DNA of 64,000 bases from Frigoribacterium sp. VKM Ac-2836. Its GTDB lineage: Bacteria > Actinomycetota > Actinomycetes > Actinomycetales > Microbacteriaceae. The stretch is taken from positions 682,001 through 746,000 of the forward strand of contig NZ_JABRPK010000002.1 in NCBI RefSeq assembly GCF_013248995.1. The letters are read 5' to 3'. Position numbers and translations under genes: made by a program. The notes under the pieces are model-generated. The model was not told the origin of the DNA. It saw only the letters and a list, made by a program, of their open reading frames with translations, and did no database searches. Shown piece after piece: positions 1-64,000 of the stretch (the first letter of the stretch is position 1; each line of letters begins with the position of its first letter).

Positions 1-457
1 AGTTGAGATCGAGCCAGGCCCGGTCGTCGACTCCCGGTCGGAAGGAGGCGACCCGGTCGCCGTCACGGAGGCGGGGCGCGCGGGGCTCGGTTGCCACGGG
101 CGCGCGCTGTTGCAGCAGGCGCCGCGTCTCGACGAGGCCGAAGCGCGCGGCGAGCACACGAGAGCCCGGGTGGTCGCCGTGGGCCCAGAGCAGCAGCGGC
201 CCCCGGGTCTCGTCGACGAGACGTTGCACCAGCTCGGCACCGCGACCCTGGCGGCGGTCGTCGGGGTGCACGACCAGTTCGGCCTCACCGTCGCGCAGCA
301 CCGCCGCGGCGTGCGGGTCGCCGACGACGGTCGCCACGCCCGACCGGACGTCGACCAGGGACTGGTCGGAGAACGGCGGGCTGCCGTCCGCCTCGGTCGC
401 CGCGCGCGCGAGCACCGGAACGAAGGAGGCGCCGGTCGAGTCGGTCGAGCCCGTCAC
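1..457 (-). CDS. mshD: Mycothiol synthase (partial, N-terminal part)
   Basis: The product acetylates Cys-GlcN-Ins with acetyl-CoA, the last step of mycothiol synthesis in the cytoplasm. Only the first ~152 residues are in the window; the C-terminal half runs off the left edge. The visible part holds an acetyl-CoA-binding GNAT loop (VHPDDRRQGRGAELV) and the MshD-type stretch LWAHGDHPGSRVLAARFGL. A GTG start at 457 lies 14 nt after the stop of the upstream OmpR-type regulator, so the two are probably co-transcribed. From family knowledge, mshD sits beside a GlnR-like regulator in mycobacteria too, which supports the call. The full family has two GNAT domains (about 300 residues); only the first is seen. 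Confidence 0.88.
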   Translation of the reverse strand, partial: MTGSTDSTGASFVPVLARAATEADGSPPFSDQSLVDVRSGVATVVGDPHAAAVLRDGEAELVVHPDDRRQGRGAELVQRLVDETRGPLLLWAHGDHPGSRVLAARFGLVETRRLLQQRAPVATEPRAPRLRDGDRVASFRPGVDDRAWLDLN

Positions 458-470
458 CGCGGCACCGTGC

Positions 471-1151
471 TCACGAGACCACGGCCTGGGCGTCGTCGTC
501 GTACACGTTGAAGCGGTAACCCACGTTGCGCACCGTGCCGATCAACGACTCGAGGTCGCCGAGCTTGGCCCGGAGGCGCCTGACGTGCACGTCGACCGTG
601 CGGGTCCCGCCGAAGTAGTCGTAGCCCCAGACCTCGCTGAGCAGCTGCTCGCGGGTGAAGACGCGGGACGGGTGCGTGGCGAAGAAGCGGAGCAACTCGA
701 ACTCTTTGAAGGTGAGGTCGAGGGGACGGCCGTGCACCTTGGCCGAGTAGCTGGCCTCGTCGATGACGACACCCGAGGCGTGGATCTTCGAGCCGTTCTG
801 CGACTGGGCGAGACGCCCGGTCACCAGGCGGATGCGGGCGTCGATCTCGGCGGGACCGGCGGTCTCGAGGATGACGTCGTCCACGCCCCACTCGCTGTTG
901 ACGGCGGTCAGTCCGCCCTCGGTGAGCACGAGGACGAGGGGCACCGTGACGCCGGTGGTGCGCAGGATCTTGCAGAGCGACTTGGCGCTGGCGAGGTCGG
1001 CGCGGGCGTCGACGAAGATCAGGTCGCTCGACGGAGCGTTCACCAGTTGCGCTGGTTCGGCCGGGATCTGCCGGGTACGGTGGCTGAGCAGAGCGAGCGA
1101 CGGCAGGACGTCGGGGCCGCCCGCGGAGGTCAGTACCAAGAGCTGCGCCAC
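471..1151 (-). CDS. GlnR-like winged-helix response regulator
   Basis: Transcription factor of the OmpR/PhoB family, 226 residues. The N-terminal half looks like a degenerate receiver ([30 protein letters not shown]) without an obvious phosphorylation pocket. The C-terminal half is a clear winged helix ([20 protein letters not shown], then [20 protein letters not shown] and [13 protein letters not shown]). The GTG start at 1151 has a GGAGG about 4 nt upstream, preferred over the longer open frame. mshD follows directly. Atypical receivers of this kind (GlnR) work without phosphorylation in other actinobacteria; whether this one controls nitrogen genes is inference from type and position. Confidence 0.85.
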
Positions 1152-1264
1152 ACGACCTCCAGTGAATGTACTGTCGAGCAGTCTAAAACATGAGACCCCG
1201 CCACTCCGACCATCCGATGCTAGGGCAGGTCGGTAGAACGGCGGACACGAACGAGGGACGAACG

Positions 1265-1555
1265 GTGCAGACAGGCGAACGAGACGTCGACGCGACGACG
1301 GCACGGCTCAAGCCGATCACCGTCGTCCCCGTCTGGGTGGCCACGCTCGTGGTCGCGGTGCTGATCGGTCTGCGCTCGCCCGCCTCCGAGTACTGGGACC
1401 ACGTCGTCCTGGCGCTCGGCGGAGCGATCGTGCTGACCTTCGTGTTGCAGCTGGCCACCAGCCAGAAGGACGGCCTCGTCTCACGCACCATGCTGAGCAC
1501 CTGCGGCAGCCTGGTCATCCTCGCCGTGGTGACGGGCGTCGTCGCGCTCGTCTGA
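1265..1555 (+). CDS. Small membrane protein, three predicted TM segments
   Basis: Unrecognised protein of 96 residues. A short polar N-terminus is followed by three hydrophobic stretches: [36 protein letters not shown] and [24 protein letters not shown] start at 1265 with GAGG about 8 nt upstream is preferred to the longer open frame starting at 1190, which overlaps the promoter region of the divergent regulator gene. No catalytic motif is visible. It could be any of several small uncharacterised actinobacterial membrane proteins. Confidence 0.6.
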
Positions 1556-1596
1556 ACGGTCGCCCAGAGGTGCTGGGCACGCCGGTGGTCGCCGGG

Positions 1597-1602
1597 TAGG
1601 CT
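1597..1602 (+). promoter_or_regulatory. -10 box TAGGCT of a leaderless promoter
   Basis: TAGGCT ends 7 nt before the ATG at 1610, so transcription should begin at or next to the start codon. No clear -35 hexamer was seen and there is no Shine-Dalgarno. Confidence 0.5.
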
Positions 1603-1609
1603 CGACACC

Positions 1610-1726
1610 ATGGATTCCCTGCTCGCACTCGAGGTGTTCTACATCGGGCTCCTCGGCCTCGCCACCCTCGCCATCGGCTTCGTCTCGGTCGTCGTCCTGC
1701 TCAAGTTGTTCAAGGGTCAGCGCTGA
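1610..1726 (+). CDS. Very small single-pass membrane protein
   Basis: A 38-residue open frame from ATG 1610 to TGA 1724-1726. It has a hydrophobic core (FYIGLLGLATLAIGFVSVVV) and a short basic tail (LLKLFKGQR), which predicts one membrane span with a cytoplasmic basic end. It sits between the three-TM protein and the nitrobindin-like gene, on the same strand and 7 nt upstream of the latter. Support comes from third-position GC, a -10 box 7 nt before the ATG and the compact spacing. Function unknown. Confidence 0.55.
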   Translation: MDSLLALEVFYIGLLGLATLAIGFVSVVVLLKLFKGQR

Positions 1727-1733
1727 CCGCTCC

Positions 1734-2357
1734 ATGATCGACATCCCCACCGACCTGCCGTCCGAGCTCGTCCCCCTCTCGTGGCTGATCGGCGTCTGGC
1801 AGGGCACCGGCGTCGTCGACTACAAGATCGGCGAGGGCGATCCCGACGCCGAACCCGGCGTCGAGCGGCGCACCCACGAGTTCGGGCAGCGCATCAGCTT
1901 CAGCCACGACGGTCTGCCCTTCTTGAACTACAGCTCGTTCACGTGGCTGCTCGACGACGAGCACACGCCCTTGACGAGCGAGACCGGCTACTGGCGCCTC
2001 GATCGACCGGCCGAGCCGGGCGACCGCGGTCCGGGCATGCTTCCGGGCGTCGGCGTCCAGCCCTTCACCTCGGCCCGTGCGGTCGAGATCTTGCGCACTC
2101 CCGACGACGGCTTCGGCCTCGAGGTGCAGATCGCCCACCCGACCGGCGTCAACGAGCTCTATCTGGGTCGGGTCAAGGGTCCGCGCATCGACCTCGCCAC
2201 CGACGCCGTCGTCCGGTCCAGCAACGCGAAAGAGTATTCGGCGGCCACCCGCATGTACGGCCTCGTCGAGGGCAAGTTGTTCTGGGCGTGGGACATCGCC
2301 GCGCTCGGCCAAGAGCTGCGCTCGCACGCGTCGGGACAGCTGGCACGCGTTGACTGA
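1734..2357 (+). CDS. Nitrobindin-family heme-binding protein
   Basis: 207 residues matching the nitrobindin/THAP4-like beta-barrel family (FABP-like fold), which binds ferric heme and handles NO or peroxynitrite. The signature is the N-terminal LSWLIGVWQGTG (GxWxGxG type) followed by the family pattern FGQRISFSHDGLPFLNY and TGYWRL. A region ending HPTGVNELYLGRV lies where family members have conserved sheet residues. The ATG is 7 nt after the small membrane ORF and the stop overlaps the TTG start of ygfZ, so translation of the two is likely coupled. Cytoplasmic. Assignment rests on recognisable motifs, not on a search. Confidence 0.82.
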   Translation: MIDIPTDLPSELVPLSWLIGVWQGTGVVDYKIGEGDPDAEPGVERRTHEFGQRISFSHDGLPFLNYSSFTWLLDDEHTPLTSETGYWRLDRPAEPGDRGPGMLPGVGVQPFTSARAVEILRTPDDGFGLEVQIAHPTGVNELYLGRVKGPRIDLATDAVVRSSNAKEYSAATRMYGLVEGKLFWAWDIAALGQELRSHASGQLARVD

Positions 2358-3579
2358 CGCCGGCGATCCGCCCCTCGAGACCACGAGCCCCGTCGTCTCG
2401 CCGCTCTCGTCGCGCGATGGCTTCGTCGACGACGGTTCAGGAGTCGCCGCCCACTACGGCAATCCACTCGGCGAGCAGCGCCTCCTCGCCCGGGGGGCGG
2501 CGATCGTCGACCTCTCCGACCGCGGGGTGCTGACCGTCACGGGGCCCGACCGGCTGAGCTGGCTGAACTCGTTGACGAGCCAGGCGCTCGGCGGGCTCGC
2601 GCCGGGTGTCTCGACCGAGACCCTGCTGCTCGACGCCAACGGCCGTCTCGAGCACGCCGCCCGCGTCCTCGACGACGGCGAGACGACCTGGCTGCTGGTC
2701 GACCGCCACGAGGTCGAACCGCTCGGCACCTGGCTCGACCGGATGCGCTTCATGCTCCGCGTCGAGGTCGCCGATCGCACGAGCGAGGTGGCGACGATCG
2801 GTTCGATGCACGACCTGCTCGGCGGTGCCGAGGACGTCGCCGCGACCGTCCCGGTCCTGACCTCGAACGAGACCGCACTGGTCTGGGTCGACCCCTGGCA
2901 CGAGGTGACCGCGGGCGGCTACAGCTACGCCGACTCCGATGGTCATCCGGGCCACGACTGGACGTACCGCGAGAGTCTCGTCCGGCGCTCCGACCTCGAC
3001 GCGCTCGCGGCCCTGCCGACCGATCGGCTCGCCGTGGCAGGCACCCTCGCCCTCGAGGCCCTGCGCATCGAGGCCTGGCGTCCCCGCCTCTCGACCGAGG
3101 TCGACGACCGCACCATCCCGCACGAGCTCGACTGGATGCGCAGCGCGGTGCACCTCACCAAGGGCTGCTACCGCGGTCAAGAGACGGTCGCCAAGGTCCA
3201 CAACATCGGTCACCCCCCTCGCCGGCTGGTCATGCTGCACCTCGACGGCAGCGAGGGCGTGCTGCCCGAGCGTGGTGCCGAGGTCGTCCTGGCCCCCGCC
3301 CCCACCGACTCCGACTCCGACACGGCAGGAGGCGCGGTGCCCGACTCCGGCGCCACCGCGCCCAAGTCGGTCGGTCACGTCACGAGCGTGGCCCTTCATC
3401 ACGAGCTCGGCCCGGTCGCCCTCGCGGTGGTCAAGCGCAGCACCGACGAGGCCGCTCCGCTCGCGGTCCTCGCCGACGGCCTGACGATCGCCGCCGCTCA
3501 AGAGATCGTCGTGCCCGCCTCGGCCGGTGCCGCCGCGGGCGTTCCCCGGCTGCCGCGCCTCGGCGCCGTCCGCCGCTGA
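2350..3579 (+). CDS. ygfZ: YgfZ/GcvT-family folate-binding protein
   Basis: Folate-dependent protein of the YgfZ (IBA57) family, which helps assembly or repair of Fe-S clusters in enzymes such as tRNA methylthiotransferase. The hallmark K-G-C-Y-x-G-Q-E motif is present (LTKGCYRGQETVAKVHNIGH, around residue 270). The N-terminal GcvT-like region includes GPDRLSWLNSLTSQ. The chosen start is TTG at 2350, overlapping the nitrobindin-like stop by 8 nt; the open frame extends further upstream but only inside the preceding gene. About 409 residues. A low-complexity Pro/Thr/Asp-rich insert (APAPTDSDSDTAGG) interrupts the C-terminal barrel near residue 320. Confidence 0.87.
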   Translation: MTDAGDPPLETTSPVVSPLSSRDGFVDDGSGVAAHYGNPLGEQRLLARGAAIVDLSDRGVLTVTGPDRLSWLNSLTSQALGGLAPGVSTETLLLDANGRLEHAARVLDDGETTWLLVDRHEVEPLGTWLDRMRFMLRVEVADRTSEVATIGSMHDLLGGAEDVAATVPVLTSNETALVWVDPWHEVTAGGYSYADSDGHPGHDWTYRESLVRRSDLDALAALPTDRLAVAGTLALEALRIEAWRPRLSTEVDDRTIPHELDWMRSAVHLTKGCYRGQETVAKVHNIGHPPRRLVMLHLDGSEGVLPERGAEVVLAPAPTDSDSDTAGGAVPDSGATAPKSVGHVTSVALHHELGPVALAVVKRSTDEAAPLAVLADGLTIAAAQEIVVPASAGAAAGVPRLPRLGAVRR

Positions 3580-3612
3580 CGGCCCGGTGAGGCAGCGCAC
3601 GCGGGCCCGGTC

Positions 3613-4728
3613 GTGACCGGGCCGACGCGCGAAGGCGGGCTGCGGCGTGGCTGGCACCGCGCCTCCTCGGCGTTCGACCTGCGCGACGCGACGGCGCGGA
3701 CCATCGCCTCCGGCCCGGCCGTCGTCCAGATCGTGCTCGCCGTCGTGGGCGCGTACGCGATCACGCATTACGGTCTCGGGCACGCGATCCCCCTGCTGGC
3801 CGTGACCATCACGATCTCGTCGCTCGGCCTGGCACGCGACGCCCGCCCGCGACGCGTGCTCGAGAACGCGGTGGGCGTCCTGATCGGCATCGCGCTCAGC
3901 GAGGTGTTGCTGATGGTGGTCGGCAAGGGGTTGTGGCAGATCGCCCTCGTCCTCTTCGTCACGCTGTCGGTCGCCCGGTTCTTCTCGCCGAGCAGCGCCT
4001 TCGCCGCCGCGGCCGCGACCCAGTCCATGCTCGTCATGTTGCTGCCGGACCCCGACGGCGGGGCGTTCGTCCGCAGCATCGACGGCGCCGTCGGGGGAGC
4101 CGTGGCGTTGCTCGTCACCGCGATCGTGCCCCGAGATCCGGTCGGGCTGGCCCGGCACGACGCCCGACGCTTGTTCGACGAGGTCGACCGGGCCTTCGCG
4201 TCACTCGTCAGCGCCCTCCGAACCGACGACGCCCCGCGGGCCGATGACGCGCTCGAGCGCCTGCGGTCGACCCAACCGGTGCTCGACGACTGGTCGTCCA
4301 CCCTCGAATCGGCCCAGTCGATCGCCCGCCTGTCGCCGTTCCTGCGGTCCCGGTTGCCCGATCTCGTGCAGCAGGCGGCGGTGCGGCGGTACGTCGACCT
4401 CGCCGTGCGCAACCTGCGCGTCGTCGCGAGGCGGCTCGACACCCAGCTCGGGGACGGTGTCGACCGGTCGGCACTGGCCGACCTGCTCGACTCGACCGCG
4501 CGGGCCGTGGCCGTGCTCGGCAGGTCGGTGCACGACGTCGAGCAGAGGCCGGTCGCGCGCGAGGCGCTCTCGGCCGTCGCCCGTCGCCTCGACCCGACGG
4601 TGGTGCTCCCCGGTGCGCCCGTGACCGAGGCGATGGTCGTGCTGATGATGCGCCCGCTGCTCGTCGACCTGCTGATGGCCACCGGCCTGGACCACGACGA
4701 CGCCAGGGCCCGACTCGCCCGCGTCTGA
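3613..4728 (+). CDS. FUSC-family integral membrane protein
   Basis: 371 residues. The N-terminal ~180 residues form several hydrophobic helices (VVQIVLAVVGAYAITHYGLG, IPLLAVTITISSLGLA, LENAVGVLIGIALSEVLLMVV, AFAAAAATQSMLVMLL, AVGGAVALLVTAIV). The rest is a soluble helical domain. This is the layout of half-size FUSC/aromatic-acid-exporter-like proteins. Substrate unknown. GTG start at 3613, 33 nt after ygfZ, in the same direction, so it may be co-transcribed. A second FUSC protein is encoded at 46885-48012. Confidence 0.75.
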   Translation: MTGPTREGGLRRGWHRASSAFDLRDATARTIASGPAVVQIVLAVVGAYAITHYGLGHAIPLLAVTITISSLGLARDARPRRVLENAVGVLIGIALSEVLLMVVGKGLWQIALVLFVTLSVARFFSPSSAFAAAAATQSMLVMLLPDPDGGAFVRSIDGAVGGAVALLVTAIVPRDPVGLARHDARRLFDEVDRAFASLVSALRTDDAPRADDALERLRSTQPVLDDWSSTLESAQSIARLSPFLRSRLPDLVQQAAVRRYVDLAVRNLRVVARRLDTQLGDGVDRSALADLLDSTARAVAVLGRSVHDVEQRPVAREALSAVARRLDPTVVLPGAPVTEAMVVLMMRPLLVDLLMATGLDHDDARARLARV

Positions 4729-4788
4729 CTTCCGGCACGCCGGCGGCCCGCAGCTCGACAGGTCGTCGCCCCGATGCGACGGCGCGGC

Positions 4789-5565
4789 TCAGTCGCGCGG
4801 CGCGACGGCGGCCCAGGGCAGCGAGAGCTCGCCGAGCCGCCAGCGCGTCCGACCGCCCTGCACGGGCCAGCCGGCCTCGCGCAGTCCCCGCACCGTCGCG
4901 AGCCAGCGCTGCACGGGCCCGTAGACCGACAGCGGTGCGGCGACCGCCCAATGGCGATCGAGGTCGACGATCAGATCGTGCACGCGCTCACCCGGCACGT
5001 TGCGGTGGATGAGGGCCTTGGGCAGCCGCTCGGCCACGACCGACGGCAGCTCGAGACCGGCGAGTCGCAGCGAGATCGTGAACGTCGTGGGCCCCTCGGG
5101 CGTCACGTCGACCCAGCTCGCGACGCGTCCCACCTCGTTGCAGGTGCCCTCGACGAGGACGCCGCCGGGCTGCAGGCGCGCCGTCATCAGTGCCCAGGCC
5201 TCGGCGACCCGGGACTCGTCGTACTGTCGCAGCACGTTGAACGCCCGGATCACCGCCGGTCGCCGGTCGCCGTCGAGCGGCACCTCGAAGCCGCCCCGCC
5301 GGAAGCTCACGCCGGGACGTGCCGAGAGGCTCGCCAGCCGGACGCGCTCGGGCTCGATCTCGATGCCCACGACCTCGACGTCGTCGCGCACCTTCAGGAG
5401 GCGCTGGTGAAGTTCGAGGGGAGTCGTCGCGCTCGCCCCGTACCCCAGGTCGACGACCAGCGGATCGTCCGCGCGCCGGAACGACGGGTGGGCGGCGATC
5501 CAGCGATCGACGCGCCGCAGACGGTTGGTTCCGGTCGTGCCGCGCGTGACGGAACCGATGGGCAT
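4789..5565 (-). CDS. Class I SAM-dependent methyltransferase
   Basis: 258 residues with a Rossmann methyltransferase core: motif [19 protein letters not shown], an acidic ribose-binding segment [17 protein letters not shown], and a motif-IV-like region [12 protein letters not shown]. The C-terminal third ([20 protein letters not shown]) is typical of an uncharacterised actinobacterial family. Substrate unknown. It converges on the FUSC gene and is divergent from gpmA, sharing a 41-bp promoter region. A weak -10-like CAGACT lies 6 nt before the ATG. Confidence 0.8.
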
Positions 5566-5594
5566 GCGCCAAGTCTGCCATCGGGCCGTCGCGA

Positions 5595-5600
5595 TACGCT
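5595..5600 (+). promoter_or_regulatory. -10 box TACGCT of a leaderless gpmA promoter
   Basis: TACGCT ends 6 nt before the gpmA ATG. No Shine-Dalgarno lies between them, so a leaderless transcript is predicted. Confidence 0.5.
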
Positions 5601-5606
5601 GGCGGC

Positions 5607-6359
5607 ATGACTTCGACCCTGATCCTCCTGCGTCACGGCAACAGCGAATGGAACGCGAAGAACCTCTTCACCGGATGGGTCGACGTGCGGCTCACCGAGC
5701 AGGGGCGCCGAGAGGCCAAGCGTGCCGGCGAGCTGCTGCGCGAGGCCGACCTGCTGCCCGACATCCTCTACACGTCGCGCCTCACCCGGGCCATCCAGAC
5801 CGCCGACATCGCCCTCGAAGAGGCCGACCGCCTCTGGGTCGACGTCAAGCGCTCGTGGCGTCTGAACGAGCGGCACTACGGCGCGCTGCAGGGCAAGGAC
5901 AAGGCCCAGACGCTCGAGCAGTACGGCCCCGAGCAATTCCAGACCTGGCGTCGCTCGTTCGACGTGCCGCCGCCCCCGCTCGACGACGACAGCGAGTTCT
6001 CGCAGGCGCACGACAAGCGCTACGCCGAGCTGGGCGTCGACGCGCCCCGCACCGAGTCGCTCGCCCTCGTGATCGAGCGCATGCTGCCGTACTGGCACAG
6101 CGACATCACCGAGAGCCTGGCCGCCGGCGACGTCACCCTCGTGGTCGCCCACGGCAACTCGCTGCGTGCGCTGGTCAAGCACCTCGACGGCATCAGCGAC
6201 GACGAGATCGCCGAGCTGAACATCCCCACGGGTATCCCGCTCGTCTACGAACTCGACGACGATTTCGCGCCGACCGGTCCGGCCCGCTACCTCGACCCCG
6301 AGGCCGCCGCCGCCGGCGCCGCGGCCGTCGCGAACCAGGGCAAGCGCGCCGGAGCCTAG
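5607..6359 (+). CDS. gpmA: 2,3-bisphosphoglycerate-dependent phosphoglycerate mutase
   Basis: Interconverts 3- and 2-phosphoglycerate in glycolysis and gluconeogenesis. 250 residues, the normal length of the dPGM family. The phospho-histidine motif [18 protein letters not shown] is at residues 7-24, the second catalytic histidine region [15 protein letters not shown] is near residue 180, and [12 protein letters not shown] is the substrate loop. The gene lies near phoU and the SenX3/RegX3-like genes, an arrangement also known in mycobacteria (gpm1-senX3-regX3). It ends in an Ala-rich tail. It is followed by a strong bidirectional hairpin. Confidence 0.95.
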
Positions 6360-6376
6360 GCGACGCGAAGCGTTGC

Positions 6377-6399
6377 GCGACGCCCGACTCGGGCGTCGC
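6377..6399 (+). terminator. First hairpin downstream of gpmA
   Basis: Perfect 10-bp stem (GCGACGCCCG with its complement) and a 3-nt loop, 17 nt after the gpmA stop. No U-tract. Confidence 0.5.
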
Positions 6400-6409
6400 C
6401 GTGAGGAGT

Positions 6410-6450
6410 ACGAAACCCACACCCGGCGCCGAGCGGGGTGTGGGTTTCGT
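6410..6450. terminator. Bidirectional terminator between gpmA and the kinase gene
   Basis: Perfect 15-bp stem (left arm 6410-6424, right arm 6436-6450) with an 11-nt loop. It lies between convergent genes, with a GTTT stretch inside the right arm. Confidence 0.75.
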
Positions 6451-6455
6451 CGTCC

Positions 6456-6989
6456 TCAGACGAACTTCGCGCTGATCTGCATGACGAGGTCGTCCATGTC
6501 GACGGGCGCGCTCGTGTCGACGCGGATCACGGGCCAGTCACCGAGCGGCTCGGCTGCTCCGGCCCACGTCGGCCAGGCGGCTCGGGCCGATTCGACGGTG
6601 CCGTGCGCCGGGTGCCGGCCGCCGGCCGCGAGCCGGTCGACCACGCGCTGCAGGGCCACCTCGGGGTCCACGTCGCACCACACCTCGACCGTGCGCGGTG
6701 ATCCCGCGCGCTCGACGCCGGCTCGGGCGAACTCGAGGTCGCGCTCCCGGTGCCAGAACGCGTCGACGACCACGCCCGCCTCGACCTCGCCCGCCATCGC
6801 CCAGACGGAGTCCATCGCGATGCCCCCGAGGGCCTGCGGATCGATCATCGGCCCGGCCAGGTCGACCAGCGCCTCCTTGACGGGGTCCTTCGCGAGCAGC
6901 GGGCATCCGAGCACCCCCGCGAGCGTGGCCGAGAGGGTGGTCTTGCCCGATCCGGGCAGACCGTTGACGAGGATCGCGACTGAAGCCAT
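6456..6989 (-). CDS. P-loop AAA-type small kinase
   Basis: 177-residue ATP-binding protein. The Walker A motif LVNGLPGSGKTTLSATLA is at residues 7-24. The pattern after it (GCPLLAKDPVKEALVD, VVVDAFWHRERD, VWCDVDPEVALQRVVDRLAAGGRHPAH) resembles small shikimate-/gluconate-kinase-like or Zeta-like phosphotransferases of unknown substrate. The ATG at 6989 was chosen because the P-loop begins a few residues later, although the frame stays open far upstream. It lies downstream of phoU but is separated from it by a hairpin, so it is probably expressed on its own. Confidence 0.72.
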   Translation of the reverse strand: MASVAILVNGLPGSGKTTLSATLAGVLGCPLLAKDPVKEALVDLAGPMIDPQALGGIAMDSVWAMAGEVEAGVVVDAFWHRERDLEFARAGVERAGSPRTVEVWCDVDPEVALQRVVDRLAAGGRHPAHGTVESARAAWPTWAGAAEPLGDWPVIRVDTSAPVDMDDLVMQISAKFV

Positions 6990-7027
6990 GCCACCATCCT
7001 CGCGGACGGCGGAGGGCCCGACCGAAC

Positions 7028-7070
7028 GCAGGAGGCGCGGTGCCCGTCGAACGGACACCGCGCCTCCTGC
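7028..7070 (-). terminator. phoU terminator made of inverted AGGAGGCGCGG copies
   Basis: Perfect 15-bp stem: left arm 7028-7042, right arm 7056-7070, 13-nt loop. The two arms are the window's recurrent motif AGGAGGCGCGG (7030-7040) and its complement (7058-7068). It lies 15 nt past the phoU stop. Confidence 0.75.
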
Positions 7071-7084
7071 AGGACCTCGGGCGA

Positions 7085-7738
7085 TCAGACCTCGGGTGCC
7101 ACCCAGTCGCCGGTGGCGAGGTACTGGACCTTCTTCGCGATCGAGACCGCGTGGTCGGCGAAGCGCTCGTGGTAGCGCGACGCGAGGGTGGAGTCGACCG
7201 TGTCGACGGCCGCGCCCTTCCAGGTCTCGCCGAGCACCTTGTCGAAGACGCTGAGGTGCAGTTCGTCGATGCGGTCGTCGTCGTTGCGGATCTCTTCGGC
7301 CAGGCGGACGTCTTCGGTGGTCAGCAGCTCGGTGAGTTTCTTGGCGATGGCGACGTCGAGCTCGCCGAGCTCCTTGAAGGTCGGCCGAAGCGACTTCGGC
7401 ACGACCTTCTCGGGGAACCGGTAGCGGGCCAGCTGGGCGATGTGCTCGGCCATGTCGCCCATGCGCTCGAGCGAGGCGCTGATGCGCAGCGCGCTGACCA
7501 CGATGCGCAGGTCGCGGGCGACCGGGTTCTGGCGGGCCAGGATGTCGATGGCCAGCTCGTCGAGCGCGATGGCGCGCTCGTCGATCTTGTCGTCGTCGGC
7601 GATGACCTGCTCGGCCAACGAGACGTTCGACTCGTTGAAGGCCGTGGTCGCGTTCGCGATCGAGACGGCGACGAGGCCGGCGATCTCGACGAGACGCTCC
7701 TGCACCTCCAGGAGTTCCTGCTGGAATACCTCGCGCAT
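7085..7738 (-). CDS. phoU: Phosphate transport system regulator PhoU
   Basis: 217 residues with the two three-helix PhoU repeats: LVEIAGLVAVSIANATTAF with ALDELAIDILARQNPVARDLR (residues ~15-75), and a second copy with RNDDDRIDELH and YHERFADHAVSIAKKVQYLATG (residues ~125-210). PhoU links the Pst transporter to the phosphate-sensing kinase and represses the pho response when phosphate is plentiful. The gene is divergent from the histidine kinase gene at 7978, with a PHO box between them. The ATG at 7738 follows the universal MREVFQQEL opening. Confidence 0.94.
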   Translation of the reverse strand: MREVFQQELLEVQERLVEIAGLVAVSIANATTAFNESNVSLAEQVIADDDKIDERAIALDELAIDILARQNPVARDLRIVVSALRISASLERMGDMAEHIAQLARYRFPEKVVPKSLRPTFKELGELDVAIAKKLTELLTTEDVRLAEEIRNDDDRIDELHLSVFDKVLGETWKGAAVDTVDSTLASRYHERFADHAVSIAKKVQYLATGDWVAPEV

Positions 7739-7876
7739 GTCGTGTTCGACCCTCTCGTCGTGGGGGCTCGGTGGCCCTGGGAGCACGGTGGCTGTGAGCG
7801 ACGTGCGGGACGCACGTTCGGCTCGTGACGTGGGGGCAGAGTCGCCCGCACAGTCCCGACGATGCTCTCCGGTGAA

Positions 7877-7905
7877 GGTTAACGACCGGTGATCGCCGCC
7901 TGAAC
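7877..7905 (-). promoter_or_regulatory. PHO box: three 11-bp direct-repeat units
   Basis: Read on the minus strand, GTTCAGG, GATCACC and GTTAACC start exactly 11 bp apart (plus-strand blocks 7899-7905, 7888-7894, 7877-7883). Each is close to the actinobacterial PHO-box core GTTCACC. It sits between phoU and the RegX3/PhoP-type pair, where such a site is expected. Confidence 0.72.
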
Positions 7906-7964
7906 TCTGACCAAAGTACAGCGGATGCGGCGGCCTCCCGTTCATCGACCTGCTGGGGTGTCAC

Positions 7965-7970
7965 TACTCT
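7965..7970 (+). promoter_or_regulatory. -10 box TACTCT of a leaderless senX3 promoter
   Basis: TACTCT ends 7 nt before the senX3 ATG. No Shine-Dalgarno. The PHO box lies 60-90 bp upstream. Confidence 0.5.
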
Positions 7971-7977
7971 GAGCAGC

Positions 7978-9180
7978 ATGGAATCCGCCTGGCTGGTGCC
8001 GTTGTCGCTGGCCTTCGGGGTCGTCGTCGGCGCCGCGATCGTGGTGGTCGTCGTCTCGGCCCATCGACGAGCCGTGCGTGCCGCGGCGCTCGTCGACATC
8101 GCCCTGCCCGACGGCATCGACGCCGTGCTCGACGCGCTCGAGTCCGCCGGCCTCGTGGTCGACCCGTCGGGCAACGTGCTCAAGGCCTCGGTCGCCGCGC
8201 GCCAGCTCGGCCTGGTCTCGGCGCAGCAGCACCTCGTGCACCCCGAACTCGAGACGATCGTCAACGACGTGCGTCGACACGGCGACCCCGTCGTCGAGGA
8301 GCTCACGCTGCCGCGGCTCCCCGGCAGCGAGGCCACCATCGCGGTGCACGTGAGGGCCGCGGCGCTCGGCGGCCGGTTCGTGCTGCTGCTGGCCGAGGAC
8401 CGCACCGAGGGGCGCCGGCTCGACGACATGCGTCGCGACTTCGTCGCCAACATCAGCCACGAGCTCAAGACGCCGATCGGTGCCGTCGGCCTGCTCGCCG
8501 AGGCCCTCGAGTCCGCGTCGGCCGACCCCGAGCAGGTGCGGCACTTCGCCGCCCGCCTCACCCGTGAGGCCGGCCGGCTCGGTCGCCTCACCCAGGACAT
8601 CATCGAGCTGTCCCGCCTGCAGGCGACCGACGCACTCGAGACGAGCGACTCGGTCGACGTCCGCGACGTGGTCGACACGGCGGTGGACCGCAACCGCGTG
8701 GGCGCCGAGGCGCGGGGCATCGACCTCGTCGTCCGGGGCGGCAAGCACGCGCACGTGATCGGCGACCAGACCATGCTGGTCACGGCCGTGGACAACCTCG
8801 TCGCGAACGCGATCAACTATTCGCCCGACGGGTCACGCGTGGGCATCGGTGCCACGGTCGATCAGTCCGGCGTCGTCGAGATCGCCGTGACCGACCAGGG
8901 CTACGGCATCCCCGACGACGAACTCGACCGTGTCTTCGAGCGGTTCTACCGCGTCGACCCCGCGCGGTCGCGTCGCACGGGTGGCACGGGTCTCGGGCTC
9001 GCGATCGTCAAGCACGTGGTGCAGAACCACGGTGGCGACGTCCGTGTCTGGTCGCAGGTCGGCAAGGGCTCGACCTTCACCCTGCGCCTGCCGGCGGCGG
9101 ACGTCGAACCCTCCACCCGATCCATCCCGACCACGGCCGCCTCGGCGCCGGAGCACCAAGAGCACCAGGAGACACGATGA
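7978..9180 (+). CDS. senX3: SenX3/PhoR-type phosphate-sensing histidine kinase
   Basis: 400-residue inner-membrane sensor kinase. One N-terminal membrane anchor (WLVPLSLAFGVVVGAAIVVVVV), then a small PAS-like region (residues ~45-140), the dimerisation/H-box DFVANISHELKTPIGAVGLL (His near residue 161), and the ATPase domain with N-box DNLVANAINYSPDG, G1 DQGYGIPDDELDRVFERFYR and G2 GGTGLGLAIVKHVV. It phosphorylates the response regulator encoded 13 nt downstream. The tail after the ATPase domain is Pro/Ser/His rich and uninformative. Position next to phoU and a PHO box supports phosphate signalling. Confidence 0.92.
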   Translation: MESAWLVPLSLAFGVVVGAAIVVVVVSAHRRAVRAAALVDIALPDGIDAVLDALESAGLVVDPSGNVLKASVAARQLGLVSAQQHLVHPELETIVNDVRRHGDPVVEELTLPRLPGSEATIAVHVRAAALGGRFVLLLAEDRTEGRRLDDMRRDFVANISHELKTPIGAVGLLAEALESASADPEQVRHFAARLTREAGRLGRLTQDIIELSRLQATDALETSDSVDVRDVVDTAVDRNRVGAEARGIDLVVRGGKHAHVIGDQTMLVTAVDNLVANAINYSPDGSRVGIGATVDQSGVVEIAVTDQGYGIPDDELDRVFERFYRVDPARSRRTGGTGLGLAIVKHVVQNHGGDVRVWSQVGKGSTFTLRLPAADVEPSTRSIPTTAASAPEHQEHQETR

Positions 9181-9193
9181 CCAAGGAGACCCG

Positions 9194-9874
9194 ATGACCC
9201 ACATCTTGATCGTCGAGGACGAAGAGTCCCTCAGCGAACCGCTCGCCTTCATCCTCCAGCGTGAGGGCTACCAGGTGACGGTGGCCGAGGACGGCCCCGG
9301 CGCCGTCGCCGCCTTCGACAAGACCGGCGCCGACCTCGTGCTGCTCGACCTCATGCTGCCGGGCATCCCGGGCACCGAGGTCTGCCGGGTGATCCGGACC
9401 AAGTCGCAGGTGCCGATCGTCATGCTCACCGCGAAGGACAGCGAGGTCGACATCGTGGTCGGTCTCGAGCTGGGCGCCGACGACTACGTCACCAAGCCCT
9501 ACTCGACCCGCGAGCTGCTCGCCCGCATCCGTGCCGTGATGCGCCGCCGCGTCGACCCCGACGACCTGTCCGACTCGATGCTCGAGGCGGGCGAGATCCG
9601 CATGGACGTCGAGCGTCACGTCGTCTCGGTCCGCGGCACCGACGTCGCCATGCCCCTGAAAGAGTTCGAGTTGCTCGAGCTGCTCATGCGGAACGCCGGC
9701 CGGGTGCTCACGCGCGGCCAGCTGATCGACCGGGTCTGGGGCTCGGACTACTTCGGAGACACCAAGACTCTCGACGTCCACATCAAGCGCATCCGCTCGA
9801 AGATCGAGGCCGTCCCGTCCGAGCCGAAGGCGCTCGTCACGGTGCGTGGTCTGGGGTACCGCATCGAGGCCTGA
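9194..9874 (+). CDS. regX3: RegX3/PhoP-type response regulator
   Basis: 226 residues. Receiver domain with acidic pocket VEDEESL, phospho-acceptor Asp in DLVLLDLMLPG, Thr in VIMLTAKD and Lys in YVTKPYSTRELLARIRAVMRR. The C-terminal winged helix contains KEFELLELLMRNAGRVLTRG and DVHIKRIRSKIE. The ATG at 9194 has AAGGAGA 7 nt upstream, overlapping the end of the kinase gene, so the two form an operon. By family it should bind PHO boxes such as 7877-7905 and control phosphate scavenging genes. Confidence 0.93.
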   Translation: MTHILIVEDEESLSEPLAFILQREGYQVTVAEDGPGAVAAFDKTGADLVLLDLMLPGIPGTEVCRVIRTKSQVPIVMLTAKDSEVDIVVGLELGADDYVTKPYSTRELLARIRAVMRRRVDPDDLSDSMLEAGEIRMDVERHVVSVRGTDVAMPLKEFELLELLMRNAGRVLTRGQLIDRVWGSDYFGDTKTLDVHIKRIRSKIEAVPSEPKALVTVRGLGYRIEA

Positions 9875-9913
9875 GCGCCTGCGGCACGCCGCGCCCGACC
9901 GTCTCGAGAGTCG

Positions 9914-9924
9914 AGGAGGCGCGG
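9914..9924 (+). repeat. Single copy of the AGGAGGCGCGG motif
   Basis: Intergenic copy between regX3 and its terminator hairpin. Confidence 0.6.
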
Positions 9925-9938
9925 CGCGCGTCGGACAC

Positions 9939-9976
9939 GAGAGGCCCGGCACCGCACACGGCGGGCCGGGCCTCTC
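9939..9976. terminator. Bidirectional terminator, regX3 / lipoprotein gene
   Basis: Perfect 12-bp stem (9939-9950 with 9965-9976), 14-nt loop, between two convergent genes. Confidence 0.72.
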
Positions 9977-9985
9977 GGCTGATGC

Positions 9986-9995
9986 AGGAGGCGCG
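9986..9995 (-). repeat. CGCGCCTCCT motif directly after a stop codon
   Basis: Read on the minus strand, the motif follows the lipoprotein stop TAG with no gap. This is one of several copies placed right after a stop. Confidence 0.6.
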
Positions 9996-10592
9996 CTAGG
10001 GCGTCGGCGACGAGGACGGTGCCTGCTGAGTCGCCTCGGGCAGCGGCGTCGACGAGGGCGTCGCCTCGGAGGGCGCGGTGGGGGAGGGCAGCAGGGTGGC
10101 GTACTCGGCCAGAGCACCCGTGAGGACGGGCACGACGAAGGACTTGCCGGTCTCGGTGCCGTACTGGACAAAGATCGTGACGAGGGCGCCCGGATCGGAG
10201 TCGAGCGACTCCATGAGGAACTGGTCCTGACCGGGCTCGGTGCCCAGCGAGACCTGCGACGAGCCGTCGACCTCGACGGTCTGGGTCTCTTTGCCCGAGG
10301 TGGTGGGGTACTCGAACGAGACCTCGGCGGCCTCGTCGCTCGTGTTGAGCACGACCATGCTGAGGCTGGCGGTGCCGCCGTCGCCCTCGGTGGCGGTCAG
10401 GGCGATCGCGTTGCGGACCTGGATGTCGCCCACGTTCACGCTCGTGCCGTCGCTCGCGTCGTACTGTTTGGTCGTGGCCTGCGGGCTGATGAAATTGCAC
10501 CCGGCGGCGGTCAGGACGACCGCGGCACCGACGGCTGCGGCCGAGACGAGTCGCGTCGTCAATCCACGCGACTTCAGGGTTGGGGCTCGCAC
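9996..10592 (-). CDS. Secreted lipoprotein, LpqE-like
   Basis: 198 residues. The N-terminus has a basic segment and hydrophobic stretch ending in the lipobox LTAAGC (Cys near residue 32), so the protein is predicted to be lipid-anchored outside the cell. The mature part is a small beta-rich domain (YDASDGTSVNVGDIQVRNA, SLSMVVLNTSDEAAEVSF) of the copper-chaperone-like (PCuAC/LpqE) type. A Pro/Ser/Thr-rich tail follows. GTG start with GGAGG 7 nt upstream. It is divergent from carD, as lpqE is in mycobacteria, which supports the name. Confidence 0.72.
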   Translation of the reverse strand: MRAPTLKSRGLTTRLVSAAAVGAAVVLTAAGCNFISPQATTKQYDASDGTSVNVGDIQVRNAIALTATEGDGGTASLSMVVLNTSDEAAEVSFEYPTTSGKETQTVEVDGSSQVSLGTEPGQDQFLMESLDSDPGALVTIFVQYGTETGKSFVVPVLTGALAEYATLLPSPTAPSEATPSSTPLPEATQQAPSSSPTP

Positions 10593-10728
10593 AGGTGTCC
10601 TCCAGGATCAGCGTCACGACAAACGTACGTGGACCAGCTTATCCGCGCCCGCTGGGGTCGGTTCCTTAGGGCAGCCTTACCAACGACTGCTTATGGTATC
10701 CTGGGTGTCGCAGAATGGAGCCTGATTC

Positions 10729-11211
10729 ATGCAGTTCGAGGTCGGCGAGACCGTCGTATACCCGCATCACGGGGCAGCGACAATTTCAGAAGTCAAGAAG
10801 CGGATCATCAAGGGCGAAGAGAAGCTGTACCTCAAGCTTCGCGTCACCCAGGGTGATCTGACCATCGAAGTACCCGCAGACAACGTCGACCTGGTCGGCG
10901 TGCGAGACGTCATCGGCAAAGAGGGGCTGGACCGCGTCTTCGACGTGCTCCGTGCCCCCTTCACCGAAGAGCCGACCAACTGGTCGCGCCGCTACAAGGC
11001 GAACCTCGAGAAGCTCGCCAGCGGTGACGTCATCAAGGTGTCCGAGGTCGTCCGCGACCTCTGGCGCCGCGACCAAGACCGTGGCCTCTCGGCCGGCGAG
11101 AAGCGAATGCTCGCCAAGGCTCGTCAGATCCTGATCAGCGAGCTCGCGCTCGCCGAGAAGACCGACGAAGAGAAGGCGTCGAGCGTCCTCGACGAGGTCC
11201 TTGCGTCCTAG
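10729..11211 (+). CDS. carD: RNA polymerase-binding transcription factor CarD
   Basis: 160 residues. The N-terminal RNA-polymerase-interaction domain ([19 protein letters not shown]) is Tudor-like. The C-terminal helical DNA-binding domain includes [17 protein letters not shown] and the basic-aromatic [18 protein letters not shown]. CarD binds the RNA polymerase beta subunit, wedges the upstream edge of the bubble through a conserved Trp and stabilises open complexes, notably at rRNA promoters. A leader upstream carries GGAGCC about 7 nt before the ATG. It heads the run ispDF, cysS, rlmB. Confidence 0.96.
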
Positions 11212-12501
11212 CACTCCCGACGACCGTTCGGTCGACGACGGTGGGGTCCACACCCCGTCCGGCGCCGGTCGGGCGGTCGTCGTCGTTGCGGCAGGCAGCG
11301 GCACGCGCCTCGCGCTCGGCAGGCCCAAGGCCTTCGTCGAGGTCGCCGGGCGCAGCATCCTCGAGCGGTCCCTCGACGCCGTTTTCGCCTCGGTCGTGCC
11401 GACACAGGTCGTCGTCGTCGTGCCCGAAGCTCTCGTCGACGAGTCCCGCGTCCTCGTCGACGCCGTCGCCGGGCCGGCTCGGGGTTACGCCTCCGTCCTC
11501 GCGGGCGGTGCCACGCGTCAACAATCCGTCGCGGTCGGTCTGACCGCCCTCGGCCCGGAGGTCGAGACCGTGCTGGTCCACGACTGCGCCCGACCGTTCA
11601 CCCCCACCGCCCAGTTCGACCTGGTCGCGGGCGAGGTCGAGGCGACCGGCGACGGTGTCGTCCCGGGGCTGCCGGTGACCGACACGATCAAGCGCGTGGA
11701 CGCCGGCGTCGTCGTCGACACGGTCGACCGCAGCGAACTCGTGGCCATGCAGACGCCGCAGGGGTTCCCCCGGGCGGCCCTCGACCTCGCCTACGCGGAC
11801 GCCTCCGTCGAGCACACCGACGATGCCGCGTTGTTCGCCGCGGCCGGCCACCGCGTCCGCGTCGTGGCGGGTGATCCCGTGGCCTTCAAGATCACGACGC
11901 CGTGGGACTTGCGACGGGCCGAGACGATCGTCGCCGAGAGCGAGGCGACCGGGCCGGGTCGCGACCGCGCCCGCCGGCCGCGCCCGAGCCTCCTGACCGG
12001 GGTCGGCACCGACGTCCACGCGGTCGACGAGACCCAGCCCATGCACCTCGGGCTGCTGCACTTCCCCGGCGAGGCGGGCCTCGCGGGGCACAGCGACGGC
12101 GACGCGGTCGCGCACGCCATCGTCGATGCGTTGCTCTCGGCCGCAGGCCTCGGCGACATCGGCTCGAGCTTCGGCACCGACGACCCCCGTTTCGCCGGGG
12201 CGTCCGGCGACGTCTTCCTCACGGCGACCCTCGAGCTGCTCGCGGCGACGGGCGCCACGCCCGTCAACGTCGCCGTCCAGGTGGTCGGCAACCGGCCCCG
12301 GCTGTCGTCCCGTCGCGTCGAGATGCAAGACGGGTTGACCCGCGTGGTCGGGGCCCCGGTCAGCGTCTCGGCCACGACGACCGACGGGCTGGGGTTCACC
12401 GGCCGGGGCGAGGGCGTGGCCGTGATCGCGACGGCGCTCGTCACGCGCGACGACCCCTCCGCCGGCGGCACCTCGGAAGCCACGTCAAATAGGCTGACCA
12501 C

Positions 12502-12505
<4 letters not shown>
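11201..12505 (+). CDS. ispDF: Bifunctional IspD-IspF (MEP isoprenoid pathway)
   Basis: 434-residue fusion of two non-consecutive MEP-pathway enzymes. Residues ~20-245 are IspD (CTP + MEP to CDP-ME): nucleotide loop [25 protein letters not shown] and PVTDTIK. Residues ~265-420 are IspF (cyclodiphosphate formation): metal ligands in GVGTDVHAV and [20 protein letters not shown], then [13 protein letters not shown]. In many actinobacteria ispD and ispF are separate neighbours; here they are one frame without stop. The best start is TTG at 11201, overlapping the carD end by 11 nt with GACGAGG upstream; no ATG or GTG precedes the IspD nucleotide loop. Confidence 0.9.
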
Positions 12506-13916
<1,411 letters not shown>

Positions 13917-13920
<4 letters not shown>

Positions 13921-14963
13921 AGAACACCAGCGGAGCACGCAAGGGCCGTCCCGGCAGCAGTGCCGTGCGTCAGGGCAGCAAGGGCAAACAGGTCGGCAGC
14001 GGCGGGCAGGGTCGCCAGGCGCTCGAGGGCAAGAAGCCCACTCCCGCCGCAGAAGACCGCCCGTACCACCCCGCGGGCAAGGCCAAGGCGGCCCGTGAGC
14101 GGCTCGAGGCGGCGCGTGGTCGTGGCGGGTCCGGCCCCCGGGCCGGGTCGCCGATCGCCGGCCGCGGTGGGCCGGACGCACCCCGCCGCCGCCCGAAGTC
14201 GGCCGACGACCACGAGATGGTCACCGGTCGCAACTCGGTGGTCGAGGCCCTGCGGACGCGCATCCCGGCGACGACCCTCTACATCGCCGCGCGCATCGAG
14301 ATGGACGAGCGCACCAAAGAGATCCTGCAGCTCGCCACCCGTCGGGGCCTGCCGATCCTCGAGGTCATGCGTCCCGAGCTCGACCGCATCACCGGCCACG
14401 ACTCGGTGCACCAGGGCGTCGCGCTCAAGGTGCCGCCGTACGAGTACGCGCACCCCGTCGACATGCTCGAGGCCGCGATCAAACGCCAGCAGAAGCCGCT
14501 CTTCGTGGCCCTCGACGGCATCACCGACCCGCGCAACCTCGGGGCGATCATCCGGTCCGTCGCCGCGTTCGGCGGGCAGGGCGTCATCGTCCCGCAGCGT
14601 CGGTCGGTGGGCCTGACGGCATCGGCCTGGAAGACCTCGGCCGGTGCCGCGGCGCGCATCCCGGTCGCCATGGCTTCGAACCTGACGCAGACCCTCAAGT
14701 CGTTCAAAGAGCAGGGCGTGTTCGTCGTGGGCCTCGACGGTGACGGCGACGTCATGCTGCCCGGTCTCGAACTCGCCGACCGCCCGATCGTCGTCGTCGT
14801 CGGCAGCGAGGGCAAGGGACTGTCGCGCATCGTCGCCGAGACCTGCGACGCCATCGTGTCGGTGCCGATCACCGGTGCCGTCGAGTCGCTCAACGCCGGC
14901 ATCGCCGCATCGGTCACGCTCTACGAGATCTCGAAGCTGCGCGCCGAGCGCAAGAAGAAGTAG
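13917..14963 (+). CDS. rlmB: SpoU-family 23S rRNA 2'-O-methyltransferase
   Basis: 348 residues. The first ~95 are a basic Gly/Lys/Arg-rich extension (KNTSGARKGRPGSS and similar). The SpoU substrate-binding domain starts at MVTGRNSVVEALRTRIPATT. The knotted methyltransferase domain has the three motifs: DGITDPRNLGAIIRSVAAFG, VVGSEGKGLSRI and PITGAVESLNAGIAASVTLYE. It methylates a ribose in 23S rRNA (G2251-type). GTG start overlaps the cysS stop by 4 nt, so the two are translationally coupled. Confidence 0.92.
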
Positions 14964-14992
14964 GTCACGGCCCCTCGCGAGGGCGGACGTCG

Positions 14993-15031
14993 AGGAGGCG
15001 CGGGTCGGCTAATTGCCGACCCGCGCCTCCT
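14993..15031 (+). terminator. rlmB terminator built from the AGGAGGCGCGG motif
   Basis: Perfect 17-bp stem (14993-15009 and 15015-15031) with the 5-nt loop TAATT, 30 nt after the rlmB stop. It is an inverted pair of the recurrent motif extended by GTCGGC. Confidence 0.8.
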
Positions 15032-15098
15032 GTGCGTCCTGCGTCGTGCGTCGTGCGCGGCTCGCGGCGCGCGAGGCAGGGCGGCCTCGCCCAGGGCG

Positions 15099-15120
15099 TG
15101 ATCCGATACGTACCGGATCA
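15099..15120. repeat. 22-bp near-perfect palindrome centred on TACGTA-like core
   Basis: TGATCCGATACGTACCGGAT plus CA; 20 of 22 positions are self-complementary. It lies between two other inverted repeats in the 304-bp rlmB/DUF4032 convergent gap. No gene is visible in that gap. Confidence 0.6.
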
Positions 15121-15125
15121 CCGAT

Positions 15126-15185
15126 GAACCCGGGTTCGAACCACGAACCCAGAACGAACGGGGTTCATGGTTCGAAACCGGGTTC
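15126..15185. repeat. 60-bp inverted repeat with nested TTCGAA palindromes
   Basis: Arms 15126-15150 and 15161-15185 match at 23 of 25 positions around a 10-nt loop. Each arm contains smaller palindromes (GAACCCGGGTTC, GGTTCGAACC). It lies in the convergent gap rlmB/DUF4032 and could act as a bidirectional terminator for the DUF4032 gene. Confidence 0.6.
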
Positions 15186-15267
15186 TCGGGTGGTGAGGGG
15201 GCGGAGCCGGGCCCGCGGAGGGTGGCGCGGCGATCGGCGGCGGGGCGGCGCGGTGCCGGACCTGCGG

Positions 15268-16569
15268 TCAGACCTTGCTGCGCCAATCCTCGTCGGCGTC
15301 GGCCTCGTCGGCCTCGAGCAGGGCGGCCTCGGGCAGCGTGATCGACTCCGTCGCCGGCTCGATCACCATCTGCTCGTCGCGGCGGTGGCGCAGCACGTCG
15401 TTGATGTACGAGGTCAGCGCCTCGGCGATGGGCACGTCGCGGTTCTCGGCCTGCGACTGGTACCAGCGGTGTTCGAGCAGCTGGTGGAACACCTCGGCCG
15501 GTTCGAGCCGGCCCCGCAGGTCGCGGGGGATCGAGCGCACGACCGGCTCGAAGACCCGCGAGGCCCACTCGTGGGCGATCATCTCTTCGTCGACGTCGGA
15601 TTGATCGGTGCGCATGCGGTAGGCATCGAGGTCGTTGAGCAGGCGTCGGGCCTGGTTCTCCTCGACGTCGAGTCCGGTCAGGCGCAGCAGGCGGCGTGAG
15701 TGGTGGCCCGCGTCGACGACCTTGGGCTGGATCTTGACCTGGCTGCCGCCTTCGGCCGTCTTGATCGCGAGCTCTTCGATGTCGAAGCCGAGGTCGTTGA
15801 GACGTTCGACACGGTCGGTGATGCGCCAGCGCTCCGAGCTGTCGAAGGTCTCGGCACCGGTCAGCTCCGTCCAGAGGCTGCGGTACTTCGCGACGATGCC
15901 GTTGCTGACGTCGACGGCGTCCAGGTTGTCGTCGAGGCGGCCGCCGGCCTCGAGGTCGAGCAGTTCTCCGGCGATGTTGACGCGGGCGACCTCGAGGTCG
16001 TTCTCGCGTTGCCCGTTCGAGAGGCCGCCGGGGTAGAGCTTGCCCGTCTCGGCGTCGACCAGGTACGCGGCGAAAGCACCGGCGTCTCGCCGGAAGAGCG
16101 TGTTCGAGAGCGAGACGTCGCCCCAGTAGAACCCGATGATGTGCAGACGGACGAGCAACAGGGCCAGGGCGTCGACCAGGCGTCGGGCGGTGTCGGGGCG
16201 CAGCGTCTGCGAGTAGAGAGCACGGTAGGGAAGCGAGAACTTGAGGTGCCGGGTGACGAGCACCGGGTTGAGCGGTGACCCGTCGGCGTCGAGGCGGTTC
16301 GTGATGACGGCCAGGGGGTCCACGCACGGGATGTCCATGCGTTGCAGCGTCCGGAGCATCTCGTACTCGCCCCGGGCCATCTCGCCCGACGTCTCTTTGA
16401 TGGCGATGACGAAGCCACTGAGGTGTGCGAAGCGGACGAGGTGCCGCGAGATGCCCTTCGGCAGCGTCGCGATCGCCTCGTCGGGCCACTCGTCGAGCGG
16501 CAGCGACCAGGGCAGGTCGAGCAGGGCGGGGTCGGCGGTGGCCGAGGTGATGTTCAGGGAGTCGGGCAT
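15268..16569 (-). CDS. DUF4032 protein with kinase-like fold
   Basis: 433 residues. The central region has a degenerate protein-kinase/lipopolysaccharide-kinase pattern: a probable ATP-anchoring Lys in FVIAIKETSGEMARGEYEML, the catalytic-loop-like LHIIGFYWGDVSLSNTLF (Asp and Asn in the expected order) and YLVDAETGKL as a DFG-like segment. The C-terminal 200 residues are the DUF4032 part (RVERLNDLGFDIEELAIKTA, RVFEPVVRSIPRDL, EHRWYQSQ). Substrate unknown. The ATG at 16569 has a GAGAGG upstream. It lies downstream of the sugar-ABC ATPase gene, separated from it by a hairpin. Confidence 0.8.
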   Translation of the reverse strand: MPDSLNITSATADPALLDLPWSLPLDEWPDEAIATLPKGISRHLVRFAHLSGFVIAIKETSGEMARGEYEMLRTLQRMDIPCVDPLAVITNRLDADGSPLNPVLVTRHLKFSLPYRALYSQTLRPDTARRLVDALALLLVRLHIIGFYWGDVSLSNTLFRRDAGAFAAYLVDAETGKLYPGGLSNGQRENDLEVARVNIAGELLDLEAGGRLDDNLDAVDVSNGIVAKYRSLWTELTGAETFDSSERWRITDRVERLNDLGFDIEELAIKTAEGGSQVKIQPKVVDAGHHSRRLLRLTGLDVEENQARRLLNDLDAYRMRTDQSDVDEEMIAHEWASRVFEPVVRSIPRDLRGRLEPAEVFHQLLEHRWYQSQAENRDVPIAEALTSYINDVLRHRRDEQMVIEPATESITLPEAALLEADEADADEDWRSKV

Positions 16570-16622
16570 GACGGCCTCTCGTGCGGTGGTGCGCCGCCTG
16601 AGGCGAGGCGGCGGGGGAGGTC

Positions 16623-16633
16623 AGGAGGCGCGG
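16623..16633 (-). repeat. Single copy of CCGCGCCTCCT (minus strand)
   Basis: Intergenic copy between ugpC and the DUF4032 gene, downstream of the hairpin. Confidence 0.6.
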
Positions 16634-16648
16634 GGCCGGAACGCGGGA

Positions 16649-16698
16649 CGGCCCGCCGGGTCGATCGGAGGAGTGCTCCGAGCGGACTCGACGGGCCG
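16649..16698 (-). terminator. Probable ugpC terminator
   Basis: Long imperfect stem (about 22 bp with several mismatches) starting CGGCCCG and closing CGGGCCG, 14 nt beyond the ugpC stop. Confidence 0.55.
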
Positions 16699-16711
16699 AC
16701 CCGAGGGGGTG

Positions 16712-17812
16712 CTACGCGCTGACGACGGCCTTGTCGCCGAGGCGCTCGCCGCTCTCGGTGTCGAAGACGTGCACGTGGTGCGCCTGCGGGGTGACGTAGA
16801 TCGTCTCGCCCAGCTTGGGGTGGTTGCGGCCGTCGACGCGGACGACGACGTCGACACGGTTGCCGTCGACCTCGGTGTGACCGTAGAGGTAGCCGTCGGC
16901 GCCGAGCTCTTCGACGACGTCGACGGTGACCGCGAGGCCCTCGCCGGTCGTGTTGACCACGACGTCCTCGGGGCGCACACCCACGGTGACGCTCTTGCCG
17001 TTGGCCTGGCCGACGGTGTCGCGGTCGACCGCGGTCACGGCGGTGCCGAACTGGATGCCGCCGTCGACGACGTCGGCGGGCAGCAGGTTCATGGCGGGCG
17101 AGCCGATGAAGCCGGCGACGAAGACGTTCTGCGGCTTCTCGTACAGGTCACGCGGCGTGCCGACCTGCTGCAGGACGCCGTCCTTCAGCACGGCGATGCG
17201 GTCACCCATGGTGAGGGCCTCGGTCTGGTCGTGCGTGACGTAGACCGTGGTGACGCCGAGGCGACGCTGCAGCGAGGCGATCTGCGTACGGGTCTGCACG
17301 CGCAGCTTGGCGTCGAGGTTGGACAGCGGCTCGTCCATGAGGAACACCTGGGGCTGACGCACGATGGCGCGGCCCATGGCGACGCGCTGACGCTGACCAC
17401 CGGAGAGGGCCTTGGGCTTACGCGAGAGGTAGGGCTCGAGGTCGAGCAGCTTGGCTGCTTCGAGCACGCGGGTGGCGCGTTCTTCTTTGCCGATGCCGGC
17501 GATCTTCAGGGCGAAGCCCATGTTCTCGGCGACCGTCATGTGCGGGTAGAGCGCGTAGTTCTGGAACACCATCGCGATGTCGCGGTCCTTCGGCGGGACG
17601 TCGGTGACGTTGCGGTCGCCGATGTAGATGTCACCCGAGTTGACCTCTTCGAGACCCGCGAGCATGCGCAGGGTGGTCGACTTGCCGCAACCCGAGGGAC
17701 CGACGAGCACGAGGAACTCGCCGTCGGCGACCTCGAGGTCGATGCCGTCGACCGCGGCGCGCGTGGAGCCGGGGTAGAGACGAGTTGCCTTGCTGAACGT
17801 GACTGACGCCAT
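16712..17812 (-). CDS. ugpC: Sugar ABC transporter ATPase, UgpC/MsmK type
   Basis: 366 residues. Walker A LVGPSGCGKSTTLRML (residue ~38), Q-loop VFQNYALYPHMTV, signature LSGGQRQRVAMGRAIVRQP, Walker B VFLMDEPLSNLDAKLR, H-loop TTVYVTHDQTEA, then the C-terminal TOBE/regulatory domain (VGVRPEDVVV, DVVEELGADGYLYG). Such lone ATPases energise several carbohydrate ABC permeases encoded elsewhere; no permease genes are adjacent. The ATG at 17812 has AGGAGA 6 nt upstream, which rules out the upstream ATG at 17827. The symbol is by type (UgpC/MsmX/MsmK cannot be told apart from sequence). Confidence 0.9.
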   Translation of the reverse strand: MASVTFSKATRLYPGSTRAAVDGIDLEVADGEFLVLVGPSGCGKSTTLRMLAGLEEVNSGDIYIGDRNVTDVPPKDRDIAMVFQNYALYPHMTVAENMGFALKIAGIGKEERATRVLEAAKLLDLEPYLSRKPKALSGGQRQRVAMGRAIVRQPQVFLMDEPLSNLDAKLRVQTRTQIASLQRRLGVTTVYVTHDQTEALTMGDRIAVLKDGVLQQVGTPRDLYEKPQNVFVAGFIGSPAMNLLPADVVDGGIQFGTAVTAVDRDTVGQANGKSVTVGVRPEDVVVNTTGEGLAVTVDVVEELGADGYLYGHTEVDGNRVDVVVRVDGRNHPKLGETIYVTPQAHHVHVFDTESGERLGDKAVVSA

Positions 17813-18085
17813 GATCTTCTCCTTCACCGGCAGGTACGTGCCGGACGATCCGTTGTGAATGGACGGTGATCAACCTGAGAGGTCCGCGGTGACCACCATC
17901 GCTCAGCATGCCATGAAAATCCCTCGGATCGCCACGGGCACCCCCCTTCTCCACCCCCTCACCGCCCGCGCCTGCGGACTTCTGCCAGGCTCGGCTCGTA
18001 CCATGTTCGATGGCCACGACTCGTGGCGACCGTCCCCCCCACCCGCTCGACGCGACCATGCGAGGCCGTCGCGCACCGGAGCCCC

Positions 18086-19048
18086 ATGACTGACCTGAAC
18101 CCCGACGACCCGTCGTTGACCAAGAACCAGCGGCGTGCGGCGGCCCGCCAGAAGGCGCAGCTCGCCCGCCAGAAGCAGAAGCGGCGCCAGCGCGCCGGCA
18201 AGTGGGCGCTGCAGGGCGGCCTCGCCCTCGTGGTGATCGCCATCGTCGTCGGCGTCGTCCTGGTCATCACGAACAGCATCCGTCCGGCCGGTCCCGGTCC
18301 CGCCAACATGGCCAGCGACGGCATCAAGATCGGCCAGGGGTTCGAGGCCGTGCCGACCGGGGCCCTCGGTCCCGACGACGAGCCGACGGCGGCCGCCACC
18401 ACGGCGTCGAGCGACACGGTCGACATCGTCGTCTACCTCGACTACCTCTGCCCGCTCTGCGGCGAGTTCGAGCAGGCCAACAACGACTACATCAGTGGGC
18501 TCGTCGAGTCGGGGGCGGCGACGGTCGAGTACCACCCGGTGGCCATCCTGACGAACCAGTCCCTCGGCACCAAGTACAGCAACCGGGCGGCCAACGCGGC
18601 GGCCTGCGTGGCGAACTACTCGCCGAACTCGTTCTTCGACTTCAACACCGCGATGTTCGAGCAACAACCCGAAGAGGGCACGCGCGGACTGGACGACTCG
18701 CAGCTCGCCGACATCGCGACCGGTGTCGACGGGGTGACCGGCGCGAGCGAGATCACGAAGTGCATCGAGGACGACGAGTTCGGTTCGTGGGTGACGGCGT
18801 CCACGCAGCGGGCCATCGACGGTCCCCTGCCCAACAGTGGCCTCGACGCGCTCACGGGCACCCCGACGGTGCTCGTCAACGGGCAGCAGTACGACGGCAG
18901 CCGCCCGTTCACCGTGCAAGAGTTCCGGAGCTTCGTCGTCACGGCAGCCGGCAACAGCTACACCGAGTCGGGTACGGCCAGCCCGTCGCCGACCCCGACC
19001 GAGTCAGCTCCGGCCGAGTCGGCTCCGGCCGAGACACCCGCCGGCTAG
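18086..19048 (+). CDS. DsbA-like thiol-disulfide oxidoreductase, membrane-anchored
   Basis: 320 residues. The basic cytoplasmic N-terminus (RRAAARQKAQLARQKQKRRQ) is followed by one TM helix (GGLALVVIAIVVGVVLVI). An extracytoplasmic thioredoxin-fold domain has a CPLC active site (VVYLDYLCPLCGEFE, near residue 125), the helical insert, and the cis-Pro loop GTPTVLVNGQQYDG. Family: Thioredoxin_4/DsbA, thiol oxidation or protein folding at the cell surface. A Ser/Pro/Glu-rich tail ends the protein. Its stop overlaps the convergent phosphoesterase stop by 4 nt. Confidence 0.87.
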   Translation: MTDLNPDDPSLTKNQRRAAARQKAQLARQKQKRRQRAGKWALQGGLALVVIAIVVGVVLVITNSIRPAGPGPANMASDGIKIGQGFEAVPTGALGPDDEPTAAATTASSDTVDIVVYLDYLCPLCGEFEQANNDYISGLVESGAATVEYHPVAILTNQSLGTKYSNRAANAAACVANYSPNSFFDFNTAMFEQQPEEGTRGLDDSQLADIATGVDGVTGASEITKCIEDDEFGSWVTASTQRAIDGPLPNSGLDALTGTPTVLVNGQQYDGSRPFTVQEFRSFVVTAAGNSYTESGTASPSPTPTESAPAESAPAETPAG

Positions 19049-19596
19049 GTCGTCCGGCGGGGGTGGGGCAGCACCCCCGTACGGTCACGGGCGGCCACGG
19101 GCAACTCGTGGAGCACGACGTCGCGCACCTCGCCCGCGTCGAGCGTCAGCGTGAGGTAGGTGGCGTGCGGCTGGCGCCGCCGGTCCGTGGGCGATCCCGG
19201 GTTGAGGAGTCGTAGGCCCGCAGGCGTCGTCGTGTCCCACGGGATGTGGCTGTGCCCGAAGAGCAGCAGGTCCGTCTCGGGGAAGAGGCGGTCCATGCGT
19301 CGCTCGCGCGCCTCCTTGGCCCCGGTCTCGTGGACGACCGCGAGACGTACCCCCTCGACGGTTGTGCGGGCCACCTCGGGCAGCCGGGCGCGCAGCCCGT
19401 CCCCGTCGTTGTTGCCCCAGACCCCGACGAGGAGGCGCGCGCGGGCCTCGAACTCGTCGAGCAGGGGTTCGCCGGTCCAGTCGCCCGCGTGGACGACCAG
19501 GTCGGCGCGCTCGACCGCGCCCCACACGACCCCCGGTACGGCCTTGGCCTTCTGCGGGACGTGGGTGTCGGACACGACGAGGACGGAGGTCGGCAT
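19045..19596 (-). CDS. YfcE/MJ0936-type metallophosphoesterase
   Basis: 183 residues with calcineurin-like motifs in order: VVSDTHVP (D-x-H), VVHAGDWTG (GD), VWGNNDGDGLR (GNND), VVHETG, LLFGHSHIPWDT (GHSH) and a C-terminal NPGSPTDRR. This is the length and layout of YfcE-like phosphodiesterases that bind two metal ions. Substrate unknown. ATG at 19596 with GGGAGG upstream. It is divergent from the AI-2E-type permease. Confidence 0.87.
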   Translation of the reverse strand: MPTSVLVVSDTHVPQKAKAVPGVVWGAVERADLVVHAGDWTGEPLLDEFEARARLLVGVWGNNDGDGLRARLPEVARTTVEGVRLAVVHETGAKEARERRMDRLFPETDLLLFGHSHIPWDTTTPAGLRLLNPGSPTDRRRQPHATYLTLTLDAGEVRDVVLHELPVAARDRTGVLPHPRRTT

Positions 19597-19790
19597 GCCT
19601 CCCACGGTAGGCGCGCGCCGCGCGACCGGGGCACCGATCCGGCCCGATATTCTCGTGACGGGGTTGGCTGTCCCTGTCGGGTCGATCACCCCCGACGAGC
19701 CAGCGCGGCCCGACGGCATCCGGCCGCGCTCGGCCGCGCCCCGCCAGGCCCCCCTTCGACCCCCGCACCACCAGAAACGAGGACGACACC

Positions 19791-20924
19791 GTGGGACTCT
19801 TCCGTAGCCAAGAATCCGAGGTGGCCCGCGAGGACGCCGCCGTCCGGCACTCCCTCTGGGCCGATGCTTTCGGCACACTCGCGACGCGTGCCGTGCAGAT
19901 CATCGCCGTGCTGATCGTCGCCATCGGCGTCATCTACGTGTTCCTCAGCCTGAGCCTCGTCACCCTGCCGGTGCTGCTCGCGCTGATCTTCGCGTCGGCC
20001 ATGCTGCCGGTCGTGGCGTTCCTTCGCCGCCACAAGGTGCCCTCGGTGCTCGCGACCCTGATCTGCCTCTTCGCGGTCCTGATCATCCTGGGCCTCGTCG
20101 CCTGGCTGATCGTCTGGGCCGTCGAGAACCAGGCCAGCTCGTTGGTCGACTCGGCCACCTCGGGCTTCAACAAGCTGCAGGACTGGATCACGACGCTGCC
20201 GTTCTCGATCAGCGACCAGCAGATCGAGGACGTCCGCAACGCCGCGGTCGACTTCGTCACGAGCTCGCAGTTCGGCTCGGGTGCCCTCGCCGGGGCCTCG
20301 GCCGTCGGCAGCTTCGCCACCGGACTCGTCCTGATGATCGTCGTGCTGTTCTTCTTCCTGAAGGACGGCCCGGCCATCTGGGAGTTCCTGCTGCGCCCCT
20401 TCAAGGGCGAGAACTACGCCCGAGCCCGCCGCATCGGCGACAAGACGGTCACCACGCTCGGTGGCTACGTCCGCGGCACCGCGACGGTCGCCGCCGTCGA
20501 CGCCATCGGCATCGGCGTCGGCCTCTGGATCGTCGGGGTCCCGCTCGCGCTCCCGCTCGCCGTCATCGTCTTCCTGACCGCGTTCATCCCGCTCGTGGGT
20601 GCGACCGCGGCGGGAATCCTGGCCGCCCTCGTCGCCCTCGTCGCGCTCGGCCCGGTCCAGGCGCTGATCGTCATCGGAATCGTGGTTCTCGTCAACCAGC
20701 TCGAGGGCAACTTCCTGCAGCCGGTGCTGATGGGTCGCACGTTGCAGTTGCACGGTCTCGTGATCCTCGTCGCCCTGACCGCCGGCACGATCCTCGGCGG
20801 TGTCGTCGGCGCGGTCATCGCGGTGCCGCTCATGGCCGTGGCGTGGGGCATCACCCAGGTCTGGAACGGCGACCACGAGCCGGCCGAGATGTTCCGGCAG
20901 AAGCGACCCGAAGAGGTCCGCTAG
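19791..20924 (+). CDS. AI-2E family (PerM-type) membrane transporter
   Basis: 377 residues with about eight hydrophobic helices and a central soluble stretch (residues ~100-160, SLVDSATSGFNKLQDWITTL). Family marks are VLLALIFASAMLPVVAFLRR near the N-terminus and the C-terminal VLVNQLEGNFLQPVLMGRTL followed by HGLVILVALTAGTILGGVVG. Members export AI-2 or act in ion/stress homeostasis; the true substrate here is unknown. GTG start at 19791. A perfect 18-bp hairpin follows the gene. Confidence 0.88.
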   Translation: MGLFRSQESEVAREDAAVRHSLWADAFGTLATRAVQIIAVLIVAIGVIYVFLSLSLVTLPVLLALIFASAMLPVVAFLRRHKVPSVLATLICLFAVLIILGLVAWLIVWAVENQASSLVDSATSGFNKLQDWITTLPFSISDQQIEDVRNAAVDFVTSSQFGSGALAGASAVGSFATGLVLMIVVLFFFLKDGPAIWEFLLRPFKGENYARARRIGDKTVTTLGGYVRGTATVAAVDAIGIGVGLWIVGVPLALPLAVIVFLTAFIPLVGATAAGILAALVALVALGPVQALIVIGIVVLVNQLEGNFLQPVLMGRTLQLHGLVILVALTAGTILGGVVGAVIAVPLMAVAWGITQVWNGDHEPAEMFRQKRPEEVR

Positions 20925-20950
20925 CGCCCACGGGCGAGACGAAGGGCCTT

Positions 20951-20991
20951 CAGGAGGCGCGGTGCGAGGACCTCTCGCACCGCGCCTCCTG
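20951..20991 (+). terminator. Terminator with 18-bp perfect stem (motif pair)
   Basis: Arms 20951-20968 and 20974-20991, loop GACCT. The outer 11 bp of each arm are AGGAGGCGCGG and its complement. It lies 27 nt past the stop of the AI-2E-type gene. Confidence 0.82.
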
Positions 20992-21049
20992 CATGTCCGC
21001 GGCCCGAGAGCGCGGAGCCGAAAAAACATGCAGTACGTGCAGAGAAATG

Positions 21050-21092
21050 GTTGCTTTTCGTCAACGAAAGCGTATGGTTGACGTTCGGCAAC
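21050..21092. promoter_or_regulatory. Two GTTG-N8-CAAC operators over the MFS promoter
   Basis: Identical half-sites occur twice: GTTG 21050-21053 with CAAC 21062-21065, and GTTG 21077-21080 with CAAC 21089-21092, centre to centre 27 bp. A likely promoter lies inside: -35 TTGCTT (21051-21056), 16 bp, -10 TATGGT (21073-21078). One site overlaps the -35 and the other abuts the -10. The MarR protein encoded at the end of the operon is the obvious candidate repressor. Confidence 0.65.
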
Positions 21093-21150
21093 CAACGGAC
21101 ACGGCCAACGGCGTTCGGTCCCTCACCATCTCGAACCACCGGAGCGCACC

Positions 21151-23115
21151 TTGTCGCAGACCACGACCGCCGCGGGCACGAAGCCTGCGGCACCCCACGA
21201 ACCGGGCGAGGCGCCCGGCATGAGCCACCGCGAAGTCCTCACGGCCCTGTCGGGTCTGCTGATGGGCATGCTCGTGGCGATCCTCTCGTCGACCGTCGTG
21301 TCGACCTCGCTGCCGCGCATCGTGAGCGACCTCAACGGCAGCCAGACCTCGTACACCTGGGTCATCACCGCGACCCTGCTGGCCACGACGGTCAGCACCC
21401 CGCTCTGGGGCAAGTTCAGCGACCTGACGAACCGCAAGGTGCTGCTGCAGGTGGCGCTCGTGCTGTTCGTGCTCGCCTCGGTCGCCGCCGGTTTCTCGCA
21501 GAACACCGCCACGCTGATCACCTTCCGCGTCTTCCAGGGCCTCGGTGCCGGTGGCCTCACCGCCCTCGTGCAGGTCGTCATGAGCGACATCATCAGCCCG
21601 CGTGAGCGCGGCCGGTACATGGGCTACCTCGGCGCTGTGATGAGCGTCGGCACCATCGGCGGCCCGCTGCTCGGCGGCGTCCTCACCGACTCGATCGGCT
21701 GGCGCTGGAACTTCTTCGTCGGCGTGCCCGTCGGCGTCGCGGCGCTCATCGTCATCCAGCGCACGCTGCACCTGCCCCCCAAGCCCAAGAAGGCCGTCGT
21801 CGTCGACTACTGGGGCGCCGGGCTGATCGCCGGTGGCGTCTCGCTGCTGCTCGTCTGGGTGTCGCTCGGCGGAAAGCAGTTCGAGTGGGCCTCGACCACC
21901 AGCTGGCTGATGGGCGTCGGCGCGGCCGTGCTGCTCGCGCTGGCCGTCGTCGTGGAGTTCCGCTCGAAGGAGCCGATCATCCCCCTCACGTTGTTCAAGA
22001 ACCGCACCTTCACCTTCGCGGTGATCGCCTCGCTCAGCGTCGGCGTCGCGATGTTCGGCACCAGCGTGTTCCTCGGTCAGTACATGCAGCTGGCCCGCGG
22101 CCAGTCGCCGACCATGGCGGGCATCCTGACCCTGCCGATGGTGCTCGGGCTGCTCATCTCGTCGATGGTGGCCGGCGCGCTCATCTCGAAGTACGGCAAG
22201 TGGAAGCCCTACATGATCGTCGGGTCGATCCTGCTCGCCGCGGGGCTCTTCCTCATGTCGACCATCGAGTACGACACGAACTTCGCCATCGTCTCGGTCT
22301 TCATGGCCATGATGGGTCTCGGCATCGGCATGGTGATGCAGAACCTCGTACTCGTCGTGCAGAACTCGGTCGACGTCAGCGTCGTGGGTGCGGCCTCGTC
22401 GAGCGTCGCGTTCTTCCGCAGCCTCGGCGGCACCATCGGCGTCTCGGTCATGGGCGCCGTGCTCGGCACCAAGGTCTCCGGCTACATCACCGACGGCCTG
22501 ACCGACGCGGGTGTCGACCCCAGCGCTCTCGGCAGCGGCGGCTCGACGAGCATCCCCGACCTCAGCACCGTGCCCGGCCCGATCCGGACCATCATCGAGT
22601 CGGCCTACGGGCAGGGCGTCGCCGACGTGTTCCTCATCGCGGCCCCGCTCGCGCTGATCACCATCGTGTTCGTCTGCCTGCTGCCGAACGTCGAGCTCGG
22701 CACCAAGACCGGCATCCAGCGGGCAGCGGCGACGACGGACGGTCCTGCGGCCGGTTCGGCGGCGGCGACGACCTCCGAGGACAGCGAAGGAGGCGCGGCT
22801 CCCGTCGACGCGAACGCCTCGTCCCCGGCCGCCAAGGGAGCCGCCGCGACCGCCGGCCTGGCACCTGCGGTGTCCAGCGCTCCGGCGACGCGGTCCACGC
22901 CGGCCCCGGTCTCGCCCATCGACGAGGGTGGGGACGTCGCCGACCTGCAGCACCGTCACCACAGCCACACGACGACTCCCACCGGTACCATCGACACGAT
23001 CATCGCGACGGGCGCCGCCGAGGTGGCGGGTCACCCGGTGCCCGCCGACGAACTGGCCGAGAGCCCGGTGTTCTCGTCCCTGGTCGAGGAGAAAGATGTC
23101 GCAGCCGACCGTTGA
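21151..23115 (+). CDS. MFS multidrug exporter, DHA2 (14-TM) family
   Basis: 654 residues. The core has about 14 hydrophobic helices. Motif A-like GKFSDLTNRKVLLQ is in loop 2-3, motif C-like GAVMSVGTIGGPLLGGVLTD is in helix 5, and RVFQGLGAGGLTALVQ is in helix 4. This is the EmrB/QacA drug:H+ antiporter layout. The cytoplasmic tail (residues ~530-654) is unusually long and Ala/Ser/Thr-rich with a HRHHSHTT patch. The TTG start at 21151 has GGAGCG upstream; no ATG or GTG fits before the first helix except 21220 (ATGAGCCAC). The marR gene overlaps its 3' end by 20 nt. Confidence 0.88.
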   Translation: MSQTTTAAGTKPAAPHEPGEAPGMSHREVLTALSGLLMGMLVAILSSTVVSTSLPRIVSDLNGSQTSYTWVITATLLATTVSTPLWGKFSDLTNRKVLLQVALVLFVLASVAAGFSQNTATLITFRVFQGLGAGGLTALVQVVMSDIISPRERGRYMGYLGAVMSVGTIGGPLLGGVLTDSIGWRWNFFVGVPVGVAALIVIQRTLHLPPKPKKAVVVDYWGAGLIAGGVSLLLVWVSLGGKQFEWASTTSWLMGVGAAVLLALAVVVEFRSKEPIIPLTLFKNRTFTFAVIASLSVGVAMFGTSVFLGQYMQLARGQSPTMAGILTLPMVLGLLISSMVAGALISKYGKWKPYMIVGSILLAAGLFLMSTIEYDTNFAIVSVFMAMMGLGIGMVMQNLVLVVQNSVDVSVVGAASSSVAFFRSLGGTIGVSVMGAVLGTKVSGYITDGLTDAGVDPSALGSGGSTSIPDLSTVPGPIRTIIESAYGQGVADVFLIAAPLALITIVFVCLLPNVELGTKTGIQRAAATTDGPAAGSAAATTSEDSEGGAAPVDANASSPAAKGAAATAGLAPAVSSAPATRSTPAPVSPIDEGGDVADLQHRHHSHTTTPTGTIDTIIATGAAEVAGHPVPADELAESPVFSSLVEEKDVAADR

Positions 23116-23644
23116 CGGCCAGCCCGAGGGTGCGGTGCTCGACGTGCCGCGCCCCGCGGGGGGCGACGCTTCCGACCAGGCCGCACCGCGCCTCCCGGGC
23201 GCCGACGACGACGGTCGCGAGGGGCTGATGGCCGGGGTCGTCGACGAGATCGGCTCGATGATGGTCGAGGCGAAACGGACGATCGCCGCGGCGGCGTCGC
23301 GCTTCGACCCGGACGTCCCCCCGACGGCGTTCTACGTGCTGCGGTACGTGATGAAGCACCAGCCGTGCAGCGCCGGCGACATCGTGAAGGCGATGGCGAT
23401 GGACAAGAGCGCGGTCAGCCGGCAGGTCACCCTGCTGCGCGAGGCCGGTTTCGTCGACATGGTGCCCGATGCCGCCGACGGACGCGTCATGACGCTCCAC
23501 AGCACCGAACGTGCCGAGAGCCGCATGCTCGAGGTCCGGCACGAGAACCGCGCCGTGTTCCGGACGCACGTCGAGGGCTGGACCGACGACGAGCTCGCCG
23601 AGTTCGCGGGCTGGCTGCGCCGGTTCAACACCCCCACCGGGTAG
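23096..23644 (+). CDS. MarR-family repressor of the adjacent exporter
   Basis: 182 residues. The winged helix spans residues ~65-140: PPTAFYVLRYVMKHQPCSAGDIVKAMAMDKSAVSR contains the recognition helix and RQVTLLREAGFVDMVPDAADGRVMTLHSTE the wing. MarR proteins are dimeric repressors released by phenolics or drugs. The ATG at 23096 has GAGGAGA 6 nt upstream and lies within the exporter gene, so both are on one mRNA and the repressor would be autoregulated through the 21050-21092 operators (inference). Confidence 0.87.
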   Translation: MSQPTVDGQPEGAVLDVPRPAGGDASDQAAPRLPGADDDGREGLMAGVVDEIGSMMVEAKRTIAAAASRFDPDVPPTAFYVLRYVMKHQPCSAGDIVKAMAMDKSAVSRQVTLLREAGFVDMVPDAADGRVMTLHSTERAESRMLEVRHENRAVFRTHVEGWTDDELAEFAGWLRRFNTPTG

Positions 23645-23692
23645 ACCCGGAGCCCTCTTGCGTCCGGCTCGTCCGGTCCACCGCGAACGGAC

Positions 23693-23725
23693 GAAGGCCC
23701 CCACCCGGGACGGGAGGGGGCCTTC
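23693..23725. terminator. Bidirectional terminator, marR / alcohol dehydrogenase
   Basis: 10-bp stem GAAGGCCCCC with its complement (23693-23702 and 23716-23725) between convergent genes. Confidence 0.72.
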
Positions 23726-23743
23726 GCGCGTTCGGGGCAGGTG

Positions 23744-24787
23744 CTAGATCGTCGCGGTGTCGATCACGAAGCGGTAGCGGACCTTGCTGGCGACGACGCG
23801 CTCGTAGGCCTCGTCGACCTCGTCGGCGCCGATCGTCTCGATCTCGGCACCGATGTGGTGCTCGGCGCAGAAGTCCAGCATCTCTTGCGTCTCGGGGATA
23901 CCGCCGATGTTCGAGCCGGCCAGGCTGCGACGGCCGCCGATCAGCGACCCGGCGCTGAACGACTGCGGGTTCTCGGGCAGGCCGACGAACACCATGGTGC
24001 CGTTGAGGCGCAGCGTGCGGGCGTACGCGTCGATGTCCATGTCGGCCGAGATCGTGTTGATGATCAGGTCGAACGAGTTCTTGAGCTTTCCGAAGGTCTC
24101 GGGGTCGCTCGAGGCGTAGTAGTGGTCGGCACCGAGCTTCAGGCCGTCCTCTTGCTTGGAGAGGGTCTGGCTGATGACCGTGACCTCGGCACCCAGGGCG
24201 TGGGCGATCTTGACGGCCATGTGGCCGAGCCCACCCATGCCGACGACGGCGACCTTCTTGCCGGGACCGGCGCCCCAGTGCTTCAGGGGCGAGTAGGTGG
24301 TGATGCCGGCGCAGAGCAGCGGGGCGGCCTCGTCGAGCGCGATGCCCTCGGGGATCGACAGCACGTAATTCTCGTCGGCGACGATCTGCTTGGCGTAGCC
24401 GCCGTAGGTGGGCTCACCCGAGTACTGGCGGCCGTTGTAGGTCGCGACGTTTCCCTTGACGCAGAACTGCTGCTCGCCCGCGAGGCAGTTCTCGCACTCG
24501 CGGCAGCTGTCGACGAAGCAGCCGATGCCGACGCGGTCGCCGACCTTGTGCTTGGTGACGTCGGAGCCGACCTCGGTGACGATGCCGGCGATCTCGTGGC
24601 CGGGAACCATCGGGAAGATGGCCTTGCCCCACTCTTCGCGGGCCTGGTGGATGTCGCTGTGGCAGATGCCGGCGAACGCGATGTCGATCTGGACGTCGTT
24701 CAGACCGACGTCACGCAGCTCGACGGTGGAGTGCTCGAAGGGAGCGCCGGCGGACGGCGTGAGCAGGACGGGGACGGTGGTGGGCAT
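23744..24787 (-). CDS. Zinc-dependent NAD(P) alcohol/aldehyde dehydrogenase (YahK/CAD type)
   Basis: 347 residues, medium-chain dehydrogenase. Catalytic-zinc ligands are in FAGICHSDIHQ and VPGHEIAGIV, the structural zinc cysteines in GCFVDSCRECENCLAGEQQFC, and the cofactor loop is VVGMGGLGHMAVKIA. The pattern ATYNGRQYSGEPTYGGYAKQIV is typical of the cinnamyl-alcohol-dehydrogenase-like branch that reduces aldehydes with NADPH. ATG at 24787, preceded on the minus strand by AGAGAGG. Substrate unknown. Confidence 0.88.
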   Translation of the reverse strand: MPTTVPVLLTPSAGAPFEHSTVELRDVGLNDVQIDIAFAGICHSDIHQAREEWGKAIFPMVPGHEIAGIVTEVGSDVTKHKVGDRVGIGCFVDSCRECENCLAGEQQFCVKGNVATYNGRQYSGEPTYGGYAKQIVADENYVLSIPEGIALDEAAPLLCAGITTYSPLKHWGAGPGKKVAVVGMGGLGHMAVKIAHALGAEVTVISQTLSKQEDGLKLGADHYYASSDPETFGKLKNSFDLIINTISADMDIDAYARTLRLNGTMVFVGLPENPQSFSAGSLIGGRRSLAGSNIGGIPETQEMLDFCAEHHIGAEIETIGADEVDEAYERVVASKVRYRFVIDTATI

Positions 24788-24932
24788 GAGATGACCTCTC
24801 TGCGGATGGTGGTGCGCGCCTCGAGGGCGCGCCGAATACCGACGACGTTGTGGGATGCAACCCAGCCTAGGCCGGGTCGCTGGCATCCGTTCCCAGCGAA
24901 GCGGCAGGCGCCCGAGGGGCGGCGTCGACCGC

Positions 24933-24943
24933 AGGAGGCGCGG
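24933..24943 (-). repeat. CCGCGCCTCCT motif 1 nt past the ROK stop
   Basis: Minus-strand copy beginning within 2 nt of the ROK kinase stop codon. Confidence 0.6.
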
Positions 24944-24944
24944 C

Positions 24945-25886
24945 TCAGCCGAGCAGCTCGGCGCGCCAGACGAGGGCGGCGGCACCGACCAGGGGGCTCT
25001 CGTCGCTCAAGCCGGAGCGGACGACGCGGACGCGCCGGGCGTAGTCGTTGACCGGTGCCTCGGCGACCGTCGCCCGGACCAGGTCGAGGTAGTCGTCGCT
25101 GACGCGCGAGAACCCGCCGCCGATCGCGACGACGTCGAGGTCGAGGAGGGTGGTGACCGACGAGACGGCCTCGCCGACGGCGTTGGCCGAGCGGCGGACG
25201 GCCGCGACGGCGATCTCGTCGCCCGCGACGTAGCCGGCGGCGAGGTCTTCACCGCGCTCGCCCGGCCAGCCCTGGGCGCGCGCCCAGGCGACGACGTTCG
25301 GGCCCGAGGCGATGACCTCGAGGGTGGCGGCCCAGGCGCTCTCGCCCGCGGGGCGGTCGGCGATCTGGATCTGGCCGATGTGGCCGGCGTTGCCGGTGCC
25401 GCCCGAGAGCAGCCGGCCGTTGACGATCAGGCCACCGCCGACGCCGGTCGAGACGGTGATCGCCAGGGCGTTCTCGGCGCCCCGGGTCGCACCCACCCAG
25501 TGCTCGGCGAGGGCGAGGCTGACGCCGTCGAGCCGCAGGGTGACGGGAGCGGCGTCGGGCAGGGTCGAGGCCGCGAGGGCCGCGACCTGCTCGCGCAGCG
25601 GATAGCCGCGCCAGGCCTGCAGGTTGATCGGCGACACCGTGCCGTGCACGAGGTCGACCGGCCCGGCGCTGCCGATGCCCGCCCCGACGAGTGCGTCACC
25701 GTCCGGCAGGGCGTCGAGGGCGTGCGCGACCACCGCGCGGACCGCCTCGGCGAGTTCGTCGGACGTCGACCCGGCGCCGGTCGGGCGTCGGTCGCGACTG
25801 CCCTCGAGCAATGATCCGTCGGAGGCGACCAGCGCCGCCTCGACCTTCGTTCCGCCCACGTCGACGGCCAATGCGTAATCGGTCAC
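24945..25886 (-). CDS. ROK-family sugar kinase/glucokinase, zinc motif missing
   Basis: 313 residues. ATP/phosphate loop ALAVDVGGTKVEAAL at the N-terminus, GAGIGSAGPVD, a catalytic-Asp region RLDGVSLALAEHWVGATRG, and LAITVSTGVGGGLIVNG. This is the ROK kinase fold. The usual ExGH plus CxCGxxGC zinc site is replaced by GNAGHIGQIQIADRPAGESA with no cysteines, so it is a divergent, probably zinc-free member. The substrate could be glucose or another hexose. GTG start at 25886 with a -10 TACGCT 7 nt before it. Divergent from a PfkB kinase gene, suggesting a sugar-use pair. Confidence 0.82.
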   Translation of the reverse strand: MTDYALAVDVGGTKVEAALVASDGSLLEGSRDRRPTGAGSTSDELAEAVRAVVAHALDALPDGDALVGAGIGSAGPVDLVHGTVSPINLQAWRGYPLREQVAALAASTLPDAAPVTLRLDGVSLALAEHWVGATRGAENALAITVSTGVGGGLIVNGRLLSGGTGNAGHIGQIQIADRPAGESAWAATLEVIASGPNVVAWARAQGWPGERGEDLAAGYVAGDEIAVAAVRRSANAVGEAVSSVTTLLDLDVVAIGGGFSRVSDDYLDLVRATVAEAPVNDYARRVRVVRSGLSDESPLVGAAALVWRAELLG

Positions 25887-25893
25887 GTCGGCC

Positions 25894-25899
25894 AGCGTA
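25894..25899 (-). promoter_or_regulatory. -10 box TACGCT of a leaderless ROK promoter
   Basis: On the minus strand TACGCT ends 7 nt before the GTG start of the ROK kinase. Confidence 0.5.
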
Positions 25900-25931
25900 G
25901 CGGGGGAGCGCGACCCGACCGTGTGCCGGAA

Positions 25932-25937
25932 TAGGGT
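25932..25937 (+). promoter_or_regulatory. -10 box TAGGGT for the PfkB kinase gene
   Basis: TAGGGT lies 30 nt before the ATG at 25968. This transcript would have a short leader with GAAAGG as ribosome site, in contrast to the leaderless neighbour. Confidence 0.4.
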
Positions 25938-25967
25938 GGCTGCGGCACGCTGACGAAAGGCACCCCC

Positions 25968-26876
25968 ATGGACACCACCGACGGTAGGGTCGCCGTTCTC
26001 GGCGACGCCCTCATCGACGAGATCCGCACGGACGAGGGCTCGACCGACCACGTCGGCGGGGCCGGCCTCAACGTCGCCGTCGGGCTCAGTCGCCTCGGCG
26101 TGCCCACCACCCTGCTCGCGTCGATCGGTGACGACGCCGACGGGGAGTCGATCCGGGCCTTCCTCACCGAGCACGACGTCGAGCTCGTCGCGACGATCAA
26201 CCCGCTCGGCACGGGTCGCGCGGTCTCGCTGCGGGTCGCCGGCGAGCCGACCTACGTCTTCACCGACGCCGCCGTCGCCCGCGGTCTCGACTTCTCGCCC
26301 GAGCAGCTCGCGGTGCTCGAGTCCGCGCCCCTGGTCGCCGTCAGCTCGTACCCGTTCGACGACGCCGCCCTCACCGACCGCCTGCTGCGGGTCATCGGCA
26401 GCGACCCCGTGCGACTCGTCGTCGACCCGAATCCCCGGCCCGGGTTCCTGCCCGGCGGGGCCGCGCAGATCGCCGACTTCGCGGCCGGCTTCGAGCGGGC
26501 GGCGGCCTCGACCCTGCTCGTCAAGGTCGGCGACGACGACGCCGAACTCGTCGCCGGACGATCGCTCGCCGACTGGCAGGAGGCGCTGCTCGCGGCGGGC
26601 ACCGGGGGAGTCCTCGCCACGCGCGGCTCGGCCGGGGCGAGCCTGGTGCTGGCGACGTCGGACGTGGCACTGCAGCGCGGCATCTCGTCGGCCGAGGGCG
26701 AGGTCGTCGACACGATGGGCGCCGGCGACGCGACCTTCGCGTCGATCGTCGCCTCGCTGCTCTCCGAGCGGCGCGAGCCCGGCCCGGTCGACTGGTCGGC
26801 GGCACTCGACCGGGCGATGGACGTCGCGGCGGCGACGGTCAGGGCTCCGGGGGCGCTGCTGCGGCTGCCCCGCTGA
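25968..26876 (+). CDS. PfkB-family sugar kinase (fructokinase-like)
   Basis: 302 residues. Ribokinase fold: N-terminal AVLGDALIDEIRTDEGSTDHVGGAGLNVAVGLSRLG (first PfkB signature GGAGLNVA), VVDPNPRPGF, and the C-terminal second signature with anion hole and catalytic Asp, DTMGAGDATFASIVA. Phosphorylates a sugar, most likely fructose by resemblance; the substrate is not proven. ATG start with GAAAGG upstream. Divergent from the ROK kinase. Confidence 0.87.
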   Translation: MDTTDGRVAVLGDALIDEIRTDEGSTDHVGGAGLNVAVGLSRLGVPTTLLASIGDDADGESIRAFLTEHDVELVATINPLGTGRAVSLRVAGEPTYVFTDAAVARGLDFSPEQLAVLESAPLVAVSSYPFDDAALTDRLLRVIGSDPVRLVVDPNPRPGFLPGGAAQIADFAAGFERAAASTLLVKVGDDDAELVAGRSLADWQEALLAAGTGGVLATRGSAGASLVLATSDVALQRGISSAEGEVVDTMGAGDATFASIVASLLSERREPGPVDWSAALDRAMDVAAATVRAPGALLRLPR

Positions 26877-26896
26877 CGCCGGCGGGGTTCACCGGC

Positions 26897-26907
26897 CCGC
26901 GCCTCCT
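26897..26907 (+). repeat. CCGCGCCTCCT motif after pfkB-type gene
   Basis: Coding-strand copy 21 nt after the stop of the PfkB kinase gene. Confidence 0.55.
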
Positions 26908-26929
26908 GCGTCCTGCCCTGCCGAGAACG

Positions 26930-26983
26930 CCGCCGAATGGACAGGACACCGCGGAGTGCGGCGGCGTCCTGTCCACTCGGCGG
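26930..26983. terminator. Long inverted repeat between convergent genes
   Basis: 18-bp arms (26930-26947 and 26966-26983) with one mismatch, enclosing a smaller CCGC/GCGG stem. It can serve both the PfkB gene and the convergent oxidoreductase gene. Confidence 0.65.
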
Positions 26984-27008
26984 TGTGTCCGCGAGCCGTC
27001 GGCGGGGC

Positions 27009-28016
27009 TCAGCCGAGCGACTCGGCGACCGCCCGCGCCTTGGCCGAGAGGTACCAGTGCGACCGCGCGCCGGTCTCGACCGGCTGCATGCCCACGACGA
27101 CCTTGCCGCGCGAGTGCTGCTCGGCGAGGTCCTCGAACGCCTGGGCGATGTAGTCGAACGGGTAGAAGCCCGAGACGAGCACGCGGAGCTTGTTCTCGGC
27201 GATGAGCTTCGCGAGGGCCGACAGGATCATCGCGGGTTCGGTGTCGTCGCGTTCGGCGCCGATGAAGCGGATCTCGCGTTCGAGGCGGTCCTCGCTCGAG
27301 CTGAACCGCGCGGGCAGCACACCGAGGTCGGCGCTGAGCGCCGGGTTGTCACCGCCGAAGTTGTCGATGAACGCCGTCACGTGGCGATCGGTTCCGGCGG
27401 CCTTGTCGATGCGCTCGCGCAGGCCGTCGCCGTAGTCCACGGGCACGACACCGATCGAGCGCAGGTAGTCGTGGTTGCCCGGGCTGCAGGTGCCGATCAC
27501 CTTGGCGCCGAGCTGCAGGGCGAGCTGGCACTCGATGTGTCCCACGCCGCCCGCGGCGGCCGTGATGACCACGACGTCGTCGGGCCCGAGGTGCAGGCCG
27601 CGGACCGTGTCGTACGCCGTGGCCCCGGCGAGGTACAACCCCCCGGCGACCTCCCACGGGACGTGCTGCGGCTTCGGCACCACGGCGCTCGCCGGGACCG
27701 CGATGTAGGTGGCGTGCGCGCCACCACCGACCGCGTGGCCGATCACTTCGGCGCCGACCGAGAAGTTGCGCACGGCGGCGCCCCGCTTCTTGACGATGCC
27801 CGCGAAGCAGGACCCCTCGCGGGCCGGGAAGTCGAGCGGCAGCCGGTCGACGAAGTCGCCCTGCCGGATGAAGTTCTCGATGTGGTTGAGACCGGCACAG
27901 ATCACCTCGACGACGATCTCGTCGTCCGCGGGTGTCGGCAGCGGCTGCTCGACGAAGTGCAGTTGGGCGACGTCCCCGTACCCGTCGAACTCGATGGCCT
28001 TGCCCGGTCGTGCCAT
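27009..28016 (-). CDS. NADP-dependent quinone-oxidoreductase-like MDR protein
   Basis: 335 residues, zinc-free medium-chain dehydrogenase. N-terminal GroES-like half (AIEFDGYGDVAQLHFVEQPL, ICAGLNHIENFIRQG) and a Rossmann half with the cofactor loop VVITAAAGGVGHIECQLALQLGAKVIGT. No zinc-binding cysteines. Typical of NADPH:quinone reductases or enoyl reductases. ATG at 28016 with GGAGG 8 nt upstream. Physiological substrate unknown. Confidence 0.85.
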   Translation of the reverse strand: MARPGKAIEFDGYGDVAQLHFVEQPLPTPADDEIVVEVICAGLNHIENFIRQGDFVDRLPLDFPAREGSCFAGIVKKRGAAVRNFSVGAEVIGHAVGGGAHATYIAVPASAVVPKPQHVPWEVAGGLYLAGATAYDTVRGLHLGPDDVVVITAAAGGVGHIECQLALQLGAKVIGTCSPGNHDYLRSIGVVPVDYGDGLRERIDKAAGTDRHVTAFIDNFGGDNPALSADLGVLPARFSSSEDRLEREIRFIGAERDDTEPAMILSALAKLIAENKLRVLVSGFYPFDYIAQAFEDLAEQHSRGKVVVGMQPVETGARSHWYLSAKARAVAESLG

Positions 28017-28144
28017 GACGTACCTCCACTGCGGTCGTCGCGACGACGCCGATGCCGTCGCGAGGGTGACTGCATCTTGCGCCCCCCACGTCACGACCGA
28101 CCGCAGGGCTCGCTTCGAGTTGCCTGGACGTGCGGGACCGGGTC

Positions 28145-28155
28145 AGGAGGCGCGG
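28145..28155 (-). repeat. CCGCGCCTCCT motif after the metallopeptidase gene
   Basis: Minus-strand copy about 13 nt after the stop of the metallopeptidase gene. Confidence 0.55.
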
Positions 28156-28168
28156 GTCGGCCTCGCGG

Positions 28169-29071
28169 TCAGAGCTGGTCGGTGGGCACCGAGAACGTGT
28201 CGCAGGCCGTCGCGCCCTGGCTGCGTCCGGTCTCGAACCACTTCTGACGCTGCTCGGCCGAGCCGTGCGTCCAGGTGTCGGGGTCGACCTGGCCACCGCC
28301 CGCGGACTGGATGCGGTCGTCGCCCACGGCGGCCGCCGCGTCGAGCGCGTCGGCGACCTGCTGCTCGGTGACCGGTTCGAGGAACGTGGTGCCGTCGGCG
28401 TCGGCGATCGTCGACGCCGAACCGATCCACGCGCCGGCGTAGCAGTCGGCCTGCACCTCGAGCCGGATCGTGTCGGATCCCGGCCCGGTGTCGCTGCGGT
28501 CGGCGCGGTCGAAGGCGCCGGTCAGCTGCTGGACGTGGTGACCCCACTCGTGGCCCACGACGTACATCTGGGCGAGGGGGCCGCCGCTGGCCCCGAACTG
28601 AGACCGCAACTGCTCGAAGAAGTCGGTGTCGACGAAGAGGGCCTCGTCGGGCGGGCAGTAGAACGGCCCGGTGGCGCTCGTCGCCCCACCGCACCCGGTG
28701 TCTGTCGACCCGCTGAAGAGGAAGAAGTCAGGGGTGCGGTAGTCGGTGACGCCCAGGGCCGGGGCCTCGGTGCCCCAGTACGTGTCGAGCGACGTCGCGG
28801 CGCCCACCATGCGGCAGTCGATGCTCTCGTTGGCCTGGGCACCCGTCGTGCACTCGGACGAGAGGTCGCTGCCGTCGAGGGGCTGCGCGGCCCCCGAGCC
28901 CGTTCCTCCGCCGAGCAGCCCCGACACGTCGACCCCGGTGGCCTGGCTGATGAGGAAGACGGCGATCAGGCCGACGATGCCGATGCCGCCGCCGGCGACA
29001 CCCACCGTGCGGCCGCGGCCGCGTCGCTTGACCCTGCTGCCGTCGAGGCGCGCGTCGTCGTTGAAGGACAT
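28169..29071 (-). CDS. Membrane-anchored neutral zinc metallopeptidase (YpfJ-like)
   Basis: 300 residues. A short basic cytoplasmic N-terminus, then a Gly-rich TM segment (TVGVAGGGIGIVGLIAVFLI). The extracytoplasmic domain has the zinc motif YVVGHEWGHHVQQLTG (HExxH near residue 175) and the downstream LEVQADCYAGAWIG containing the third ligand Glu. Matches the 'putative neutral zinc metallopeptidase' family. Four conserved cysteines (SSECTTG, IDCRM, TGCGG, YCPPDE) suggest disulfides. Cleavage target unknown. A TACCGT -10 box precedes the ATG by 7 nt. Confidence 0.87.
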   Translation of the reverse strand: MSFNDDARLDGSRVKRRGRGRTVGVAGGGIGIVGLIAVFLISQATGVDVSGLLGGGTGSGAAQPLDGSDLSSECTTGAQANESIDCRMVGAATSLDTYWGTEAPALGVTDYRTPDFFLFSGSTDTGCGGATSATGPFYCPPDEALFVDTDFFEQLRSQFGASGGPLAQMYVVGHEWGHHVQQLTGAFDRADRSDTGPGSDTIRLEVQADCYAGAWIGSASTIADADGTTFLEPVTEQQVADALDAAAAVGDDRIQSAGGGQVDPDTWTHGSAEQRQKWFETGRSQGATACDTFSVPTDQL

Positions 29072-29078
29072 GTCGCCG

Positions 29079-29084
29079 ACGGTA
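29079..29084 (-). promoter_or_regulatory. -10 box TACCGT of a leaderless promoter
   Basis: On the minus strand TACCGT ends 7 nt before the metallopeptidase ATG. Confidence 0.48.
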
Positions 29085-29098
29085 GCGCAGGGCGGGCG

Positions 29099-29536
29099 TC
29101 AGTGCCCTTCGGCGGCTTCTTTCGCCTCGCGCTCTTTGCGGAGGACCTCGCGGCCGGCGTTGCGCTCTTTCACACGGAGCTCTTCTTCGCGGACGTCGGC
29201 GTGGATGCCACGCTCGGTGCGCAGCCAGTCGGGCATCTCGTCGAGCAGGGCGTGGATCTCGTCGGTGGTCATGACGTCGTCGACGCCGGCACGGGCGAGG
29301 CCGGAGGTCGAGATGCCGAGCTTCTGGGCGACGACGGGCCGCGGGTGCGGGCCGGTGCGACGCAGCTCCGACAGCCACTCGGGCGGGTTCGTGCTGAGCT
29401 CGGCGAAGGCCTCGCGCGTGACGGGGGCGGCCTGGAACTCGGCGGGTGTGGCCGGCAGGTACACGCCGAGCTTCTTGGCGGCCGTGAAGGGCTTGAGGGT
29501 CTGCGGCTGCTTGCCGGACGGCGCGTCGGAGGTCAT
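29099..29536 (-). CDS. DUF5997 family protein
   Basis: 145 residues, cytoplasmic, mostly helical and highly charged at the C-terminus (RVKERNAGREVLRKEREAKE). The body TLKPFTAAKKLGVYLPATPAEFQ and WLSELRRTGPHPRPVVAQKLGISTSGLARAG matches the actinobacterial DUF5997 family; the second segment looks like a helix-turn-helix-like unit (VAQKLGISTSGLARAG). Function unknown. It is divergent from the LysR-domain gene with only 33 bp between start codons, an arrangement I recall as common for this pair. Confidence 0.82.
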   Translation of the reverse strand: MTSDAPSGKQPQTLKPFTAAKKLGVYLPATPAEFQAAPVTREAFAELSTNPPEWLSELRRTGPHPRPVVAQKLGISTSGLARAGVDDVMTTDEIHALLDEMPDWLRTERGIHADVREEELRVKERNAGREVLRKEREAKEAAEGH

Positions 29537-29569
29537 CTGCCCAGGGTACCGGCCCGATACCCTCGAGCC
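29537..29569. promoter_or_regulatory. Back-to-back leaderless promoters
   Basis: Within 33 bp there are two mirror-image -10 boxes: AGGGTA (29543-29548, TACCCT on the minus strand) 6 nt from the DUF5997 ATG, and TACCCT (29558-29563) 6 nt from the LysR-domain ATG, separated by 9 bp. Their polymerase footprints must overlap, so the two genes cannot fire together. Confidence 0.65.
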
Positions 29570-30295
29570 ATGACGACCGAGCCGACCCGCGCCCCCTTCC
29601 GTATCGGGGTCGTGCCCGGCGTGACCCTGTCGAAGTGGTCGAGGCTCTGGGAGGAACGACGCCCCGAGACCCCGCTGGCCTTCGTGCCGCTCGCCGACGC
29701 CGACGCGGTGCCCGCTCTCGACGACGACCGGGGCGACGGCCGGGTCGACATGGTCCTGGCCCGCCTGCCGATCGAGGTCAGGGGTTTGTCGGTCATCCGG
29801 CTCTACGACGAGCGGGCCGTCGTCGTCGTGCCGAAGGACCACGCCGTCGCCTCTGCCGGCGCCGAGGACGAGGTGGACGCGGTCGTGTTCGCCGACGAAC
29901 ACCGGAACGACCTCGACCCGTCGCTCTCGACGGCCGACGCCGTCGCGGTCGTCGCGACCGGTGCGGGCGTCGCGGTCATGCCGCAGTCCCTCGCCCGCTT
30001 GCACGCCCGGAAAGAAGTCACCTACCGCTACGTCGCCGACCTGCCACCGACCACGATCGCGCTCGTCTGGCCCGAGGGCGAGCTCACCGACGACCTCGAC
30101 GACTTCATCGGCGTCGTCCGGGGCCGCACGGCCCACAGCTCACGATCGAGGAGGCGCGACGAACCCGAGCAGGCGGCCACCGGCCGCAAGGGGGCGGCCC
30201 CCGACCCGCGCGGCGCCAAGCCCCAGCGCACGCCCCCGAAGGGCCGGGGACCGCAGCGCGGCACGGGCCGCAGCCGACCGCGCCGCGGGCGCTGA
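29570..30295 (+). CDS. Solo LysR-type substrate-binding domain with basic tail
   Basis: 241 residues. Residues 1-185 form a periplasmic-binding-like LysR effector domain (FRIGVVPGVTLSKWSRLWEE, MVLARLPIEVRGLSVIRLYD, AVVVVPKDHAVA, VATGAGVAVMPQSLARLH). No helix-turn-helix precedes it: the ATG lies 6 nt after a -10 box, so a DNA-binding domain is truly absent. The last ~45 residues are strongly basic and disordered (GRKGAAPDPRGAKPQRTPPK and a Arg-rich end), suggesting nucleic-acid contact. It is paired with the divergent DUF5997 gene; the partner could supply DNA binding (inference). Confidence 0.8.
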   Translation: MTTEPTRAPFRIGVVPGVTLSKWSRLWEERRPETPLAFVPLADADAVPALDDDRGDGRVDMVLARLPIEVRGLSVIRLYDERAVVVVPKDHAVASAGAEDEVDAVVFADEHRNDLDPSLSTADAVAVVATGAGVAVMPQSLARLHARKEVTYRYVADLPPTTIALVWPEGELTDDLDDFIGVVRGRTAHSSRSRRRDEPEQAATGRKGAAPDPRGAKPQRTPPKGRGPQRGTGRSRPRRGR

Positions 30296-30349
30296 TCCCT
30301 CTCGCGCCGACCGGTCTGACAAGCTGAGCGGGTGACGAAGGAGACCCGC

Positions 30350-31114
30350 ATGTCGAAGAAGATCTGTCTGCTCACCGGCGCCGGCCGCGTGAACTCGATC
30401 GCGAACGGAATCGCCCACGAGCTCGCCGCCGACGGGTGGGACCTCGCCCTCACCACCTGGGACGGTTACGACGCCTCGATGCCCTGGGGTCTGAAGGCCG
30501 TCGACGTGGGGTCGCTCGTCGCCGACCTCGAGGCCGCGGGCGCGCGCGTGGTCGTGTACCCGGCGGATCTGGCGGACCCGGGGACTCCCGCGCGCCTCCT
30601 CGGAGCGGTAAACGACGACCTCGGACCGGCGACGGCGCTCGTGCTCTCGCACTCCCACAGCGTCGACTCGTCGATCCTCGACACCACGCTCGAGAGCTGG
30701 GACGCTCACTACGCCGTCAACGTGCGGGCGGCGTGGCTCGCGATCAAGGCGTTCGCCGAGCAGCTCCCCCCGGTCGACCGGCTCGACGACGGGGCCCGCG
30801 TCGTCGCCCTCACCAGCGACCACGTCGTGCACAACCTGCCGTACGGGTCGAGCAAGGGCGCCCTGGACCGGCTCGTCATCGCGGCGGCGCGCGAGCTCGG
30901 GCACCTGGGTGTCTCGTCGAACGCCCTGAACCCCGGCCCGATCGACACGGGGTGGATGGACGACGAGATCCGGGCCAGCGGCACCGAGCGGCAACCGACC
31001 GGCCGGCTCGGCGAGCCGATCGACATCGCCCGCGTCGTGCGGTTCCTGCTGTCGCGTGAGGGGCGCTGGATCTCGGGGCAGCTGATCAAGGCCGACGGCG
31101 GCTTCTCGGTCTGA
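30350..31114 (+). CDS. Short-chain dehydrogenase/reductase
   Basis: 254 residues. The cofactor loop is atypical (CLLTGAGRVNSIANGIAHEL, closer to the TGxxxxxSIG pattern of divergent or FabI/FabL-type SDRs). Catalytic residues are Ser in VVALTSDHVVHN and Tyr/Lys in LPYGSSKGALDRLV, and the C-terminal NPGPIDTGWMDDEI and ISGQLIKADGGFS are standard. Substrate unknown. The ATG at 30350 has AAGGAGA 8 nt upstream, better than the GTG at 30332. Confidence 0.82.
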   Translation: MSKKICLLTGAGRVNSIANGIAHELAADGWDLALTTWDGYDASMPWGLKAVDVGSLVADLEAAGARVVVYPADLADPGTPARLLGAVNDDLGPATALVLSHSHSVDSSILDTTLESWDAHYAVNVRAAWLAIKAFAEQLPPVDRLDDGARVVALTSDHVVHNLPYGSSKGALDRLVIAAARELGHLGVSSNALNPGPIDTGWMDDEIRASGTERQPTGRLGEPIDIARVVRFLLSREGRWISGQLIKADGGFSV

Positions 31115-31154
31115 GCACGACCGCCGTGCGGTGGTGCCGCGGGCGTCGACTGGC

Positions 31155-31160
31155 TAACCT
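31155..31160 (+). promoter_or_regulatory. -10 box TAACCT of a leaderless promoter
   Basis: TAACCT ends 6 nt before the ATG at 31167. Confidence 0.5.
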
Positions 31161-31166
31161 CCGGTC

Positions 31167-31481
31167 ATGACCGAACCCGTGACCTTCCGCACCGTGATCG
31201 CCGAGGCACGGACGAACGCGACGGGCATCGTCGTCCCGCCCGAGGTCGTGGACGCCTTGGCATCGGGCAAGAAGCCTGCGGTTCTCGTCACGGTCGAGGG
31301 GTACACGTACCGCGGCACGGTCGCGAGCATGGGTGGGCGGTACCTCGTCCCGGCCCGCGCTTCCTACGAGGCCCTGTCGTACAGCCGGCAACGCGCGCTG
31401 GTCGAGCCGATCGGGGCGGCGAAGACGCCCGAGACACGTGCCCGACGGCTCGCCGCCGTGCTCGCCTCCCTCACCGGCTGA
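31167..31481 (+). CDS. Shortened DUF1905 / YdeI (OmdA)-like protein
   Basis: 104 residues. The N-terminal half (FRTVIAEARTNATGIVVPPE, VTVEGYTYRGTVASMGGRYL) is a DUF1905 barrel. It passes straight into the C-terminal YdeI/OmdA motif (YEALSYSRQRALVEPIGAAK then TPETRARRLAAVLASL). Usual family members are about 150 residues with a ~45-residue linker between these parts, so an in-frame internal loss is likely. The frame remains open and has a good leaderless promoter, so it may still be made. Family members are implicated in envelope stress/bacteriocin protection; function here is unknown. Confidence 0.65.
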   Translation: MTEPVTFRTVIAEARTNATGIVVPPEVVDALASGKKPAVLVTVEGYTYRGTVASMGGRYLVPARASYEALSYSRQRALVEPIGAAKTPETRARRLAAVLASLTG

Positions 31482-31600
31482 GCGAGCGGGCCCTGTACCC
31501 CTCGACGCTGGGTGAGGCGTCGGCGCGGGCGGCGTAGCGTCCACGCCACCACCGCGCGGCACGGACGCCGACGGACGGATCGACACACCAAGGAGGCGCG

Positions 31601-31810
31601 ATGTCGTTCAGCAAGGGAGACCACGTCACCTGGAACACCCCCCAGGGCGAGACCCACGGCACGGTTGTGGAGAAACGCGTGAAGGAGTTCCAGCTCGACG
31701 GGCAGAAGTTCAAGGCCTCGGAGGACGAGCCCTACTTCGTCGTCGAGAGCGACAAGAGCGGGGCGAAAGCCGCCCACAAGGGGTCGTCACTGAGCCCGAA
31801 GAAGAAGTAG
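31601..31810 (+). CDS. DUF2945 (Tudor-like, HVA1) small protein
   Basis: 69 residues. SFSKGDHVTWNTPQGETHGTV and the following beta strands, with KASEDEPYFVVESDKSG and a basic tail HKGSSLSPKKK, match the hypervirulence-associated Tudor-domain family (DUF2945). Biochemical role unknown, often linked to stress. The ATG at 31601 is preceded by AAGGAGGCGCG, one of the few places where the window's recurrent motif really serves as a ribosome binding site. An acidic small protein follows 49 nt downstream. Confidence 0.8.
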   Translation: MSFSKGDHVTWNTPQGETHGTVVEKRVKEFQLDGQKFKASEDEPYFVVESDKSGAKAAHKGSSLSPKKK

Positions 31811-31859
31811 CAGCAGCCGCACCCCACCCACCACCGCCCCACCCCACGAGGAGAAGACC

Positions 31860-32096
31860 ATGGCCGACCTGAACGACGTGCGCTGGAACGACGAGGCCCG
31901 CGACAAGATCTTGACCGACGCCGACAAGGTGCTGCGCGACGCCGTCCGTGACGCCGCTGCCGCCCACTCGGGAGAGTCGTGGGAGGAGTCTTTCAAGGCG
32001 ATCAACGACGCCGTCAAGGACCGCTTCATCGACTACGAGCCCGGTCCGGACGTCCGCAAGTACGCCGAAGCGATCGAGCGCGGCGACTTCAGCTGA
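31860..32096 (+). CDS. Small acidic protein, unknown
   Basis: 78 residues, rich in Asp, Glu and Ala, predicted mostly helical (MADLNDVRWNDEARDKILTD, VRDAAAAHSGESWEESFKAI). No known motif recognised. It follows the DUF2945 gene in the same direction, with GAGGAGAAG about 6 nt before the ATG, so both may respond to the same signal. Its 3' end overlaps the convergent MFS gene by 8 nt. Confidence 0.62.
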   Translation: MADLNDVRWNDEARDKILTDADKVLRDAVRDAAAAHSGESWEESFKAINDAVKDRFIDYEPGPDVRKYAEAIERGDFS

Positions 32097-33336
32097 GACG
32101 TGCCCCCTGGCCGGCGTCGACCCGTCGCACCCGTGAGCTGAGCGCCACGGCCACCGCGACGGCGACCACGAGGCCGGCCAGGGCGGCGAGGGTCGCCGGG
32201 GTGCCGATCAGTTCGGTGAGCGGCCCGACGACGACCTCGCCGACCGGCACGCCGGCCAGCGAGGCCAGAGTCAGACACGAGAAGACGCGACCCAGGTAGA
32301 CCCCCGGCACCTGCCGCTGCACGACGACGTCCAGCGGCACCGTGAAGACCTCGAGTCCGACGCTCGCCGCGAAGAGGCCGAGGCTGATCCAGAAGAACCA
32401 GTGCAGCGGGTCGAACACCACCGGGTCGGTGCCGTAGGCGAACGACAACAGCACGAGCGGCAGGGCGAGCGCGGTCGCTCCGAGGCAGGCGGCCCAGAGG
32501 CGGAGTCGTCCTCGGAGCGCGCCGGCCCAGAAGGCGCCGACGATCAGACCGAGGGTCTGCACGGCACCCGCGAAGCCCCAGAGCAGACGACCGAACGACT
32601 GGTCCGCCACGAGCGGTCCGACCACCTGCACCCCGCCGGCGAAGGCGAACTGGAACGTGAACGCCAGGGCGGCGGTCGCGACGAGCCACCGGGTGCGCCA
32701 GACGAAGCCGAGCCCGCTGCCGAGGTCGCTGAGCACCGACGTCCCTCCCGAGGCACGGGCCCCGTCGCGGGGCAATCCGACGAACACCACGGCAGCGATC
32801 GCGAAGACGGCCGCCCCGACGGCCAGGGCCGGCCCGGAACCCGCAGTCGCCACCACGGCACCGCCCACGGCCGTGCCGATCACCAGCCCGACGTTCATGC
32901 CGACCCGGCTGAGCACCGTCGCGTCCCGCAGCAGGTCGTCGGGCACGGTCTCGCGCAGCAGGGCGCTCGTCGCGGGTCCGAAGAAGGCGGCTGCGGCACC
33001 GTTCACGACACCGACCGCCGCGAGGGTGGGCAAGGTCTCGGTCTGCGTCAGCATCAGAGCAGCCGCCACGACGAGCGACGCCGCCGACAGCCACGACGAG
33101 GCGATCGCGACCGTGCGCTTCGAGAAGCGGTCCGCCAGGGCCCCGCCCACGAGGACCAGGGCGATGTTGGGCACCGACCGGGCGACGACGACGAGCCCGA
33201 GGTCGACGGCGTCGGCACCCAGGTCGATGGCCGCGAAGACGATGGCCAGAGGCGCGAAGCCGTTGCCCACCCACGAGAACAGGCGCCCGACCCAGAGGGC
33301 CCGGAAGGCAGGCGTTCTCAGCAGCGACCACGGCAC
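32089..33336 (-). CDS. MFS transporter (12 TM, MdtH/enterobactin-exporter-like)
   Basis: 415 residues with about 12 hydrophobic helices. The N-terminal LLRTPAFRALWVGRLFSWVGNGFAPLAI and the motif-A loop GGALADRFSKRTVAIAS are typical of MFS_3-type exporters. The region VPLDVVVQRQVPGVYLGRVFS repeats the motif in the second half. Substrate unknown. GTG start at 33336 with a TAGAGT -10 box 6 nt before it. It is divergent from a TetR gene, which may regulate it. Confidence 0.83.
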   Translation of the reverse strand: MPWSLLRTPAFRALWVGRLFSWVGNGFAPLAIVFAAIDLGADAVDLGLVVVARSVPNIALVLVGGALADRFSKRTVAIASSWLSAASLVVAAALMLTQTETLPTLAAVGVVNGAAAAFFGPATSALLRETVPDDLLRDATVLSRVGMNVGLVIGTAVGGAVVATAGSGPALAVGAAVFAIAAVVFVGLPRDGARASGGTSVLSDLGSGLGFVWRTRWLVATAALAFTFQFAFAGGVQVVGPLVADQSFGRLLWGFAGAVQTLGLIVGAFWAGALRGRLRLWAACLGATALALPLVLLSFAYGTDPVVFDPLHWFFWISLGLFAASVGLEVFTVPLDVVVQRQVPGVYLGRVFSCLTLASLAGVPVGEVVVGPLTELIGTPATLAALAGLVVAVAVAVALSSRVRRVDAGQGARLS

Positions 33337-33342
33337 CGCTGA

Positions 33343-33348
33343 ACTCTA
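33343..33348 (-). promoter_or_regulatory. -10 box TAGAGT of a leaderless MFS promoter
   Basis: On the minus strand TAGAGT ends 6 nt before the GTG start of the MFS gene; the divergent tetR -10 box is 62 bp away. Confidence 0.48.
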
Positions 33349-33410
33349 TGCCGACGCACCGGGTCCGGACCCCTCGTCCTGAGTCGTCGTCATCCCGGTC
33401 GGCGACGACC

Positions 33411-33416
33411 TAGGCT
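33411..33416 (+). promoter_or_regulatory. -10 box TAGGCT of a leaderless tetR promoter
   Basis: TAGGCT ends 7 nt before the TetR ATG. Confidence 0.5.
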
Positions 33417-33423
33417 GACCCCG

Positions 33424-34116
33424 ATGGACGCCCCCGAGCCCGACACGACCCGCGCCGACGTCACCGACGTCACGCCGGTCGGCACGGTGCGCGAGCCCGG
33501 ACGGTACCGCAAGGGCATCGCCAAGCGCGAGGCGATCCTCGACGCGGCCCTGCCGGTGTTCGGCACGGTCGGGTTCCACGGTGCCACCCTGCGCGAGATC
33601 GCCCGGCGATGCGGTGTCTCGCACCAGTCGCTCATGCACTACTTCCCGACGAAGGACGAGCTGCTGATGGCCGTGCTGCGCCGCCGCGACGAGCGGCTGC
33701 GACGGCACTTCGACGACGACGGAGGCATGCGGGTCGACGAGCTGGTCGCGCTCGCCGAGTACAACGTCGACGTGCCGGTGGTCATCTCGCTGTTCATCAC
33801 GGCCTCGGCCGAGGCCACCTCACCCGACCACCCGGCGCATGACTACTACGCCGACTACTACGAGCGCATCGTCTCGTCGACCTCCGCCTACCTCGGACTC
33901 GCCCAGGCTCGCGGGTGGTTGCGCGACGGGTACACCGCCGAATCGGCCGCCCGTGTCGTGCTCGCCGTGCAGGACGGCCTCCAGCTGCAGTGGTTGTACG
34001 AACGCGACGCCGTCGACGTCCCGGCCCTGATGCGCCTCGTGATCGAAAGCGTCCTCACGGTGCCGACGGGCGAACTCGACGCCGCCGTGCGCGAGGCGGC
34101 CGGGCACGCGGGCTGA
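33424..34116 (+). CDS. TetR-family regulator
   Basis: 230 residues. The N-terminal helix-turn-helix occupies residues ~35-80: GIAKREAILDAALPVFGTVG, FHGATLREIARRCGVSHQSL and MHYFPTKDELLMAVL. The C-terminal helical ligand/dimer domain (AEYNVDVPVVISLFITASAE, YYADYYERIV) is of unknown specificity. A ~28-residue acidic N-terminal extension precedes the domain. It lies between the divergent exporter gene (32089-33336) and the convergent sugar-type MFS gene; by position the divergent exporter is the likelier target. Confidence 0.86.
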   Translation: MDAPEPDTTRADVTDVTPVGTVREPGRYRKGIAKREAILDAALPVFGTVGFHGATLREIARRCGVSHQSLMHYFPTKDELLMAVLRRRDERLRRHFDDDGGMRVDELVALAEYNVDVPVVISLFITASAEATSPDHPAHDYYADYYERIVSSTSAYLGLAQARGWLRDGYTAESAARVVLAVQDGLQLQWLYERDAVDVPALMRLVIESVLTVPTGELDAAVREAAGHAG

Positions 34117-34127
34117 CCGCGCCTCCT
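34117..34127 (+). repeat. CCGCGCCTCCT motif directly after the tetR stop
   Basis: The motif begins at the base following TGA (34114-34116). Confidence 0.62.
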
Positions 34128-34152
34128 GTCGTGCCTCGGGTGCCGGGCCGTG

Positions 34153-35472
34153 TCATCGGACCGATCTGATGAATTGGTTGATCACGGCACCGACGATGCT
34201 GACGATCGCGCCGCCGATGAACAGTGCCGAATAGTTGTCGCCGCTCGCGCCGATCGCGAGGAGGAGCGGCGCGACGGCGGGGACCAGGGTCTGGGGCAGC
34301 ACGTTCGCCAGGTGCAGCAGGCCCATGTCTTTGCCGACCGTCGCTCGGGACGGCAGGACCTCGGCGATGACGGCCTGGTCGACGGCCAGGTAGACCCCGT
34401 TGGCGAGGCCGGCGATCGCGATCGCGACGACGAACATGGCGAAGTCGTCCGCCAGGGCCGCGAGGACATGCGACAGGGCGACGATGGTGGCGCTGATCAG
34501 GACGAAGATCTTTCGCCGCTGGAGGTGGTCGGAGATCCGCCCGACGACGATGCTGGTCGCGACGGTGCAGACGGTGAGCGTCAGGGTCACCTGGAGGACG
34601 GCGGTCCCGATGTCCGCTCGCGTGTACCCGAACCGGTCGATGAGGAAGAACACCTGGTAGCTGGCCAGCGTGACGTTGCCGAAGGTGACCATGAAGCGGG
34701 ACACCCACGCGAGGGTGAAGTCAGGCGCCTGTCGTGGGTTCCTCCAGAACCCCTTGACGAAGGTCAACAGGTGGAACGGCGGCACCTCGACGCGCGTCTG
34801 CGTCCGGTCGCCGAGGACGAAGAGCAGGATCACGATGCTGACCACGACGAACGCGCCGGGCACCAGGATCGCCATCGTCACGTCCGGCAGGAACACGTGC
34901 ACGAGGTAGGCCCCACTCACGGTGGCCAGGCTCTGGGTGATGCCGACCCAGCCCGAGACGCGACCGAGCTGGCGCCGAGGTACCTGGTCCGGGATCACCG
35001 GGTTCAGTCCGGCCAGGAGCACGTTGAACGTCAGTTGCGTCAGGCTCCATGCCAGCACGAGGAGCGGCACGGTGTCGGCGCCCGACAGCAGGAACAAGCT
35101 CAGGACGCCGGTGACCATCCCGCCGAGGAGCCACGGGCGACGCATGCCGAAACGGCCGACGGTGCGGTCGCTGAGCGCCCCGAAGACGTACTGCGCGATC
35201 AACGCGATGAAGGAGCCCACGCCGAGAACGAGCGACAGGGTGGCGGCCTTACCGTCCGGGTCGATCTGATCGACCTTGAGAGCGAGCGTGATCTGCGTCG
35301 CCGGCAGGAGGGCGAACCACGTGCCGAAGAACGCGAAGACGAGCGAGGCCTGTAACCGGAACCCGGTCGGAGGGAGCGTGTCCAGGCTGCCTGCGACCGG
35401 CCTCCCGCTCGAGACGACGGGGGCGGCCTGCCGCTCGGACGGCTGCGATGTCGCGCGATCGGCGGGTGCCAT
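34153..35472 (-). CDS. MFS transporter, SLC45/GPH-like
   Basis: 439 residues, about 12 helices. After a Ser/Pro-rich N-terminus, FRLQASLVFAFFGTWFALLP and the loop GALSDRTVGRFGMRRPWLLGG match the glycoside/sucrose-transporter-like MFS branch (the GxxSDRTxxxxGRRRP motif). A mirrored VGRISDHLQRRKIFVLISA sits in the second half. Probably a sugar or glycoside:H+ symporter, but no sugar hydrolase is adjacent. The ATG at 35472 has GAAGAG just before it. It lies downstream of the DrrAB-like genes with a 182-bp gap in which I see no gene. Confidence 0.8.
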   Translation of the reverse strand: MAPADRATSQPSERQAAPVVSSGRPVAGSLDTLPPTGFRLQASLVFAFFGTWFALLPATQITLALKVDQIDPDGKAATLSLVLGVGSFIALIAQYVFGALSDRTVGRFGMRRPWLLGGMVTGVLSLFLLSGADTVPLLVLAWSLTQLTFNVLLAGLNPVIPDQVPRRQLGRVSGWVGITQSLATVSGAYLVHVFLPDVTMAILVPGAFVVVSIVILLFVLGDRTQTRVEVPPFHLLTFVKGFWRNPRQAPDFTLAWVSRFMVTFGNVTLASYQVFFLIDRFGYTRADIGTAVLQVTLTLTVCTVATSIVVGRISDHLQRRKIFVLISATIVALSHVLAALADDFAMFVVAIAIAGLANGVYLAVDQAVIAEVLPSRATVGKDMGLLHLANVLPQTLVPAVAPLLLAIGASGDNYSALFIGGAIVSIVGAVINQFIRSVR

Positions 35473-35654
35473 CTCTTCGGTGACCTCTCTCGTCGGTGCA
35501 CGACGGAACGTGTGGAGCCGACGGCGTCCTGCTCCCTGCCACGCCGCCGGAACCGCCCGGCCCGGTCCTCGTCTCGAAGACAGAGCGCGCCGGGAGTCAG
35601 TGGACCAAGCCTGGCACGGGTGGACCCGTCTGTGCGCACCGACGCCGGTGCCCG

Positions 35655-36509
35655 CTACTTCGCGCTGATGCGCTGGAACTTTCGGATGCAGAGCGGCACG
35701 AAGACCACGAGCATCACGGCGATGCCGAGCAGGACGGTGGCGTAGGGGTGCTGCATCGTCCAGATGTCGGGCACCGGGGTGGCGCCCAGGTTGCCGAACG
35801 AGGTGCGGGCCGCCTGGACGAGGGACGACACCGGGTTCCACTCGGCGAAGACCCGCAGCACGGTCGGCAGGGTGTCGCTCGGCACGAAGGCGTTCGAGAC
35901 GAACGTCAACGGGAACAGGATCATGAACGAGGCGTTGTTGATGGTCTCGGGCGTCTTGACGCTCATGCCGAGCAGCGCCATCACCCAGCTGAACGAGTAG
36001 CTGAACAGCAGCAGCAGGGCGACCCCACCGACGAACGAGGCCGCCGAGGCGTTGACGCGCCAGCCGACGGCGAGGCCGGTGAGCATCATGATGACCATCG
36101 AGATCGTGTTCAGCGCCAGGTCGCTGTTCGTCCGACCGATCAGCACGGCCGACGGGCTCATCGGCAGAGTGCGGAACCGGTCGATGATCCCCTCTTTCAG
36201 GTCTTGGGCCATCGCGGCGCCCGAGAACGTCGAGCCGAAGACCACGGTCTGCGCGAAGATGCCCGCCATGAGGAACTGCGTGTAGTCGGTGCCCTGGACG
36301 GCGATGGCGCCGCCGTAGACCTGGCTGAACAGCAGCACGAACATGATCGGCTGCAGCACGGCGAAGATCAGCATGTCGGGTGAGCGCTTCACCTTGATCA
36401 GGTTGCGCTTGGTCACGGTCCAACCGTCCGAGGCCCAGGTGCCGATGCCCGTGTCGGTCGACGGGACGAGCGTCTGCGCAAGGGCGGAGGTGGTTCCGGT
36501 GGTGGTCAC
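35655..36509 (-). CDS. ABC-2 type permease (DrrB-like)
   Basis: 284 residues, six hydrophobic helices. Family marks are VTKRNLIKVKRSPDMLIFAV near the N-terminus, the YTQFLMAGIFAQTVVFGS segment, and KEGIIDRFRTLPMSPSAVLIGR between helices 2 and 3, typical of DrrB/daunorubicin-type exporters. Forms an efflux pump with the ATPase encoded immediately upstream; its GTG start overlaps the ATPase stop by 4 nt. Substrate unknown (drug, lipid or metabolite). Confidence 0.88.
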   Translation of the reverse strand: MTTTGTTSALAQTLVPSTDTGIGTWASDGWTVTKRNLIKVKRSPDMLIFAVLQPIMFVLLFSQVYGGAIAVQGTDYTQFLMAGIFAQTVVFGSTFSGAAMAQDLKEGIIDRFRTLPMSPSAVLIGRTNSDLALNTISMVIMMLTGLAVGWRVNASAASFVGGVALLLLFSYSFSWVMALLGMSVKTPETINNASFMILFPLTFVSNAFVPSDTLPTVLRVFAEWNPVSSLVQAARTSFGNLGATPVPDIWTMQHPYATVLLGIAVMLVVFVPLCIRKFQRISAK

Positions 36510-37555
36510 GCCCGTGCCTCTCTCTTCTTGGCACCGCGCCGACCACGACCCCGACCGCCGGCCGGGTCGTCCTCGGGGGAGTCGGGGTCGTCTCCCGCCT
36601 CGTCGTCCGCCGCACGGTGGCCGGTGAGCTGCAGGAACACGTCGTCGAGGGTGGGGCGTCGCATGCCGGCGTCGTGCAGCTCGATGCCGGCCGCGCCGAG
36701 GTCGGCGAGCGTCCGCTGCAGAGCGGTCGGGCCGTCGGTGACCGCGACTTCGAGCTGACGGCCGTCGGCCCCGACGGCCGGCTCGGAGTCGCCGTGCCGC
36801 CGGAGCACCTCGACCGCCTGGCCGGCCCGCGCCTCGTCGACGAGGGCGACGACGAGGCGGTGACCGCCGACCTGCGCCTTGAGCTGGTCGGCCGTGCCCT
36901 CGGCGATGACGGCCCCGCCGTCGATGACCGAGATGTCGTCGGCCAGCCGGTCCGCCTCTTCGAGGTACTGCGTGGTCAGCAGCACGGTCGTGCCGCCGTC
37001 GACGAGCCCGGTGATGATGTCCCACAGGGCGATGCGGCTGCGCGGGTCGAGGCCCGTCGTCGGTTCGTCGAGGAACAGCACGCGCGGGTTCGTCACGAGG
37101 GCCCCGGCGAGGTCGATCCGTCGTCGCATGCCGCCCGAGAAGCCCTTGACCGGGCGGTCGCCCGCGGCGGCCAGGTCGAAGACGTCGATCAGCTCTCGGG
37201 CGCGGTCCCGGCTGACGCGGCTGCCCAGGTGGTACAGCCGCCCGATCATGTCGAGGTTCTCGAAGCCGGTGAGGTTCTCGTCGACGGCGGCGTACTGCCC
37301 CGAGACCCCGATCGAGCGGCGCACCGCCTGGGCGTCCGCGACGACGTCGAGCCCGGCGATCGTGGCCACGCCGGCGTCGGGCCGTTCGAGCGTGGTGAGC
37401 ATCTTCACCCCGGTCGTCTTGCCGGCGCCGTTCGGGCCCAGCAGGGCCTTGACCGTGCCCTCGGGCACCGTGAGGTCGAGACCGGTCAACGCACGGACCG
37501 GCCCCGACTTCGACCGGTAGGTCTTGGTCAGGCCACGTGCTTCGATCATCGCCAT
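36506..37555 (-). CDS. ABC transporter ATPase (DrrA-like)
   Basis: 349 residues. Walker A ALLGPNGAGKTTGVKML, signature GFSGGMRRRIDLAGAL, Walker B VLFLDEPTTGLDPRSR, H-region TVLLTTQYLEEADRLAD. The C-terminal DrrA-type domain follows (LTGHRAADDEAGD region), ending in an Asp/Pro then Arg/Lys-rich tail (DDPDSPEDDPAGGRGRGRRG). Works with the permease at 35655-36509. The start is the first ATG of ATGGCGATG at 37555; the longer frame upstream is not needed. Divergent from putA. Confidence 0.88.
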   Translation of the reverse strand: MAMIEARGLTKTYRSKSGPVRALTGLDLTVPEGTVKALLGPNGAGKTTGVKMLTTLERPDAGVATIAGLDVVADAQAVRRSIGVSGQYAAVDENLTGFENLDMIGRLYHLGSRVSRDRARELIDVFDLAAAGDRPVKGFSGGMRRRIDLAGALVTNPRVLFLDEPTTGLDPRSRIALWDIITGLVDGGTTVLLTTQYLEEADRLADDISVIDGGAVIAEGTADQLKAQVGGHRLVVALVDEARAGQAVEVLRRHGDSEPAVGADGRQLEVAVTDGPTALQRTLADLGAAGIELHDAGMRRPTLDDVFLQLTGHRAADDEAGDDPDSPEDDPAGGRGRGRRGAKKREARA

Positions 37556-37690
37556 GCGTGCTCCCGTGGTGTGGGTGGCCCGCCAACGCGCAGACGGGTC
37601 GGTCTCAGCGGGCGCTCCGCGCCGCCTGGACGCGCCCAAGGTAGCGCTGTCCGGCCCCGGCCGCCAGTGCCGATCGACACCCTGTCGACG

Positions 37691-37701
37691 AGGAGGCGCG
37701 G
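37691..37701 (+). repeat. Single AGGAGGCGCGG copy upstream of putA
   Basis: Intergenic copy about 60 bp before the putA start, with no start codon near it, so it is not a ribosome site. Confidence 0.55.
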
Positions 37702-37726
37702 CGCACGTTACGGTCTCGTGTCAAAC

Positions 37727-37756
37727 CTTGCCAGGTGGCAAGTTCCGCCCTACATT
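37727..37756 (+). promoter_or_regulatory. putA promoter and operator palindrome
   Basis: CTTGCCAGGTGGCAAG (37727-37742) has perfect 6-bp arms around 4 nt. It overlaps a -35 TTGCCA (37728-37733), followed after 17 bp by -10 TACATT (37751-37756). The ATG is 6 nt further on, so the mRNA is predicted to be leaderless and repressible at the palindrome. Confidence 0.65.
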
Positions 37757-37762
37757 CATCCC

Positions 37763-40700
37763 ATGACCACCATCGACGAGACGGCGGGGCCGTCCACCGC
37801 TGAACAGCTCCTGCCCGTCGGCATCGGCGACGACGCCGTCGCCCTGGCCCGCCGCTGGGCGCACGAGGCGTCCGGCGCACCGAGCACGGGGTCGGCCCAC
37901 CTGCTCGCCCAGGTGCTGAAGGACGAGTCGGGCCTCGCCTTCACGATCGGCTTCGTCGACCGGGTCGTCCGACCGGAAGACCTCGGGGTGGCCGCCCGCA
38001 ACCTGTCGGTCCTGGCGAAGCAGGCCCCGGCCTTCCTGCCGTGGCACATGCGCAGCGCGGTCCGCCTCGGCGGCGTGCTGGCGCCCGTGCTGCCCGGCGT
38101 CGTCGTGCCGATCGCCCGTCGGGTGCTGCGCGGCATGGTCGGCCACCTCGTCGCCGACGCCCGCCCGGCGAAGCTCGGCGCCGCCATCGCGAAGATCAAG
38201 AAGGCCGAGACGCGGCTCAACCTCAACCTGCTCGGTGAGGCCGTGCTGGGCGACGCCGAGGCCGAGCACCGTCTCGCCGGCACCCGGGCGCTGCTCTCTC
38301 GCGACGACGTCGACTACGTGTCGATCAAGGTCTCGTCCATCGTCAGCCAGCTCTCCATGTGGGCGTTCGACGAGACCGTCGAGCGCGTCGTCGAGAAGCT
38401 CACGCCGTTGTACGAGCTCGCCGAACGCTCGCCGAAGCCGAAGTTCATCAACCTCGACATGGAGGAGTACCGCGACCTCGACCTCACGATCGCGGTCTTC
38501 ACGCGCCTCCTCGACCAGCCGCAGCTGAAGGGCCTCGAGGCCGGCATCGTGCTGCAGACCTACCTGCCCGACGCCCTCGGCGCCCTGCAGCACCTCACCA
38601 CCTGGGCGACCGAGCGGGTCGACGCCGGCGGGGCCGCGATCAAGGTGCGCATCGTCAAGGGCGCCAACCTCGCGATGGAGACCGTCGACGCCACCGTGCA
38701 CGAGTGGCCCCTCGCCACCTACGGCACCAAGCAGGACAGCGACACGAACTACAAGCGCGTGCTCACCTGGGCGTTCACGCCTGAGCGCACTCGTGCCGTA
38801 CGGATCGGCGTCGCCGGTCACAACCTCTTCGACATCGCCTTCGCCCACCTGCTGGCCGAGGCCCGGGGCGTGAGCGACCGGGTCGAATTCGAGATGCTGC
38901 TCGGCATGGCCGAGGGGCAGGCCGAGCTGGTCAAGGCCGATGTCGGCGGGCTGCTGCTCTACACGCCCGTCGTGCACCCCCGCGAGTTCGACGTCGCCAT
39001 CAGCTACCTGATCCGCCGCCTCGAAGAGAACGCGTCGAGCGAGAACTTCATGTCCGCCGTCTTCGAACTCGCCTCGAACGAGGCCATGTTCGAACGCGAG
39101 AAGGGACGATTCCTCGCCTCGCTCGCCGAGGTCGACGGCGAGACCCCGGCACCGCACCGCGTGCAGAGCCGCCTCGACGCCGCCCAGGCGTTGCAGCCCC
39201 GCGCGGCCGGCAGCGGTTTCGACAACGAGCCCGACACCGACCCCGCCCTGGCCGACAACCGTGCCTGGGGCCGCGAGATCGCCGCCCGCTCGGCCGACTC
39301 GCGCCTCGGCGTCGAGCTGATCGAGTCCGCCCGGGTGACCGACGAGGCCACGCTCGACGCGATCGTGGCCGAGGCCGTGGCGGCATCCGCCGGCTGGGCG
39401 GCCCGCGGAGGCGCGGGTCGGGCCGCGGTCCTGCGCGAAGCCGCGGCCACGCTGTCGGCCCGCCGCGCCGACCTGATGGAGGTCGCGGCGAGCGAGACCG
39501 GCAAGACCGTCGCCGAGGGCGACGTCGAGGTCAGCGAGGCGATCGACTTCGCCAACTGGTACGCCCACCTCGCCGAAGAACTCGACCGGGTCGACGGGGC
39601 CACCTTCGTGCCCGAGCGGCTGACCCTCGTCACGCCGCCCTGGAACTTCCCCCTGGCGATCCCGGCCGGCTCGACCCTCGCGGCGCTCGCCGCGGGCAGC
39701 AGCGTCGTGATCAAGCCGGCGGGCCAGGCCAAGCGCAGCGGTGCTGTCATGGTGCAGGCCCTCTGGGACGCCGGCGTGCCCCGCGAGGTGCTCAAGCTGG
39801 TCGACGTCGACGAGGGCGACCTGGGTCGTCACCTGGTGTCGCACCCCTCGGTCGACCGCGTCATCCTCACCGGCGCCTTCGAGACGGCCGCGTTGTTCAC
39901 CAGCTGGCGCACCGACCTGCCCCTGCTCGCGGAGACCAGCGGCAAGAACGCCATCATCGTCACCCCCAGTGCCGACCTCGACCTGGCCGCGTCCGACGTC
40001 ATCAAGTCGGCGTTCGGCCACGCGGGCCAGAAGTGCTCGGCGGCGAGCCTGGTGATCCTGGTCGGCTCGGTCGCCACCTCCGAGCGCTTCCGCCGGCAGA
40101 TCGTCGACGCCGCGTCCACCCTGCGCGTCGGCCTGCCCTCCGACCCCACGACGCAGATGGGCCCGATCGTCGAGCCGGCCCACGGCAAGCTGGAGCGCGC
40201 GCTCACCACCCTGGGCGCGGGCGAGACCTGGTTGGTCGAGCCGAAGCAGCTCGACGACACCGGGCGCCTCTGGTCGCCCGGGGTGCGTGCCGGCGTCGCC
40301 GCGGGCAGCGAGTTCCACCTCACCGAGTACTTCGGCCCGGTGCTCGGCATCATGACCGCCACGACGCTCGACGAGGCCATCGAGCTGCAGAACGCGACCG
40401 ACTACGGCTTGACCGCGGGCCTGCACACCCTCGACCCCGCCGAGTTGTCGACCTGGCTCGACCGTGTCGAGGCGGGCAACCTCTACGTCAACCGCGGCAT
40501 CACCGGGGCGATCGTGCGGCGCCAACCGTTCGGCGGCTGGAAGAAGTCCTCGGTCGGTGCCGGCGCCAAGGCCGGCGGGCCGAACTACCTCGTGCACCTC
40601 GGCTCGTGGCAGCCGACGACGATGACCGCACCGCAGGAGGCACGCCCGGGTCGCGAGGCCCTGGCCGCCCTCGACGCCGCGTCGCCGCTGCTCGGGGCGT

Positions 40701-41263
40701 CGGGTGCGTCGGCTCGCGACGACCTCCGGGCCGCCGCCGCGAGCGACGAGCACTTCTGGGCCACCGAGTTCGGTGTAGCCCGCGACGTCAGCGCGCTCGG
40801 TCTCGAACGCGACCTGCTGCGCTACCGTCCCTTGCCCGTCACGGTCCGCGCCGCCGACGGTGCGGCTCCGGCGGACGTGGTCCGCGTGCTGCTCGCCGCC
40901 CTGCGCTCGGGCGCGCCGCTCACGGTGTCGTCGTCCCTCGAGTTGCCCGACGCCCTCGTCCGGGTGCTCGGCCTCGCGGTGTCCGACCTCGTGCACGAGG
41001 ACGACGCCGCCTGGCACGCCCGGGTGCGGGCAGGCCGCTTGACGACCGAGCGCGTGCGCTTGGTGACGGACGCGGGCGACGTGACCGGCGCCTCCTCGGC
41101 TCTGTCGGACGCCCTCGGCGGCGACCCGGCGGTGGCCGTGTTCGCGGCTCCCGTCACGCCGACCGGGCGCCTCGAGCTGCTGCCGTTCCTGCGAGAGCAG
41201 GCCATCGCCATCACGGCCCACCGGTTCGGCAACCCCGACGCCTGGAGTGCCGCCGTCATCTGA
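37763..41263 (+). CDS. putA: Bifunctional proline dehydrogenase / P5C dehydrogenase
   Basis: 1166 residues. Oxidises proline to glutamate in two steps. The FAD proline-dehydrogenase barrel covers residues ~30-450 (VDYVSIKVSSIVSQLSMWAF, VLQTYLPDALGALQHL, KGANLAMETVDATVHEWPL, GMAEGQAELVK). The NAD-dependent glutamate-semialdehyde dehydrogenase covers ~510-1000: LVTPPWNFPLAIPAGSTLAAL, Glu in PLLAETSGKNA (about residue 724) and catalytic Cys in GHAGQKCSAASLV (about residue 758). A C-terminal ~160-residue domain follows, as in long PutA. No N-terminal DNA-binding domain, so it is not self-repressing. ATG at 37763. Confidence 0.95.
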   Translation: MTTIDETAGPSTAEQLLPVGIGDDAVALARRWAHEASGAPSTGSAHLLAQVLKDESGLAFTIGFVDRVVRPEDLGVAARNLSVLAKQAPAFLPWHMRSAVRLGGVLAPVLPGVVVPIARRVLRGMVGHLVADARPAKLGAAIAKIKKAETRLNLNLLGEAVLGDAEAEHRLAGTRALLSRDDVDYVSIKVSSIVSQLSMWAFDETVERVVEKLTPLYELAERSPKPKFINLDMEEYRDLDLTIAVFTRLLDQPQLKGLEAGIVLQTYLPDALGALQHLTTWATERVDAGGAAIKVRIVKGANLAMETVDATVHEWPLATYGTKQDSDTNYKRVLTWAFTPERTRAVRIGVAGHNLFDIAFAHLLAEARGVSDRVEFEMLLGMAEGQAELVKADVGGLLLYTPVVHPREFDVAISYLIRRLEENASSENFMSAVFELASNEAMFEREKGRFLASLAEVDGETPAPHRVQSRLDAAQALQPRAAGSGFDNEPDTDPALADNRAWGREIAARSADSRLGVELIESARVTDEATLDAIVAEAVAASAGWAARGGAGRAAVLREAAATLSARRADLMEVAASETGKTVAEGDVEVSEAIDFANWYAHLAEELDRVDGATFVPERLTLVTPPWNFPLAIPAGSTLAALAAGSSVVIKPAGQAKRSGAVMVQALWDAGVPREVLKLVDVDEGDLGRHLVSHPSVDRVILTGAFETAALFTSWRTDLPLLAETSGKNAIIVTPSADLDLAASDVIKSAFGHAGQKCSAASLVILVGSVATSERFRRQIVDAASTLRVGLPSDPTTQMGPIVEPAHGKLERALTTLGAGETWLVEPKQLDDTGRLWSPGVRAGVAAGSEFHLTEYFGPVLGIMTATTLDEAIELQNATDYGLTAGLHTLDPAELSTWLDRVEAGNLYVNRGITGAIVRRQPFGGWKKSSVGAGAKAGGPNYLVHLGSWQPTTMTAPQEARPGREALAALDAASPLLGASGASARDDLRAAAASDEHFWATEFGVARDVSALGLERDLLRYRPLPVTVRAADGAAPADVVRVLLAALRSGAPLTVSSSLELPDALVRVLGLAVSDLVHEDDAAWHARVRAGRLTTERVRLVTDAGDVTGASSALSDALGGDPAVAVFAAPVTPTGRLELLPFLREQAIAITAHRFGNPDAWSAAVI

Positions 41264-41266
41264 CGT

Positions 41267-41332
41267 GGCGCGAGACGTCACGACATGCCACTCACCTTCG
41301 AACGTGAGCGGCACGTCGTGACAGCTCGCGCC
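41267..41332. repeat. 66-bp near-perfect palindrome, putA / oleD junction
   Basis: Arms 41267-41295 and 41304-41332 match at 25 of 29 positions, and the centre CTTCGAAC contains the palindrome TTCGAA. It lies between convergent putA and oleD and probably terminates both. Confidence 0.65.
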
Positions 41333-41341
41333 CGGCGGGGC

Positions 41342-42325
41342 TCAGACCGCGGGCTGCCCGGCGGCGTACCAGGCGGTGAGGCGACGCAGGCCCTCGTCGA
41401 CGCTCACCGCGGGCGTCCAGCGGAGGTCGTGCTGCGTGCGCCGCTGGTCGAACCAGTGCGCGGTGGACAGCTGCTCGGCGAGGAACCTCGTCATGGGGGG
41501 CTCGTCGGTGCCCGGTCGCACCGACCAGACCCGCTCGACCAGCGACCCCGCGAGGCGGGCGACCGCGGCCGGCACCCGTGATCGAGGCGCGGGCACCCCG
41601 GCGGCAGCACAGATCCCGGCCATCAGGTCGGCGACGGTGCGCGGTTCGCCGTTCGTGATCACGTACGACCGGCCGCTGACCTCGTCCACGCGTTCGAGGG
41701 CGGCGGCGATGCCCGACGCCGCGTTGTCCACGTAGGTGGAGTCGATCAGGGCGGCGCCGTGGTCGAGCAGCGGCAGACGCCCGGCGCGGGCACGGTCGAC
41801 GATGCGTTCGACGAGTTGCGTGTCACCCGGGCCCCAGACGAGGTGCGGGCGGACGGCCACGACCCCCAGCTCGGCCCCGGCCGCCCCGAGGGCGACGCGC
41901 TCGGCCGCGGCCTTGGTCCGGGCGTAGTCGCCGCGGGCGTGCCCGGGCGAGGCCGGCAGCGCGTCGTCGCCGACGATCGACGCTCCGGAGTGAGCGACGG
42001 AGGGCGACGACACGAAGACCAGCCGCGACACCGAGGAGGCGCGCATCGCCTCGACGAGGGAGCGCGTGCCCCCGACGTTGACGGCCTCGAACTCGGCTGC
42101 GTCACCCGTGAGCGACACCTTCGCGGCGAGGTGGACGACGGCGTCCTGGTCGCGGACGGCGGCGGCGACGGCCCGTGGGTTCGTCATCGACCCGAGCACG
42201 TCGCGGGCGCCCGGGACGCCCGAGGGGCGGCGTTGGAACGTCGTGACCTCGTGCCCGGACTCGGCGACGGCCCGGGCGACGGAGCCGCCGAGCAACCCGC
42301 TCGCGCCGGTGACCAGCACCCTCAC
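41342..42325 (-). CDS. oleD: OleD: NADPH-dependent 2-alkyl-3-ketoalkanoate reductase
   Basis: 327 residues, extended SDR/3-beta-HSD-like. Cofactor loop VLVTGASGLLGGSVARAVAE, catalytic Tyr/Lys in GDYARTKAAAERVAL, and RPHLVWGPGDTQLVERIVDRA. In olefin synthesis OleD reduces the beta-keto acid from OleA to the beta-hydroxy acid used by OleC. Identity rests on the fold and on the operon oleA-oleBC-oleD. The GTG start overlaps the oleBC stop by 4 nt, so translation is coupled. Confidence 0.88.
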   Translation of the reverse strand: MRVLVTGASGLLGGSVARAVAESGHEVTTFQRRPSGVPGARDVLGSMTNPRAVAAAVRDQDAVVHLAAKVSLTGDAAEFEAVNVGGTRSLVEAMRASSVSRLVFVSSPSVAHSGASIVGDDALPASPGHARGDYARTKAAAERVALGAAGAELGVVAVRPHLVWGPGDTQLVERIVDRARAGRLPLLDHGAALIDSTYVDNAASGIAAALERVDEVSGRSYVITNGEPRTVADLMAGICAAAGVPAPRSRVPAAVARLAGSLVERVWSVRPGTDEPPMTRFLAEQLSTAHWFDQRRTQHDLRWTPAVSVDEGLRRLTAWYAAGQPAV

Positions 42326-45060
42326 GGGCGGCGCATCCGGCCGCCGGACAACACCGACGTCGCCCACGCGGCGAGGCCGGTGCGGTCGATCTTGCTGTTG
42401 TGTCGTACGTCGGTCGGCAGCTGCGGCACCACGAGCACGGCGGCCACCGGTCGGCCCGACGCCGTGGCCACGGCCGAGCGGACCGAGGCCGCCAGGGCCG
42501 CGGACGCCAGCCCCGGGCGACGAGCCGGGGGGACGGTCTCGGCGACGACGACGACCTGCTGCGTGCCGGCCGGGCCGACGCCGACGACGGCGGCCCGGGC
42601 GATGCCGGCCCGCGCCTCCACGGCTTGTTCGGACGCCACGGGCGTCAGCACACCCGTCGCGGTCGTGATCACGTGGGGCAGGCGGCCCTCGACCCAGAGG
42701 CGGCCCTGCGCGTCGAGGTGACCGACGTCGCCGGTGCGATGCCAGCGCGTCTCGTTCGTCGAGCCGAGGCGGCTGGCGCGGTGCGTCAGCCAGAGACGGT
42801 CGTAGTGGTCCTCGACGTGCGACGCCGAGACGACGATCTCGCCGGTCACCCCCGCGTCGTCGGTGAACGCCGAGGAGGCGCGGCCCGCGTCGTCCAGAGG
42901 AGCGATCCGCACCGTCGTGGTCGCGCCGGGCAGCCCCACGCAGACGCCGCCCGCGTCGGGCGCACCCGCGGCGACGGCGGCGTCGCGGTCGGCCGTCGCG
43001 GCGCGGACGCCGTCGAGCGTGACGTCGGTCATCAGCAGGCCCTCGGTCATGCCGTAGGGCGTGTGGGGCGTGGCGTTCGGCATCAGGTCGCCGGCCGCGG
43101 CCAGCAACGACTCGGAGACCGGCGCGCCCGCCGACAGGAAGGTCTCGACGCCCGACAGCGCGCGGTGGTCGGCGTCGCCGAGTTCGTCGGACGTGGCGAC
43201 GACGTTGGTCAGCGCAGCGGGGGAGAGGAACACCACGGTGGCGTCGACCGCGGCCGTGGCCGCCGCGACGGCGCGGGCGGTCAGGGTGCGGGGCTTCGTG
43301 ACGTCCATGTCGGGAGTGACGCTCGTCGCACCGAGGGCCGGCCCGAGCAGGGCGAACGGCGCGAAGCCGGCGACCAGGCCGGTCCCGGGACCGACGCCGT
43401 ACTGCGTGGCCAGGGCGTCACGCAGGGCGGTCAGCTGGCCGTGGCGGTAGACGACACCCTTGGCGGGGCCCGTCGAGCCCGAGGTGAAGAGGATCGTGGC
43501 CTCGGCGTCCGCCGTGGGGGCGTCGGGCAGTTCGGCGAGGGCCTCGTGCGCGCGGCGGCCCAGGGCGGCGATCTCGGGCAGCGACGCCTCGACGCCGAGG
43601 GCTCGGGCGGTGATCGGCGACAACGTCGTGGTCGAGATCTTGCGGCCGGGCCATCCGAGGGCGGTCGCGGCCGTGAGCCCGGGCAGCTGGCCGATCACGT
43701 GGTCGGGCCAGGCTCCCCGGACGGCGCGGGTCAGGCCGCGCACCCCGAGACCGGCGTCGGCCACGACCACGATCGCACCGATGCGGACGCAGGCGTAGAG
43801 CACGGCGGTCAGGTCGGCGCCGGGCTGCACGAGCAGGGACACGCGGTCTCCGGGGTGCACGCCGTGCTTGCGCAGGCCGAGGGCGATCTCGCGCACGCGG
43901 CGGGCCAGCAGACTCCAGCTGACCGAACGGGGGCCGTCGGCACCCGCGGGGGCCATCTCGACCAGTGCCGTGGCCGGGCTGTCAGCCAGGGACTCGAGGT
44001 ACGACCAGAGCGGGCGGTCCTGCCCGGAGGCGTCTCGCGCCTCCTCGGTGCCGGGCGCGTCGGTGGCGACCGCGCCCTCCGGGAGTCGGTCGCCCAGCCA
44101 GCTGAGCACGGCCCCGGCGTAGTCGACGTCCTCGGCGACGAGGTGGCCCGCGCCCTCGAAGCGGTGCACGTCGGCATGCGGCAGGCGGTCGACCAGGTCG
44201 TCGAGGTACCGGTCGGAGAAGATCGGGTCGCGGGGCCCCCAGAGCATCAGGGCCGGCACGGTGAGTTCGCGCAACCCCGCGGCGATCCGGTCGAGTTCGG
44301 GGCTGCTGACGTGCTCGGCGTCGACCGGGATGTCGGCCACGAAGCCGCCGATGCCGCCGCGACGGTCGGCCTGGCGGTACGGGGCACGGAACCCGGCTTT
44401 CACCTCGGGCGAGAGTGCGGGGTGGGCGAGGCCCAGGGTCACGTCGAGGAAGCCGGTCGTGCCGACGGTCGCCCGGCCCAGCACACCGCGGGCGAGGGTG
44501 AGGCGGAGGGGTGCCGGGATCGTCTCGCCTTCGGGCTGATGGATCGCGGTGTTGAGGAGCACGAGACCGGCGAGCTGGTCGGGGTGGTCGACCGCCCAGC
44601 CCATCGAGACGACGCCGCCCCAGTCGTGGCCGAGGGTGACGACGGGTCCGGTGATCTCGAGGGAGGAGGTCAGATCGCCCAGGTCGGCGACGCGGCGGGC
44701 CAGCGTCTGCGGGGACCCGGTGCGTTCGGAGAAGCCCATGTCGAGCTGGTCGACGGCGACGACGCGCCAGGCGGGGCCTCCGGCGGCGGCCGCCTCGATC
44801 GTGCGGGCGACGAGGCGGCGCCAGAGGTACGACCAGGTCGGGTTGCCGTGCACGCACAGGATGGTGCCCACGGGTTCGGCGCCTAGGGCCGTCAGGGCGT
44901 CGCCGTTGTCGAGGACGTGCCAGGTGCGGGAGGCGCGGTGCACGCCGAGACCGTACGGCACGTCGACGAGACGAGACCACGACGGGTCGAGCCCGTCGAG
45001 ACCCGCGGGGGGACGTGACGCCGGCGCCGTGGCGGAGGCGGACCGCGGGAGCCGACTCAC
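42322..45060 (-). CDS. oleBC: OleBC fusion: beta-lactone decarboxylase + beta-lactone synthetase
   Basis: 912 residues, two enzymes in one chain. Residues ~30-325 are OleB, a haloalkane-dehalogenase-like alpha/beta hydrolase: oxyanion LCVHGNPTWSYLWRRL, nucleophile Asp in LGHDWGGVV (about residue 146) and catalytic His in EGAGHLVAED (about 305). Residues ~350-912 are OleC, an AMP-forming ligase-like enzyme: ILFTSGSTGPAKGVVYRHGQ (about 523-542), YGMTEGLL, HRTGDVGHLDAQGRLWVEGR and the C-terminal Lys region NSKIDRTGLAAW. OleC closes the beta-hydroxy acid to a beta-lactone and OleB removes CO2, giving a cis-alkene. The fusion is known in other actinobacteria (e.g. Micrococcus). GTG start overlaps the oleA stop by 3 nt. 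Confidence 0.92.
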   Translation of the reverse strand: MSRLPRSASATAPASRPPAGLDGLDPSWSRLVDVPYGLGVHRASRTWHVLDNGDALTALGAEPVGTILCVHGNPTWSYLWRRLVARTIEAAAAGGPAWRVVAVDQLDMGFSERTGSPQTLARRVADLGDLTSSLEITGPVVTLGHDWGGVVSMGWAVDHPDQLAGLVLLNTAIHQPEGETIPAPLRLTLARGVLGRATVGTTGFLDVTLGLAHPALSPEVKAGFRAPYRQADRRGGIGGFVADIPVDAEHVSSPELDRIAAGLRELTVPALMLWGPRDPIFSDRYLDDLVDRLPHADVHRFEGAGHLVAEDVDYAGAVLSWLGDRLPEGAVATDAPGTEEARDASGQDRPLWSYLESLADSPATALVEMAPAGADGPRSVSWSLLARRVREIALGLRKHGVHPGDRVSLLVQPGADLTAVLYACVRIGAIVVVADAGLGVRGLTRAVRGAWPDHVIGQLPGLTAATALGWPGRKISTTTLSPITARALGVEASLPEIAALGRRAHEALAELPDAPTADAEATILFTSGSTGPAKGVVYRHGQLTALRDALATQYGVGPGTGLVAGFAPFALLGPALGATSVTPDMDVTKPRTLTARAVAAATAAVDATVVFLSPAALTNVVATSDELGDADHRALSGVETFLSAGAPVSESLLAAAGDLMPNATPHTPYGMTEGLLMTDVTLDGVRAATADRDAAVAAGAPDAGGVCVGLPGATTTVRIAPLDDAGRASSAFTDDAGVTGEIVVSASHVEDHYDRLWLTHRASRLGSTNETRWHRTGDVGHLDAQGRLWVEGRLPHVITTATGVLTPVASEQAVEARAGIARAAVVGVGPAGTQQVVVVAETVPPARRPGLASAALAASVRSAVATASGRPVAAVLVVPQLPTDVRHNSKIDRTGLAAWATSVLSGGRMRRP

Positions 45061-46079
45061 CAGGCGAGTTCCATCATCGCGGTGTTGATGCCCGAGCCCA
45101 CGCCCATCAGCAGCACGCGGTCGCCCTTGCTGAGGGTCTTGCTCTCTTCGACCAGGGTGATGGGGATCGAGGCCGGGCCCACGTTGCCGAGGGTCGGGTA
45201 GGTCAGCGGGACCAGCTTCTTGTCGATGCCGGCGGCCTTGACGAAGGCGCCGGTGTGCACGTCGCTGACCTGGTGCATGATGTATCGGTCCATGCGCTGC
45301 CAGTTCCAGTCGCGTTTGGCTTCTTTCCAGGCCGAGACGACGAGTTCCATGCCGCGCTTGAGCAGCGCCTTGGCGTCGGTGAACATGCCGTCGACGCTGC
45401 CGACGCACAGGTCGTAGTTCTCGGTGGCGGCCCGGGTGACCCCGCCGACGATGCGGTGGCCCTCGGGGTGCAGGTCGGCCCGGCCGATGACGGCGGCGGC
45501 GGCACCCGAGCCCAGGGTCAGGCTGGCGAACTCGCTCATGAAGTCGTCGCGGCCGTAGCCCTTGGTCAGCAGGCGGTCGATGGTGTTGACCTGGACGTCG
45601 TCGGCGTCCTCACCGTCGATGATGACGGCGTAGTCGATCTGGCCGGCGTCGATCAGCTGGGCGGCGAGGGTCATGCCGTTGACGAAGCCGAGGCAGGCGT
45701 TGGCGATGTCGAAGTTCGTCGCCGACGAGGGCAGGCCGAGGCCGTGGTGCAGCCGGACGGCGACCGAGGGCTCGAGGTGGGGGCGTGTGACGGACGTGTT
45801 GATCAGCAGGCCCACCTGGTCGGGGCGGATGCCGGCCTCGGCCAGGGCACGCTTGCCCGCGTCGATGGCCGCCGAGTCGAAGCTCTGCTCGGTGCTCCAG
45901 TTGCGGCGCTCGTAGACGCCCGCGACACGCTGCAGCAAGCCCGTGGGCAGCCTCAGGCGCTTGAGCACGGGGCGGAGCTTCTCGTCGATGCTCTCGGAGG
46001 TGGTGACCCGGTCGGCCATGGTGCTGGTGACCGACAGCAACGCGACGTTGCTGTGCCGGGTCGTAGCGTTTCCGTTCAA
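45057..46079 (-). CDS. oleA: OleA: head-to-head acyl-CoA condensing enzyme
   Basis: 340 residues, thiolase fold. OleA joins two fatty acyl-CoAs by a non-decarboxylative Claisen condensation to a beta-keto acid. Catalytic Cys in FDIANACLGFVNGM, His in YIMHQVSDVHTGAF, Asn in TYPTLGNVGPASI. The conserved OleA opening GNATTRHSNVALLSV requires the TTG start at 46079, with AGGGAG upstream; the ATG at 46018 would cut it. First gene of the ole operon, followed by oleBC and oleD in step order apart from the OleD reduction. Confidence 0.92.
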   Translation of the reverse strand: MNGNATTRHSNVALLSVTSTMADRVTTSESIDEKLRPVLKRLRLPTGLLQRVAGVYERRNWSTEQSFDSAAIDAGKRALAEAGIRPDQVGLLINTSVTRPHLEPSVAVRLHHGLGLPSSATNFDIANACLGFVNGMTLAAQLIDAGQIDYAVIIDGEDADDVQVNTIDRLLTKGYGRDDFMSEFASLTLGSGAAAAVIGRADLHPEGHRIVGGVTRAATENYDLCVGSVDGMFTDAKALLKRGMELVVSAWKEAKRDWNWQRMDRYIMHQVSDVHTGAFVKAAGIDKKLVPLTYPTLGNVGPASIPITLVEESKTLSKGDRVLLMGVGSGINTAMMELAW

Positions 46080-46262
46080 CGGAACTCCCTGTCGAGTTGT
46101 GGCGGGGCGGGGCTGCACGCGCGCGCGGGGTCGCGAGCGGAGCCGAACGTCGTGGGCACCGGTTCGGTGCATCCGTCAGTTTACGGCGACGGACGCTGGG
46201 CGGTTGCCAGGTTGACGGGGCACGTCCATGCCGCGAACGGCATGTGGCCGGGGATTCCGCCG

Positions 46263-46544
46263 TCAGGCCTCGGGGTCGCGGGGCAGCCGGACGATGCGGC
46301 GCCGGTCGTCGCGTGTCCACCAGACGAGGTCGGCCACGGCCCAGGTCACGGCGCCGAGACCGGCGGCCACGACGATCACGGTGACGGCGGTGACGCTGCC
46401 CCCGCCGACGGTGAGGGCGGCGACGATGCTGGCGATCACGACGAGCGCGCAGAAGGTCGTGACGAGGGGCAGGGCGATGCCGCCGCGCTTCGTGAGCAGC
46501 CAGTTCGGCACGTCGGGATCGACGTGGACGTCTCGTCGTCGCAC
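46263..46544 (-). CDS. Small two-TM protein, member of a paired family
   Basis: 93 residues. A charged N-terminus (VRRRDVHVDPDVPNWLLTK), two TM helices (LPLVTTFCALVVIASIVAAL, VTAVTVIVVAAGLGAVTWAV) and the tail VADLVWWTRDDRRRIV. The tail matches that of the divergent neighbour (VADLVWWGKDDRR), so the two are paralogues. GTG at 46544 with GAGGAGG 6 nt upstream. Function unknown. Confidence 0.68.
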   Translation of the reverse strand: MRRRDVHVDPDVPNWLLTKRGGIALPLVTTFCALVVIASIVAALTVGGGSVTAVTVIVVAAGLGAVTWAVADLVWWTRDDRRRIVRLPRDPEA

Positions 46545-46595
46545 GGTGCCTCCTCGGCGGATCGGGGTCCCGGCGATCGTAGCCCGCGCACCTTG

Positions 46596-46601
46596 TACCC
46601 T
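46596..46601 (+). promoter_or_regulatory. -10 box TACCCT of a leaderless promoter
   Basis: TACCCT ends 7 nt before the ATG at 46609. Confidence 0.5.
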
Positions 46602-46608
46602 CGGGTGC

Positions 46609-46854
46609 ATGAGCGACCTGCGGCGACCCTGGTTCACCCTGACGAAGACGGGCGCCGTGGTGCCCGCGGTGTTCGAGGTGCTGATCGGTCTGTTCGGCTT
46701 CGTCGTGCAGGTGCTCAACATCGCGTCGGGGGTGCCGGTCGAGGCGCTGACCGTGATCATCCTGATCGTGGCGGTGTTGCTGATCGCCCAGGGCGTCGCC
46801 GACCTGGTCTGGTGGGGCAAGGACGACCGCCGGGCGAAAGCGCGTCAGGCCTGA
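46609..46854 (+). CDS. Small two-TM protein, paralogue of its divergent neighbour
   Basis: 81 residues. WFTLTKTGAVVPAVFEVLIG and ALTVIILIVAVLLIAQGVAD form two hydrophobic spans; the end VADLVWWGKDDRRAKARQA mirrors the protein encoded at 46263-46544. ATG chosen because a -10 box precedes it by 7 nt; the frame is open further upstream within the divergent gene but that part reads as its antisense. Function unknown. Confidence 0.7.
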   Translation: MSDLRRPWFTLTKTGAVVPAVFEVLIGLFGFVVQVLNIASGVPVEALTVIILIVAVLLIAQGVADLVWWGKDDRRAKARQA

Positions 46855-46884
46855 CCTCGGCCTGAGGGCTGCACGGGTCGGGCC

Positions 46885-48012
46885 TCACGCGGCCGCCTCG
46901 GGACGGGGCCGCCGTAGTCGGTGCGTGGCGAGCAGCACGACGACCACCACGCCCACGCCGATCGCGGTGTCGGCCGTTCGCGCCGCGACGAGGGCGCCGA
47001 CGTCGACGGGAGCGCCTCCGAGTGCCCGCATGCCGAGCGCCATGGGCGTGATGAAGACCAGGGCCAGCCCGTAGTTGCGCACGATCAGCAGCTCGGTCGC
47101 GAACTGCAGCACGCCGAAGGCGAGGATCAGGGCCGCGACCCCCGGGTGCCAGGCCAGCAGGAGGGCCGCGAGGGCGACTCCGACGAGAGTGCCGAGGAGG
47201 CGGTGGCCGGCCCGCACGAGTTGGCCCGCCGTCGCGCTCCCCACCACGGGCACCACGGCCGACACCATCGCCCAGTACGGGCTCTCGACGCTGAGAGCCA
47301 GGCTGAGCAGCCCGGCCGCGATCGAGGCCACCAGGCACACGGCGGCGTGGACGACCGTCCGTCGGCCGTCCACGGGACGGGGCCCGCGCCTCCAGCGGCG
47401 TCCCTCGGCGGTGGCCAGTGCGCGGCGACCTGCGGGCAGCAGCGCGCCCGCCACCGAGGCGAGCAGGGCGAGCCCGAGACTGGCCGGGGCGACGACCCCC
47501 GCCACGGCCACGGTCGACGCGGTCGCGGGCACGAACGCCGAGACCCCGAGGCCGAAGACGAAGAAGAGCGGGCCGGGGGGGCTCCATCGCCGTAGGTCGG
47601 AGACGGCCGAGGTGAGGCCGGCGACGAGGCCGATCGTCACGACGAGCAGCCAGACCGGGGCCGACGAGGCGGCCAGCACGGTGCCCAGCACCACGCAGGC
47701 GACGAGGACGAGCCCTGCCTCGAGCTGCATCTCGAGCCGCTGGAACCGGGGGAGGCCGCGACCGAACGCCGAGGCGAAGGCCCCGAACACCGCGTAGGGA
47801 GCCCACTCGACGTGGCCGATCGTGGCCAGGACGACGAGCGGAACGAGCACCGAGACGGCCACACGGGCGGCCGGGCGGTGGGCTCCGTCGTGGGGCCCGA
47901 AGCGGACCAGGTCTCGCGGGTGCGGCAGCAGGCGGTGGGTGGGTGTCGTGGTCGTGATGGGGCGGTCCTCTCGCTCGGCGCGGCCTGGGCGCTCGACGTC
48001 GAACTGCTTCAC
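46885..48012 (-). CDS. FUSC-family membrane protein
   Basis: 375 residues. Two blocks of hydrophobic helices (residues ~50-190 and ~225-365) separated by a short basic loop (GRRWRRGPRPVDGRRTVVHA). PYWAMVSAVVPVVGSATAGQLVRAGHRLLGTLVGV is the typical FUSC_2 second-half motif. Family members are linked to export of aromatic acids or toxic compounds. GTG start at 48012. It is divergent from a marR gene with an operator in the shared 54-bp gap, so it is probably repressed by that MarR. Smaller GC-rich overlaps with other frames are ignored. Confidence 0.8.
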   Translation of the reverse strand: MKQFDVERPGRAEREDRPITTTTPTHRLLPHPRDLVRFGPHDGAHRPAARVAVSVLVPLVVLATIGHVEWAPYAVFGAFASAFGRGLPRFQRLEMQLEAGLVLVACVVLGTVLAASSAPVWLLVVTIGLVAGLTSAVSDLRRWSPPGPLFFVFGLGVSAFVPATASTVAVAGVVAPASLGLALLASVAGALLPAGRRALATAEGRRWRRGPRPVDGRRTVVHAAVCLVASIAAGLLSLALSVESPYWAMVSAVVPVVGSATAGQLVRAGHRLLGTLVGVALAALLLAWHPGVAALILAFGVLQFATELLIVRNYGLALVFITPMALGMRALGGAPVDVGALVAARTADTAIGVGVVVVVLLATHRLRRPRPEAAA

Positions 48013-48027
48013 AGGTGAATGATCTGA

Positions 48028-48048
48028 GGTTCACTTTACTCGTGAACC
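48028..48048. promoter_or_regulatory. MarR operator between FUSC and marR genes
   Basis: Perfect 7-bp inverted repeat GGTTCAC (48028-48034) and GTGAACC (48042-48048) with a 7-nt spacer. A further half-site GTGAAT lies at 48015-48020. The site overlaps the marR -35 region and a minus-strand TAAAGT (48033-48038) that may be the FUSC -10 box. Confidence 0.68.
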
Positions 48049-48053
48049 ATCGG

Positions 48054-48059
48054 TAGGCT
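48054..48059 (+). promoter_or_regulatory. -10 box TAGGCT of a leaderless marR promoter
   Basis: TAGGCT ends 7 nt before the marR ATG; TTCACT (48030-48035) is a possible -35, 18 bp upstream. Confidence 0.52.
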
Positions 48060-48066
48060 CGACGGC

Positions 48067-48564
48067 ATGACCGATGCCGGGCCCCGAGACGTGATGGACG
48101 GCGTCCACGACCGGTGGCGTGACTTGCGGCCCGACCTCGACGTCTCGGCCCTACCCGTCATCGGCCGAGTCAACCGGCTCGCTCGAATCGTGCAGCGTCG
48201 CAGCGACGACCTGCTGGCCGAATTCGGTCTCGGGCGCGCCGACTTCGACCTGCTCGCCGCGCTCACCCGGCGGGACGCCCCGACGAGCCCCACGCAGCTG
48301 GCCGACGAGACGCTGCTGTCGCCGCCGGCCGTCACGAAGCGCGTCAAGGGCCTGCTCGCGGCAGGCCTCGTCGATCGCTCGGCCAACCCTGCCGACCACC
48401 GCGGCTACTTCGTCGCGCCGACCACGGCCGGGCGACGTCTGATCGACCGGGTCCTCGAGGTTCAGCTCGCCGACGAACGGGCGATTCTCGCCGACCTGCC
48501 CGAGGAGGCGCACGCGACCGTCGCGGACGGCCTCCGCCAGGTGCTCATCACCCTCGAGGGCTGA
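48067..48564 (+). CDS. MarR-family regulator
   Basis: 165 residues. Winged helix in residues ~50-125: RRSDDLLAEFGLGRADFDLL, ALTRRDAPTSPTQLADETLL, SPPAVTKRVKGLLAAGLVDR and the wing SANPADHRGYFVAPT. A dimerisation helix follows. It is divergent from the FUSC membrane protein and likely represses both genes from the palindrome between them (inference). Expected ligand: a phenolic or similar small molecule. Confidence 0.88.
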   Translation: MTDAGPRDVMDGVHDRWRDLRPDLDVSALPVIGRVNRLARIVQRRSDDLLAEFGLGRADFDLLAALTRRDAPTSPTQLADETLLSPPAVTKRVKGLLAAGLVDRSANPADHRGYFVAPTTAGRRLIDRVLEVQLADERAILADLPEEAHATVADGLRQVLITLEG

Positions 48565-48600
48565 GTCGCAGAACGCCGACGGGTGCGTCGACGGAAGAGA

Positions 48601-48672
48601 GCCGGCCACGGGACTTGAACCCGTAACCTTCCGATTACAAGTCGGATGCGCTACCAATTGCGCCAGGCCGGC
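48601..48672 (-). tRNA. tRNA-Thr (anticodon UGU)
   Basis: On the minus strand the 72-nt sequence folds as a cloverleaf. Acceptor GCCGGCC pairs with GGCCGGC, the D arm is GCGCAATTGGTAGCGC, and the anticodon stem TCCGA/TCGGA encloses loop CTTGTAA (anticodon TGT). The T arm is ACGGGTTCAAGTCCCGT. CCA is not encoded. It lies between a marR gene and a small membrane-protein gene. Confidence 0.95.
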
Positions 48673-48819
48673 GAGGCACGCCCATCTTACCCAGCCCGCG
48701 CCTCCCGACCCGGCGTGAAGGCTGCGGTCGGTGCAGGATTGGCGTTCCGAGGCCGAGAAGTGGTGAAGTAGACCGAGCGCACCGCGCCCGCCAGACGCAC
48801 CGACCAAGAGGAGCCCCCC

Positions 48820-49002
48820 TTGTCCACGATCTTGACCGCGATCGGTTCGCTCGCCCTGCTCTTCGTCAGCTTCGCCCTCTTCGCCTACTCGTTCGGCAGC
48901 GGCGAGCCCAACGCCTTCATCTTCTTCGCCGGCATCGTCCTGATGACGGGGTCGTTCTGGCTGCCCATCACCGTGATCGGCAACAGCCACAAGACCTGGT
49001 GA
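48820..49002 (+). CDS. Small two-TM membrane protein
   Basis: 60 residues: STILTAIGSLALLFVSFALF and AFIFFAGIVLMTGSFWLPIT are two hydrophobic spans. TTG start at 48820 with AAGAGGAG about 7 nt upstream. No family recognised. It ends 35 nt before the convergent nitroreductase stop. Confidence 0.62.
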   Translation: MSTILTAIGSLALLFVSFALFAYSFGSGEPNAFIFFAGIVLMTGSFWLPITVIGNSHKTW

Positions 49003-49036
49003 CCGCGTCGGCGCCCCTGCCCGAGGCGCCGTCGAA

Positions 49037-49588
49037 CTAGAGGGTGCTGACGAATCGTTCGGGATCGAGCAGCTTGCGCGTCTTGCCCTCGTCCGGCTGC
49101 CCCTCACGGCCGCCCACGTAGAGCCAGCCCAGCAGCTGTTCTCCTTCGCGCAGGCCATGAGCAGCGGCCACCTCGGGTGCCCGGGTCAGGACTCCGGTGC
49201 GCCAGAAGACGCCCCAGCCCTCGTCGTCGAGTACGAGCGACAGCAGGTGCGCGACCCCCGAGGCGACGGACTCCTGCTCCCAGTAGGGCACCTTGCGGCT
49301 CTCTCGGGGTGAGACGACCACCGCGACGATCAACGGCGCCCGCAACGCCTTCTGCGTGAGCTTGTCTCGCGCGTGCCCCTCGGCCCCGCCGGCGTCGGCC
49401 AGCGAGCGACCGACGACCAGCCGGTCGTCCCCGCGGAACTCGATCAGCCGCCACGGGCGCAACTCGGAGTGGTCGGCCACCGTCGCCGCGGAGCGCACCG
49501 CGTCGAGCAACTGCTCGTGCGTGGGCGCGACGTCGGTGACCTTCGACCGTGACCGACGACGGCGGGCGGCGTCGGCGACGGCGCTCAC
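49037..49588 (-). CDS. Nitroreductase-family protein
   Basis: 183 residues, FMN-dependent nitroreductase fold. An FMN-contacting N-terminal segment (AATVADHSELRPWRLIEFRG), the central LRAPLIVAVVVSPRESRKVP and the C-terminal GWGVFWRTGVLTRAPEV with LLGWLYVGGREGQ are typical. GTG start at 49588 overlaps the msrB stop by one base, so the two form an operon of reductive/redox enzymes. Electron acceptor unknown. Confidence 0.84.
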   Translation of the reverse strand: MSAVADAARRRRSRSKVTDVAPTHEQLLDAVRSAATVADHSELRPWRLIEFRGDDRLVVGRSLADAGGAEGHARDKLTQKALRAPLIVAVVVSPRESRKVPYWEQESVASGVAHLLSLVLDDEGWGVFWRTGVLTRAPEVAAAHGLREGEQLLGWLYVGGREGQPDEGKTRKLLDPERFVSTL

Positions 49589-49989
49589 TACTCGGCGGCC
49601 TTGAAGTCGAGCGAGATGCTGTTCATGCAGTACCGGTCGCCGGTCGGCGTGCCGAAGCCGTCGGGGAACACGTGGCCCAGGTGGGAACCACAGTTCGCGC
49701 AGCGGACCTCGGTGCGCGTCATGCCGAGAGAGTTGTCCTCGATCAGCTGCACCGCGTCCGGGTCCACCGACTCGTAGAAGCTCGGCCACCCGCATCCGCT
49801 GTCGAACTTCGTGCCGCTCTTGAACAGTTCGGCACCACAGGCCGCACAGGCGTAGATGCCGGCACGGCTCTCGTCGAGCAGTTCGCCGGTCCACGGGCGC
49901 TCGGTGGCGGCCTCACGCAGGACGGAGTACTGATCGGCGTCGAGCTCCTCGCGCCACTGCTCGTCGGTCTTCTCGATCTTGTACGCCAC
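49588..49989 (-). CDS. msrB: Methionine-R-sulfoxide reductase B
   Basis: 133 residues. Repairs oxidised methionine (R isomer). Zinc cysteines in [11 protein letters not shown] and [15 protein letters not shown], the substrate pocket [11 protein letters not shown] and the catalytic Cys near the end in [14 protein letters not shown] at 49989 with GAGGAGAT 5 nt upstream. Co-transcribed with the nitroreductase gene. Confidence 0.95.
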
Positions 49990-50081
49990 GATTGATCTCC
50001 TCGCTTGTCGGGACTCCTCATTCAACACGGTCGGCCGGTGCACGATTCCCCGACCCCCACCGGGCTGTCAGACTCCTGGTC

Positions 50082-51062
50082 GTGAGCACCTCCGACCGGT
50101 TCCTGGCCGCGGCCCTCGCCTTCGATCGTGAGGAGTCGCCCTCGCAGGCCGAGCTCGCGCGGGGCATCGCCCTCGATCCGACGGCGCTCGCCGTCCTCGA
50201 TCGGGCCGAGGAGGCGCGGCGCCAGCCCGTCCTCGTCCTCGCGGTCTGTCGGTGGCTGGGTGCGCCGCTCGGGCCCTGGTCGGCGCTGCGGCCCTGGCTG
50301 CTCGCCCGCTCCGACGACGTCGTGGCCGAACTCGCCCGCCGACTCACCCAGACCAACGACGTGAGACGGTGCGCCCCGCTCTCGGTCGCCCTGGCCCGGG
50401 TGCCGGGCCCGGTGGCCCTGCTCGAGGTCGGGGCCTCTGCCGGCCTCTGCCTCATGGTGGACCGGTACGGCTACCGCTCGGGCGACCGGAGGTGGGGCGA
50501 CCCGTCGAGCCCGGTGCAGCTCGCGCTCGACGTCCACTCCCCGAGCGGGGGCCGAGCTCCGAAGACACCAGAGCTGCCGACGGGGCCGTTGCCCGAGGTC
50601 GTCTGGCGTGCAGGGATCGATCTCGACCCGGTCGACGTCCGCGACCGCGACCAGGTGGCGTGGCTCGAGACGCTGCTGCCGCCGGAGCGTGGTGACCGGC
50701 TCGAGCTGCTGGGTCGAGCCGTCGCGCTCGCCCGCACCGCGCCTCCTCGGCTGGTCGGAGCGGACGCCGTCGACGGTCTCGCCGCCCTCGCGGCGGAGGC
50801 TCCGGCGGACGCGACCCTGGTCGTCGTCTCGACCGGCACGCTCGTCTACCTGCCGGGTCGGCGCCGCCAGGCGTTCGTCGACGAGGTCGGCCGACTCGGG
50901 GCGCGGTGGATCTCGTACGAACGTCGTGACCTGCTGACGGACGTGGTCGCCGAGGTGCCGCCGGGAGCGCGTCCCGACGACGCGTTCGCCGCCCTCGCCC
51001 TCGACGGGCAGGCGCTCGGCGTGGGGGACGCACACGGGACGCGTCTGCATCTCACGGCGTGA
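50082..51062 (+). CDS. DUF2332 family protein
   Basis: 326 residues, mostly helical. Landmarks ALAVLDRAEEARRQPVLVLA, RPWLLARSDDVVAELARR and the central VALLEVGASAGLCLMVDRYG (a Gly-rich loop resembling a methyltransferase motif I) match the actinobacterial DUF2332 family. It may be an SAM-dependent enzyme by this loop, but that is inference. GTG start at 50082. The C-terminal segment LVVVSTGTLVYLPGRRRQAF fits the family end region. Confidence 0.82.
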   Translation: MSTSDRFLAAALAFDREESPSQAELARGIALDPTALAVLDRAEEARRQPVLVLAVCRWLGAPLGPWSALRPWLLARSDDVVAELARRLTQTNDVRRCAPLSVALARVPGPVALLEVGASAGLCLMVDRYGYRSGDRRWGDPSSPVQLALDVHSPSGGRAPKTPELPTGPLPEVVWRAGIDLDPVDVRDRDQVAWLETLLPPERGDRLELLGRAVALARTAPPRLVGADAVDGLAALAAEAPADATLVVVSTGTLVYLPGRRRQAFVDEVGRLGARWISYERRDLLTDVVAEVPPGARPDDAFAALALDGQALGVGDAHGTRLHLTA

Positions 51063-51199
51063 ACGAGAGCCGATCCGCGGCCCCGGTGGTCGCCGGTGTC
51101 CGGGGCGGGCCGACCCGATGTCGGACCACGCCCGTGGCCTCAGCGATCGCTCCGAGCCCCGCCCGTAGGATGACCCGGAACCCAGGAGGGGCCGCGACG

Positions 51200-51487
51200 A
51201 TGGACGACAAGGCGACAGGTGACGACGTGCGTGCGAGCGCGTTGTCCGAACGCGACCGTGCCGTCCTCGACTTCGAGCAGCGTGCCCCCGCCGCCCCCGG
51301 TGCCCGGGAGGCCGCGGTGCGTCGCGAGTTCGGCATCGGGGTCATCCGTTACCAGCAGTTGCTCAACTCGCTCATAGACCGACCCGCTGCACTGGCGTAC
51401 GCACCCATGCTCGTCGGCCGCCTCCAGCGCCTTCGAGCCGCCCGCCGAGACGCCCGAGCGACCCGTTCGTTCGGTCCGACCCGCTGA
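51200..51487 (+). CDS. DUF3263 family small regulator-like protein
   Basis: 95 residues. LSERDRAVLDFEQRAPAAPG then AREAAVRREFGIGVIRYQQL and LNSLIDRPAALAYAPMLVGR form the DUF3263 helix-turn-helix-like module. Possibly DNA-binding; target unknown. ATG at 51200 with CAGGAGGGG 9 nt upstream. A LytR_C-domain gene follows 17 nt later, the usual actinobacterial neighbour. Confidence 0.85.
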   Translation: MDDKATGDDVRASALSERDRAVLDFEQRAPAAPGAREAAVRREFGIGVIRYQQLLNSLIDRPAALAYAPMLVGRLQRLRAARRDARATRSFGPTR

Positions 51488-51504
51488 TCCACGAGAGACC
51501 ACGC

Positions 51505-52083
51505 ATGCCGAAATTCGACCGAGACCGGTTCGACGACGTTCCCGCCGACCTCGACCGCGTCGGGGCCCACCGGGCCGAGAAGCGCCCCGGCAGCGGCTGG
51601 ATTGCCTTCGCCTGGGCGGCGCTCGCCGTCGGCGTCCTGGTCGGTGCCGGCGTCATCTACCTGGGAGTCGCCAACAACAGCTTCCAGTTCGTCAACCCGT
51701 CCTCGTCCAGCACCGCTGAGGCCGAGGCTCCCGAGACCGAGACCGAGACGACGGCTCCGGCTCCGACGCCGTCCGTCACCCCGCTGACCGACCCGTCGCA
51801 GGTCGACCCCTCGGTCACGACCATCACGGTGCTGAACGGCACGGCCACCGCCGGGCTCGCCGGTTCGGCCTCCGACCGGCTCGAGACCGCCGGCTGGGTC
51901 ATCGGGACCCAAGGCAACGCCAGCGAGCGTGTCGAGACGTCGACCGTCTACTACTCGGCGGCCGAGGACGAGGCCGCGGCGCGAGGGCTCGCGCAGCAAC
52001 TCGGCATCACCGACGTCGAGTCGAGCGACGCCTTCCCGGGGGCTGCCGTCACGATCGTGCTCGGGGCCGACTACAGCGCCTGA
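51505..52083 (+). CDS. LytR C-terminal domain membrane protein
   Basis: 192 residues. A cytoplasmic N-terminus, one TM helix (GWIAFAWAALAVGVLVGAGV near residue 32), a Glu/Thr/Pro-rich linker (residues ~68-105) and the extracytoplasmic LytR_C domain (TTITVLNGTATAGLAGSASD, AGWVIGTQGNASERVETSTV). Lacks the LCP catalytic domain, so it is a stand-alone LytR_C protein. Likely cell-wall related. ATG start with CGAGAGACC upstream; operon with DUF3263. Confidence 0.82.
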   Translation: MPKFDRDRFDDVPADLDRVGAHRAEKRPGSGWIAFAWAALAVGVLVGAGVIYLGVANNSFQFVNPSSSSTAEAEAPETETETTAPAPTPSVTPLTDPSQVDPSVTTITVLNGTATAGLAGSASDRLETAGWVIGTQGNASERVETSTVYYSAAEDEAAARGLAQQLGITDVESSDAFPGAAVTIVLGADYSA

Positions 52084-52346
52084 CCCCCCGTCGGCGCCGC
52101 CCGTGTTACGCCCAGGTTTAATTACCGGTTAAATCCTCGTCTTCAGCGGGTGTTTCTCGGACGAGGTCTCGTCTCGGGCATGTCCCCTGGTTACGATCTG
52201 GAATTGGTCGCCCCTCACGGCTCGCGGACCTGGTGTTCTGCACGGGTGACGCTGCCCCGTCCGGGCGCGCAGGTCACTGCGTCGACGACCCGGCTCGGCA
52301 CCATCGCCCGCGCCGTACCACCACAGCGACAAAGGGGAGCGACACC
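52084..52346 (+). promoter_or_regulatory. Long 5' leader of cspA
   Basis: 263 bp without a gene. AT-rich patch (52118-52134) contains TTTAATTACCGGTTAAA, a 5-bp inverted repeat that may be the promoter. It is followed by CCTCGTC ... GACGAGG arms that fold a leader hairpin. A long structured leader is expected for cold-inducible csp mRNA. Confidence 0.45.
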
Positions 52347-52550
52347 ATGGCAAACGGGACCGTCAAGTGGTTCAACGCGGAGAAGGGCTACGGCTTCATC
52401 ACCGTCGAAGGAGACGGCCAGGACGTCTTCGTGCACTATTCGGCCATCGACATGAGCGGGTACAAGGTCCTGGAAGAAGGCCAGGCCGTCGTCTTCGAGG
52501 TCGGCACGGGCGACAAGGGGCCCCAAGCGGAGTCCGTCCGACTCGCCTGA
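52347..52550 (+). CDS. cspA: Cold shock protein CspA family
   Basis: 67 residues, a single OB-fold. RNP1 [12 protein letters not shown] and RNP2 VFVHYSAI identify the cold-shock domain, which melts RNA secondary structure. The end [13 protein letters not shown] is normal for the family. ATG at 52347 with GGGGAG 8 nt upstream. A second csp-type gene is at 61837. It is followed by the CIRCE/groEL region. Confidence 0.95.
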
Positions 52551-52647
52551 CGCCCGTCGGCGCGTCGCCACGCGCCGACGCCCACGCCGCACGCCGTCGC
52601 GGTCCGCCGCGGCGGCGTGCCCGTGCGTCCGGGCCCCGTCACGTCAC

Positions 52648-52672
52648 TTGCACTCTCATCGGGCGAGTGCCA
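52648..52672. promoter_or_regulatory. CIRCE operator 1 upstream of groEL
   Basis: TTGCACTC and GAGTGCCA separated by 9 bp, one mismatch from the CIRCE consensus half-sites. HrcA-binding element. Confidence 0.85.
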
Positions 52673-52682
52673 GAATCGTTGC

Positions 52683-54369
<1,687 letters not shown>

Positions 54370-54404
54370 TCCTCAGCCGCGCGGCCCACACCGCGCACGC
54401 GCTC

Positions 54405-54436
54405 AAGGGCGGTTCCCCTGCGGGGGAGCCGCCCTT
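54405..54436 (+). terminator. groEL terminator
   Basis: 15-bp stem with one G-T pair (AAGGGCGG... closing GCCGCCCTT), loop about 3 nt, 35 nt after the groEL stop. Confidence 0.75.
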
Positions 54437-54499
54437 CGGCGTTGCATGGTGCAGGCAGGTGCGCCGCGGCTCGGCCGGCTCCGGCTCCTACTGCCGGAA

Positions 54500-54561
54500 G
54501 ACGCCAGGAGGTGGACACGACGCCACGAGGAGACGTGGTGCGGTGTCCACCTCCTGGCGTC
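54500..54561. repeat. 19-bp inverted repeat beyond groEL
   Basis: GACGCCAGGAGGTGGACAC (54500-54518) is repeated inverted at 54543-54561, enclosing 24 nt with its own CCACG/CGTGG stem. It lies between groEL and the convergent kinase gene, possibly terminating the latter. Confidence 0.65.
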
Positions 54562-54576
54562 GTGGGACGGGAGCGC

Positions 54577-54604
54577 GGGGTGCGGGGTGCGGGGTGCGGG
54601 GTGC
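54577..54604. repeat. Tandem repeat: four copies of GGGGTGC
   Basis: Four perfect consecutive 7-bp units ending 2 bp before the stop codon complement of the kinase gene. Slippage-prone. Confidence 0.8.
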
Positions 54605-54606
54605 AG

Positions 54607-56367
54607 CTAGGCGGTGGTGGCGGCGGGTTCGGCGGGCAGGGCCGCGTCGGCGGGCATCAGGGGCAGGGCCACCCGGAAGGTCGCGCCGCCGCCGGGGGTG
54701 TCGTCCACGTCGACCCAGCCGCCGTGGGCCGCCACGATGCCCGAGACGATCGCCAGACCCAGACCGCTGCCGCCCGTGTCGCGGGTTCGCGAGGAGTCGG
54801 CACGCCAGAAGCGCTGGAAGATCTTCTCGCGGATCTGCGGGGGGATGCCCTCGCCGTGGTCGACGATGGCGACGGTGGCGACGCCACGCCCGGGGTCGGA
54901 CTGCACCACCAGCTCGATGGGGCTGTCGGGCTCGGTGAACCTCATCGCGTTGCCCATCAGGTTGGTGATCACCTGGCGGATCTTGTTCTCTTCGCCGTGC
55001 ACGATGGCCGGGGCCTCGAACTTCTGCACCTCGTCCTGCAGCTGCGCGGCGGTGTCCGTGTCGCCGTTGCGCACCGCCCGTGCCCTGAGGCTGCGGAGGC
55101 GCGCGAGGGTCGCGCCCGCGAACGAGATCGGCCCCGTCGAGCCGGGGGCGGCACCGGCGAACACGGTGCCCGCGGCGGAGGCGCCCGCTGGTGGCGGTGT
55201 GACCTCGAGGGAGTGCCCGTCGACGGACGTCTCGTCACCGACGGTCGGAGCCGCGGCGGAGCCGACGACCGGCTCGAGGACGATCACGTCGATGTCGCGG
55301 TCGGGGTTCGAGGCCATGGTGTCGAGTGCGGAGTCATGGGCGAGCTGCACGAGGTCGACCGGGCCGAGCTCGAGCGGCTTGGACTCGTCGAGACGGGCGA
55401 GCGCGAGCAGGTCCTGGACCAGCACGCCCATGCGGATGGCCTCTTTCTCGATGCGGTCCATCGCTTGGGCGACGTCCTCGGGTTTGGTCAGGGCGCCCAT
55501 GCGGTAGAGCTCGGCGTAGCCGCGGAGGGAGACGAGGGGGGTCCGGAGTTCATGGCTCGCGTCGCCGACGAAGCGCCGCATCTGGTCGATGGTCTTGGCA
55601 CGGTCGTCGAACGCGCTGTCGATGCGGTTGAGCATCGTGTTGAGCGACCGGTTGAGGCGTCCCACCTCGGTGTTCGGCGTCGTCGAGTCGAGTCGTTGGG
55701 TAAAGTCGCCGTCGGCGAATCGGGCCGCGGTGGCCTCGACGTCGCGCAGGGGCGCGAAGGTCGACGTGACCAGCAGGCGCGTGAGAGCGGCCCCCAGCAC
55801 GACGACCGAGAGGCCGAAGCCCAAGAAGATGCCGCCGAAGCGCCCGATCGTCGCGTTCGTCCCCGCCAGGTTGGTGCCGGCCACGATGACGGCCGGGACG
55901 GTCGTCACGCTGCCCTGGGCGTCCGTGGAGCGCAGGTTCGCCGCGTGCGCGAAGAGTCGCCACTCGTTGTCGCGGGTCGAGTTGTACCGGTTGAAGGCCT
56001 CGTCGAGGGGGGCCCCGGCGATGCCGACGCCCGAGAGGTCGGGGGCATCGCTCGCACTCGACAGCTGGGAGCGGGTGTCGCAGATGAGGTCGCCCTCGTC
56101 GTCGAGGATCGCCACGTAGCTGCTGGTCAGCCCGGCGAAGTTGACGGTGCACGATCGTGAGTCAGCCTGGTCGAACGACGCGCTGGTGAAGTTCGTCGCC
56201 GAGTTCTTGAGCGAGGTGTCGACCTGGCCCATCAGGTAGGTGCTGAGGACCGTCATCGTGCCCAGGCCGGCCACGACGAGTCCGAGGGTGACCAGAGTCA
56301 CCGTGATGCCGGTGATCTTGGTGCGGATGGAGATCTCGTTCCACCACTGCGAGAGGCGAGCGTGCAT
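54607..56367 (-). CDS. Sensor histidine kinase with a linker insertion in the core
   Basis: 586 residues. TM1 TGITVTLVTLGLVVAGLGTM (~20-42), extracytoplasmic sensor (~45-170) with two cysteines (SRSCTVN, LICDTR), TM2 FLGFGLSVVVLGAALTRLLV (~181-200), HAMP, H-box DASHELRTPLVSLRGYAELY (His ~272). A long Ala/Pro/Gly-rich insert (~365-450) then precedes the ATPase domain: N-box NLMGNAMRFTEPDS, DHGEGIPPQIREKIFQRFWR, GGSGLGLAIVSGIV. Usual kinases lack this insert. It lies downstream of its regulator but behind a terminator, with its own -10 TAACGT 8 nt before the ATG. TcrY/CseC-like; signal unknown. Confidence 0.9.
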   Translation of the reverse strand: MHARLSQWWNEISIRTKITGITVTLVTLGLVVAGLGTMTVLSTYLMGQVDTSLKNSATNFTSASFDQADSRSCTVNFAGLTSSYVAILDDEGDLICDTRSQLSSASDAPDLSGVGIAGAPLDEAFNRYNSTRDNEWRLFAHAANLRSTDAQGSVTTVPAVIVAGTNLAGTNATIGRFGGIFLGFGLSVVVLGAALTRLLVTSTFAPLRDVEATAARFADGDFTQRLDSTTPNTEVGRLNRSLNTMLNRIDSAFDDRAKTIDQMRRFVGDASHELRTPLVSLRGYAELYRMGALTKPEDVAQAMDRIEKEAIRMGVLVQDLLALARLDESKPLELGPVDLVQLAHDSALDTMASNPDRDIDVIVLEPVVGSAAAPTVGDETSVDGHSLEVTPPPAGASAAGTVFAGAAPGSTGPISFAGATLARLRSLRARAVRNGDTDTAAQLQDEVQKFEAPAIVHGEENKIRQVITNLMGNAMRFTEPDSPIELVVQSDPGRGVATVAIVDHGEGIPPQIREKIFQRFWRADSSRTRDTGGSGLGLAIVSGIVAAHGGWVDVDDTPGGGATFRVALPLMPADAALPAEPAATTA

Positions 56368-56375
56368 GAGGTCAG

Positions 56376-56381
56376 ACGTTA
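56376..56381 (-). promoter_or_regulatory. -10 box TAACGT of the kinase gene
   Basis: TAACGT on the minus strand ends 8 nt before the kinase ATG; near-leaderless transcript predicted. Confidence 0.42.
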
Positions 56382-56421
56382 TCGGAGCCGGCTGGGCGCA
56401 CCCCGCCGGTCGTCGGACGCA

Positions 56422-56460
56422 TGACGACGCCCGACCCCGCCAGGGGGTCGGGCGTCGTCA
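56422..56460 (-). terminator. Terminator between regulator and kinase genes
   Basis: Perfect 17-bp stem (56422-56438 and 56444-56460) with a 5-nt loop, 18 nt past the regulator stop. Confidence 0.78.
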
Positions 56461-56478
56461 TGGCCTCCGGTCGACGTG

Positions 56479-57171
56479 TCAGGCCTTCGAGGCCTTGAGC
56501 ATGTAGCCGAAGCCGCGCTTGGTCTGGATGATCGGCTCGGTCGAGAACTGGTCGAGCTTGCGACGCAGGTACGAGATGTAGCTCTCGACGATGCCGGCGT
56601 CGCCGTTGAAGTCGTACTCCCACACGTGGTCGAGGATCTGCGCCTTCGACAGCACCCGGTTCGGGTTCAACATGAGGTAGCGCAACAGCTTGAACTCGGT
56701 GGGGCTGAGCTCGATGGCGGTCTCGCCGATGGTGACCTCGTGGGTGTCCTGGTCCATCGTCAGCTCACCCGCACGGATGATCGCGTCTTCGTCTTCGTTC
56801 ATGGTGCGACGGAGGATCGCCTTGATGCGCGCGACGATCTCGTCGAGGCTGAACGGCTTGGTGACGTAGTCGTCGCCGCCGACCGTGAGGCCCGTGATCT
56901 TGTCCTCGGTGTCGTCCTTCGCCGTGAGGAAGAGGATGGGAGACGTGTAACCGGACGAGCGGAGCCGCTTCGTGACCCCGAACCCGTTCATGTCGGGGAG
57001 CATCACGTCGAGGATGATCAGGTCGGGTTCTTCTTCGAGGACTGCCGAGATCGCTTGCGCACCGTTGCCGACCGCACGGACGGCGAAGCCCGCGAAACGC
57101 AGGCTGGTGGTCAACAGGTCGCGGATGTTCGGTTCGTCGTCGACGATCAGGATCTTGGGGCCGTCACTCAT
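56479..57171 (-). CDS. OmpR-type response regulator
   Basis: 230 residues. Receiver: acidic pair in LIVDDEPNIRDLL, phospho-Asp in DLIILDVMLPDMNGFG, Thr in ILFLTAKDD, Lys in YVTKPFSLDEIVARIKAILRR. Winged helix: IELSPTEFKLLRYLMLNPNR, LDHVWEYDFNGDAGIVESY, RRKLDQFSTEPIIQTKRGFG. Pair of the kinase encoded downstream; resembles TcrX/MprA. A weak -10 GATACT ends 7 nt before its ATG. Target genes unknown. Confidence 0.92.
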   Translation of the reverse strand: MSDGPKILIVDDEPNIRDLLTTSLRFAGFAVRAVGNGAQAISAVLEEEPDLIILDVMLPDMNGFGVTKRLRSSGYTSPILFLTAKDDTEDKITGLTVGGDDYVTKPFSLDEIVARIKAILRRTMNEDEDAIIRAGELTMDQDTHEVTIGETAIELSPTEFKLLRYLMLNPNRVLSKAQILDHVWEYDFNGDAGIVESYISYLRRKLDQFSTEPIIQTKRGFGYMLKASKA

Positions 57172-57275
57172 GCGCCCAAGTATCTGCGCGCCTCCTCGGT
57201 GTTTCCTGTGAGTGGGGGGCGAGCCACCCGCACGTCGGCGGAGCGGCAGCCCTCAGGAGGCCGGACGGGCCGCCC

Positions 57276-57839
57276 TCAGGCCGTCGGGTCGGACCACTCC
57301 ACGTTCGGCACGAGTGCGACGCGTGTCGTGAGCTCGAGCAGCTCGTCGGGCACCGCCAGGGTGAAGTCGACGCCCTCGCGGCGCTCGAGCACCGCGGTGT
57401 AGCCCGAGGCGCGGGTGATCTGCCACCCCGGGAACTCCTCGACCGACGCGGCGACCACCCGGGCCTCGGAGGCGTCGTCGGTGGCACCGATGGCGGTGAG
57501 ACCGGCGAAGAGGTGGTCCTTGACGGGCGACCCGGCGAGCAGGTCGCTGCGTTCGATGACCTCGGGGTCAGGGCTCCACGTGACGATGCTGAGGGTCGCC
57601 CCCGCGTGCAGGCCGCCCTGCACCTCGTAGGTACGGGCGACCGACACGACCACCGAGGGGTCCCACTCGGCGAACCGGGCGCTCTGGCCGCGGAACTCCA
57701 TGGCGTCGTGGTCGAGCGAGGCGACGAGTGGTCCGAAGGTCGCGAACGGGGCCTGGTCGGCGGCGAACACCCGACGCAGGCTGTCGCGCCAGAGCTCGTC
57801 GTCGCCCAGCGGCAGGTCGGCGCCTTGCTCGTCGCTCAC
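57276..57839 (-). CDS. Unknown protein coupled to the XPB helicase gene
   Basis: 187 residues, acidic, with no motif I recognise. It looks like a soluble mixed alpha/beta protein (PFATFGPLVASLDHDAMEFR, WDPSVVVSVARTYEVQGGLH, VSVARTYEV). GTG start at 57839 overlaps the helicase stop by 4 nt, so it is co-translated and may act with it. No signal peptide or membrane span. The function is open. Confidence 0.65.
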   Translation of the reverse strand: MSDEQGADLPLGDDELWRDSLRRVFAADQAPFATFGPLVASLDHDAMEFRGQSARFAEWDPSVVVSVARTYEVQGGLHAGATLSIVTWSPDPEVIERSDLLAGSPVKDHLFAGLTAIGATDDASEARVVAASVEEFPGWQITRASGYTAVLERREGVDFTLAVPDELLELTTRVALVPNVEWSDPTA

Positions 57840-59470
57840 GCGGCGACCACCGGGGAGTCGAGGATCGTGTAGCTGTAGCCCTGTTCGGCCAGAAAACGCT
57901 GGCGATTCTGGGCGAAGTCCTGGTCGACCGTGTCGCGGCTGACGAGCGTGTAGAACGAGGCCGGGAGGCCGGACTTCTTCGGCCGCAGCAGGCGCCCGAG
58001 CCGTTGTGCCTCTTCTTGGCGCGACCCGTACGAACCACTGACCTGGATCGCGACCGTCGCCTCGGGCAGGTCGACCGAGAAGTTGGCCACCTTCGAGACG
58101 ACGAGCACCTTCAGGTCGCCGTCGCGGAACCGTTGGTAGAGCCGTTCACGTTCGTCGACGGGCGTGCTGCCGGTGAGCGTCGGGGCATCGAGCACCGCGG
58201 CGAGCTCGTCGAGCTGGTCGAGGTACTGGCCGATGACGAGGATCTGCTCGCCGTCGTGCCGGGCCACGAGGTGCTTGACGACGTCGAGCTTCGCCGGAGC
58301 CGTCGCGGCCATCCGGTACCGCTCGTCGTCGGGGGATGCCGCGTACTCGAGCCGCGCCTCCTGGGGCAGGTCGACCCGCACCTCGTAGCAGTTGGCCGGA
58401 GAGATGAACCCCTGGGCCTCGATCTCCTTCCACGGGGCGTCGAAGCGCTTCGGGCCGATGAGGCTGAAGACGTCGCTCTCGCGACCGTCCTCGCGCACGA
58501 GCGTCGCGGTGAGGCCGAGGCGGCGGCGGGCCTGCAACTCGGCGGTCAGCTTGAAGACCGGTGCGGGCAGGAGGTGCACCTCGTCGTAGACCACCAGGCC
58601 CCAGTCGAGCGCGTCCAGCAGCGAGAGGTGGGTGTACTTGCCCCCGCGGCGGGCCGTGAGGATCTGGTAGGTCGCGATGGTGACCGGCTTGACCTCTTTG
58701 ACGGAGCCCGAGTACTCGCCGATCTCGTCCTCGGTGAGCGACGTGCGCTTGAGCAGCTCGTCACGCCATTGCCGCGCCGAGACCGTGTTGGTGACGAGGA
58801 TGAGCGTGGTGGTGCCGGCAGCCGCCATGGCCCCGGCGCCGACCAGCGTCTTGCCGGCACCGCAGGGGAGGACGACCACGCCGGAGCCGCCTTCGAAGAA
58901 GTTGTCGATCGCCTTCTGCTGGTAGTCGCGCAGGTGCCAGTCGCTCTCGTCGAGGTCGATGGCGTGCGGGGTGCCGGGCGTGTAACCGGCGTGGTCCTCG
59001 GCGGGCCAGCCGAGCTTGACGAGCTGCTGCTTGACCTCTCCGCGAGCCCAGGGCAGGAGCTCCCACAGGTCGTCCGCCCGCTTGACGCCGAGCAGCTCGC
59101 CGACCTTCTTGGCACGGGTCACCTCGCTCAGCACCGAGCTGTCGGTGCCGCGCAGCAACAACTGGTCGCCGTCGCGCTCGATGACGATGCGGCCGTAGCG
59201 CGCGACCGTCTCGGCGATGTCGACGCTGACGCTCTGCGGCACCGGGAACTTGCTGTACTTCTCGAGGGTGCCGAGCATGTCGTCGGCGGTGTGCCCGGCC
59301 GCCCGGGCGTTCCACAACCCGAGGCGGGTGATGCGGTAGGTGTGCACGTGCTCGGGGGCGCGCTCGAGCTCGGCGAAGACGCTGAGGTCGTGTCGTGCGT
59401 CCTCGGCCTGCTCGTGGGCTACCTCGAGCAGGACGGTGCGATCGCTCTGCACGATCAGGGGTCCGGTCAT
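57836..59470 (-). CDS. XPB/ERCC3-type DNA repair helicase
   Basis: 544 residues, superfamily 2 DNA helicase. N-terminal ~170 residues carry the XPB-like damage-recognition region. Walker A VLPCGAGKTLVGAGAMAAAG, DExH box LVVYDEVHLLPAP, motif III LGLTATLVREDGRESDVF, motif V/VI SGSYGSRQEEAQRLGRLLRP. Actinobacterial XPB unwinds 3'-5' and acts in DNA repair. ATG at 59470 with -10 TAGACT 8 nt before it. Upstream lies the helicase-associated protein, as in mycobacteria (Rv0861c/Rv0862c). Confidence 0.93.
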   Translation of the reverse strand: MTGPLIVQSDRTVLLEVAHEQAEDARHDLSVFAELERAPEHVHTYRITRLGLWNARAAGHTADDMLGTLEKYSKFPVPQSVSVDIAETVARYGRIVIERDGDQLLLRGTDSSVLSEVTRAKKVGELLGVKRADDLWELLPWARGEVKQQLVKLGWPAEDHAGYTPGTPHAIDLDESDWHLRDYQQKAIDNFFEGGSGVVVLPCGAGKTLVGAGAMAAAGTTTLILVTNTVSARQWRDELLKRTSLTEDEIGEYSGSVKEVKPVTIATYQILTARRGGKYTHLSLLDALDWGLVVYDEVHLLPAPVFKLTAELQARRRLGLTATLVREDGRESDVFSLIGPKRFDAPWKEIEAQGFISPANCYEVRVDLPQEARLEYAASPDDERYRMAATAPAKLDVVKHLVARHDGEQILVIGQYLDQLDELAAVLDAPTLTGSTPVDERERLYQRFRDGDLKVLVVSKVANFSVDLPEATVAIQVSGSYGSRQEEAQRLGRLLRPKKSGLPASFYTLVSRDTVDQDFAQNRQRFLAEQGYSYTILDSPVVAA

Positions 59471-59478
59471 GAGGGACG

Positions 59479-59484
59479 AGTCTA
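59479..59484 (-). promoter_or_regulatory. -10 box TAGACT of the XPB gene
   Basis: TAGACT on the minus strand ends 8 nt before the XPB ATG. Confidence 0.45.
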
Positions 59485-59486
59485 GG

Positions 59487-59496
59487 CGCGCCTCCT
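59487..59496 (-). repeat. AGGAGGCGCG motif upstream of the XPB gene
   Basis: Minus-strand copy in the 97-bp gap; a plus-strand GGAGGCGCG follows at 59535, making a widely spaced inverted pair. Confidence 0.5.
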
Positions 59497-59567
59497 GCTG
59501 CCTCTCACAGCCGCGCACCGGCCGTCGCGGACGGGGAGGCGCGGGTCGGCGGTGCGGGCCGCCCGCC

Positions 59568-61427
59568 TCAGTCGCGGCTCGCGACCGCCACCACGTTCTT
59601 CAGCGGCAACGTGCGTTCGACGTCCGACTTCTTGTCGCGCCCGCGGACGCGTCCGCCGCCGATGCCCGTGGGCTCCATGTCGAGGGTGGTCGTGCTGCCG
59701 TCGGGCATCGCGACGGTCACCGTGACCGTCAACCTGCCCTTCACGGCGGCGTCCAATTGGCGCGCGATCCAGGCGCGGTCGGTCGACTCGTCACCGGAAC
59801 CGTCGGAGCTGTGCAGCCGCCGGACGAGTTCGCGCAGCGGGTCGCGCGTCTCGACCGGGGCCGGCCGCCGCGGTCGGCGACGGGACGGTGGGACGACCTC
59901 GGTGCCGTCCCCGTCGACGACGACGACGGGGTACCGCTCGTCGGTGAGCGACCAGAAGACGGTGTCGCGTTCGAACCGGCTCGCGACGGTCGTCGCGTCG
60001 ACCCGGGTCAGGGCGAGCGGTGAGAGCGACTGGTCGACCTCGAGGGTGTCCAGGCTCGAGGGGTCGTCGGCGACGACGATCGACAACGCGTCGCCCGGGA
60101 CGCCGGCCGGGGCGAGGCCCGGCACCACGGCGCTCACGCGGTAGCGGCCGTGCCGCTCGGCGCTCTGCTGGATCAGGTAGTCGAGCGGCTGGGGGATGCC
60201 CGTCGACGAGATGCCGCCGAGGAACTCGCGCAGCGTCTCGGCGGTCTCGCCCTCGCTCAGGGCACGTTGCAATCCGCCCTCGGTGATGCGGTAGGTGGCC
60301 GCCAGGCCCGCGCTCTCGACCACCGCGATGACACGGAGTCGGGCGTCGATGGCCGGCGAGAGGGGGCCCGGCGACACGACGCTGAGGTCGTGCTGCAGGT
60401 AGACCTGCTCGACGGCCTCCGGCAGCAGGGCGGCGACGCGGGTGCGGGCGGCCGCGGGCCCCTCGCGGAACAGGGCGACGGCGGCCGAGGTGGGCGTGTC
60501 GTCCGAGGTCAGCCCCAGCACCTCGGCGCTGCGCGAGAACGCGGCGATGCGCTCGGTGATCCAGCTGCCCCCGGCCGGGTACGACCAGTCGGAGAACTCG
60601 CGCAGCGGCAGCCCCCACGACGTGTCGACGCGTTGCTCGAGCACCGTGAGGATCTCGGTCGGCAACGAGCCCAGCCAGGCCCGTGTCAGCGTCTGCCACC
60701 GGTCGGGCCAGGAGGCGCGGAGCCAGTCGGTCGCGTCGGTGGCCACCACCCAACCGTCGGGGCTCGGGGTGGCCAACCCGGCCCGAACGGCGATGGCGAG
60801 CACCGTCGGCACGTCGTCGACGTCGATGCGGGCGGCCTCGGCGAGTCGCCTCGTCTCGGGCAGGGCCAGGCCGCCCTTCGCGAGTTCGCGGGCCGGCGAC
60901 TGCTCGAGGGCCCGGAGGATCTCGGCCACCTCGATGACCACGGCGTACAGCCGTTCGGCCGAGCGGGCGTCGGCGTCGTCGCGGGCCTGGTCCAGGACGG
61001 TCTCGAGAACGACCGGCGGACGTTCGGAGGTCAGCACCTCGAGGGCCAGGGCGGGATCGTCGTCGAGCCGCTCGCCCACGGCGTCGAGGGTCGCGACGGA
61101 GTCGCCGCGACGAACGACGAGGAACGCCTCGTCGACGCGATCGAGCGCGGCCGCCACCGTCTCGCGGTCGACCTCGAAGGCGGCCTGGATGCGCTCGTGC
61201 ACGGCCTCGACGTCGCCCGGCACCCGGACGACCTGGAGGACGATCAGCGCGATGCGGTCGAGGTGGGCGAGGGCGTCGCGCACGCTGGCGGGCTCGAGCA
61301 GGACGTCCGCGAGGTCGAACGCGTCGTGGACGCTCGCCGCCCGGACCTGCCGTCGCGCGAGGCGCCGCAGGAGGTCGTCGTCGCCGATGGCCCGCAGGAC
61401 GCCCGCGAGGTCGAGTGCACTAGCCAT
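59568..61427 (-). CDS. Helicase-associated (XPB/Ssl2-like) domain protein
   Basis: 619 residues, homologous in type to mycobacterial Rv0862c. The N-terminal half is helical with winged-helix-like repeats (ALAHLDRIALIVLQVVRVPG, ERLYAVVIEVAEILRALEQ). The C-terminal half contains the Helicase_C_3/XPB-Ssl2 N-terminal-like domain (DALSIVVADDPSSLDTLEVD and ERDTVFWSLTDERYPVVVVD). No ATPase motifs. Probably a structural or regulatory partner of the XPB helicase encoded just downstream. The last ~100 residues (LDAAVKGRLTVTVTVAMPDG, GGGRVRGRDKKSDVERTLPL) form a WYL-like beta domain. Confidence 0.85.
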   Translation of the reverse strand: MASALDLAGVLRAIGDDDLLRRLARRQVRAASVHDAFDLADVLLEPASVRDALAHLDRIALIVLQVVRVPGDVEAVHERIQAAFEVDRETVAAALDRVDEAFLVVRRGDSVATLDAVGERLDDDPALALEVLTSERPPVVLETVLDQARDDADARSAERLYAVVIEVAEILRALEQSPARELAKGGLALPETRRLAEAARIDVDDVPTVLAIAVRAGLATPSPDGWVVATDATDWLRASWPDRWQTLTRAWLGSLPTEILTVLEQRVDTSWGLPLREFSDWSYPAGGSWITERIAAFSRSAEVLGLTSDDTPTSAAVALFREGPAAARTRVAALLPEAVEQVYLQHDLSVVSPGPLSPAIDARLRVIAVVESAGLAATYRITEGGLQRALSEGETAETLREFLGGISSTGIPQPLDYLIQQSAERHGRYRVSAVVPGLAPAGVPGDALSIVVADDPSSLDTLEVDQSLSPLALTRVDATTVASRFERDTVFWSLTDERYPVVVVDGDGTEVVPPSRRRPRRPAPVETRDPLRELVRRLHSSDGSGDESTDRAWIARQLDAAVKGRLTVTVTVAMPDGSTTTLDMEPTGIGGGRVRGRDKKSDVERTLPLKNVVAVASRD

Positions 61428-61466
61428 GATGGAGGCCTCCAGCCGTCGTGCAGCCCGGGTCTGCGG

Positions 61467-61745
61467 TTACCGTCTGGTGCCCCGTGAGTCGCGGCTGCGA
61501 CGCACGGCGCTCGCCACCACGAATGCGAGGAGCATCGCGAAGGCGATCGGGAGCCCGATGAGGGGCAGGATCGTGAGAGCGGGCCAGACGCCCGCGGTGA
61601 AGTCGGTGACACCCGCCGCCGTGCCGACGAGCCTCGTGAAGAACGCGAGGACGGAGACCACGACGATGGCGAGGATCATGAAGAGGAGGACGCGCTCTGT
61701 ACGATTGACGGCAGGGGGCGCACTCGGTTCGATCTTCTTGGCCAC
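61467..61745 (-). CDS. Two-TM small membrane protein
   Basis: 92 residues. A Pro/Lys-rich N-terminus, then RVLLFMILAIVVVSVLAFFT and WPALTILPLIGLPIAFAMLL as membrane spans, and a basic tail (RRSRDSRGTRR). GTG start at 61745 with a -10 TATCGT 6 nt before it. Function unknown; the gene is 39 nt upstream of the helicase-associated gene on the same strand. Confidence 0.65.
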   Translation of the reverse strand: MAKKIEPSAPPAVNRTERVLLFMILAIVVVSVLAFFTRLVGTAAGVTDFTAGVWPALTILPLIGLPIAFAMLLAFVVASAVRRSRDSRGTRR

Positions 61746-61751
61746 GGGTCA

Positions 61752-61757
61752 ACGATA
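61752..61757 (-). promoter_or_regulatory. -10 box TATCGT of a leaderless promoter
   Basis: TATCGT on the minus strand ends 6 nt before the GTG at 61745. Confidence 0.5.
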
Positions 61758-61780
61758 GTGCGGTGCGGCCCTACCCGGCG

Positions 61781-61786
61781 ATCTAA
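61781..61786 (+). promoter_or_regulatory. -10 box TAAGCT for the csp-type gene
   Basis: TAAGCT lies 50 nt before the ATG at 61837, leaving a leader of about 44 nt with GAGAGG as ribosome site. Confidence 0.4.
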
Positions 61787-61836
61787 GCTGGGGCGACCCA
61801 CCCCCAGGGTCACCCGTCTTCACGAGAGGTCCAGTC

Positions 61837-62214
61837 ATGCCCACCGGCAAGGTCAAGTTCTACGACGACGAGAAGGGCTTCGGCTTCATCAGCAGCGATG
61901 ACGGCCAAGAGGTCTTCCTCCACGCGTCGGCCCTGCCCGCCGGCACCGTGGGTGTCAAGGCGGGAACCCGCCTCGAGTACGGCATCGCCGACGGCAAGCG
62001 CGGCGCGCAGGCCCTGTCTGTCCGCGTGCTCGAGGCCGCTCCGAGCCTCGCGAAGATGAACCGTCGCTCCGCCGACGACATGGCCGTCATCGTCGAGGAC
62101 CTCGTCAAGGTGCTCGACAAGGCCGGCGGCGACCTGCGTCACGGTCGCTACCCGCAGAACGGAGCCCGCATCGCCGTGCTGCTCCGCACCGTCGCGGACT
62201 CGTTCGATGCCTGA
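61837..62214 (+). CDS. cspB: Cold-shock domain protein with C-terminal helical extension
   Basis: 125 residues. An N-terminal cold-shock OB fold (KVKFYDDEKGFGFISSDDGQ and EVFLHASALPA) binds nucleic acid. The C-terminal ~55 residues (SLAKMNRRSADDMAVIVEDL, VKVLDKAGGDLRHGRYPQNG) are a helical extension absent from CspA, giving the CspB layout of actinobacteria. ATG with GAGAGGTCC 6-13 nt upstream. The DUF3027 gene starts 8 nt before its stop, as an operon. Confidence 0.9.
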   Translation: MPTGKVKFYDDEKGFGFISSDDGQEVFLHASALPAGTVGVKAGTRLEYGIADGKRGAQALSVRVLEAAPSLAKMNRRSADDMAVIVEDLVKVLDKAGGDLRHGRYPQNGARIAVLLRTVADSFDA

Positions 62215-62833
62215 GGCCGCCACGCGCACGCCCTGGTCCGGACTCGCCCGCCGGGCCCTCGTCGAGATCACCCCCGACGAGACCATCGGTGCCGAGGCCG
62301 AGCCGATCGACGACGAGGCCGGCGTCACCTCGGTGCGCTTCGCCACGCTGCTGCCCGGCTACCCCGGCTGGCACTGGACCGTCAGCGTCGCCCATCTCGA
62401 GGGCGAGGAGCCCTCGGTGCTCGAGGCCGAGCTCTTGCCGGGTGACAGTGCCCTGCTGGCCCCGGACTGGGTGCCGTGGGCCGACCGCCTCGCCGAGATG
62501 AAGGCCCAGGAGGCGCACGACGGTGACGAATCCGACGAACCGGACGACGACGACGACTCGGACGACGACTCGGACGACGACGACTCGGACGACGACGACG
62601 AGGCGGAGGACGACTCCGACGACGACGTCCACGGGTCGATCGTGCACGGCGGCGACGTCGACGGCGTCGACATCGACGACCTCGTCGACGACGGGGACGA
62701 CTCCGACGGGGCCGACGAGGGGGGCTCGCCCGTCGTGCCGGGCGCGCACCCCGAGGCCGACCTCGACGACGACTCGCACGACGACGACTGGGACGGCGAG
62801 GACGAGGACCCCTTGAGCAGGCGACGCAAGTAG
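62207..62833 (+). CDS. DUF3027 family protein with long Asp-rich tail
   Basis: 208 residues. Residues 1-105 are the DUF3027 core (SGLARRALVEITPDETIGAE, LLPGYPGWHWTVSVAHLEGE, ALLAPDWVPWADRLAEMKAQ). Residues 106-200 are a low-complexity acidic tail, mostly Asp with Glu, Ser and Gly (DDDDDSDDDSDDDD), ending in a short basic RRRK. Role of the core unknown. The acidic tail could mimic nucleic acid or bind cations. Starts within the csp gene (8-nt overlap), as in many actinobacteria where the two are neighbours. Confidence 0.85.
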   Translation: MPEAATRTPWSGLARRALVEITPDETIGAEAEPIDDEAGVTSVRFATLLPGYPGWHWTVSVAHLEGEEPSVLEAELLPGDSALLAPDWVPWADRLAEMKAQEAHDGDESDEPDDDDDSDDDSDDDDSDDDDEAEDDSDDDVHGSIVHGGDVDGVDIDDLVDDGDDSDGADEGGSPVVPGAHPEADLDDDSHDDDWDGEDEDPLSRRRK

Positions 62834-62874
62834 TCGACAGAGCCTGATCTGCGCCTCCGGCGTCCCGAGCGGGA

Positions 62875-62918
62875 CACGACGAAGGCCCCGACACGATCGT
62901 GTCGGGGCCTTCGTCGTG
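62875..62918. terminator. 44-bp perfect palindrome, DUF3027 / serC terminator
   Basis: Perfectly self-complementary over 44 bp (centre 62896/62897), starting CACGACGAAGGCC. It lies between convergent genes and would terminate both. Confidence 0.8.
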
Positions 62919-62930
62919 CGGGTGGGACGT

Positions 62931-64000
<1,070 letters not shown>

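Follow-up and report, generated by a model that had tools for sequence, protein, structure and literature searches.

The window analysed here, a 64,000-nucleotide (64 kb) stretch of the genome of Frigoribacterium sp. VKM Ac-2836, contains 21 exact copies of the 11-mer AGGAGGCGCGG on its two strands, compared to 0.22 expected from dinucleotide shuffles. By gene calls, 8 of these copies are in genes and 13 are intergenic (Table 1). A sequence-only reading of this DNA had reported about 20 copies of the 11-mer and about 30 of a 10-mer, of which base composition alone was said to predict fewer than one. These figures were right, as the 10-mer has 32 copies on both strands compared to 0.88 in the shuffles, and the over-representation is stronger than stated. 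All 13 places listed by that reading were correctly labelled as in genes or intergenic, while several coordinates were off by one or two bases. It missed the three perfect inverted pairs formed by 6 of the 21 copies, each of which makes a 39-bp hairpin 17–30 nt past a stop codon.

Table 1. Copies of AGGAGGCGCGG in the window and the inverted pairs that some of them form
Feature	Position	Strand	Context	RNA fold
AGGAGGCGCGG copy	3327..3337	+	in gene 2350-3579 +	
AGGAGGCGCGG copy	3657..3667	-	in gene 3613-4728 +	
inverted pair/hairpin	7030..7068	7030-7040 +, 7058-7068 -	17 nt past stop of gene 7085-7738 -, ahead of gene 6456-6989 -	-42.6 kcal/mol, z -6.9
AGGAGGCGCGG copy	9914..9924	+	intergenic	
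inverted pair/hairpin	14993..15031	14993-15003 +, 15021-15031 -	30 nt past stop of gene 13917-14963 +	-54.3 kcal/mol, z -9.9
AGGAGGCGCGG copy	16623..16633	+	intergenic	
inverted pair/hairpin	20952..20990	20952-20962 +, 20980-20990 -	28 nt past stop of gene 19791-20924 +	-45.8 kcal/mol, z -6.7
AGGAGGCGCGG copy	22788..22798	+	in gene 21220-23115 +	
AGGAGGCGCGG copy	24933..24943	+	intergenic	
AGGAGGCGCGG copy	26897..26907	-	intergenic	
AGGAGGCGCGG copy	28145..28155	+	intergenic	
AGGAGGCGCGG copy	34117..34127	-	intergenic, immediately 3' of stop of gene 33424-34116 +	
AGGAGGCGCGG copy	37691..37701	+	intergenic	
AGGAGGCGCGG copy	42873..42883	+	in gene 42322-44961 -	
AGGAGGCGCGG copy	50209..50219	+	in gene 50082-51062 +	
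AGGAGGCGCGG copy	50737..50747	-	in gene 50082-51062 +	
AGGAGGCGCGG copy	58352..58362	-	in XPB-type helicase gene 57836-59470 - (Pfam)	
AGGAGGCGCGG copy	60710..60720	+	in gene 59568-61427 -	

The whole genome (3.27 Mb) has 921 copies of AGGAGGCGCGG (458 forward and 463 reverse), compared to 7 of a reversed-letter control (1 forward and 6 reverse), which supports the earlier suggestion of a genome-wide signal. In 464 kb of this genome, 111 copies are seen. Markov models of orders 0–4 predict 0.8–1.7, and those of orders 5, 6, 7, and 8 predict 3.7, 16, 52, and 91. At orders 5–7, which the sequence-only reading had proposed as a check, the observed number still exceeds the prediction by factors of 30, 7, and 2. 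At orders 6–8 the words of the model are themselves pieces of the motif, so the signal being tested is already inside the model. The core of the word is sharp, with 233 perfect copies in the sequence examined and 65 one-mismatch forms (positions 2–9) compared to 42.7 by chance. It is followed by a weak 3′ tail at positions 12–18, which is similar in single copies within genes and between genes. Copy density climbs with GC content (rho 0.54).

Of the 233 examined copies, 130 (56%) are in genes, where 87% of the sequence is coding, and these are mostly single; copy density is five-fold higher in intergenic DNA than within genes. Copies are present on all sampled stretches but two, so the word is not restricted to a single chromosomal region. 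One of the two empty stretches, 20 kb in length, contains phage capsid and tape-measure genes, and the other holds ordinary chromosomal genes (three scanned), so that only one of them holds a prophage. One further interval (C1, 595402 to 639021) has no forward copy.

Within the family, all 16 Frigoribacterium genomes carry AGGAGGCGCGG, with 383–1239 copies each, while in 84 other genera (292 genomes) it is near control level. The first base of the word is mostly A in the genome of the window, A, C, or G in F. endophyticum, and T in C. pusillum, which has 47 copies of its own dialect, TGGAGGCGCGG, and 1 of AGGAGGCGCGG. Judging by sequence, the Curtobacterium word is a dialect of the Frigoribacterium word, with a putative role in uptake. 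Related hairpins occur in 9 of 9 Curtobacterium genomes (27–205 per genome) and are mostly intergenic in the loci read. Within genes, NGGAGGCRCGG is found 24 times compared to 11.6 expected (maximum 20), and a longer dialect word 21 times compared to 3.3. The Curtobacterium element is mostly intergenic and largely arranged in hairpins, and its enrichment in genes is lower, which gives it more the look of a terminator or a repeat. In viral contigs, the hairpin was found on 3 stretches, with 2–3 copies each.

By helicase identity, the genus nearest to Frigoribacterium is Frondihabitans (92%, compared to 75–78% for Curtobacterium), yet the word is absent from the Frondihabitans locus and the hairpin from its genome. 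Curtobacterium is therefore termed here a related genus and not a sister. This patchy spread counts against the reading of the word as an uptake sequence. Among the matches listed in a search of open-licence literature other than preprints, by titles and the starts of abstracts, there is no description of AGGAGGCGCGG or of uptake sequences in Actinobacteria. The available part of a paper on a Frigoribacterium species (PMC12823222) never mentions competence, type IV, pilus, or uptake.

The genome of the window encodes type IV pili (pilB, a pilT-like gene, pilC, a pilin, minor pilins, pilD, pilM, and pilO), with the pilus operon located between rpoC and rpsL, as well as the competence genes comEA, comEC, and dprA. 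PilM is found in 7 of 7 Frigoribacterium genomes drawn from the family and in 3 of 4 named genomes, two sets that overlap by two genomes (G001/G309 and G012/G311, recognised by their identical PilM places). The named genome without a PilM match is that of F. faeni NBRC 103066, though the motif is present in its locus. No ComP homologue was identified in Frigoribacterium, and three minor pilins, compared by sequence with solved structures, matched no DNA-binding pilin; weak pilin matches were obtained for one minor pilin only (6xxe, E 0.022; 8qqj PilA5, E 0.027). Elsewhere in Microbacteriaceae, Rhodoluna lacicola and Aurantimicrobium photophilum are reported to undergo natural transformation (PMC11577799).

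Across the family there is a second word, CGGATGCCGCG, and several genomes in which it is abundant lack PilM or a PilB-grade ATPase (E below 1e-100); pilus presence is therefore no general predictor of such words. Of 146 genomes that have such an ATPase, 73 carry at least 100 copies of CGGATGCCGCG, compared to 36 of the 153 that lack it. Among genomes of at least 2.5 Mb (227 of 299), 71 of 135 with the ATPase and 34 of 92 without are rich in CGGATGCCGCG (odds ratio 1.9, p 0.02, uncorrected for kinship). For this word, a family-wide rule of "pilus present, word present" finds weak support at most. A blind k-mer scan of 40 kb in 27 genomes, with G019, G057, and G064 left out for a first contig that was too short, found no outstanding word in several (e.g., G017, G024, and G088).

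The features of the Frigoribacterium word that are expected of an uptake sequence are its copy number and lineage restriction, the lack of orientation bias, the placement within and between genes with inverted pairs, the dialects, and the presence of pili and competence genes. It is probable that AGGAGGCGCGG is the core of a Frigoribacterium DNA uptake sequence, an independently arisen counterpart of the Neisseriaceae DUS and the Pasteurellaceae USS. One of the minor pilins of the type IV pilus would bind DNA released by kin, at the 11-mer and its weak 3′ tail, and retraction of the pilus would deliver the bound DNA to ComEA and ComEC. A single strand would then enter, DprA would load RecA, and the fragment would recombine. 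Since fragments carrying the word would be favoured in uptake, the word would accumulate and be kept at tolerant sites, namely gene ends, spacers, and permissive reading frames. Inverted pairs of copies between genes would also form hairpins and may end transcription. We infer motif binding by a pilin, an uptake bias, the transformability of Frigoribacterium, and the ending of transcription at hairpins.

Several other explanations have to be weighed. Composition, codon usage, or the AGGAGG ribosome-binding sequence alone could be thought sufficient, given the 71% GC of the window and the AGGAGG within the word, but codon usage, another check proposed earlier, fails to predict the count: synonymous codon shuffling leaves 10.0 of the 130 in-gene copies (sd 3.2, maximum 16 in 100 shuffles). 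For intergenic copies, 100 are found compared to 0.3–0.5 expected. A called start lies 3–13 nt after AGGAGG for only 4 of the 233 exact copies, which bears out the earlier statement that the majority are not ribosome sites, and none of 58 sense copies is in the AGG AGG frame. On the shuffle, the start spacing, and the restriction to one genus, with other genera near control level, this explanation is rejected as having a negligible chance of being correct. It is also very improbable that the copies are transcription terminators that share a stem sequence by chance. The nearest gene end is a stop codon for 72 of 100 intergenic copies (44% by chance), and all three inverted pairs in the window fold into strong hairpins. 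However, most copies are genic, a downstream hairpin partner (at most two mismatches) is found for only 30 of 103 intergenic copies (7.3 in the control), and a shared word is unnecessary for termination. Among 17 hairpins inspected, none has a run of at least 4 consecutive T in the next 15 bases, and the single copies in genes form no hairpin. As the in-gene copies are single, termination was already unlikely as the sole cause; as the only role it is rejected on the scarcity of partners, while a side role is possible.

The intergenic inverted pairs of the Frigoribacterium word resemble REP and REPIN of Pseudomonas and enterobacteria, which are likewise short words paired in inverted order outside genes. 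A selfish repeat of this kind, in which a transposase multiplies short palindromes and worn single copies are left scattered, is nevertheless quite unlikely. The short loops of the pairs, the related hairpins in Curtobacterium, and the gaps in 42 of 70 mapped intergenic changes between species would agree with it. Against it, RAYT (PF01797, Y1_Tnp) is unmatched in all 16 Frigoribacterium genomes at E up to 0.001, while the same search matches 5 of 14 control genomes; the copies are far from almost wholly extragenic; and worn core-mismatch copies are few beside the perfect ones. Moreover, 93 of 99 mapped changes at in-gene copies are gap-free, with 1 substitution in 26, 2 in 18, 3 in 16, and 4 or more in 33, and thus mostly leave no insertion footprint. 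RAYT-driven repeats are therefore disfavoured for the in-gene copies. A point against the uptake reading is that motif positions are only moderately better conserved than their flanks (16% compared to 24% different), and the use of a perfect query copy biases even this comparison. A genome-organising site for a chromosomal protein, such as a nucleoid, segregation, or DNA-repair factor, is unlikely. The genome-wide spread and the absence from the prophage-bearing stretch would fit such a site too, and single-base dialects could track change in the protein. Chi and KOPS are likewise short words, octamers over-represented genome-wide, but they are oriented with replication. The strand-skew check proposed earlier, with GC skew as the proxy for replication strand, shows no bias over 40 stretches: 105 copies are forward and 107 reverse, and orientation has no link to GC skew (rho 0.08) or to gene strand (rho 0.06). 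The presence of the word on nearly all sampled stretches also speaks against such a site, and its placement at gene ends and in inverted pairs would have no obvious reason. Of the three kinds of signal named by the sequence-only reading, a DNA uptake sequence fits nearly all measurements, while a segregation signal and a Chi-like recombination hot spot are disfavoured because of the lack of orientation bias, the intergenic enrichment, the inverted pairs, and the single-base dialects.

By a slight balance of the evidence, AGGAGGCGCGG may mark a third time that sequence-tagged DNA uptake arose independently, which would make it the first case outside Proteobacteria and also the first in a Gram-positive lineage. 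Frigoribacterium and Curtobacterium, as related genera, would then have dialects of the tag that differ in a single base, and a wider family of GGATGC-type words may extend across Microbacteriaceae. To our knowledge, self-recognition tags for DNA uptake are known from no more than two other families of bacteria. In Actinomycetota, a convergent case would mean that tagged bacterial sex evolves repeatedly and that an outer membrane is unnecessary for it, and would offer an independent system for finding the receptor. Natural single-base dialects would also make it possible to test whether the tags are driven by uptake bias or by selection for kin DNA, a question that has long been argued.

As described in the available portions of the literature, the DUS of Neisseriaceae is a 10–12 nt word with very many copies per genome and dialects that follow phylogeny; many copies are genic, inverted pairs are linked to terminators, recently acquired genes have none, and type IV pili are involved (PMC3630211, PMC2397512). 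The Frigoribacterium word is alike in copy number, dialects, inverted pairs, in-gene copies, and type IV pili. It differs in being another word in another phylum, in cells that have no outer membrane. Many new DUS are described as arising by recombination rather than point mutation (PMC2397512); in Frigoribacterium, 60 of the 93 gap-free in-gene changes have 1–3 substitutions and 33 have more, counts that may fit either origin. The USS of Pasteurellaceae is also a different word in a different lineage, and the receptor for uptake there is itself only predicted, as ComN/PpdA (PMC12616744). In H. influenzae, about 65% of USS copies are in ORFs in a genome that is about 86% coding, with no general orientation bias (PMC2346458), compared to 56% and 87% in Frigoribacterium, where the word is not oriented either. 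Finally, the 17-nt eUSS of Pasteurellaceae consists of a core and weaker extended positions (PMC12616744), and the Frigoribacterium core is likewise followed by weaker 3′ positions.

The 11-mer AGGAGGCGCGG is strongly over-represented in the window, with 21 exact copies compared to 0.22 expected, and the 10-mer occurs 32 times compared to 0.88 expected. The sequence-only reading had counted about 20 and about 30 copies and put the composition-based expectation for the 10-mer below one; these figures agree with ours. Its proposal of a genome-wide signal also holds, as the Frigoribacterium sp. VKM Ac-2836 genome (3,273,901 bases, 10 contigs) contains 458 forward and 463 reverse copies, 921 in all, compared to 7 for a control of the same letters read backwards. 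On 464 kb of this genome, Markov models of orders 0–4 predict 0.8–1.7 copies where 111 are found. Orders 5, 6 and 7, suggested earlier as a check, predict 3.7, 16 and 52, and order 8 predicts 91; the prediction climbs at high order because the model words are then pieces of the motif itself.

For placement, an in-house caller with approximate start positions identified 807 genes in 864 kb, made up of the window and 40 sampled stretches (coding fraction 0.868). The 233 copies fall in genes (130), between genes (101) or across gene ends (2). Codon usage, an explanation raised before, is rejected as the cause, since synonymous codon shuffling within genes leaves 10.0 in-gene copies (sd 3.2, maximum 16 in 100 shuffles) of 130. 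Ribosome sites are likewise rejected: only 4 of the 233 copies lie at a suitable distance ahead of a called start, in line with the earlier view that most copies are not such sites. Between genes, 100 copies are found compared to 0.3–0.5 expected, and the density per kb is 0.89 there and 0.17 in genes. Sense in-gene copies use two frames only (34 and 24), with none in the AGG AGG frame, and antisense copies are divided 43, 18 and 11 by frame.

Along the chromosome, 40 stretches of 20 kb contain 105 forward and 107 reverse copies. The strand skew that the sequence-only reading had thought worth checking is not seen, as copy strand is related neither to GC skew (rho 0.08, p 0.62) nor to gene strand (rho 0.06, p 0.70) in these stretches. 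Copies are over-dispersed (mean 5.3 per stretch, variance 10.3) and denser where GC content is higher (rho 0.54, p 0.0004). No copy occurs in two of the 40 stretches, both on contig C1. In C1:600001-620000 (GC 0.634), the seven genes scanned include dprA as well as genes for a phage capsid and tape measure; the forward strand of C1 is free of copies from 595402 to 639021. The three genes scanned in C1:1000001-1020000 are ordinary (2-oxoacid dehydrogenase acyltransferase, aminopeptidase, gyrase B), so absence alone does not mark a prophage.

The word is a feature of one genus. The helicase at 57836-59518 of the window matches records of Frigoribacterium (family Microbacteriaceae) first, with 98–99% identity to Frigoribacterium sp. 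Leaf8 and MEB024. All seven Frigoribacterium loci contain AGGAGGCGCGG (54 copies in total), while the remaining 73 loci have 0 or 1 copy apiece. Conservation in relatives, another earlier question, is thus found within the genus, where 16 of 16 whole genomes have 383 to 1239 copies (controls 4 to 27), and not beyond it, where 292 genomes of other genera, of 299 in the family, have 0–78 copies, close to their own controls. The sole clear exception is G069, with 78 compared to 27. Two stretches of G069 (L155-L156, 40 kb) contain CCAGCGCCTCC 5 times compared to 0.23 expected and GCGCCTCCCCG 5 times compared to 0.36, perhaps another relative of the element. Three contigs of a viral collection (L185, L186, L187) bear the motif hairpin and could derive from the host chromosome or from the flanks of proviruses in Frigoribacterium-like bacteria.

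Positions 2–9 (GGAGGCGC) are strict: their one-mismatch forms total 65 compared to 42.7 by chance, beside 233 perfect copies, and mismatches at positions 1, 10 and 11 total 243 compared to 15. Positions 12–18 form a weak tail (g T C g. G T) that looks alike in 107 single in-gene and 64 single intergenic copies; therefore the sequence, and not the hairpin alone, is kept. A reverse-complement partner (at most 2 mismatches, at most 60 bases downstream) accompanies 30 of 103 intergenic copies (control 7.3) and 14 of 130 in-gene copies (control 3.7). The window's three perfect pairs have folding energies of -42.6, -54.3 and -45.8 kcal/mol (z -6.7 to -9.9). Of 100 intergenic copies, 72 have a stop codon as the closest gene end, compared to 44% by chance. 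Between convergent genes at L102:10876-10922, the 11-mer is repeated three times, once every 18 bp, and a similar tandem array with GGGAGGCGCGG in L001 aligns to L002:3508.

The first base varies between genomes: VKM Ac-2836 (864 kb) has A 233, C 56, G 47 and T 9; F. endophyticum (400 kb) has A 46, C 45, G 59 and T 5; and Curtobacterium pusillum (400 kb) has A 1, C 4, G 16 and T 47 (chance 0.6–1.7 each). The wider C. pusillum word is approximately G[CA]CTGGAGGC[GA]CGG. Ending in [GA]C, it occurs 21 times in genes compared to 3.3 after shuffling and 57 times in 44 kb between genes; the looser NGGAGGCRCGG occurs 24 times in genes compared to 11.6 (shuffle maximum 20). Hairpins of the shared stem GGAGGCNCGG are present in 4 of 4 named Frigoribacterium genomes (30–76 each), 9 of 9 Curtobacterium genomes (27–205 each) and a single genome among 25 others with names (an Agromyces, with one hairpin); reversed-letter controls give 0–2. 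From these copy counts and hairpins, the element is common to both genera, and Curtobacterium has it in a form weighted to intergenic hairpins. This form is the main fact in favor of the element being a repeat or terminator. Comparison of eight Frigoribacterium sequences at the helicase locus mapped 293 of 406 site-pairs (pairs not independent). The 167 in genes comprise 68 kept, 93 changed gap-free (26, 18 and 16 with 1, 2 and 3 substitutions, 33 with more) and 6 changed with gaps. In-gene copies thus mostly arise and disappear in place, the pattern expected when selection or drive keeps acting on a signal and not when an element is inserted. The 126 intergenic pairs (56 kept, 28 gap-free, 42 with gaps) do not discriminate. 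Motif columns differ by 16% and flanks by 24%, a comparison tilted toward the motif by the use of a perfect query copy. RAYT, the transposase of REP/REPIN repeats, has no match in 16 of 16 Frigoribacterium genomes. In two Curtobacterium genomes (G331, G338), the hairpins listed fall into length classes of 32, 37, 41 and 48 nt and repeatedly contain inner sequences such as TGCCAGCTGGCA and TGCGGGCCCGCA; they are longer than an uptake-like word needs.

A second abundant word of the family, CGGATGCCGCG, weighs against the uptake reading. It is widespread in Microbacteriaceae; Agromyces allii has 2180 copies and Leifsonia sp. Root4 has 581. Named genomes of Agromyces, Humibacter and Cryobacterium, together with Leifsonia sp. 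Root4, span 199–2180 copies (controls 4–26), and those of Frigoribacterium and Curtobacterium just 8–25. The set rich in it comprises loci L018, L028, L034 and L011 and genomes G313, G314, G318, G319, G320, G325, G326, G327 and G332. In nine Agromyces loci it is mostly single and in genes (50 of 58), with no intergenic enrichment. It occurs in genomes with and without the pilus, and PilM has no match in three of the four Agromyces genomes that were searched by name. Either CGGATGCCGCG is the uptake word of another pilus, or the abundant words of this family have another cause, which would lower confidence in the uptake reading of AGGAGGCGCGG. In 27 genomes from other genera, a blind k-mer scan turned up further similar words, CGGATGCGGTG, GGATGCGGT, GCGCATCCG, GGATCCTGC and CGGATCCGC (stretches L183-L184 of G063, L143-L144 of G036, L179-L180 of G041, L151-L152 of G061 and L181-L182 of G049), possibly dialects of one family-wide GGATGC-type signal. 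In L169-L170 (G022), the 11-mer GCGCAGCGTGG occurs 7 times in 40 kb compared to 0.09 expected.

The VKM Ac-2836 genome contains a type IV pilus operon between genes read by eye as rpoC and rpsL, as well as competence genes.

Pilus and competence genes of Frigoribacterium sp. VKM Ac-2836
Feature	Location	Match
PilB	pilus operon	MshEN and T2SSE domains
PilT-like ATPase	pilus operon	
PilC	pilus operon	
Pilin	pilus operon	N-methylation motif
PilV-like minor pilin	pilus operon	TIGR02523, under its cut-off
Second minor pilin	pilus operon	N_methyl, just under cut-off
580-residue protein	PilX position in pilus operon	no family match
Prepilin peptidase	pilus operon	
PilM	pilus operon	
Protein in PilN position	pilus operon	no match
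PilO	pilus operon	
ComEA	away from pilus operon, together with ComEC	above TIGR00426 cut-off
ComEC	away from pilus operon, together with ComEA	above PF03772 cut-off
DprA	beside prophage genes (C1:600001-620000)	

All 7 Frigoribacterium genomes of the family draw have PilM, as do 3 of 4 named Frigoribacterium genomes (two genomes are shared between these sets) and 9 of 9 Curtobacterium genomes. F. faeni NBRC 103066 (G310, locus L005) has no PilM match, though the motif is dense in its locus, reflecting either pilus loss or an assembly gap. A third ATPase of the same family, at C1:389125, may belong to a Flp/Tad pilus; because a Flp pilus is reported to serve transformation in Micrococcus luteus (PMC6370729), assignment to the type IV pilus has an alternative. 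Natural transformation is reported for two freshwater members of the Microbacteriaceae (PMC11577799). At L129:8797-12267, ComEC (206-754) and HolA, DNA polymerase III delta (840-1149), share one frame of 1156 residues within a stop-free open frame of 1241 aa, either a fusion or two genes in one frame.

The DNA uptake sequence (DUS) of Neisseriaceae and the uptake signal sequence (USS) of Pasteurellaceae are characterized (PMC3630211, PMC2397512 and PMC2346458) by dialects that track phylogeny, inverted pairs associated with terminators, sufficiency of a single copy, over-representation at permissive sites, absence from genes acquired recently and lack of orientation bias. Among the features of this set that can be read from genome sequence, those measured for the Frigoribacterium word largely match; for recently acquired genes the result is mixed, as one of the two copy-free stretches has phage genes and the other ordinary ones. 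Its dialects do not follow phylogeny cleanly, because Frondihabitans, nearer to Frigoribacterium by helicase than Curtobacterium is (92% compared to 75–78% identity), lacks the word in its locus and the GGAGGCNCGG hairpin in its genome, and the element's spread across genera is patchy. From the largely matching features, with an inferred gain in uptake, the property that defines such words functionally, AGGAGGCGCGG probably works like a DUS, as a putative uptake word. It is not filed as a member of the DUS or USS family, because their words are unrelated to it and the lineages are far apart.
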